The notes under the pieces: generated by a model
The model's input: the letters and a program-made list of their open reading frames with translations, nothing else
Database searches by the model: none
What the model was told of the DNA's origin: nothing
Virus record (IMG/VR): IMGVR_UViG_3300035670_000975
Span: 1 to 29,825 of that record
Reading direction: 5' to 3' (one strand)
Length of the DNA: 29,825 nucleotides
Source: a virus
In this document: piece after piece, positions 1 through 29,825 of the stretch
How the letters are laid out: every line of letters starts with the position of its first letter
Numbering within the stretch: the first letter of the stretch is position 1
Made by a program: the position numbers and the translations under genes

Positions 1-115
1 CCAGCAGATCGATTTTCACAAGGTCTTTGATATCGGCGGCGGTGAGTCGTTGACAGTCACTGTGGAAGATCTGTCAGCTGATGTAGAGTCACTCTGGGAG
101 ACAGCGTATCACTAA
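1..115 (+). CDS. C-terminal end of an unidentified protein (truncated by window edge)
   Basis: An open frame enters from the left edge (first full codon at base 2) and ends at TAA 113-115, giving 37 residues that finish in ESLWETAYH. The tail is acidic (EDLSADVESLW) and has no motif I recognise. The stop lies 3 nt before the -35 box of a consensus promoter, so this gene probably ends the preceding transcription unit. Its bases are noticeably GC-richer than those of the virion genes downstream. The function cannot be stated from this fragment. Confidence 0.6.
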   Translation, partial: QQIDFHKVFDIGGGESLTVTVEDLSADVESLWETAYH

Positions 116-118
116 GAC

Positions 119-147
119 TTGACAGTTGACCTGTGAGGTGTTATAAT
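119..147 (+). promoter_or_regulatory. Consensus sigma70 promoter
   Basis: TTGACA (119-124) and TATAAT (142-147) are separated by exactly 17 nt, a perfect match to the vegetative sigma70 consensus. The expected start is near 154-155. It would be recognised by unmodified host RNA polymerase, which fits early or constitutive transcription of the accessory block starting with the cupin gene at 378. The late-type boxes found elsewhere in the window look quite different. Confidence 0.85.
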
Positions 148-154
148 AGGAGGG

Positions 155-377
155 ACACAGTAAGCATCAGTGTTGTGCTGTGATGTGATGGCAGTTGCTG
201 TTAGAAATGGCAGTGTATTTGTGCGGGCGTTGGTGGCGTCGGGCGGCGATGGGGCGTATAAACCCGATCGCCGTTCCTTATATTAAAAATCAAAACATCC
301 CTAACCTACAGAGGTGACAAATCGAGTGAGAAATAAAAAATCGCCGCGATATATAAAAGTGTGAAGAGGTTTCATGT
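155..377 (+). promoter_or_regulatory. Structured 5' leader of the cupin gene, possible cis-regulatory RNA
   Basis: About 220 nt separate the predicted start site from the cupin ATG. Visible helices are 156-162 with 176-182 (7 bp including one wobble) and 244-250 with 267-273, continued after a bulged G266 by 251-253 with 263-265. The heptamer ATCGCCG occurs at 267-273 and again at 340-346, and both copies can pair with CGGCGAT at 244-250. The distal pairing is 8 bp (243-250 with 340-347) and ends about 16 nt before the AAGAGG at 364-369. No strong U-tract follows the first hairpin. Structured leaders are known in cyanophages, but I cannot assign this one to a family. Confidence 0.35.
188..286 (+). 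CDS. Possible 32-residue leader peptide or small ORF
   Basis: ATG at 188 to TAA 284-286 encodes 32 residues beginning MAVAVRNGSVFVRAL. It starts about 33 nt after the predicted transcription start and spans the hairpin at 244-273, so translation would disrupt that helix. No good Shine-Dalgarno precedes it, composition is GC-rich and no homologue is recognised. It may be chance inside a structured RNA; it is listed because its position relative to the promoter and hairpin is suggestive. Confidence 0.2.
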   Translation: MAVAVRNGSVFVRALVASGGDGAYKPDRRSLY

Positions 378-731
378 ATGGAAAAAAATTCCCCGGAGAA
401 ATTTGAACGCCCATGGGGTCACTATGAGAATCTTCTAGATGAGGAATTCTATAAGGTGAAGAGGTTAGTCGTAAAACCAAATCAGCAGTTATCATTACAG
501 TATCATCATCATCGTTCAGAATATTGGACAGTTGTAAAAGGTGGGGGATTTGTCACCATTGAGGACCAGGTATATTCTGCAAAGGTTCACAGCACGTTTA
601 CAATTGAGTGCGGTCAGAAGCACAGACTCAGAGCAGATGAAAATGGTATAACTATAATAGAGGTTCAATTAGGATCTCAGTGCATCGAAGAAGACATTGT
701 AAGAATCGAAGATGATTACCAAAGAGTTTAG
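378..731 (+). CDS. Stand-alone cupin resembling the C-terminal domain of type II mannose-6-phosphate isomerase / ManC
   Basis: This 117-residue protein matches the cupin domain that normally forms the C-terminus of bifunctional mannose-1-phosphate guanylyltransferase/mannose-6-phosphate isomerase. The signatures are RPWGHYENL near the N-terminus, LSLQYHHHRSEYW with likely metal ligands H43, H45 and E48, H82 in CGQKHRL, and the ending EDIVRIEDDY. In the family this domain converts mannose-6-phosphate and fructose-6-phosphate. The nucleotidyltransferase domain is absent and, unlike ManC, nothing fused precedes it. The usual PxG before the last histidine is replaced by CG. The ATG at 378 has AAGAGG at 364-369, 8 nt upstream. 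It could supply GDP-mannose-type precursors or alter the host envelope; activity is inferred. The next gene starts inside its last codons. Confidence 0.8.
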   Translation: MEKNSPEKFERPWGHYENLLDEEFYKVKRLVVKPNQQLSLQYHHHRSEYWTVVKGGGFVTIEDQVYSAKVHSTFTIECGQKHRLRADENGITIIEVQLGSQCIEEDIVRIEDDYQRV

Positions 732-912
732 ATTTCATATCTACGCAAAAGATAAATGTCTATTTCATAATCTTCAGAGGGAAGATTTTGAAAACAAATG
801 GGAAACAATCAGAAACATGGTTGGTCTCATGAAAACAGATTACAGTGTAAGTGATCTTTCCTATGAACAGGTCGAATATGTCAAAGAGATTTCATTAGAT
901 TCGTCTCATTGA
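712..912 (+). CDS. Small conserved cyanophage-type protein, function unknown
   Basis: It encodes 66 residues beginning MITKEFRFHIYAKDKCLFHN. Its ATG overlaps the last 20 nt of the cupin gene in another frame, and no strong Shine-Dalgarno is visible, so translation is probably coupled. The sequence mixes charged and aromatic residues (EDFENKWETI, DLSYEQVEYVKEI), with no membrane segment or signal peptide. It resembles short proteins I recall from T4-like cyanophage genomes that have no assigned role. Overlap and absence of other coding frames support it as a real gene. Confidence 0.65.
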   Translation: MITKEFRFHIYAKDKCLFHNLQREDFENKWETIRNMVGLMKTDYSVSDLSYEQVEYVKEISLDSSH

Positions 913-921
913 CAAACGCTA

Positions 922-927
922 TATAAT
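922..927 (+). promoter_or_regulatory. Possible -10 box before the glycosyltransferase gene
   Basis: TATAAT at 922-927 lies in the 48-nt gap (913-960) before the ATG at 961. TTGACA at 909-914 is only 7 nt away and cannot serve as its -35 element. No -35-like hexamer is seen at 17 nt (899-904). It would need an activator, as in T4-type middle promoters, or may be chance in AT-rich DNA. Confidence 0.25.
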
Positions 928-960
928 AAGTTAGAATTGAATTGTAGGTCATTCAAACTT

Positions 961-1737
961 ATGTCAAAAGGATTTACTGTAAAAGCAAAAACTCCTCCTA
1001 TACAGAAAACTGAGGAGTTTGATATTGATGCAATTAAACAAAGAATGCGTGGGAAGAGCATTGTGTTTTGTCTTCCTGGTCGTGGGGTATCTTACATCTT
1101 TCTGAAGAACTTTGTTCAACTTTGTTTTGACATGGTTCAGAATGGAATGAGTATTCAGATCTCTCAAGATTATTCTTCCATGGTGAACTTTGCACGTTGT
1201 AAGTGTCTTGGTGCAAATGTACTACGCGGTCCTGATCAGGTTCCCTGGGATGGTAAACTGCAATATGATTATCAACTCTGGATTGATTCGGATATTGTAT
1301 TTGACACGAATAAGTTCTGGCAATTGTGCGATCTTGCGATTGCAGAAGATGGTACAGAGAAAGAGATTGTCTCTGGTTGGTATTGTACAGAAGATGGACA
1401 AACCACTTCATGTGCTCACTGGTTGGAGGAAGGTGACTTCCGTAAGAATGGTGGAGTCATGAATCATGAGACTCTGGAATCGATTTCCAAACGTCGCAAA
1501 CCCTTCACAGTCGATTATATTGGTTTCGGTTGGGTGCTGATTAAGAACGGAGTGTTTGAGCATTCTGAGATGAAGTATCCGTGGTTTGCTCCGAAGATGC
1601 AACAGTTTGAGTCTGGAGAAGTGCAGGATATGTGCGGAGAAGATGTCTCATTCTGTCTCGATGCCATCGCCGCAGGATTTGATATCTGGGTAGACCCTCG
1701 GATTCGTGTGGGTCATGAGAAAACTCGTATTATCTGA
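961..1737 (+). CDS. GT-A-type glycosyltransferase-like protein
   Basis: This is 258 residues from ATG 961. The frame opens further to a TTG at 937, but the eight added residues look unconserved and ATG with TAGGT upstream is preferred. GT-A features are an N-terminal Rossmann-like start (IVFCLPGRGVSYIFL), NFARCKCL, a DxD motif in LWIDSDIVF (D109, D111) for metal-nucleotide sugar binding, a central IGFGWVLIK, and a C-terminal GEDVSFC (226-232) followed by H252 in RVGHEK. Such enzymes transfer a sugar from a nucleotide donor; the acceptor is unknown and could be phage DNA, a virion protein or a host glycan. It lies close to the mannose-related cupin. Ten of eleven arginine codons are CGN, unlike the virion genes. 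The next gene begins 2 nt after its stop. Confidence 0.75.
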   Translation: MSKGFTVKAKTPPIQKTEEFDIDAIKQRMRGKSIVFCLPGRGVSYIFLKNFVQLCFDMVQNGMSIQISQDYSSMVNFARCKCLGANVLRGPDQVPWDGKLQYDYQLWIDSDIVFDTNKFWQLCDLAIAEDGTEKEIVSGWYCTEDGQTTSCAHWLEEGDFRKNGGVMNHETLESISKRRKPFTVDYIGFGWVLIKNGVFEHSEMKYPWFAPKMQQFESGEVQDMCGEDVSFCLDAIAAGFDIWVDPRIRVGHEKTRII

Positions 1738-1739
1738 TT

Positions 1740-1886
1740 ATGTCGAAACTTAAGCAATCTCCGACCGGTAAGACTCTGATTGAGTCTCATCCCAAGAATA
1801 CTCGCCAAGGTGATGGAAAAAACACCAAGTATGCTGCCTCTTCTCGTAACTCGGCAAAGAAACCTTATAGGGGACAAGGTAAATAG
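1740..1886 (+). CDS. 48-residue highly basic small protein
   Basis: ATG 1740 to TAG 1884-1886 encodes 48 residues beginning MSKLKQSPTGKTLIESHPKN and ending KPYRGQGK. It has nine lysines, three arginines and few hydrophobic residues, so it is strongly cationic and probably unstructured or nucleic-acid-binding. I recall closely similar short proteins (SPTGKT, ESHPKxTRQG, KYAA-SRN) in several T4-like cyanophages, which supports it as a genuine gene despite its size. It follows the glycosyltransferase by 2 nt, so the two are probably cotranscribed. Its stop codon is embedded in a GTAAATAG late-promoter-like box and a terminator hairpin follows. Function is unknown. Confidence 0.75.
   Translation: MSKLKQSPTGKTLIESHPKNTRQGDGKNTKYAASSRNSAKKPYRGQGK
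1879..1885 (+). promoter_or_regulatory. Possible late promoter box GTAAATA
   Basis: GTAAATA overlaps the TAG stop of the 48-residue gene and resembles the T4 late -10 box TATAAATA and the CTAAATA boxes at 2854 and 27571. A start about 6 nt downstream would give a leader made almost entirely of the hairpin at 1899-1918. The placement matches the other candidates, but the match is weaker. Confidence 0.35.
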
Positions 1887-1898
1887 TTTATATTCATG

Positions 1899-1924
1899 AG
1901 CATGTAGCAATACATGCTTTTTTT
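1899..1924 (+). terminator. Intrinsic terminator with GCAA tetraloop
   Basis: AGCATGTA (1899-1906) and TACATGCT (1911-1918) form a perfect 8-bp stem closed by a GCAA tetraloop, followed by an unbroken T-run through 1924. This is a standard rho-independent terminator and would end the cupin/glycosyltransferase unit. Its T-tract runs directly into the ATG at 1925, so it also occupies the ribosome-binding region of the next gene. Confidence 0.85.
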
Positions 1925-2620
1925 ATGTCATATCTAAATCACAATCTTCCTACCATTACTTGTTACATTCGTAATGAGTTCCTCTATAATCATAAAAAAG
2001 GGCATGGAGAGGTCACTCTATGCGACGTACATTCCGTTGCCTCCTTAGAGAAGCACGTACCCCTCTTTGAGGCGTTTCTAGAGAATGGTGTCAACTGGAC
2101 ACGAAGACCGATTCATGCATTCTGTTGGAAACCTGATGCACCAGTTCCTGAATTAGAAGAGTGCATGTGGTGGGACTGCTTTTCTCCTTATGTTGATGTT
2201 CAGACCCGCGCTCGTCTCGCGGGATTACGTGCAGAACTGATTAATTATCGTGGAGAAAAGAATGAAGGAACTTATATGTTTACTCTTGATTGGTCATGGG
2301 AGTCAAAATCAACTCTGAATACTAACTTCAGTGAAACTCCAGAACACAAATGTGCTCATTTCTTCAAGATGGATAACGGAAACTTCTATGCCTACCCAAA
2401 TAATAAGATACTTTGGTATGATGATGCATGGACAAAGAACAGAATTACCAAAAATCCAGGGTATGAAATCGATTTGACCGAATATTCAGTCGAAAATCGT
2501 CGCAAAATTGAGACTTCAGACGATTTTATGTACGAAATTACAAAAATTCGGGATAGCAACCCCGTAAAAAGTTCTGATTTTAACGAATCAGGAGCAAAAA
2601 ATGACCAAAAAGGTGGATAA
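1925..2620 (+). CDS. Conserved cyanophage-type protein of unknown function
   Basis: This is a 231-residue soluble protein. ATG 1925 is used because the segment that looks conserved begins right after it (LPTITCYIRNEFLYN). It has many tryptophans and aromatic residues (ECMWWDCF, FTLDWSWES, ILWYDDAW) and a hydrophilic tail ending GAKNDQKGG. A phrase near the end, FYAYPNNKILWYD, is one I associate with uncharacterised proteins of T4-like cyanophages. No enzyme motif or membrane segment is seen. No Shine-Dalgarno is possible at the usual spacing because the terminator's T-tract and stem occupy 1911-1924. The following gene overlaps its end by 20 nt, with AGGAG inside this frame. Confidence 0.7.
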   Translation: MSYLNHNLPTITCYIRNEFLYNHKKGHGEVTLCDVHSVASLEKHVPLFEAFLENGVNWTRRPIHAFCWKPDAPVPELEECMWWDCFSPYVDVQTRARLAGLRAELINYRGEKNEGTYMFTLDWSWESKSTLNTNFSETPEHKCAHFFKMDNGNFYAYPNNKILWYDDAWTKNRITKNPGYEIDLTEYSVENRRKIETSDDFMYEITKIRDSNPVKSSDFNESGAKNDQKGG

Positions 2621-2861
2621 AGACGAAAATTACATGAAAAAAGAGTGGGGAACTCAATTTTTATCAAGTGAATATGGTTGGGAAGAGAAAATTAAGGCAC
2701 TTGAAGTGCCTATGAAACCTCTAGAGGGCAGTCATTTTAGTCATGGTTACAGTTTCTATGGTTCTAGAGAAGAAATTCGTAACGATGAAGATTATGACGA
2801 CTGGGATTATGGTACTGAACCCATTCCTCATGATGAAACCTGGACAAACCACTCTAAATAA
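2601..2861 (+). CDS. Small acidic protein, function unknown
   Basis: It encodes 86 residues from ATG 2601, which is preceded by AGGAG at 2590-2594 (6 nt spacing), a good ribosome-binding site lying within the upstream gene. The C-terminal half is strongly acidic and aromatic (NDEDYDDWDYG). There is no membrane segment, signal peptide or recognised family. The stop TAA at 2859-2861 overlaps the CTAAATA late-promoter box that appears to drive gp25. It may be a small regulator or virion-associated factor; nothing in the sequence decides. Confidence 0.7.
   Translation: MTKKVDKDENYMKKEWGTQFLSSEYGWEEKIKALEVPMKPLEGSHFSHGYSFYGSREEIRNDEDYDDWDYGTEPIPHDETWTNHSK
2854..2860 (+). promoter_or_regulatory. 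Late promoter box CTAAATA upstream of gp25
   Basis: CTAAATA at 2854-2860 overlaps the stop of the preceding gene and lies 23 nt before the gp25 GTG. T4-like phages read late genes from a TATAAATA-type -10 box recognised by the gp55-type sigma factor, and CTAAATA/NATAAATA variants are described in cyanophages. It would drive the gp25-gp6-gp7-like unit. Confidence 0.6.
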
Positions 2862-2883
2862 GTTAGATATTTTTTGAAAAATA

Positions 2884-3282
2884 GTGCCTCAAGCTATTTC
2901 AAAGTCATTCAAAGACATTTCTCTAGCATTCCAGAGGCATCCTATTACAAATGATGTCACTGTTTTGACGAACGAGACTGCAATTTCTCGTTCGATTCGT
3001 AATTTAGTACTCACAAACTTGGGTGAAAGATTCTTTGAACCTAATATTGGTTCAAGAATTAGTGGAAGTTTATTTGAACTTCTAGATATTGGTACTGCAA
3101 GTGTCATAAGATCGGAAATTGAAACAACGATCAACAATTATGAACCAAGAGTATATTTGAATACGGTAGAAGTGACTCCAGTATACGATGACAATGCATA
3201 TAATGTTTTGATTTCGTACTACATTGTTGGGCAACCAAATAATCCACAAGCAATAGACTTCATTCTTCAGGCAACAAGATAA
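2884..3282 (+). CDS. gp25: gp25-like baseplate wedge protein
   Basis: It encodes 132 residues, the same length I recall for T4 gp25. It belongs to the GPW/gp25 lysozyme-like baseplate family, which links the wedge to the sheath and tube. Diagnostic segments are NETAISRSIRNL, LGERFFEPNIGS and, from residue 85, NYEPRVYLNTVEVTPVYDD, which parallels the NYEPR and PVYDD segments of T4 gp25. Translation starts at GTG 2884 (MPQAISKSF, the N-terminus typical of cyanophage gp25). No Shine-Dalgarno is visible; instead a 6-bp AT stem (2868-2873 with 2878-2883) abuts the start. The stop overlaps the gp6 start as TAATG, so gp6 is translationally coupled. Confidence 0.92.
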   Translation: MPQAISKSFKDISLAFQRHPITNDVTVLTNETAISRSIRNLVLTNLGERFFEPNIGSRISGSLFELLDIGTASVIRSEIETTINNYEPRVYLNTVEVTPVYDDNAYNVLISYYIVGQPNNPQAIDFILQATR

Positions 3283-5183
3283 TGCCACTTACAAAGTTTT
3301 CAGACCTAGACTTTGATCAAATAAAAACGCAGATAAAAGATTATCTGCGTTCAAATTCTAATTTCACAGATTTTGATTTTGAGGGATCAAATTTCTCTGT
3401 TCTAATTGACGTTTTAGCATATAACACATATATTTCTTCATACAATGCCAATATGTTGGCAAATGAAGGATTTATCGATAGTGCCACTCTTAGAGAAAAC
3501 ATTGTAGCACTTGCAAGAAATATTGGATATTTACCATCTTCAAAAAAAGCATCAAAAGCAACTGTAAGTTTTTTTGTTGATACATCGTCTCTTACCACCA
3601 ATCCTAACACATTGACCCTTAGAGCGGGTCTGGTGGCGGTCTCAGACAGTTTTGGAGGGTCTAACTATACGTTCTGCATTCCCGAAGATATCACTGTTAA
3701 TATCATTGATAACCTTGCATTCTTCAATGATATTGAAATTTATGAAGGCACTTACTTAGAAAATAATTTTACGGTGAATACATCTCAACTGAATCAAAAA
3801 TTTATCATACCAAATTCAAATGTTGATACTTCTACATTGATTGTAAAAGTAAAAGATTTTGATTATGCAATTTCTTCAGTAAAATATGAATTTGTAGATA
3901 GCATCATCGATGTTGGACCAGATTCCAAAATCTATCTATTACAAGAAGTTGCCGATGAAAGATATGAAATTCTTTTCGGAGATGGTGTTTTTGGAAATAG
4001 ACTAGAAAATAATAACTATATTACAGCAACGTATATCATAACTAATGGATCTCAAGCGAATGGAATTAGAAACTTCACTTTTGCTGGTCGATTAGTTGAC
4101 AATAATGATCGAGTCGTAACCACTGGCGTATCAGATATTTCTCTTACTCAAGAGTCAACAGGTGGCGGTGAGATTGAATCTGTGGATTCGATTCGCAATT
4201 ATGCTCCTAAGAACTACGCTGCTCAAAATAGAGCAGTAACTGCGACTGATTATGAATCCATAATTAAAAAAGTTTTTCCAGAAACAGAATCATCCGTTGT
4301 TTTTGGTGGAGAAACTTTATCTCCTCCACAATACGGAAGAGTTTTTATTGGCGTCAAACCAAAGAATGGCAATTATCTATCAAATTTTATTAAATTTGAT
4401 ATAGAGCAAAAACTGAAAAGTTACTCTGTTGCTGGCATAATGCCAAAGATTATTGATTTGAACTACTTATTCATAGAAATCAATTCAAATGTTTATTACA
4501 ACACTAACAAATCTGAAGGTGCTAGTTACATCAAAACTCAAGTCTCAGAGTCTTTACAAACATATGCAGATTCTACAGATCTTAATAAATTTGGTTCAAG
4601 ACTCAAATATAGTAAATTGTTGAGTATAATTGATAATACAAGTTCTGCTATTACTTCGAACATTACTAAAGTTGTAATGCGTCGTAACTTGAGACCTGTT
4701 TTGAATTCATTTGCAGATTATGAAATTTGCTTTGGAAATAAATTTCATGTCAACGTACAGGGTTACAATATAAAAACCACGGGATTTTTCTTAGACGGTT
4801 ACACTGGCGAAGTTTTTCTAACAGATGTTCCAAATTCTGATTTGAAAACGGGTATTATTAATTTAATCAGAAAAGTTTCTGATACAGAAGGATCTATTGT
4901 CAGAAGAAATGTTGGAACCGTAAATTATGAAAAGGGAGAGATTTTATTATCTCCAATTAGAATTGTAAACACTTCAATCATTGATTCTGATATCTCAATA
5001 ATTGAAATTCAAGCAGTGCCAGAATCAAATGATGTGATTGGATTACAGGATTTATTTTTGCAACTAGATATAAGTAAGAGTGTTATAAATGTTGTTCCAG
5101 ATACTATTTCATCAGGTTCTGACAAGTCTGGATATAACTACTCAGTTTCATCAAGTTTTACTAATGGATCGATAACGAGATAA
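3282..5183 (+). CDS. gp6: gp6-like baseplate wedge protein
   Basis: It encodes 633 residues, close to T4 gp6 (about 660) and of the baseplate J-like family. In T4, gp6 dimers join neighbouring wedges into the continuous inner ring of the baseplate. The N-terminus (DFDQIKTQIKDYLRSNSNF, SVLIDVLAYNTYISSYNANM) is the conserved start of this family. The segment YAAQNRAVTATDY (312-324) followed by KVFPETESSVVFGGE is its most recognisable core. The start ATG overlaps the gp25 stop (TAATG). The stop is 1 nt before the gp7-like giant, consistent with the T4 order 6-7-8 and a single late transcript. Confidence 0.92.
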   Translation: MPLTKFSDLDFDQIKTQIKDYLRSNSNFTDFDFEGSNFSVLIDVLAYNTYISSYNANMLANEGFIDSATLRENIVALARNIGYLPSSKKASKATVSFFVDTSSLTTNPNTLTLRAGLVAVSDSFGGSNYTFCIPEDITVNIIDNLAFFNDIEIYEGTYLENNFTVNTSQLNQKFIIPNSNVDTSTLIVKVKDFDYAISSVKYEFVDSIIDVGPDSKIYLLQEVADERYEILFGDGVFGNRLENNNYITATYIITNGSQANGIRNFTFAGRLVDNNDRVVTTGVSDISLTQESTGGGEIESVDSIRNYAPKNYAAQNRAVTATDYESIIKKVFPETESSVVFGGETLSPPQYGRVFIGVKPKNGNYLSNFIKFDIEQKLKSYSVAGIMPKIIDLNYLFIEINSNVYYNTNKSEGASYIKTQVSESLQTYADSTDLNKFGSRLKYSKLLSIIDNTSSAITSNITKVVMRRNLRPVLNSFADYEICFGNKFHVNVQGYNIKTTGFFLDGYTGEVFLTDVPNSDLKTGIINLIRKVSDTEGSIVRRNVGTVNYEKGEILLSPIRIVNTSIIDSDISIIEIQAVPESNDVIGLQDLFLQLDISKSVINVVPDTISSGSDKSGYNYSVSSSFTNGSITR

Positions 5184-5184
5184 A

Positions 5185-5850
5185 ATGTTAGAAAAAAGAG
5201 TAAAAATCCAAACAGTAATCGAGCAGCAACTGCCAGATTTTGTCAACTCAGAAAATCAAAGATTAGGAGATTTTCTAAAAACATATTACAAATCAACAGA
5301 GTATCAAGGTGGATCAATAGACATACTTGATAACATAGATCAATATGTAAAAGTTGGCACATATACTTCTATTGTTGATTATACAACTCTTACTTCTGAC
5401 GCAAACTCTACAGACATTACTGTTAATGTTTTATCCACTAATGGTTGGCCAGATTCATATGGTTTGCTAAAAATTGATAATGAAATTATTTCTTACACTG
5501 GAAAAACAAACACTTCTTTTACTGGATGCATTAGAGGTTTTAGTGGGATTACAAGTTATAGGGGATTGAATGGTCCAGATGAGTTGATATTTGAATCATC
5601 TCTAGCAGATGATCATATAAATGAGACTAAAGTAATAAATCTCTCCTCGTTATTTTTGAAAGAATTCTTCAAAAAATTAAAAACTCAATTTTTGCCCGGA
5701 TTTGAAGACAGAGAACTGAATAAAAAACTTAATGTTGCCAATTTTATTAGGCAGTCAAAAGATTTTTATACATCTAAAGGAACAGAAAATTCTTTTGAAA
5801 TTCTTTTCAATGCATTATATGATGAAAGAGTAAAGGTACTAAAACCACAA
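5185..5850 (+). other. gp7-like wedge domain at the N-terminus of the giant protein
   Basis: Residues 1-220 align by eye with T4 gp7 near its C-terminal third: DFLKTYYKSTEYQGGSIDIL corresponds to a similar helical segment, and FIRQSKDFYTSKGTENSF with ALYDERVKVL to the DFYSTKG...FKVLYNEEV region. The domain is itself interrupted at about 58-127 by a small beta module (LLKIDNEIISYTG, TGCIRGFSG). Confidence 0.65.
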
Positions 5851-8800
5851 GAAAATCTTTTTACTCCATCTGATGCAGGATACCAAAGAGTTTTGCAATT
5901 GAATGTTGAACCAATTATTGGTAATATAGGAGATTTATCCACAAAAACAATATATCAAGAAAATTCAAATGGCAATATTATTGCCTATGGATCTGTTGTC
6001 GATGTAGAAAATATCAAAAGAGATGGAAAAGAGTTTTATCGAATCAACGTTGATTACAACGAAGATAAAGATATTGTAACATATGGTTCTTTGTATGGAA
6101 AGTTTGTAGTTGATCCTCAAACTAAAGTAATTGATAATGTTTCATCTGGTTCTACATTTATAAATGTAGAATCGACAATTGGATTTGCAAAAACTGGTGA
6201 ATTGTATGTAACATATTCCAATGGAAGTGTTGGAATAGTTACTTATTCGTCAAAAAATATATCTCAATTTTTGAATGTAAACGGAATATTAGATCAAATT
6301 AGTGATACCCAAGAAGTATTCCAAAATAATCTTTCATATGGATACGATTCTGAAGGAAATGAAATTTCTTTTAGAATCAAAGGAAGTATTGGTGATTATA
6401 CTATAAAAGCTACAGATATTGATACGCCATACTTTGTAAAAAATGATATCATACGATTACAGTCTCTTGGATATGATAAAGATAATGTTATTACAGATTC
6501 CCTCATATCTAATGAATCTTCAACATTTGTTATCAAAAATGCAAGAATATTAAGTTCTAACCAATTAGGACAAAATCCAAATATTATTTCTCTTTTTCAA
6601 TTAGAAACTTACGAAAAGCATACTCTAAACGTCGGGGATACAATAAAAACAATTAGTCCAAATGGATATGTTACTACTGGTATTGTTAATAAAATTATTT
6701 CAGATTATTCCTTTGACGTATCTGGTTTGAATGGGTTCAACCCACTTAACAAAGGAAATGTTAAGAGAATATTGACAAAAGTATATTCTCAAAATAATAC
6801 TGTTTCAGAACTTCCTGCTAACGTTGTCAAATCGTTTTATGATGTCAATGACTCAGTTTACATTACTTCTCATTCACTTCCATCATACAGAGATCCAATC
6901 AATGTCAGAACCGGAGTCGTAAATATAAGTGATGGTGGGACTGGAAATGGAATTGTAATTTCTGGCGATACCATCCCTGCTCCAAATCATAGTTTCATAA
7001 CTGGAGATGAAGTTTATTATATTCCAGATAAATTTGTTGAATTAGTTGGAGGATATGGAGAACCGATAGCAATTACGACAGAAAGAACTTTAGGTGATCT
7101 TAGAGAAGGAACTTATTTTGTAAAATCAGTTGACCCCGATAATATTAAATTGTCTCCTTCAAGATCGGAGTTATTTGAAAATAAATTTGTAAATGTATCT
7201 GGTATTGCTAGTTTTCAGCAAATTTATCCAATAAAGTCATATGAAAATTCTTTAGATTCTTCTTATGGCATTAGAAAAATTCCATTTGAAATTACAGAAA
7301 CTTCAAAGTATCATGAAGTTTCTCCAGGAATAGTTGGAGTTTTTATTAACGGTGTAGATATCTTAAGTTATAAGTCTCAAGATTTTTGTTATTACGGCAG
7401 CATTACTAATATTGATGTAACTGCGGGTGGAAGTAATTATGACGTAATCAATCCTCCAAAGATAATTATACAGGATTCTGTTGGATCTGGTGCAACCGCA
7501 ACGGCGACGGTTGTTGGGCAGTTAGAAGCAATTGAAGTTTTAGATGGGGGATCGGATTTTGTCACAAATCCTATCATCACCATAACTGGTGGAAATGGTT
7601 TTGGAGCAGTAGCTAAAGCAAATACTAGAAAAGAAAAACTTATTGCCTTTACAAATACAAGTGTAGGGTCAGGATTTATTTCAACGTCTACAAATACCAT
7701 TGGATTTTCCACATATCATAGATTTAGAAATGGTGACGCGATTGTTTACAGTTCAAATTCGCAAACTCCAATCGGAATTGGGACGCATCAATCTTCTGTT
7801 ATCAGAGATGCTAACTTAGTAGATAATTCAGTATATTATGTGTCAACAATAGGATTGAGTCAGATAAAATTACACACCAGAAAATCTGATGCTTTATCTG
7901 GAATAAACACAATTAATATCACTGATTTTGGACAAGGAAATCAATACTTTACAACCGTTGAATTAAAAAATGTATTATCATCAATAACAATATCTGATAA
8001 AGGATTTGGTTACACTAATAATCCTATTAGAATTTCTTCATCTGGTATTAGTTCTAGCAAAAATCAAATTACTTATAATAATCATGGTTTTTCCAGTGGA
8101 GATCTAATAGAATACAAATATGAAGGTGTGTCGATTTCTGGGTTGACCACCGATCAGCAATATTATGTCTATAAACTAGATGATAGTAATTTCAAACTAT
8201 CTGCAGCAGGAATTGGAACAACAATTTCTGATTATAACTATAAAAATCAAATTTTTGTTGATTTCAAGAATGTCGGAGTTGGAGGAACTCACATATTCAA
8301 CTATCCTCCAATTGTTGTTCAAATTAGTGGTAATGTTGGAATTGAAACCACAAATAATTTAATATTCCAACCAACAGTAAAACCAAAATTTAGAGGGTAT
8401 GTTCAAAAAATAAACCTAGAAAAAACTGGAGTCGGATATGGGTGTTCCGATGTAATTAATTTTGAAAGACAACCTCTAATTTTATTTGATAGTGGTTCTG
8501 GAGCTCAACTAAAACCAATCATATCAAGTGGACAAATTAAAGAAGTTTTTGTTATCAATGGTGGATCTGGATATGTAGCACAACCAGAGTTGAAAATTTC
8601 TGGTTCTGGTTCAAATGCATCATTGACTCCAATTGTTCACAATGGATCTATTACATCGATACAAATTAATGATGGAGGTAGTGGATTTACTACTTTCACT
8701 ACCTTTATCGATGTTATTCCAACTGGTCAAGGAGCAAAGGCAAGAGCAAAAATTCGTAAATGGACTATTAATAATTTTGAGAGATATAAAAATAATCTTA

Positions 8801-11800
8801 GTGTTGATGATGGAATCCTAACAGAGAGTAAAAATCAGTATTCTCGCGGTAGTTATGCTGCAATGACTGCTCCTAGAGCACTTAGAGAACTGATATATGC
8901 AAAGAGTGAAGATGGAGAAACAAAATATGGAGCAGATTCTGTTGATTTAAGAAAAATCAACAATGTTGAGGTATCTTCAGAATATCACTCTCCAATTATT
9001 GGTTGGGCTTTTGATGGACATCCAATTTATGGTCCATTTGCATATGATACTCCTAGAGGAGGATCTGTTCGTGAAATTAGATCTGGATATGACCTAATTC
9101 CTAGTTCTGAAAGACCTCCTGGATTCTCAAACGGGTATTTTATTGAAGATTATGTATTCGCTGGTAATGGTGATTTAGACGAAAAAAATGGAAGATTTGC
9201 AAAAACTCCAGATTATCCTTTTGGCACATATGCGTATTATACCACGATAAATTCTGGACCATCTGAAGGATCTGGAGCATTCAAAAATTATAAATTACCA
9301 CAGTTTCCTTATGTAATCGGGGATTCTTTCAAAGGAAAACCAGATTCATTTAACTTTGACAGAAATATCAATCAGGTTGATTATAACTATGACTTACTTT
9401 TTAGAAATACCCGACCAACAAAAACAAGTAGAAATTTCGGATACAGTGAATACATTAATGATTCCACTGCAGATCCAAGGCAAGTTACGGAAATAACATC
9501 AACTTCAAAAGGATCTGTTACCGGATTTAATGTAGTATCTGCTGGATCTAGTTATAAACCAGGAGATCGTTTAGTTATTGAGGGTTCTCCTCTTTATGGA
9601 AGATCAACCACTGCTCAAATTAAATCTGTTCGTGGAAAAAATATTGTATCTTTGGCATCATCAACTATATCAACAGAAAATCTTGAATTATATGTAAGCG
9701 GTGGTTTAGCAATAGGTTATTGCACATCACCACATCATTTTGAAAATAAAAACAGTATTATAATATCTGGTTTATCAACACATAGTTATTCAAACTTAAA
9801 TGGCAATAAAATAATTAGTAATCCTCAAAGATCATGGTATTTGGGGGATAATCTTGAATCTCCATCTACAACTGGTTTAACAACTACAATTAGTTTGATT
9901 GGTTCATACGACCCTCTCTATTTTAGAGAAAATACTATTATTGGAATTGGACTTAGTGCAGAAAACTTAGAAAAATTAAAAGTTCTAAACATTGATCCGC
10001 AAAATCAATTAGTTCGAGTTCAAAGAAATTATGATGGCACTGTAGGGACTTCATATAGTTTTAGAACTCTTGTACTAGAATATCAAAGTACTTTCAGTTT
10101 TCCAGTAGGTTTTTCAACTTTTACTTCAAATCCACCAAAACTACAAAGATATTTTAATCCTTCAGAAGTTGTTGCTCTTGGGACTGCAACAAGTGTTGGA
10201 ATTGGAACAACGATTTCATATCATCCATTGAATAACATTGCTCCTCCAAATCTTCTACAAAATAATCAATATGAATCTGGAATTGCATTTACTTCAAAAA
10301 TTGTTCCTTTGGGTTCTATTTTGATCTCCAATCATAGTTTTGAAACTGGAGATGAGTTAGTTTATTCAAATGGAGGGGGATCGTCCCTTAGAGTTTGGAA
10401 TGGTATAAATGAATTTGATCTTGAAAATCAATCAAAAGTTTATGCAATAAAAGAATCAGAAAATTTGGTTGGACTAAGCACAACTAAAATTGGTATAGGT
10501 TCTACTGGAACTTATGTTGGTTTAGGTTCAACATCAACAAAACTATTGTTTGTCTCTGTTGGTAGTGGAGTAACACATAGTTTAACACTACAAACAAACT
10601 CTATTACTGCCAACGCAGCAGTGTATGAATCAATATTGACTACAAGCGAAAATCATGGATTAACTTTCAAAGATCAAATTGCAATTATTTCTAAACCAAA
10701 TAAAGAGCAGAGAGTTTTTGTTCAATATAATGATTTCAATAGAAGAATTGTTTTTGATAGAAAAAAATTCGAACCATCTGGAATCAACACTGTAACTAAT
10801 ACTATCAATATTTCAAATCATGGTTTAGAGCAATCCCAAAAAATTATATTTACCACTAATGGATCTGCTCCAAATGGATTAGTTAATAATGAGATGTATT
10901 ATGTCATTGTTATTGACTCTAACAATATTAAGTTGTCTAATCAAAAAATATTCTCATATTCACCAAATCCAACTCCAATAAGAATATCAAGTATCGGCAG
11001 TGGAGAACATTTTATTTCAAAAGTAAACCCACATGTAAATGTATATCGCGGAAATCTTGTTTCTTTTGCGGTGACGGATAGATCCTTATCTGCAACTTCA
11101 GTTGGAACTACGTATCCAGCGTTTAAACTTGAATTTTATAAAGATAACTCCTTTAGGGAAGAGTACATAAGTTCGAAAACAAATAAGCAGTTTGAAGTTG
11201 TTGCCATTGGCACAGTAGGAACAACAGATCCAGCTGCTGTAAATATATCTACAAATGATCTGACTCCTCCAAAACTTTATTATAAATTTACCCCAGTAAA
11301 TATTGATGTAATACCATCATCAAAGTCAGAAATTTTTATTGATGAAGAGCAATCATTTGCAAATACGATTGATGTAATTCCCAGCGTTTATAATGCTGTT
11401 CAATATCCAACGGGAATTGGATCAACCACATTTAGATATCTTTTGAATCAAAATCCAGAATCAGTATCATACGCAAGTTCTGATGGTACTTTTTATTATG
11501 TTACTGACTCTATTACCGCTGCTGGTCCTATAGAATCTGTAGAGGTAAAAAGATCTGGATCTGGATATCTATCACTACCAGGGATTAATTCCATATCAAC
11601 ACAAAATGGAATCAATGGAATTGTTAGATTGTCTGGAAATATGGGTAGAGTTACCAAGATTTCCACTAGAGACACGGGGTATAATTATCCATCGGATCCA
11701 ACATTCAAAATTATTGCTAATGCTCCAGAAATTTTAGAAGTAGAATCATTGAATTCTTTTGAATCTGTTGGAATTATAACTGGAGGAAGAGACTTTTTGG

Positions 11801-14800
11801 TTCCACCAAATCTTGTTGTTCTTGATCCTATTACAAATACTGTAATTCAAGATGTTACCTTAGTTCCTAAAATAAAAAATGGAACTATTACCAGAGTTGA
11901 TGTTACAAGAAATACAAAATCTTTGTCTGATACAAAACCAACCATTATTACAGTAAATAATTCTAACGGAGTTGGTATAAGCACGGTTGGATTTAATACA
12001 ATTACAAAAGAAGTTACGGTACAATTTTCTGTAGGTTTTTCAACACAAAACTCTTTTCCATTTTCTGCTGGTGATAGAGTATTTGTGGAAAATATTGGTA
12101 TTGCATCGGAAGGTTCTGGATACAATTCAAGTGATTATAATTATACATTCTTTGAGTTAACTTCAGTAAATGCAAACATTGGTGGAATAGGATCTGCAAC
12201 ATATAAACTTCATTCTAATGTCAGTGATCCAGGTACGTATTCAACCACCAAATCATATGGAAGAATGATTCCATATTCAAGCTTTCCAGTATTTGATCCT
12301 AAACTAATAAAAAATGATTTTTCTGTTGGTGAAGAACTTGTAACTATTTCTGGATCTGAATCTGTCGAAGGAGTTGTTTCGAGTTGGGACAAAACAAATA
12401 AAATATTAAAAGTAAACAGTAAAAAAGAATTTGCTGTTGGAGATAAAGTCAGAGGTAAAGGATCTGGATCTCTTGCTACAATTGTATCAAAAATAAACGT
12501 AGATTCTTATTTCAACATTGATGCATCTCCATTAGTTGTGAAAGGTTGGAGAAAAGACTCTGGCAAATTGAGTGTCAATGAACAACGACTAATTGATAGT
12601 GATTATTATCAATATTTCTCATATTCACTTAAATCAAAAATTGCATACGATACCTGGAATGATGTTGTTTCTTCTTTGAATCACACTTCAGGATTTAAAA
12701 AGTTCTCTGATCTTACGATTGAATCTAATCCTGAGTTTGATATTACTCCACAAATAAACAGTAATGATGTTGAATCAATTATAGATTTGATTTCGGAAGT
12801 TGAAACGTATTGTGTATTTGATTTTGATTTGGTTTCAGAAAAATCCAAAGAAATTAGTGGAATAACATTCTCTGATGAAATTTTGCTCAGAAATGTACCT
12901 ATCACAGATTATGAAGAATCAGTTGGTAATAGAGTTTTGAGTATTGATGATATAAGCAACTCTTTTAATAATACTCCTAGAGCAGAAAGATATTCTGTTA
13001 TTGATAGATTTCCACTAGTAGGTTCTAGATTTAGAAAATATTTGATAATGGCAAATGATACCCAATTTGTTGATGAAAGACAAATGGCGATCGTTGAACT
13101 TTTGATTGATAACCAAGGAAATGGTTTCGTTCAAGAATATGGTGATGTGCAAACTCAACTCAATGGTTATTTTGATTATCAACAAATTGGTAGTGAAGGT
13201 CAATTATTATTCTATCCAGAAAAATATGAATTCAATGATTATGATATTCATGGTTTGGTTTATAACATTGATAGATCACCACATTCATCTGTTGGTATCG
13301 CTACTTTAGTAGGTGTTCATACAGTTGGGGATATTGTCAGTGTTGAATCTAGAGGAACAACTATTCCTTCTGGAATAACGACCGCAGTAAACATACTTGG
13401 ATTCTCTACAACAAATTATGAATCTGCAAAACTGATAATAGAAGTTGAACATGGCAATAGACATGAAGTTCTGAATATGAATTTAGTTCATAACAATAGT
13501 AACGTGTATGGAGTAGAGTATGGACATATTACTGATAATGATTTAACAACAATTCCTGGACCTTCAATAGGTACTTTTGGAGCGAATATTTCTAGTAATG
13601 TACTTTATCTCAACTTTACTCCTACCGGCATCTCTACCGTTGGATCTGCGTTAACTTTCCACATGCTCGTTACAAAGTTTCATGCTGGAGTTTCAACGGT
13701 AGGAGTCGATACAACTAATTTGACAAATGGAGATTTGATAGCACGATATACTGATATCCCAGCATCATCATCCCCAGGAATTACTACAATAGCAAGTTTT
13801 GGGGTTCATCCAGATGAAGATGCTGCTTATGGAATTATTCAAGTTTATGATGTAACTAACAATAGATATGAATTTTTTGAATCTCTCTATTTGGCAGATA
13901 CAGGCACACTTTCCTATCAAACTTTATTTGGATCCGTTGATGATGATAGTGACAACGTTCACAGTGGAATAGGCACATTTGGTGTTATCAGTGGAAGTAG
14001 TTTGAGAAACATTGTTTACACACCCCCAGCATCTACAAGAACAATAGTTAAAACATTTTTGAATACTGCTGCTCATACAAAAGGTGGTGTTGATGAAATT
14101 ACCTTGGTTAGTTTGAATGATAGTTCTATAGAATCTGTAGAAGGAACTTACACTGGAACTCAATCAGACGTTCTCAGAGCATTCGGTCTATTTCATGGTG
14201 GTGATCCAATTTTTGCTAAATCTTTCGATGCGTCAAGTCCGACAATTGTTGATGTTACAGAAAATTTAATATACATTCCAAATCACTTCTTTACTTCTGG
14301 AGAAAGACTGCGATATGTTCCTTTAGGAACTGGCAGCACATCTTCAATTGGTATTGGAACTACTACTATATCTGGTTATGGATCTACTGATAAACTGCCA
14401 GAATATGTTTATGCAATTAAGGTTGATGACAAGTCAATAAGAGTCGCAGCTTCTGCTCAAGACTCATTAGTATCAAATATTGGCAATTATCTAAATCTAA
14501 CCAGCGTTGGCATAGGCACATCACACTCATTTATATCTCAAGACCAAAATTCAAAATGCATAGTAGCACTAGATAACAACATTCAAGATCCAGTAATTCC
14601 TGCAAATATTACTCATACTCTAATAGAGGAAATGAGTTTTGGTGGTGAATTGATGAGATTGTCTGGAATTACATCATTCTATGGTGGCGATCTTCTCAAA
14701 GTGGAAGATGAGTTCGTGACAATAAAACAAGTTGGATTTGGTAGTACAAATGTTTTTGTTGTACAAAGAGGTTGGATGGGTACAGGATTTTCAACTCATC

Positions 14801-17415
14801 CATCTGGAGCAGTAGTTGAAAAATATGAAGGTTCTTATAATATTATTGATAATACGATTAATTTTTACACTGCTCCAAATGGCACACAACCGATTGTAAA
14901 TGTTAATGATCCCGATGAAATATATTGGACCGGATTACAAACAAGTTCTACATTCCAAGGAAGAGTTTTCATTAGGAATGGAGTAGTTGGTGCTTCAACA
15001 CATACGTATGCAACCAATTATATTTTTGATTCTATTTCTCCAGACCTTACTGGTGTTGGAAAAACATTTACTCTAAAGCAAGAGGGAAATAATGTATCTG
15101 GATTCAGTACTTCACATGCCTTGATTCTGATAAATGACATTGCACAAATACCATCTCAAAGTTCACGAATAAATGATTTTGCCTTAGTAGAAAATGTTGG
15201 TATAACTTCAATCGTTTTTAGTGGATATGGTGCCTCTGTTAGAAACGACGTAAGAACAGGAACTGTTCCTGTTGGAGGAGTTTTAGCATCTCTTGGATCA
15301 TCTCAAGGATTTGGTTATCAACCACTGGTTCAAGCTGGAGGAACAGCGATTATATCTGGATTTGGTACTATTATTTCTGTCAGTATTGGAAATAGTGGTT
15401 CTGGATATAGATCTGGTATCTCAACTTTGAATGGGGTGGTACAACAAATAACAGTAAATGTTGGTGTTAGAACCGCAGATCTTGATGCTGTAGATATAGT
15501 TTCCATAGGAACTGCGTCTATTTCAAATGGTCACATTGTTGGGGTTAGTGTAACTAATCCTGGTATTGGATACACATTTACAAATCCTCCAATTGTTGTA
15601 ATTGATGCTCCGATTCCATATTCAAATATTCCTCTAATTTATCATCCAAGTTCTACTGGCGCTGGACTAGGAACGAATGCAATTGTTGACATTCAGGTTT
15701 CTTCTGGTTCAAGTGTACTGAATTTTGAGGTGACAAATTCTGGTTATGGATATAGAGCAGGTGAAACACTAACAATTCCTTCTGGAGGATTGACAGGCAT
15801 ACCTACAGATCCGACAGTTGGTGCGGGATTTAGCGACTTTAGATTGTTTGTGAACACGGTATCGTTTGATAAGTTTACTGCTTGGAGATTTGGTGATCTA
15901 GATGTTTTAGATAATCTTGATACTCAATTTGATGGTGTTCAAAAAGTTTTTGTCTTGAAAAAAGAAAACAAACAATTTACTATCAGAGCAAAAAAAGGTT
16001 CTCTTATTGATGTAGAGCAAACAATCATTGTATTTTTGAACAATGTGTTACAAGAACCTGGTAAATCATATATATTCCCTGGTGGTTCAAATATCACTTT
16101 TTCTGAAGCTCCGAAAGTTGGTGATACTTGTTCAATCTTATTCTATAAGGGAACAGGAAATGTTGATGTTATTTCAAGAGATATTCTTGAAACAATTAAA
16201 GTTGGAGATAAAGTTAGAATTGGAAATGGTAATTTCTATAGATCTAATTTTGATCAAAGTGAAAGAAGCGTTGTAGGAATTTTGACTGCTGACAATTTTA
16301 CAACATCTCCATATACTAATGCTGGTCTGACCACTGATGGTACAATTCAAAGACCAATGACTTGGTGCAAACAACAAGAAGATCTTATTATTGATGGAAA
16401 CATAGTTACAAAAGATCGTATTTTATATGAAGCAAATATCATACCTAACAGCACTATTATAAAATCAGTAGGACTTGGATCAACCGAAATTTGGGTGCAA
16501 AATGTTATACCTTTATTTGACTCGTACAATGAGTCTATTGATGATAGCAAACAGATTATAGAGATTTATGATCAGAGAGATTTTGTTGGTGCTAGTGCAA
16601 CAGCAATAGTATCTGGACTAGGAACAATTTCTTCAATATCAATTACATATCCTGGAATTGGATATACAATTGCTCCTTCAGTCATAGTAGCAAATCCTGT
16701 TGGGTTTGGTTCAACAATGAGAGCAAACGCTACGGCAACTTTGAGTGGAGATGGTTTAGGATCTATTTCTCTTAGTTCTCCTGGATCTGCATATACTTTT
16801 ACAAATCCTCCAGTAGTATTGATTGAACAACCAAAATTTGACAAAGAAGTCATATACAATGTCAATTATTCTGGAGACTTTGGAATAATAACTGGCGTAG
16901 CGACTACTTCAGTTGGTTTAGCATCAACAGGACTTGTATTTGACTTACTAATACCTGCGGATTCACCTCTAAGAAGTTCTGCTTATGTTGGACCATCTGG
17001 AATACAGACAATTTCTAACATTGCATCTGGATTCCCATTCGTTGTTTATGATTCCAATGTAGGAAATGGCGTCACATCTTTAGATCTTTCTGGTTCGGTG
17101 TATGGAATTGGCACTTCATTCTTAGATAATGTTTATGAAGCGATTTCAGTTTCAGTAGCGACGACAGATGCAGTTGGATTTGGTACAACTTATGTTGCAA
17201 AAGTTACGGTCAGCGTTTCTAGTTATAATGGACTATCTGGAATTGGATATAGTGATTTTTATGGTCAATATAGTTGGGGTAAACTTAGAAACTTTACCAG
17301 ATCTGGTATTGCAAAAACATTTACTCCGATTTTGAACAATGGATTATTGGGAATTTCAACATCTCCTGTTGTTGTAAGACGAACTCCTCTAAAATCGGTT
17401 GGATACCTAACATAA
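5185..17415 (+). CDS. Giant modular baseplate wedge protein with gp7-like N-terminus and YHYH domain
   Basis: This is one uninterrupted frame of 4076 residues (roughly 430-450 kDa), about four times T4 gp7. Residues 1-220 resemble the C-terminal core of T4 gp7, best seen at FIRQSKDFYTSKGTENSF (187-204) and LFNALYDERVKVL. Position between gp6 and gp8 agrees. The rest is a mosaic: six NHG/GD-type modules, six clusters of GSGY modules, a YHYH domain (about 1263-1380), a conserved block at about 2450-2515 (GWRKDSGKLS, DYYQYFSYSLKSK, GFKKFSDL), a DRFPLVGSRFRKYLIMAN block near 2610, a RGWMGTGFSTHPSG module near 3190 and two LINDIAQIP/LNNVLQEPG modules. There is no signal peptide or transmembrane segment. 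It probably anchors in the wedge and projects outward for host contact; the projecting role is inferred. A late box overlaps its stop. Confidence 0.85.
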   Translation: MLEKRVKIQTVIEQQLPDFVNSENQRLGDFLKTYYKSTEYQGGSIDILDNIDQYVKVGTYTSIVDYTTLTSDANSTDITVNVLSTNGWPDSYGLLKIDNEIISYTGKTNTSFTGCIRGFSGITSYRGLNGPDELIFESSLADDHINETKVINLSSLFLKEFFKKLKTQFLPGFEDRELNKKLNVANFIRQSKDFYTSKGTENSFEILFNALYDERVKVLKPQENLFTPSDAGYQRVLQLNVEPIIGNIGDLSTKTIYQENSNGNIIAYGSVVDVENIKRDGKEFYRINVDYNEDKDIVTYGSLYGKFVVDPQTKVIDNVSSGSTFINVESTIGFAKTGELYVTYSNGSVGIVTYSSKNISQFLNVNGILDQISDTQEVFQNNLSYGYDSEGNEISFRIKGSIGDYTIKATDIDTPYFVKNDIIRLQSLGYDKDNVITDSLISNESSTFVIKNARILSSNQLGQNPNIISLFQLETYEKHTLNVGDTIKTISPNGYVTTGIVNKIISDYSFDVSGLNGFNPLNKGNVKRILTKVYSQNNTVSELPANVVKSFYDVNDSVYITSHSLPSYRDPINVRTGVVNISDGGTGNGIVISGDTIPAPNHSFITGDEVYYIPDKFVELVGGYGEPIAITTERTLGDLREGTYFVKSVDPDNIKLSPSRSELFENKFVNVSGIASFQQIYPIKSYENSLDSSYGIRKIPFEITETSKYHEVSPGIVGVFINGVDILSYKSQDFCYYGSITNIDVTAGGSNYDVINPPKIIIQDSVGSGATATATVVGQLEAIEVLDGGSDFVTNPIITITGGNGFGAVAKANTRKEKLIAFTNTSVGSGFISTSTNTIGFSTYHRFRNGDAIVYSSNSQTPIGIGTHQSSVIRDANLVDNSVYYVSTIGLSQIKLHTRKSDALSGINTINITDFGQGNQYFTTVELKNVLSSITISDKGFGYTNNPIRISSSGISSSKNQITYNNHGFSSGDLIEYKYEGVSISGLTTDQQYYVYKLDDSNFKLSAAGIGTTISDYNYKNQIFVDFKNVGVGGTHIFNYPPIVVQISGNVGIETTNNLIFQPTVKPKFRGYVQKINLEKTGVGYGCSDVINFERQPLILFDSGSGAQLKPIISSGQIKEVFVINGGSGYVAQPELKISGSGSNASLTPIVHNGSITSIQINDGGSGFTTFTTFIDVIPTGQGAKARAKIRKWTINNFERYKNNLSVDDGILTESKNQYSRGSYAAMTAPRALRELIYAKSEDGETKYGADSVDLRKINNVEVSSEYHSPIIGWAFDGHPIYGPFAYDTPRGGSVREIRSGYDLIPSSERPPGFSNGYFIEDYVFAGNGDLDEKNGRFAKTPDYPFGTYAYYTTINSGPSEGSGAFKNYKLPQFPYVIGDSFKGKPDSFNFDRNINQVDYNYDLLFRNTRPTKTSRNFGYSEYINDSTADPRQVTEITSTSKGSVTGFNVVSAGSSYKPGDRLVIEGSPLYGRSTTAQIKSVRGKNIVSLASSTISTENLELYVSGGLAIGYCTSPHHFENKNSIIISGLSTHSYSNLNGNKIISNPQRSWYLGDNLESPSTTGLTTTISLIGSYDPLYFRENTIIGIGLSAENLEKLKVLNIDPQNQLVRVQRNYDGTVGTSYSFRTLVLEYQSTFSFPVGFSTFTSNPPKLQRYFNPSEVVALGTATSVGIGTTISYHPLNNIAPPNLLQNNQYESGIAFTSKIVPLGSILISNHSFETGDELVYSNGGGSSLRVWNGINEFDLENQSKVYAIKESENLVGLSTTKIGIGSTGTYVGLGSTSTKLLFVSVGSGVTHSLTLQTNSITANAAVYESILTTSENHGLTFKDQIAIISKPNKEQRVFVQYNDFNRRIVFDRKKFEPSGINTVTNTINISNHGLEQSQKIIFTTNGSAPNGLVNNEMYYVIVIDSNNIKLSNQKIFSYSPNPTPIRISSIGSGEHFISKVNPHVNVYRGNLVSFAVTDRSLSATSVGTTYPAFKLEFYKDNSFREEYISSKTNKQFEVVAIGTVGTTDPAAVNISTNDLTPPKLYYKFTPVNIDVIPSSKSEIFIDEEQSFANTIDVIPSVYNAVQYPTGIGSTTFRYLLNQNPESVSYASSDGTFYYVTDSITAAGPIESVEVKRSGSGYLSLPGINSISTQNGINGIVRLSGNMGRVTKISTRDTGYNYPSDPTFKIIANAPEILEVESLNSFESVGIITGGRDFLVPPNLVVLDPITNTVIQDVTLVPKIKNGTITRVDVTRNTKSLSDTKPTIITVNNSNGVGISTVGFNTITKEVTVQFSVGFSTQNSFPFSAGDRVFVENIGIASEGSGYNSSDYNYTFFELTSVNANIGGIGSATYKLHSNVSDPGTYSTTKSYGRMIPYSSFPVFDPKLIKNDFSVGEELVTISGSESVEGVVSSWDKTNKILKVNSKKEFAVGDKVRGKGSGSLATIVSKINVDSYFNIDASPLVVKGWRKDSGKLSVNEQRLIDSDYYQYFSYSLKSKIAYDTWNDVVSSLNHTSGFKKFSDLTIESNPEFDITPQINSNDVESIIDLISEVETYCVFDFDLVSEKSKEISGITFSDEILLRNVPITDYEESVGNRVLSIDDISNSFNNTPRAERYSVIDRFPLVGSRFRKYLIMANDTQFVDERQMAIVELLIDNQGNGFVQEYGDVQTQLNGYFDYQQIGSEGQLLFYPEKYEFNDYDIHGLVYNIDRSPHSSVGIATLVGVHTVGDIVSVESRGTTIPSGITTAVNILGFSTTNYESAKLIIEVEHGNRHEVLNMNLVHNNSNVYGVEYGHITDNDLTTIPGPSIGTFGANISSNVLYLNFTPTGISTVGSALTFHMLVTKFHAGVSTVGVDTTNLTNGDLIARYTDIPASSSPGITTIASFGVHPDEDAAYGIIQVYDVTNNRYEFFESLYLADTGTLSYQTLFGSVDDDSDNVHSGIGTFGVISGSSLRNIVYTPPASTRTIVKTFLNTAAHTKGGVDEITLVSLNDSSIESVEGTYTGTQSDVLRAFGLFHGGDPIFAKSFDASSPTIVDVTENLIYIPNHFFTSGERLRYVPLGTGSTSSIGIGTTTISGYGSTDKLPEYVYAIKVDDKSIRVAASAQDSLVSNIGNYLNLTSVGIGTSHSFISQDQNSKCIVALDNNIQDPVIPANITHTLIEEMSFGGELMRLSGITSFYGGDLLKVEDEFVTIKQVGFGSTNVFVVQRGWMGTGFSTHPSGAVVEKYEGSYNIIDNTINFYTAPNGTQPIVNVNDPDEIYWTGLQTSSTFQGRVFIRNGVVGASTHTYATNYIFDSISPDLTGVGKTFTLKQEGNNVSGFSTSHALILINDIAQIPSQSSRINDFALVENVGITSIVFSGYGASVRNDVRTGTVPVGGVLASLGSSQGFGYQPLVQAGGTAIISGFGTIISVSIGNSGSGYRSGISTLNGVVQQITVNVGVRTADLDAVDIVSIGTASISNGHIVGVSVTNPGIGYTFTNPPIVVIDAPIPYSNIPLIYHPSSTGAGLGTNAIVDIQVSSGSSVLNFEVTNSGYGYRAGETLTIPSGGLTGIPTDPTVGAGFSDFRLFVNTVSFDKFTAWRFGDLDVLDNLDTQFDGVQKVFVLKKENKQFTIRAKKGSLIDVEQTIIVFLNNVLQEPGKSYIFPGGSNITFSEAPKVGDTCSILFYKGTGNVDVISRDILETIKVGDKVRIGNGNFYRSNFDQSERSVVGILTADNFTTSPYTNAGLTTDGTIQRPMTWCKQQEDLIIDGNIVTKDRILYEANIIPNSTIIKSVGLGSTEIWVQNVIPLFDSYNESIDDSKQIIEIYDQRDFVGASATAIVSGLGTISSISITYPGIGYTIAPSVIVANPVGFGSTMRANATATLSGDGLGSISLSSPGSAYTFTNPPVVLIEQPKFDKEVIYNVNYSGDFGIITGVATTSVGLASTGLVFDLLIPADSPLRSSAYVGPSGIQTISNIASGFPFVVYDSNVGNGVTSLDLSGSVYGIGTSFLDNVYEAISVSVATTDAVGFGTTYVAKVTVSVSSYNGLSGIGYSDFYGQYSWGKLRNFTRSGIAKTFTPILNNGLLGISTSPVVVRRTPLKSVGYLT
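6976..14540 (+). repeat. Dispersed NHG/GD-type protein modules in the giant gene (about six copies)
   Basis: A module of roughly 75-90 residues recurs near 6976, 7690, 8068, 10312, 10798 and 14272. Its signature is NHG/S-F-x3-GD-x-V/I-x-Y, then a loop, then YYV-x4-D-x3-IKLS, ending in a GxGTxHxF-like strand. Examples are NHSFITGDEVYYIP, NNHGFSSGDLIEYKYEG, SNHSFETGDELVYSNGG, SNHGLEQSQKIIFTTNG and NHFFTSGERLRYVPLG. The copies are divergent at DNA level, so the family is old rather than a recent tandem duplication. Confidence 0.7.
7402..16830 (+). repeat. GSGY beta modules in the giant gene
   Basis: A short module with the pattern I-x-S/V-I-x-I-x-N-x-G-x-GY, then PP-x-V-x-I and a GxGA-x-A-x-A strand recurs in clusters at about 7402-7630, 7978-8040, 8398-8760, 11521-11970, 15352-15780 and 16591-16830. 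Clear instances are VFVINGGSGYVAQPELKIS, VSIGNSGSGYRSG, VTNPGIGYTFTNPPIVVI and ITYPGIGYTIAPSVIVA. The same module occurs in gp8, gp14 and the 2665-residue protein. Confidence 0.75.
8971..9330 (+). other. YHYH domain inside the giant protein
   Basis: GWAFDGHPIYGPFAYD starts at residue 1273, YHSPI precedes it at 1267, GTYAYYTT follows near 1347, and FPYVIG ends the block at 1374-1379. These are the hallmark segments of the YHYH family, a secreted or surface domain of uncertain function also present in cyanophage structural proteins. Confidence 0.75.
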
Positions 17416-17418
17416 ATA
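17411..17418 (+). promoter_or_regulatory. Late promoter box CATAAATA upstream of gp8
   Basis: CATAAATA matches the T4 late consensus TATAAATA at 7 of 8 positions. It overlaps the TAA stop (17413-17415) of the giant gene and lies 17 nt before the gp8 ATG, so a start near 17424 leaves a very short leader. It would give gp8 and the following genes their own late transcript. Confidence 0.65.
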
Positions 17419-17435
17419 ACTAGAAAAAAGTCCAA

Positions 17436-18983
17436 ATGTCTGCCATTATAACTGAACAGCTTCGTATTCTAAATGCAAGTAACTTTAGATCTGGTATTGC
17501 TTCCACTACCAGTTCTTATTACGTTTGGATTGGTTTGCCAAATGCAACTAATATAAGTCCGACTTGGAACACAAGTCCTCCAGCACCAGTTGATTCTTTT
17601 GAAGACTCCAACAGATATTGGGACTCAATCATTGCAATGAAAAGAATTAATTCTTCTGATGTTAGAAGAGTTATTGACAAATATATTTGGACTTCTGGTG
17701 AAAAGTATGATATGTATAGGCAAGATTATAGTAGAAACAATCTTGCCCCTGTATCAAGTGCAACTAATCTTTATAGTGCAAAATATTATGTCCTCAACAG
17801 AGACTATAGAGTTTATGTTTGCTTGGATAATGGCATTTCTCCAGAAAATCCAACTGGAAAACCTTCACTGGATGAACCACTATTTACAGATTTAGAACCA
17901 AGAGCTGCAGGAAGCAGTGGTGATGGATATGTTTGGAAATATCTTTACACATTAACTCCAACGGACATTTTAAGATTTGAATCTACTAATTTTATACCCA
18001 TTCCAGAAAATTGGTCAACTTCTTCTGATAATGCTGCAGTTAGAGACAATGCTGCGACTAGTGGACAATTAAAAATTGTCACGATAACGAATCGTGGTTC
18101 TGGATATGGAACTGCAACTACATATTCAAATGTTAGTATTTTGGGTGACGGAGAAGGAGCAAAAGCAAGTGTAACTGTAAACGCCGAAGGAAAAATTGAA
18201 TCAGTTGATATATCTAATGGTGGATCTGGATATTCCTTTGGAACTTTAGATCTAGACGGTTCTGGTATTACTAATTCATCTTCCAGCACTGATGCTGCAA
18301 CAAATGTAATTATACCTCCTATTGGGGGGCATGGAAGCAACATATACCATGAACTTGGAGCTCGTAAAGTTATGGTGTATTCTCGTTTAGAAAATGATGA
18401 TACTAACCCTGACTTTATAACTGGTAATGAATTTGCTAGAATTGGAATTGTAAAAGATCCTTTGGTTTATAATTCAACATCTACATTGACCGCAAGCAAA
18501 GCTAGTGGTGTCTATGCTCTAAAAGTTACGGCAAGTAATTTGTCTAATATTGTTTTTAATCCGGATGATATTATAACTCAAACAATCGGTATTGGTTCTA
18601 CTGCCATTGGTAGAGTTGTTTCTTGGGACTCTACGACTGGAGTTATAAAGTATTGGCAAGATAATCAAGTAGCAACTTCAGCAACTGTTGGAACACCGCC
18701 TTTATATGGTTACAAATTACTAAGGTTCCAAAATACTCATAATGGAACAGGATCATTTAATATCAATGGTGGAAATGCTACGGTTGCTATAGACACTTCA
18801 TTTAGTGGTGTCTCTACCGTTCTAAATAGTAAGACCTATTACCTAGGGCAAACTTTTGATAAGGGAATATCAAATCCAGAAGTTCAAAGACAGAGCGGTG
18901 AAATCATTTACATTGATAACAGACCGTCTGTATTGAGATCCTCAAATCAAAAAGAAGATATTAAAATTGTTTTAGAATTCTAA
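17436..18983 (+). CDS. gp8: gp8-like baseplate wedge protein with inserted repeat domain
   Basis: It encodes 515 residues against about 334 in T4 gp8, a dimeric wedge protein that binds gp7 and gp10. Recognisable parts are the N-terminal half with SIIAMKRI and YRVYVCLDN, DGYVWKYLYTL (163-173) followed by NFIPIPENW, and the C-terminus SGEIIYIDNRPSVL (487-500), which closely parallels the end of T4 gp8. The extra length is an insertion from about residue 213, two GSGY modules (ITNRGSGYGTATT, ISNGGSGYSFGTLDLDG), plus an IGIGSTAIGRVVSWDSTTG module near 380. The ATG at 17436 follows a late box by 17 nt. The next gene starts 4 nt after its stop. Confidence 0.88.
   Translation: MSAIITEQLRILNASNFRSGIASTTSSYYVWIGLPNATNISPTWNTSPPAPVDSFEDSNRYWDSIIAMKRINSSDVRRVIDKYIWTSGEKYDMYRQDYSRNNLAPVSSATNLYSAKYYVLNRDYRVYVCLDNGISPENPTGKPSLDEPLFTDLEPRAAGSSGDGYVWKYLYTLTPTDILRFESTNFIPIPENWSTSSDNAAVRDNAATSGQLKIVTITNRGSGYGTATTYSNVSILGDGEGAKASVTVNAEGKIESVDISNGGSGYSFGTLDLDGSGITNSSSSTDAATNVIIPPIGGHGSNIYHELGARKVMVYSRLENDDTNPDFITGNEFARIGIVKDPLVYNSTSTLTASKASGVYALKVTASNLSNIVFNPDDIITQTIGIGSTAIGRVVSWDSTTGVIKYWQDNQVATSATVGTPPLYGYKLLRFQNTHNGTGSFNINGGNATVAIDTSFSGVSTVLNSKTYYLGQTFDKGISNPEVQRQSGEIIYIDNRPSVLRSSNQKEDIKIVLEF
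18070..18260 (+). repeat. GSGY module pair inserted in gp8
   Basis: Two copies are visible: IVTITNRGSGYGTATTYSNV and VDISNGGSGYSFGTLDLDG, separated by a GEGAKASVTVN strand. They fall between the DGYVW core and the conserved C-terminus of gp8, where T4 gp8 is shorter. Confidence 0.75.
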
Positions 18984-18987
18984 GAAA

Positions 18988-21900
18988 ATGCCACAGGAAA
19001 CCAATCTCAACATTTCTCCATATCATGATGATTTTGATCCAGCAAAAAATTTCCATAGAATTCTTTTTAAACCAGGAACTCCTGTACAAGCAAGAGAACT
19101 GACTGGTTTACAGTCAATACTTCAAGATCAAATTGAAAAATTTGGCACGCATTTTTTCAAAGAAGGATCTAAAGTAATTCCTGGGCAACTATCATATCTT
19201 GATGTTTTTCCTGGAGTTTGTATAGAGTCTTCATATCTTGGGATTCCAGTTTCACTATATGCATCTCAACTGATTGGAAAAACTATAAGAGGTCAAAATT
19301 CTGGTGTAGAAGCAAGAGTTGAATATGTTCTTTCGGATACAGAATCTGAGAGAACTTTGTTTACGCTATACTTTAATGTTGTTAAATCTGGATCTGATTT
19401 TGTAACTGGAACATTTCAAGACGGCGAAACTTTAATTTTATTAGAAACTCTTTCTTACGGTAACACAACAATTTCAGCAAATCAAGGATTTGCTAATGCT
19501 ATTTCTGTTGAATCAAACGTTCAAGGGTCCGCAGCTAATATTCAATCTGGTGTTTATTTTTTGAGGGGAAATTTTGTAACTATTAATCCTCAAACAATCA
19601 TTCTTTCGCAGTATTCCCCAACACCAACTGTAAAGGTAGGTTTATCCATTCAAGAAGAAATAATAAACGCAGATGAAGATCCGTCTCTAAACGACAATGC
19701 ACAAGGTTTTAGTAATTATTCTGCTCCAGGAGCGGATAGATTAAAAATTACAGCATCTTTGGTTTCAAAACTCATCATTGATAATGATGATCCAAGTTTT
19801 GTTGAATTGATGAGAATACAAAATGGTGAAATAGAAACGTTTGTTGAAAACACTGATTATAATTATATCAAGGCAGAATTTGCTAGAAGAACTTATGATG
19901 AATCTGGCGATTATTACATCAAATCATTTGATATATCAGTAAAAAATACTTTAAATAATTACCTTGGTAATGACGGTATTTACAATCAAGGAGATTTCAC
20001 ATATCAAGGCAATACTCCATCAGATTCTTTGATGGAGTATGTTATTTCCTCAGGAAAAGCATATGTTAGAGGTTTTGAAGTTAATAAACAAACAGATACT
20101 GTAATTGACATTGAAAAACCAAGAACGACAAGACAAGTATTTGCAGAAGCAGTTCCTCTCTCTGTGGGTCCAAAAATTGTCATCAATAATATTCATGGTT
20201 CTCCTGTCGTAGGATTTGGAACTACGATTGCTGCCACTCTCAGAGATCAAAGAGTTGGAGTAGCATCAACTGCTCCGTCAGGTAATGCTATTGGTGAATG
20301 CAGAATTTATGATTATAACTTAGAATCTCAAGTATTTGTAGGTCCAGAATCAGAATATACACTAAGACTTTTTGACATTTCCCCTTATACAAAACTAGAA
20401 GTAACTCAACCTTTTGCTTCATTAAGATCAGGAGCATTTGTTGAAGGAAAGTATAGTGGTGCTTCTGGTTTTGTTGTTGAAGATGCATCTGGAATTTCAA
20501 CCTTCAATCTAAGGCAAGTTAGAGGAACGTTTAATAGAGGGGAAAAACTAGTAATTGATGGAATTGATTATAATACAACAGTATCAATAAGCACAAATTA
20601 TGATATATCAAACGTCAAATCAATATATCAGGGAACAACTGTAGGTGTTTCTACATTCAACGCTGATCTAAAACTGACCACTAAAAGTAGATTTTCGAAT
20701 CCATTCACGATAACTGCTAGAAGTGGAAACCCTGGCGTAAGTACTATATCTGCTCCACAAGGAACCTTTGTCGGTATTATTACTACAAATGATCTTGTTA
20801 GATTCAATGCCATTGACGTTGTATCTCCTATTGTTCTAAAAGTTGAAAGTATTGGATCTGGCGGAACTAGTATAACTCTAGCAGGAATTCAAACGGTAAC
20901 AAATGTAGTTGATGGATCTGCTCCAACTACTAGTCAAACAATTACAAACTTAGAGGTTGTCTCTGGCAATCTAATCAACGTTGAAGATAATTCTCTATTT
21001 ACTAGATTAAATCAAAACAACATTGACAGCGTTGATTTGGGATCTTCAGACTTAATTATTAAAAAGTTTTTTACTAATGTTTCTTCTGCGTCTAGTGCTC
21101 TCTCTTTACCAACAGCAGTAGATAATGAATATTATCTGCCATTCGATGAAGAAAGATATCATGTTGCATACCGCGACGGAACCATAGAACCTTTGACTAG
21201 TGATAAAGTACAAGTATCAACAAATGCAAAAAATGTTACTATATCTGGATTATCAAGAGCATCGGAATCCAATATTAGAGTTAGTGCTGTACTAAACAAA
21301 AATAAAGTTGTAGAAAAGAAAAAATTACTCAAAAATGTATCTTCAATAATAGTATCCCGTTCTTCAAATCCGTCTTCTGGAATTGGATCAACTACTCTTG
21401 GAGATGGTTTGATTTATAGTAATGTTTATGGAACCCGCGTACAAGATAAAGAAATATCGTTGAATAAACCAGATGTTTTAAGAATTCTTGGAATATTTGA
21501 ATCCGATGATTCAAATGATCCAAATTTGCCATCTATAACATTAACATCTATTAGTGGTCCAACACAATCAACTTCTGATTTTATACTTGGCGAAAAAATT
21601 GTTGGGTCTAGCACAAAAGCCGTTGCAAGAATTGTTTCTGCTCTTTCTTCGACTCAATTTGAAATCGTTTATTTGAATGAGAAAGTGTTTTCTTTGGGAG
21701 AAACCATTTCAGCAGAAGTTTCAAAAATTGGAAGCATTTGTGCAAATATTGGACCATCTGATAAAAATGTAACAAATGATTATATCTTAGATAACGGTCA
21801 AAGATCATCTTTTTATGATTATGGAAGAATAATTCTCAAAAAAGGCAGACCTCAACCAAAGAGAAGAGTAAAAATTATATTTCAAAATTTTGAAGTTCCA

Positions 21901-24900
21901 TCAAGTGATACCGGAGATATTTTCACATCAGAAAGTTATGATAATGAACTATATTCAGGCGATATTCCTTCATTTGAAGGAGTCAGAAACACTGATATTT
22001 TAGACATCAGACCAAGAGTTGGTGATTATTCAACAAGTAGCACCAGATCTCCCTTTGATTTTGCCTCTAGAGATTTTACTCAAAGTGGTCAATCGGTTTC
22101 AAACATTTTAGTATCTGATGAGAACATTGTACTAAATTATCAGTACTATCTTGGCAGAATTGATAAAATTTATCTTGATAGTAACGGAAAATTCAATGTG
22201 GTCAGAGGAGTTCCATCTGAAAGTCCACAATTACCTGCTGACTTGGATGGCAATCTAGAAGTTGCAACAATAACTTTACCACCATATCTTTTCTCTCTCG
22301 ATTCGATTCAAATCAAAAGAGCAGAACATAAGAGATACACAATGAAAGATATTGGTAACCTTGATACGAGGATTACCAATTTAGAATATTATACTGCGCT
22401 TTCTTTACTCGAAAAAGAAACTGAAGCATTGACCATACAAGATGCAAGAGGATTTGATAGATTTAAGAGTGGATTTTTTGTTGACAATTTCAAAACTCAC
22501 ATTATTCAAGATCAATCAAATCCAGATTTTGCATGTTCTATTGATACTTATAATAACGAACTTAGACCTCCACACTTTACAACCTCTCTTGACTTAGTTT
22601 TAGCAACAACTGCTATATCAGGAATAGGCGCATCAGTTCCATCAACTAGAGATAGTAGGTTCAATGATGAGGTAATTGATCCAAATCTTAGAAAAACTGG
22701 AGATTTGCTAACTCTAAATTATGCAGATCTAATCTTGATGCAGAATATCTTTGCATCAAGAGTTGAATCTGTAAACCCGTTCTTAGTGACGAAATGGATG
22801 GGTACTCTAACTCTGTATCCATCCTCAGATATTTGGGTAGATCAAAAGATTATAAAAACTAATGAATTTGATGCTCAGGGACCAGATTTCGTAGCATCTG
22901 TTCAGAGATTAGGCATTAATGAAGCAAGTGGATTTGCTGAAATTGAATGGGGATCATGGGTAGATACTGTTGTTGGTAGAGACACAAGAACTTCTGATAC
23001 GACTCAGGTAATCACATCAACAAAGCAACTCAATACTACTGATGATATAAGAACCACTACTACACAAACAGTTAGAACAACTACTGAAGTTCAATTACAT
23101 CAATTAACACGAGAGGGTGTTGCTATAAGAACAACACCTCATATTGAAAAGATAAATGTTGGCAATAAAGTTCTGAATAGGACAAATATTACCTTCATGA
23201 GATCTCGTAATATTGAGTTTAGAGGAACAAGAATGAGACCTGGAACTCAGGTCTATCCAGTTCTGGATAATGTTGGGATGATTGATTATGTTTGTCCTAA
23301 ATTATTAGAAATTCAAATGACCAGTGGCACTTTCCAAGTTGGAGAGACTGTAACTGGAACAATGCTCAAAGATATTCCAGATACTGATATTACACCTGGA
23401 GGTATTCTACCAACCTTCAAATTTAGAGTTGCATATGCAAATCACAAAGATGGTCCATATGATGTACCTACATCAGTATTTTCTTCTAATCCATACAATT
23501 CAGTAGTTACTTTACCAGATGAATATTCATCTACATCAACAATTTTGAATGTAGATACTACTTCTCTTTCCGCTACCACTAGTGGAGAATACTTTGGACA
23601 TCCACGACAAGGAATGGTCTTAAAGGGTCTAACTAGTGGAGCTCAGGCAACAGTAACTAATATCAGACTAATCACTGATGAAGTTGGAAATGTAATTGGT
23701 TCGTTATTCATTCCTGATCCCTCGGCACCAAGTAATCCTCAGTTTATCACTGGATCAAAAATTGTAAAACTAACATCCTTACCAACAATCAATTTTATAT
23801 CATCTCTAAATTCAACTGCTGCGGAAACTGTTTTCCCTGCAAGTGGAGTTTTAGAATTCACTGAAGAAAATATTGTTTCAGTAAGATCGACCGCGATTCA
23901 TAAATCAATATTCCAACAATCCACTTCATCAGAGACAATTCTTGGGTCTTCAAGTTCTGTCATTAGTGAAGTATCTCAAGATACAATTCTTACTAATGTA
24001 AGACAACGACCCGCTGCTAATTGCGACGCTCGCTATGTCGCATACACAACTGCTGTCAACAATGGATATGGTTCATACACAGAATATGCTAGAGCAGTTG
24101 GTGATTATGAAGCTGGTTTAATTTATAACACTGCTGCTCTTCTTACAAGACCTGGAGCACCAAGAGAATGCGGAGCTACATCTCCATCCAGTTCATCAAG
24201 TCGCAGAGCAGGAGGAACGAGAGGATTTGAGGGAAGAACTAGAACACCTGACAGAAGTGGAGGAAGAATTTATAACTTTGATTCTAGTGGAAGATTGATT
24301 CCAACTGGAAATCTTGGATCAACAAGAACTTTATATACTTCAACCAGAATTAGCGGTACTTCCTCAAGAAGTTATAGAAGTAGTTCTAGTTCTAGTTCTA
24401 GAGGTGGTAGATCCAGTGGTGGTGGAAGATCATACAATTTTGATGCCGGTGGAAATCTAATTGCTACTGCAAATCTAGGTTCAACACAAACAGCATTTAC
24501 TAGCAACTGTAGTTCTCCTAGGGATCCATTAGCACAATCATTCTTTATCAATTCTGCTGAAGGTGCATTTATAACTGCAATTGAAGTATTTTTCCAAGCG
24601 AAAGATACCGTTCTTCCCGTCACCATGCAAATTAGAACCATGCGTGACGGAACTCCAACAACTTCAGTAGTTCCATTTAGCGAACTTGATCTTATGCCAT
24701 CGGAAGTCAATATTTCAGATGATGCATCTATTCCTACAAAATTCACCTTCAAGTCTCCAGTTTATCTGAAAGGTAATACCGAATACTCATTTGTTCTTCT
24801 TGCAGATACTCCAAATTATGGGGTTTGGATATCGAGAATGGGTGAAGAGGATATAACAAATTCCTTGACGAATCCAGACGCTCCTCGTCCGGTCATTGCA

Positions 24901-26985
24901 CAACAGCCTTTACTAGGATCTCTCTTCAAGTCACAGAATGGTTCCACATGGGATGCAAGTCAGTTTGAAGATATCAAATTTACAATGTATAGAGCTCAGT
25001 TTACAACAAATACTAGAGCAAATGCTACATTCTATAATCCAATTCTTTCTCTAGGAAATGGTGGAATTGTAAAACTTGGAGAAAATCCCGTAGAGGTTCT
25101 TTCAAAGAGAATAATAGTTGGATTAGGTACTACTCTAAGTTCTGCTCAAGAAGCAATTGTTGTACAAGGTATAAACATCTCCCAAGTAAACAATATTACA
25201 GCTTCTGGAGTCGTAATAGACACATATGGTGCCATAGGATTAGGAAATTCGGTTGGTATTATTAATGCGGGTATTGGTTATACTCCAAGCAGTGGTATTG
25301 AAACATATACCAATGTTTCATTGACTACTTTATCGGGATATGGAAAAAATGCTACTGCTAGTGTTACAGTAAATAATGGCGGAATAACTTCCTGTTTTAT
25401 AACAAATGGTGGAACCGGTTATTCGGTTGGTGATGAACTAGGTATTACAACTCTTGGAAGTAGTACACTAGGAAGAAATGCAAGACTAAGTGTTGGTATT
25501 ATTTCGGCAATCAATTCAATTGAACTTGATTCTGTTCAAGGTATATTCAATACTGGTTCAGCATCTACTATAACGTATAGAAATCAATCTACTGGTGCAG
25601 TAACAGTTTTGACAGGGGTTGTTGCTGATTCAATTACTGAAAATTCTTTATATGATGGTTTGCATTTGAATGTGAGAAATAGAAATCATGGAATGTATTC
25701 GTCGTCAAATGTCGTTAAATTGACGAATATAAGATCGGATATGAGACCAACGACAATTGTTGCAAATGTGGATCAAACCGCTGCCTCAAATATTGCAATT
25801 GCAAATACCTCTAAGTTTGAAATTTTTGAAAACGTTGGCGTTGGAACAACAAATCCAGGATATGCATTATTAGGAAATGAAATTATCTCTTATACAGGAG
25901 TTAACGGATCAGAACTAACGGGTATATCAAGAAATATTGATAATAGTGGTTCATTCTTACATAATGCTGGCGAATACATAACCAAGTATGAACTTAATGG
26001 AATTTCTTTAAGAAGAATCAATAAAGTTCATACTTTGGGAGATGCAACAGTAGAAAATGCTAGAGAACTTGATAATTTCTATGTAAAAATTGATACGTCT
26101 ACAAACGGAATTGATAGATCAACAAATGCAGGTCATCCAAAACTTTATTTTAATTCTACTAAAAAAGTTGGCGGTGATACCGTTACTTCCACTAAGAACA
26201 TTCAATTTGAGACAATTACTCCAAACGTTCAAACACTAATCTTGCCTGGAACTAGTTTGAATGCAAGTGTCAGAACTACTAGTGCAACAAGTGTTGATGG
26301 AGTTGAATCCCCATTTGTAGATTTGGGTTATGAGTCAGTTTCTTTAGATAAACCAAATGATTTATCTACACCAAGAATCGTTGCTTCAAAACTGAATGAG
26401 GATTCAATACTTACAAATCTTCCAGCTAATAGATCATTTACTTTTGACTTAGAATTCAATAGCAACAATTCTTTTGTTTCTCCTGCCGTTGATTTGGATC
26501 GAGTAAACATGGTGTTTACATCTAATCGCTTAAATATGCCAATAAGTGACTATACAACTGATAATTCTGTCACCATAACGGGAAGAGATCCAAACTCTGC
26601 AGTTTATATCACTAAAAAAGTTGATTTATCAAATCCAGCAAACTCAATCAAAGTTCTGTTTAGTGCATATAGGCATGAATCATCCGATATAAGAGTTCTT
26701 TATAAAATATACACTAATGATGCAAATATTGATTCTGTTCCTTATGATTTATTCCCAGGTTACAATAATATCGACGATCTTGGAAACATTATTGACAAAT
26801 CAAACAATAATGGTCTTCCAAATGCTTATGTGACTCCAAGCAAACCAGGTGAATATAAAGATTATGAATTCTTTGTTGATGATCTTCCTGAATTTACAGC
26901 ATTCTCAATCAAGATCATCATGTCTGGTACAAATCAAGCACAACCACCCAAGATTAAAGATCTACGTGTAATTGCAGTTCGATGA
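18988..26985 (+). CDS. Very large DUF4815-type virion structural protein
   Basis: This is one frame of 2665 residues. The N-terminus (NISPYHDDFDPAKNFHRILF, PVQARELTGLQS at 32-43, FGTHFFKEGSKVIPG) is the conserved start of the DUF4815 proteins of T4-like cyanophages and some other tailed phages. Further landmarks are a helical block near 1119 (GNLDTRITNLEYYTALSLLE), a Ser/Gly/Arg-rich repeat region (about 1731-1845), DPLAQSFFINSAEGAF from 1846 continuing through VTMQIRTMRDGTP, GSLFKSQNG and FTMYRAQF, a GSGY module pair near 2090-2170, LLGNEIISYTG near 2293, and a C-terminal beta domain ending IKDLRVIAVR. It lies where T4 keeps genes 9-12 and wac, so it is probably a peripheral baseplate or fibre-like component; that role is inferred. 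Its stop overlaps the next ATG (ATGA). Confidence 0.85.
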   Translation: MPQETNLNISPYHDDFDPAKNFHRILFKPGTPVQARELTGLQSILQDQIEKFGTHFFKEGSKVIPGQLSYLDVFPGVCIESSYLGIPVSLYASQLIGKTIRGQNSGVEARVEYVLSDTESERTLFTLYFNVVKSGSDFVTGTFQDGETLILLETLSYGNTTISANQGFANAISVESNVQGSAANIQSGVYFLRGNFVTINPQTIILSQYSPTPTVKVGLSIQEEIINADEDPSLNDNAQGFSNYSAPGADRLKITASLVSKLIIDNDDPSFVELMRIQNGEIETFVENTDYNYIKAEFARRTYDESGDYYIKSFDISVKNTLNNYLGNDGIYNQGDFTYQGNTPSDSLMEYVISSGKAYVRGFEVNKQTDTVIDIEKPRTTRQVFAEAVPLSVGPKIVINNIHGSPVVGFGTTIAATLRDQRVGVASTAPSGNAIGECRIYDYNLESQVFVGPESEYTLRLFDISPYTKLEVTQPFASLRSGAFVEGKYSGASGFVVEDASGISTFNLRQVRGTFNRGEKLVIDGIDYNTTVSISTNYDISNVKSIYQGTTVGVSTFNADLKLTTKSRFSNPFTITARSGNPGVSTISAPQGTFVGIITTNDLVRFNAIDVVSPIVLKVESIGSGGTSITLAGIQTVTNVVDGSAPTTSQTITNLEVVSGNLINVEDNSLFTRLNQNNIDSVDLGSSDLIIKKFFTNVSSASSALSLPTAVDNEYYLPFDEERYHVAYRDGTIEPLTSDKVQVSTNAKNVTISGLSRASESNIRVSAVLNKNKVVEKKKLLKNVSSIIVSRSSNPSSGIGSTTLGDGLIYSNVYGTRVQDKEISLNKPDVLRILGIFESDDSNDPNLPSITLTSISGPTQSTSDFILGEKIVGSSTKAVARIVSALSSTQFEIVYLNEKVFSLGETISAEVSKIGSICANIGPSDKNVTNDYILDNGQRSSFYDYGRIILKKGRPQPKRRVKIIFQNFEVPSSDTGDIFTSESYDNELYSGDIPSFEGVRNTDILDIRPRVGDYSTSSTRSPFDFASRDFTQSGQSVSNILVSDENIVLNYQYYLGRIDKIYLDSNGKFNVVRGVPSESPQLPADLDGNLEVATITLPPYLFSLDSIQIKRAEHKRYTMKDIGNLDTRITNLEYYTALSLLEKETEALTIQDARGFDRFKSGFFVDNFKTHIIQDQSNPDFACSIDTYNNELRPPHFTTSLDLVLATTAISGIGASVPSTRDSRFNDEVIDPNLRKTGDLLTLNYADLILMQNIFASRVESVNPFLVTKWMGTLTLYPSSDIWVDQKIIKTNEFDAQGPDFVASVQRLGINEASGFAEIEWGSWVDTVVGRDTRTSDTTQVITSTKQLNTTDDIRTTTTQTVRTTTEVQLHQLTREGVAIRTTPHIEKINVGNKVLNRTNITFMRSRNIEFRGTRMRPGTQVYPVLDNVGMIDYVCPKLLEIQMTSGTFQVGETVTGTMLKDIPDTDITPGGILPTFKFRVAYANHKDGPYDVPTSVFSSNPYNSVVTLPDEYSSTSTILNVDTTSLSATTSGEYFGHPRQGMVLKGLTSGAQATVTNIRLITDEVGNVIGSLFIPDPSAPSNPQFITGSKIVKLTSLPTINFISSLNSTAAETVFPASGVLEFTEENIVSVRSTAIHKSIFQQSTSSETILGSSSSVISEVSQDTILTNVRQRPAANCDARYVAYTTAVNNGYGSYTEYARAVGDYEAGLIYNTAALLTRPGAPRECGATSPSSSSSRRAGGTRGFEGRTRTPDRSGGRIYNFDSSGRLIPTGNLGSTRTLYTSTRISGTSSRSYRSSSSSSSRGGRSSGGGRSYNFDAGGNLIATANLGSTQTAFTSNCSSPRDPLAQSFFINSAEGAFITAIEVFFQAKDTVLPVTMQIRTMRDGTPTTSVVPFSELDLMPSEVNISDDASIPTKFTFKSPVYLKGNTEYSFVLLADTPNYGVWISRMGEEDITNSLTNPDAPRPVIAQQPLLGSLFKSQNGSTWDASQFEDIKFTMYRAQFTTNTRANATFYNPILSLGNGGIVKLGENPVEVLSKRIIVGLGTTLSSAQEAIVVQGINISQVNNITASGVVIDTYGAIGLGNSVGIINAGIGYTPSSGIETYTNVSLTTLSGYGKNATASVTVNNGGITSCFITNGGTGYSVGDELGITTLGSSTLGRNARLSVGIISAINSIELDSVQGIFNTGSASTITYRNQSTGAVTVLTGVVADSITENSLYDGLHLNVRNRNHGMYSSSNVVKLTNIRSDMRPTTIVANVDQTAASNIAIANTSKFEIFENVGVGTTNPGYALLGNEIISYTGVNGSELTGISRNIDNSGSFLHNAGEYITKYELNGISLRRINKVHTLGDATVENARELDNFYVKIDTSTNGIDRSTNAGHPKLYFNSTKKVGGDTVTSTKNIQFETITPNVQTLILPGTSLNASVRTTSATSVDGVESPFVDLGYESVSLDKPNDLSTPRIVASKLNEDSILTNLPANRSFTFDLEFNSNNSFVSPAVDLDRVNMVFTSNRLNMPISDYTTDNSVTITGRDPNSAVYITKKVDLSNPANSIKVLFSAYRHESSDIRVLYKIYTNDANIDSVPYDLFPGYNNIDDLGNIIDKSNNNGLPNAYVTPSKPGEYKDYEFFVDDLPEFTAFSIKIIMSGTNQAQPPKIKDLRVIAVR
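24259..24507 (+). repeat. Duplicated GGR-x-YNFD segment flanking an Arg/Ser/Gly linker
   Basis: Residues 1758 onward (GGRIYNFDSSGRLIPTGNLG) and 1812 onward (GGRSYNFDAGGNLIATANLG) are near-identical copies of about 28 residues offset by exactly 54, each followed by an ST-R/Q-T segment. Between them lies a serine/arginine/glycine run rich in SSS, RGG and GGG. It looks like an intragenic duplication forming a flexible linker. Confidence 0.8.
25252..25500 (+). repeat. GSGY module pair in the 2665-residue protein
   Basis: IINAGIGYTPSSGIETYTNV and SCFITNGGTGYSVGDELG flank a GYGKNATASVTVNNGG strand. The layout of the pair matches that in gp8. Confidence 0.75.
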
Positions 26986-27200
26986 AATATAAAGTAGAAG
27001 GACATCCAAACTTAAGAAGGGATGCTAGTACAGGGGCCATTATAAATTCAAATAATAGTGCCTACAAAAATTATTTTATTCGGAAAGCAAATCATGATGC
27101 AGAGAAAAGTGAAATGGGAGTCTTGAAAAGCGAAATAGACTCATTAAAAAATGATATTTTAGATATCAAAAATCTTTTACTCAAACTAGCAGAAAAGTAA
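26982..27200 (+). CDS. Small protein with C-terminal coiled coil
   Basis: It encodes 72 residues beginning MKYKVEGHPNLRRDASTGAI. Residues about 42-71 form a heptad-like coiled coil (SEMGVLKSEIDSLKNDIL, DIKNLLLKLAEK), suggesting an oligomer or an interaction with another coiled coil. Short proteins of this type (KVEGHPNL-RD--TGAI) recur in the structural region of T4-like cyanophages without an assigned role. The start overlaps the upstream stop as ATGA and the stop overlaps the next start as TAATG, so it is translationally coupled on both sides. A baseplate or neck accessory role is inferred from position. Confidence 0.75.
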   Translation: MKYKVEGHPNLRRDASTGAIINSNNSAYKNYFIRKANHDAEKSEMGVLKSEIDSLKNDILDIKNLLLKLAEK

Positions 27201-27574
27201 TGGACGCATCTTTTACATTTGATCCTTCATCAGGGGTTCCTTACGCAATAAATCAAGTAATTTCAACAGGTGCCAGTTTTGTTGCAAATTATAGTGTAAC
27301 AACAATAGGTGGTACATCGTTTAATTTTTCTGGTTATACTGGATCTGCAAAATTAGCAAAATCGGTTGGAGTTGGTGCATCAAATTATGCTCTCAGAACT
27401 TTTTCTGTTGGAATTACGACTGGCAGAATAACTTTAGGATTGACTGCGGCAAATACTGTTGGATTGAAAGAAGGAAGATATCGCTATGATGTATTAGTTA
27501 ATAGTGGAACTACGATTTATAGAATTATCGAAGGAGATTTGATGGTCAAAGCAGGAATTACTTCATCTATCTAA
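27200..27574 (+). CDS. Small beta-rich virion protein
   Basis: It encodes 124 residues from ATG 27200, overlapping the preceding stop (TAATG). It is almost entirely beta-prone with alternating S/T/G/V and the ending EGRYRYDVLVNSG, YRIIEGDLMVKAGIT, a pattern shared by small beta-sandwich domains in tail and baseplate proteins such as BppU-type N-terminal domains. There is no signal peptide or membrane segment. Position immediately before the neck genes and within the late operon suggests a virion component. Family membership is by fold-like pattern only and could be wrong. Its stop lies within the late box that precedes gp13. Confidence 0.7.
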   Translation: MDASFTFDPSSGVPYAINQVISTGASFVANYSVTTIGGTSFNFSGYTGSAKLAKSVGVGASNYALRTFSVGITTGRITLGLTAANTVGLKEGRYRYDVLVNSGTTIYRIIEGDLMVKAGITSSI

Positions 27575-27577
27575 ATA
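27571..27577 (+). promoter_or_regulatory. Late promoter box CTAAATA upstream of gp13
   Basis: CTAAATA is identical to the box before gp25 and overlaps the TAA stop (27572-27574) of the preceding gene. It lies 19 nt before the gp13 ATG, and the strong ribosome-binding site follows within 5 nt. It would start a neck-gene transcript. Confidence 0.6.
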
Positions 27578-27581
27578 GGAT

Positions 27582-27587
27582 AGGAGG
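27582..27587 (+). promoter_or_regulatory. Strong Shine-Dalgarno AGGAGG for gp13
   Basis: AGGAGG lies 9 nt before ATG 27597 and fixes that start. It is the only full consensus ribosome-binding site among the virion genes here. If transcription began about 6 nt after the CTAAATA box, the site would sit at the extreme 5' end of the message. Confidence 0.75.
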
Positions 27588-27596
27588 ACTCGTGAT

Positions 27597-28433
27597 ATGT
27601 CTAAACCATCAAACAGATCTGGTCTAATTGATTATTGTCTAAGACAACTTGGTGCGCCTGTTTTAGAAATCAATATTGCGGACGAACAGATCGATGATCT
27701 AGTAGATGATGCTATTCAATTTTGGCAAGAACGTCACTATGATGGCGTCATGCAAATGTATTTGAAATATCAAATAACACAAGCAGATATTAATAGAGGT
27801 AGAGCACCCTCTGGAAATGATCCAACTGCTGGTATTGTAAATACAACTGTAAATGATACTTTAGGAACGTTCACATACAAAGAAAATAGTAATTATATAA
27901 AACTTCCTGATTCAGTTATTGGTGTAAATAAAATATTCAAATATGATGGTTCACAAACTGTTTCTAATAACATGTTTAGTGTAAAGTATCAACTTTTTCT
28001 AAATGATGTTTATTATTTTGATTCATTAGAATTACTAACATATTCAATGGTAAAAACAAAGTTAGAGGACATTGATTTTCTATTGAATACTGAAAAGCAA
28101 ATAAGATTTAATATTAGGCAGCAAAGATTATATTTGGATGTAGATTTTGGAGATTTAGCAGTTGGTGATTGGTTAATTATTGATTGTTGGAGAGTATTAG
28201 ATCCTAATGATTTTACCAAAGTTTATAATGACAGATTTTTGAAGATGTACCTTACTTCTCTTATGAAAAAACAGTGGGGACAAAATCTGATTAAATTCCA
28301 AGGAGTCAAACTACCCGGTGGAGTTGAACTAAATGGAAGGCAAATTTACGATGATGCGGTTATTGAATTGGATAAGATCAGAGAACAGATGCTTTCAACA
28401 TACGAAATTCCACCTCTGGACATGATCGGATAA
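27597..28433 (+). CDS. gp13: gp13-like neck protein
   Basis: It encodes 278 residues, slightly shorter than T4 gp13 (about 309). gp13 and gp14 form the neck that closes the filled head and accepts the tail. The N-terminus SGLIDYCLRQLGAPVLEINI followed by DEQIDDLVDDAIQFWQERHYD is the hallmark of this family. Further support comes from the central ENSNYIKLPDSVIGVNKIF segment and the C-terminal EQMLSTYEIPPLDMIG. A strong AGGAGG and a late box precede it. The stop overlaps the gp14 start (TAATG), so the two neck proteins are coupled, as expected for partners made in proportion. Confidence 0.92.
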   Translation: MSKPSNRSGLIDYCLRQLGAPVLEINIADEQIDDLVDDAIQFWQERHYDGVMQMYLKYQITQADINRGRAPSGNDPTAGIVNTTVNDTLGTFTYKENSNYIKLPDSVIGVNKIFKYDGSQTVSNNMFSVKYQLFLNDVYYFDSLELLTYSMVKTKLEDIDFLLNTEKQIRFNIRQQRLYLDVDFGDLAVGDWLIIDCWRVLDPNDFTKVYNDRFLKMYLTSLMKKQWGQNLIKFQGVKLPGGVELNGRQIYDDAVIELDKIREQMLSTYEIPPLDMIG

Positions 28434-29803
28434 TGACCCTAAATCCATACTTTACTCAGGGAACTAGAGGAGAACAAGGTCTTGTTCAAGACCTCATTAA
28501 TGAACAACTTCGCATGTATGGAGTTGAAATCTATTATATTCCTAGAAAATATGTAACTCAAAATACAGTTATCAAAGAAGTTATTCAATCTAAGTTTGAT
28601 GATGCATATCCAATAGAGGCATATGTAAAATCTGAAGGGTATGAAGGTGCTGGAACCATACTCTCAAAATTTGGAGTGATGGAACAGGATGATGTAACAT
28701 TGATTATATCAAGAGAAAGATGGGAAAATTATATTCAACCACTAATAAAAAATGAACAAAACATAAAACTATCAAAGAGACCAAAAGAAGGAGATTTAAT
28801 TTATTTTCCTCTTGACGATAGATTGTATGAAATTAAGTATATTGATTACGCAAATCCATTCTATCAACTACAAAAACTTTACACCTATGAAATGAGGTGT
28901 GAGTTGTTTAGGTATGAAGACGAAGTTATTGACACTGGAATCAATAATATTGACGACAGTATGCAAGATGCAGGTTATACCGAAACTCTTACATTACTCG
29001 GCGTTGGAGTAACAGCAACAGCAACAGCAACATTTGTAAATGGTGGATTGCAATTTATTAGATTGCTAAATGATGGTTTTGGATATACTTCAACACCAAT
29101 AGTTGCAATATCTTCTGCATCTTCTGGTGGATTTACGGCCACCGCAGTTGCAATAACAACATCCAAAGTTGGACTTGCAACACAATCCTCAATTAAACAA
29201 GTTTTACTTACAAACCCAGGGTATGGGTATACAGTTCCTCCATCTGTAGTTTTTGTTGGTGGAGGAGGATCTGGTGCAGCAACAACTGTGGGAATTGCAA
29301 CAACTGGAGGAGTTGGAATAATTACTATTACGAATAGTGGTTCTGGATACTCCACAACACCAACAGTTACATTTAGTTCTCCTGGTGCTGGTATTACTGC
29401 AATTGGAGAAGCCGTTGTTTCATCATCTGGAACAATAACTGCTATTAGAATTTCAAACGCTGGTTATGGATATACAACATCTCCGATTATAACTATTTCA
29501 AATCCTTCTATGATTGGATCTGGTGATTTCATTTATAATGAAGTTGTGACTGGATCTATTTCTGGAACTCAAGGTAGAGTAAAAGTTTGGAATGCTTTAG
29601 ATAAAACCTTAAAAGTTTCAATTGCAGATGGAACATTCACCTCAGGAGAAACAATTACTGGTTCAGAGTCTGGAGCAGTTTATACTTTACAACGATCTAA
29701 CACGGATGATCTTCTTGACACATATGCCGAAAATGATGTCATTCAGTCTGAGGCAGATGCTATTTTGGACTTTTCTCAGAAAAATCCATTTGGAGAGGTG
29801 TAA
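28433..29803 (+). CDS. gp14: gp14-like neck protein with inserted GSGY repeat domain
   Basis: It encodes 456 residues against about 256 in T4 gp14. The neck core is clear: LNPYFTQGTRGEQGLVQDLI, RMYGVEIYYIPRKYV, YEGAGTILSKFG, GDLIYFPLDDRLYEI (from 120) and NPFYQL (141-146). The C-terminus SEADAILDFSQKNPFGEV (439-456) completes it. Between about 185 and 415 sits an insertion of GSGY modules (LNDGFGYTSTPIVAI, LTNPGYGYTVPPSVVFV, ITNSGSGYSTTPTVTF, ISNAGYGYTTSPIITI) and a GE-TITGSESGA module. The inserted block could project from the neck. The start overlaps gp13's stop. A late-type box lies 6 nt after its stop, presumably for the next gene (gp15 in T4 order). Confidence 0.9.
   Translation: MTLNPYFTQGTRGEQGLVQDLINEQLRMYGVEIYYIPRKYVTQNTVIKEVIQSKFDDAYPIEAYVKSEGYEGAGTILSKFGVMEQDDVTLIISRERWENYIQPLIKNEQNIKLSKRPKEGDLIYFPLDDRLYEIKYIDYANPFYQLQKLYTYEMRCELFRYEDEVIDTGINNIDDSMQDAGYTETLTLLGVGVTATATATFVNGGLQFIRLLNDGFGYTSTPIVAISSASSGGFTATAVAITTSKVGLATQSSIKQVLLTNPGYGYTVPPSVVFVGGGGSGAATTVGIATTGGVGIITITNSGSGYSTTPTVTFSSPGAGITAIGEAVVSSSGTITAIRISNAGYGYTTSPIITISNPSMIGSGDFIYNEVVTGSISGTQGRVKVWNALDKTLKVSIADGTFTSGETITGSESGAVYTLQRSNTDDLLDTYAENDVIQSEADAILDFSQKNPFGEV
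28985..29510 (+). repeat. Tandem GSGY modules inserted in gp14
   Basis: Four or five successive copies of about 35-45 residues repeat the N-x-G-x-GY-x-T-x-P-x-V/I-x-I/F pattern separated by G/A-rich strands. They divide the conserved gp14 core from its conserved C-terminus. Confidence 0.8.
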
Positions 29804-29808
29804 AATTG

Positions 29809-29815
29809 TTAAATA
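29809..29815 (+). promoter_or_regulatory. Possible late promoter box TTAAATA after gp14
   Basis: TTAAATA lies 6 nt past the gp14 stop in the last bases of the window, matching the placement of the other late boxes at gene ends. No downstream gene is visible within the window, so its target is unconfirmed. Confidence 0.4.
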
Positions 29816-29825
29816 GTTATTATTA

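Follow-up and report, generated by a model that had tools for sequence, protein, structure and literature searches.

Do the similar glycine- and tyrosine-bearing repeats in four different virion proteins of one virus genome share an origin, and, if they do, how did they come to their genes and what may they do on the virion? This question is raised by the window considered here, 29,825 bases that make up the full length of a virus record, which carries a tail and neck operon of the Kyanoviridae (T4-like cyanophage) type. Its genes are arranged in the order gp25, gp6, gp7-like, gp8, DUF4815, a small fibre-assembly-like ORF, gp13 and gp14, the same as in the Synechococcus phage S-SM2 (Kyanoviridae). 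An earlier note on this DNA had proposed that a single module, here called the GSGY unit, is inserted into four virion genes between positions 7402 and 29510, was transferred between them within the genome and has a common surface role.

The four genes lie on the + strand. The gp7-like giant (5185..17415, 4076 aa) was assigned to phrog_2885, baseplate wedge subunit (E 0), and occupies the position of gp7 in S-SM2. It is followed by the baseplate wedge protein gp8 (17436..18983, 515 aa; PF09215, Phage-Gp8, 2.9e-13) and the DUF4815 (VrlC-like) virion protein (18988..26985, 2665 aa; PF16075, 8.8e-65). The neck protein gp14 (28433..29803, 456 aa) has an N-terminal core homologous to T4 gp14 (PF11649, 6.4e-31 over residues 3-179; T4 gp14 PDB chains, 1.2e-27). 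The small ORF at 27200-27574 matches an L-shaped tail fibre assembly family (phrog_3304, 2.9e-15). No sheath gene was found within the window, and a search of a plasmid collection gave no match.

The GSGY unit and its copies in four virion genes

A GSGY unit consists of about 40 amino acids, has three strands and often occurs in tandem. The strict motif N-x-G-x-GY was found four times in the gp7-like protein, twice in gp8, twice in the DUF4815 protein and four times in gp14, with means of 0.14, 0.02, 0.04 and 0.01, respectively, in composition shuffles; neither gp6 nor gp13 nor the small ORF of the window has it. Of the motif trio that had been attached to the module, this part stood, while the literal strings PP-x-V-x-I and GxGAxA turned out to be rare in the window proteins (2 and 4 matches). 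The module is defined by the GxGY loop and the three-strand pattern, and not by these two strings.

Using HMMs from which one gene at a time was left out, the held-out gp14 was recovered at 7.7e-16, gp8 at 5.5e-7 and the gp7-like protein at 1.5e-5, the best decoy having E 0.25. An HMM made from gp14 only (217 units) matched the gp7-like protein at 9e-9 and gp8 at 1e-5 (Z=1e5), and in the control one of 4146 reversed ORFs was hit, at E 1.4. In hhalign comparisons each region was represented by a profile of its orthologues alone, which kept the sequences of the other genes out of it, and 26 of the 28 region pairs reached a probability of 89-99.9%; the exceptions were one gp7-like cluster (aa 2100-2240) against gp8 (20%) and against DUF4815 (27%). 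Against other stretches of these proteins (n=88) and in reversed comparisons (n=64), the best values were 8% and 5%, respectively. AlphaFold models of gp8 and gp14, each read separately, share a predicted pattern of strand, strand, GxGY loop and short strand.

It may be asked whether low-complexity glycine-rich beta turns have simply come to look alike without a common origin, since the units are short and biased in composition and the DUF4815 copy of the window is invisible to HMMER. However, comparable scores were obtained neither with reversed profiles, nor with shuffles, nor with other regions of these proteins, and most cross-gene alignments span 43 to 133 columns. Such convergence is in our opinion highly improbable, and for gp14, gp8 and the gp7-like protein it is largely refuted. 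The repeats of the four proteins almost certainly belong to one homologous family, as judged from their sequences, and the link across genes, the lack of which was to speak against the idea of one module, was found. Nor did the models of gp8 and gp14, compared by their strand pattern, show the differing folds that the earlier note had named as the other refutation.

Barrels of eIF2-gamma, EF-Tu and ATP synthase, retrieved with the gp14 model (residues 180-424) by Foldseek and VIA-align, were rejected as relatives, because 62-74 residues at Z ~6 are typical of common small barrels. When the gp14 array was compared by sequence with solved structures, chance matches of the ribosomal L18 type only were obtained (E 0.5).

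Six clusters had been claimed in the gp7-like giant, and all of them were borne out and given coordinates. Cluster 1 (7387..7629, aa 735-815) has about 2 units and is related by hhalign to gp14 (97%), gp8 (92%) and DUF4815 (89%). A lone unit at 7957..8079 (aa 925-965) was recognised by the gp14-only HMM (13.1 bits) and has an orthologue in S-SM2, and about 3 units follow at 8392..8769 (aa 1070-1195; 98% to gp14, 97% to gp8). The most diverged cluster, which gave the two low values mentioned above, lies at 11482..11904 and is related to gp14 at 95%; the remaining two are placed at 15292..15819 (aa 3370-3545; 97% to gp14, 96% to DUF4815) and 16567..16839 (aa 3795-3885; 98.6% to gp14). The first of these clusters and the last unit of gp14 fit the ends of the proposed span. 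A YHYH domain (PF14240, 4.9e-23) is also present in the giant, at 8971-9252 (aa 1263-1356). In S-RIM8, a frame of ~6395 aa (L214:2431-21618), located between gp6 and a gp9-like gene, contains 21 GSGY units, more than were seen anywhere else.

In gp8, a pair of units, recognised by HMM and hhalign, occupies 18018..18311 (aa 195-292) and is absent from T4 gp8 according to the alignment. The core of the protein is homologous to T4 gp8, and its AlphaFold model (mean pLDDT 80.8, pTM 0.75) superposes on 1n7z with Z 18.1. By alignment, Kyanoviridae share the pair with Pelagibacter phage HTVC008M, phiM12 and X1, and T4 does not have it; an old origin, or a loss in T4, accounts for this distribution.

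The weakest copy is that of the DUF4815 protein (25210..25542, aa 2075-2185), related by hhalign to gp8 (97%), gp14 (96%) and three gp7-like clusters (~96%) and matching the gp8 family phrog_438 at 1.9e-4. HMMER searches with the leave-one-gene-out and gp14-only module HMMs gave no match in the DUF4815 protein of the window, and this copy is detectable by profile-to-profile comparison only. At ~24300-24650 the same protein has a Ser/Arg/Gly-rich linker (RSSSSSSSRGGRSSGGG) and two similar YNFD-x-x-G-x-L-I segments.

Insertions into gp14 and the age of the copies

The earlier note described gp8 and gp14 as otherwise T4-like proteins split where T4 is shorter, and Pfam matches and alignments agree with this: the core domains of T4 gp14 and gp8 are clear homologues of those in the window, whereas the GSGY insertions are lacking in T4. 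In gp14 of the window, four tandem units (28973..29518, aa 181-362) were delimited by alignment with gp14 having no, one, four or more units, and a small beta domain (29525..29713, aa 365-427) by aligning the flanks with the empty-site gp14 of S-PM2 and P-RSM6. In the AlphaFold model, which is mediocre overall (pTM 0.49), the array has pLDDT mostly ~90.

According to the alignment, gp14 of T4, phiM12, X1, S-PM2, P-RSM6 and S-B68 has no unit, that of S-RIM8 and ACG-2014h has one clear unit, and that of the window and S-SM2 has four. More than four units are present in gp14 of S-8S56 (644 aa), and a much longer array was found in gp14 of L006 (L006:1958-4498; 846 aa), which is ~68% identical to that of the window in the shared part. 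The flanks reveal two insertion sites about 15 residues apart. The empty site of P-RSM6 reads NLVAGGTGTFTVGETITGGTSNVSAEVKSF; at site 1, the window type, the units precede the strand SGDFIYNEVVTG, and at site 2, the S-RIM8 type, they are located between TVGEEVVG and RAEVKSW. The presence of two sites thus points to at least two insertions into the same small domain. Empty sites in relatives of the same virus family support the insertion of modules into gp14, and the units are very probably true insertions. A fresh tandem duplication was rejected as the source of the gp14 arrays, because gp14 of the window and of L006 contains only short DNA repeats, which are no more than 83% alike.

A second shared beta module, of the form GE-x-I-x-G ... 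SG, was observed in gp14 (29525-29713, aa 365-427), in the gp7-like protein (12277-12504, aa 2365-2440) and in the DUF4815 protein (20350-20667, aa 455-560). By hhalign, gp14 is related to the gp7-like copy at 97% and to the DUF4815 copy at 93%, and the other pairs are weak. The GSGY array of gp14 is inserted into this second module or adjoins it.

Transfer of modules within the genome had been suggested as the source of the copies, and recent transfer is not supported. Among 103 units of seven phages, the nearest unit belonged to the same gene of another genome in 44 cases (16 expected) and to another gene of the same genome in 8 (7.4 expected). Since the nearest units are mostly orthologous and cross-gene cases are at expectation, the copies have long been resident in their genes. 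The order of units is also kept across phages. The sole clear case of sharing within a genome was seen in Xanthomonas phage X1, between the sheath gene and a 216-aa ORF (69% DNA identity, 208 bp).

Among PHROG families, 16 were matched by the gp14 array, mostly of head, tail or connector proteins. A further match was obtained in S-PM2, to the frame of the gp5 hub-lysozyme, and each of the six large IMG/VR relatives that were tested had matching frames of gp14 and of gp7-like size. Copies are present in the phage tail-fibre families phrog_5342 and phrog_17885 too. One narrow scan of cellular genomes found copies in MAGs of Verrucomicrobiaceae and Kiritimatiellaeota, where they sit in large autotransporter-like bacterial surface proteins, and no match in marine Synechococcus or Prochlorococcus. 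A match in a Candidatus Hodarchaeum mangrovi MAG (L217, contig JAEOUE010000110.1) was rejected as archaeal; the contig encodes Kyanoviridae-like gp13 and gp14 and therefore is probably phage contamination.

A probable remote relation to domain I of the T4 sheath protein

T4 had been taken as a phage without the module. This holds for its gp8 and gp14, and it does not hold for T4 as a whole, because domain I of its sheath protein gp18 (PF22639) appears to be a remote member of the family. PF22639 matches the gp7-equivalent of X1 at 9.5e-7, just over the cut-off, and falls below the cut-off in the ACG-2014f DUF4815 protein and the gp7-like proteins of S-8S56 and HTVC008M. A gp18 domain I HMM built from Straboviridae only and the GSGY HMM match the same stretches of X1 and V45v66. 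A bridge profile composed of these gp7-equivalent stretches was related at 99% to gp18 domain I and at 91-96% to gp14, DUF4815 and three gp7-like clusters of the window, with controls not exceeding 1.1%. When the X1 stretch was compared with the whole PDB, the first six matches were T4-type sheath proteins (residues 99-168, E 0.004-0.04).

Direct hhalign comparisons of gp18 domain I with the window modules were weak (0.8-66%). At E 1, PF22639 matched none of the window proteins, and so the window modules are filed as its remote relatives and not as its members. The gp8 module model (residues 213-294) aligned with domain I of 3foa (99-187), which has the fold of a six-stranded barrel, over 74 residues with Z 5.7, a level that unrelated barrels also reach, and the gp14 array was not among the listed model matches to 3foa. 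The X1 sheath contains GSGY units as well (gp14-only HMM, 8e-13), placed elsewhere than domain I of T4, and its module had no match in the PDB by sequence.

Domain I of T4 gp18 (3FOA, 3FO8) is, like the window modules, an inserted beta domain with a G-x-[GN]-Y loop. It differs in lying in the sheath and in having one clear motif and an alpha helix, whereas the window modules are tandem, occur in gp7-like, gp8, DUF4815 and gp14 and lack a direct PF22639 match. Taken together, the sequence comparisons make it likely that gp18 domain I is a remote member of a GSGY superfamily. This domain juts out from the sheath and serves as a binding site for the baseplate and for long tail fibres in their retracted state; retraction of the fibres is inhibited by the mutations G106S, S175F and A178V within the domain (PMC3004832). 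If numbering starts after the initiator Met, G106 is the glycine that opens GSNY.

A second motif, GKNY, in GenBank T4 gp18 was dropped as support, since close relatives read AKII there. In AF158101.6 (L172:20537-22516) GKNY stands at residues ~147-150, where T4-like relatives have AKII or similar, and this looks like a local sequence discrepancy of the GenBank record.

Possible role on the virion surface

We propose that GSGY units are insertable surface domains of contractile-tail virion proteins, which would jut out from the neck and baseplate and may act in docking or spacing other components of the virion, such as fibres and peripheral proteins. In T4, residues 178-256 of gp14 lack order until the tail is joined and then bind gp15 (PMC12270204). 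The cyanophage gp14 array begins near the start of this gp15-contacting C-terminal arm; if it exits there, it should be located outside the head-tail junction. The suggestion of docking or spacing relies on the analogy with gp18 domain I and its binding of retracted long tail fibres and baseplate, and we regard this function as plausible at somewhat less than even chance. A common surface role across the proteins is compatible with the gp18 link, and the cellular copies in large bacterial surface proteins indicate that the family need not serve fibre docking. As a whole, the explanation by homologous insertable surface modules with a docking or spacer role has, in our opinion, about an even chance of being correct.

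Two other readings should be weighed against it. The tandem units could enlarge or stiffen the neck and baseplate as a passive spacer or cement, with no specific partner and with a drifting number, and the range from none to more than four units in gp14 of related phages does show that no fixed number is needed. The glycines and the tyrosine of the GxGY loop, however, vary little or not at all among 36 gp14 proteins, which together with the kept order of units suggests a maintained surface, and a purely passive function seems rather doubtful. The units might instead bind lipopolysaccharide, capsule or other glycans of the host, making weak many-point contacts before the fibres bind. The copies in the two tail-fibre families and in autotransporter-like bacterial proteins fit such adhesion, and accessory sheath domains have been proposed to help adsorption (PMC9230969). 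A first contact is hardly to be expected at the neck, though, nor in the wedge protein gp8, whose copy is old, and no carbohydrate-binding module family matched the window proteins above the cut-off, the best being CBM_2 on gp14 (E 0.35, 11.7 of 24 bits); adhesion to the host surface is thus considered unlikely.

The preferred reading, that of insertable docking or spacer modules, has parallels in known systems. Tail sheath proteins carry accessory, often Ig-like, beta domains on a conserved core, away from the tube (PMC9230969); GSGY units are likewise beta domains added to a conserved core, but they have no Pfam Ig-like match and belong to neck and baseplate proteins. Exchange of homologous domains between phage structural proteins of different function, neck proteins included, is described in the consulted part of PMC10684548 as a general phenomenon, to which the window conforms; the GSGY family and the gp14 insertion series were not found in that part. 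The open-access literature yielded no paper on GSGY phage repeats and no description of the family across neck, wedge and sheath, which is weak evidence of absence, and likewise no description of the remote gp18 domain I tie or of the two-site gp14 series.

It may be speculated, with little confidence, that contractile-tail phages share a mobile docking cassette repeatedly inserted into neck, wedge, hub and sheath, whose copy number would tune the holding of fibres and peripheral proteins, the fibre-retraction site of T4 gp18 being one descendant. Through the findings, a single building block is recognised in several architecturally unclear cyanophage virion proteins, among them giants of more than 2600 and 4000 aa, and this block gains a probable distant relative in T4, for which both a structure and genetics are available. 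The gp14 insertion is seen empty, single, four-fold and larger, at two sites, within one virus family, and the role of the module can therefore be addressed by comparing natural variants.
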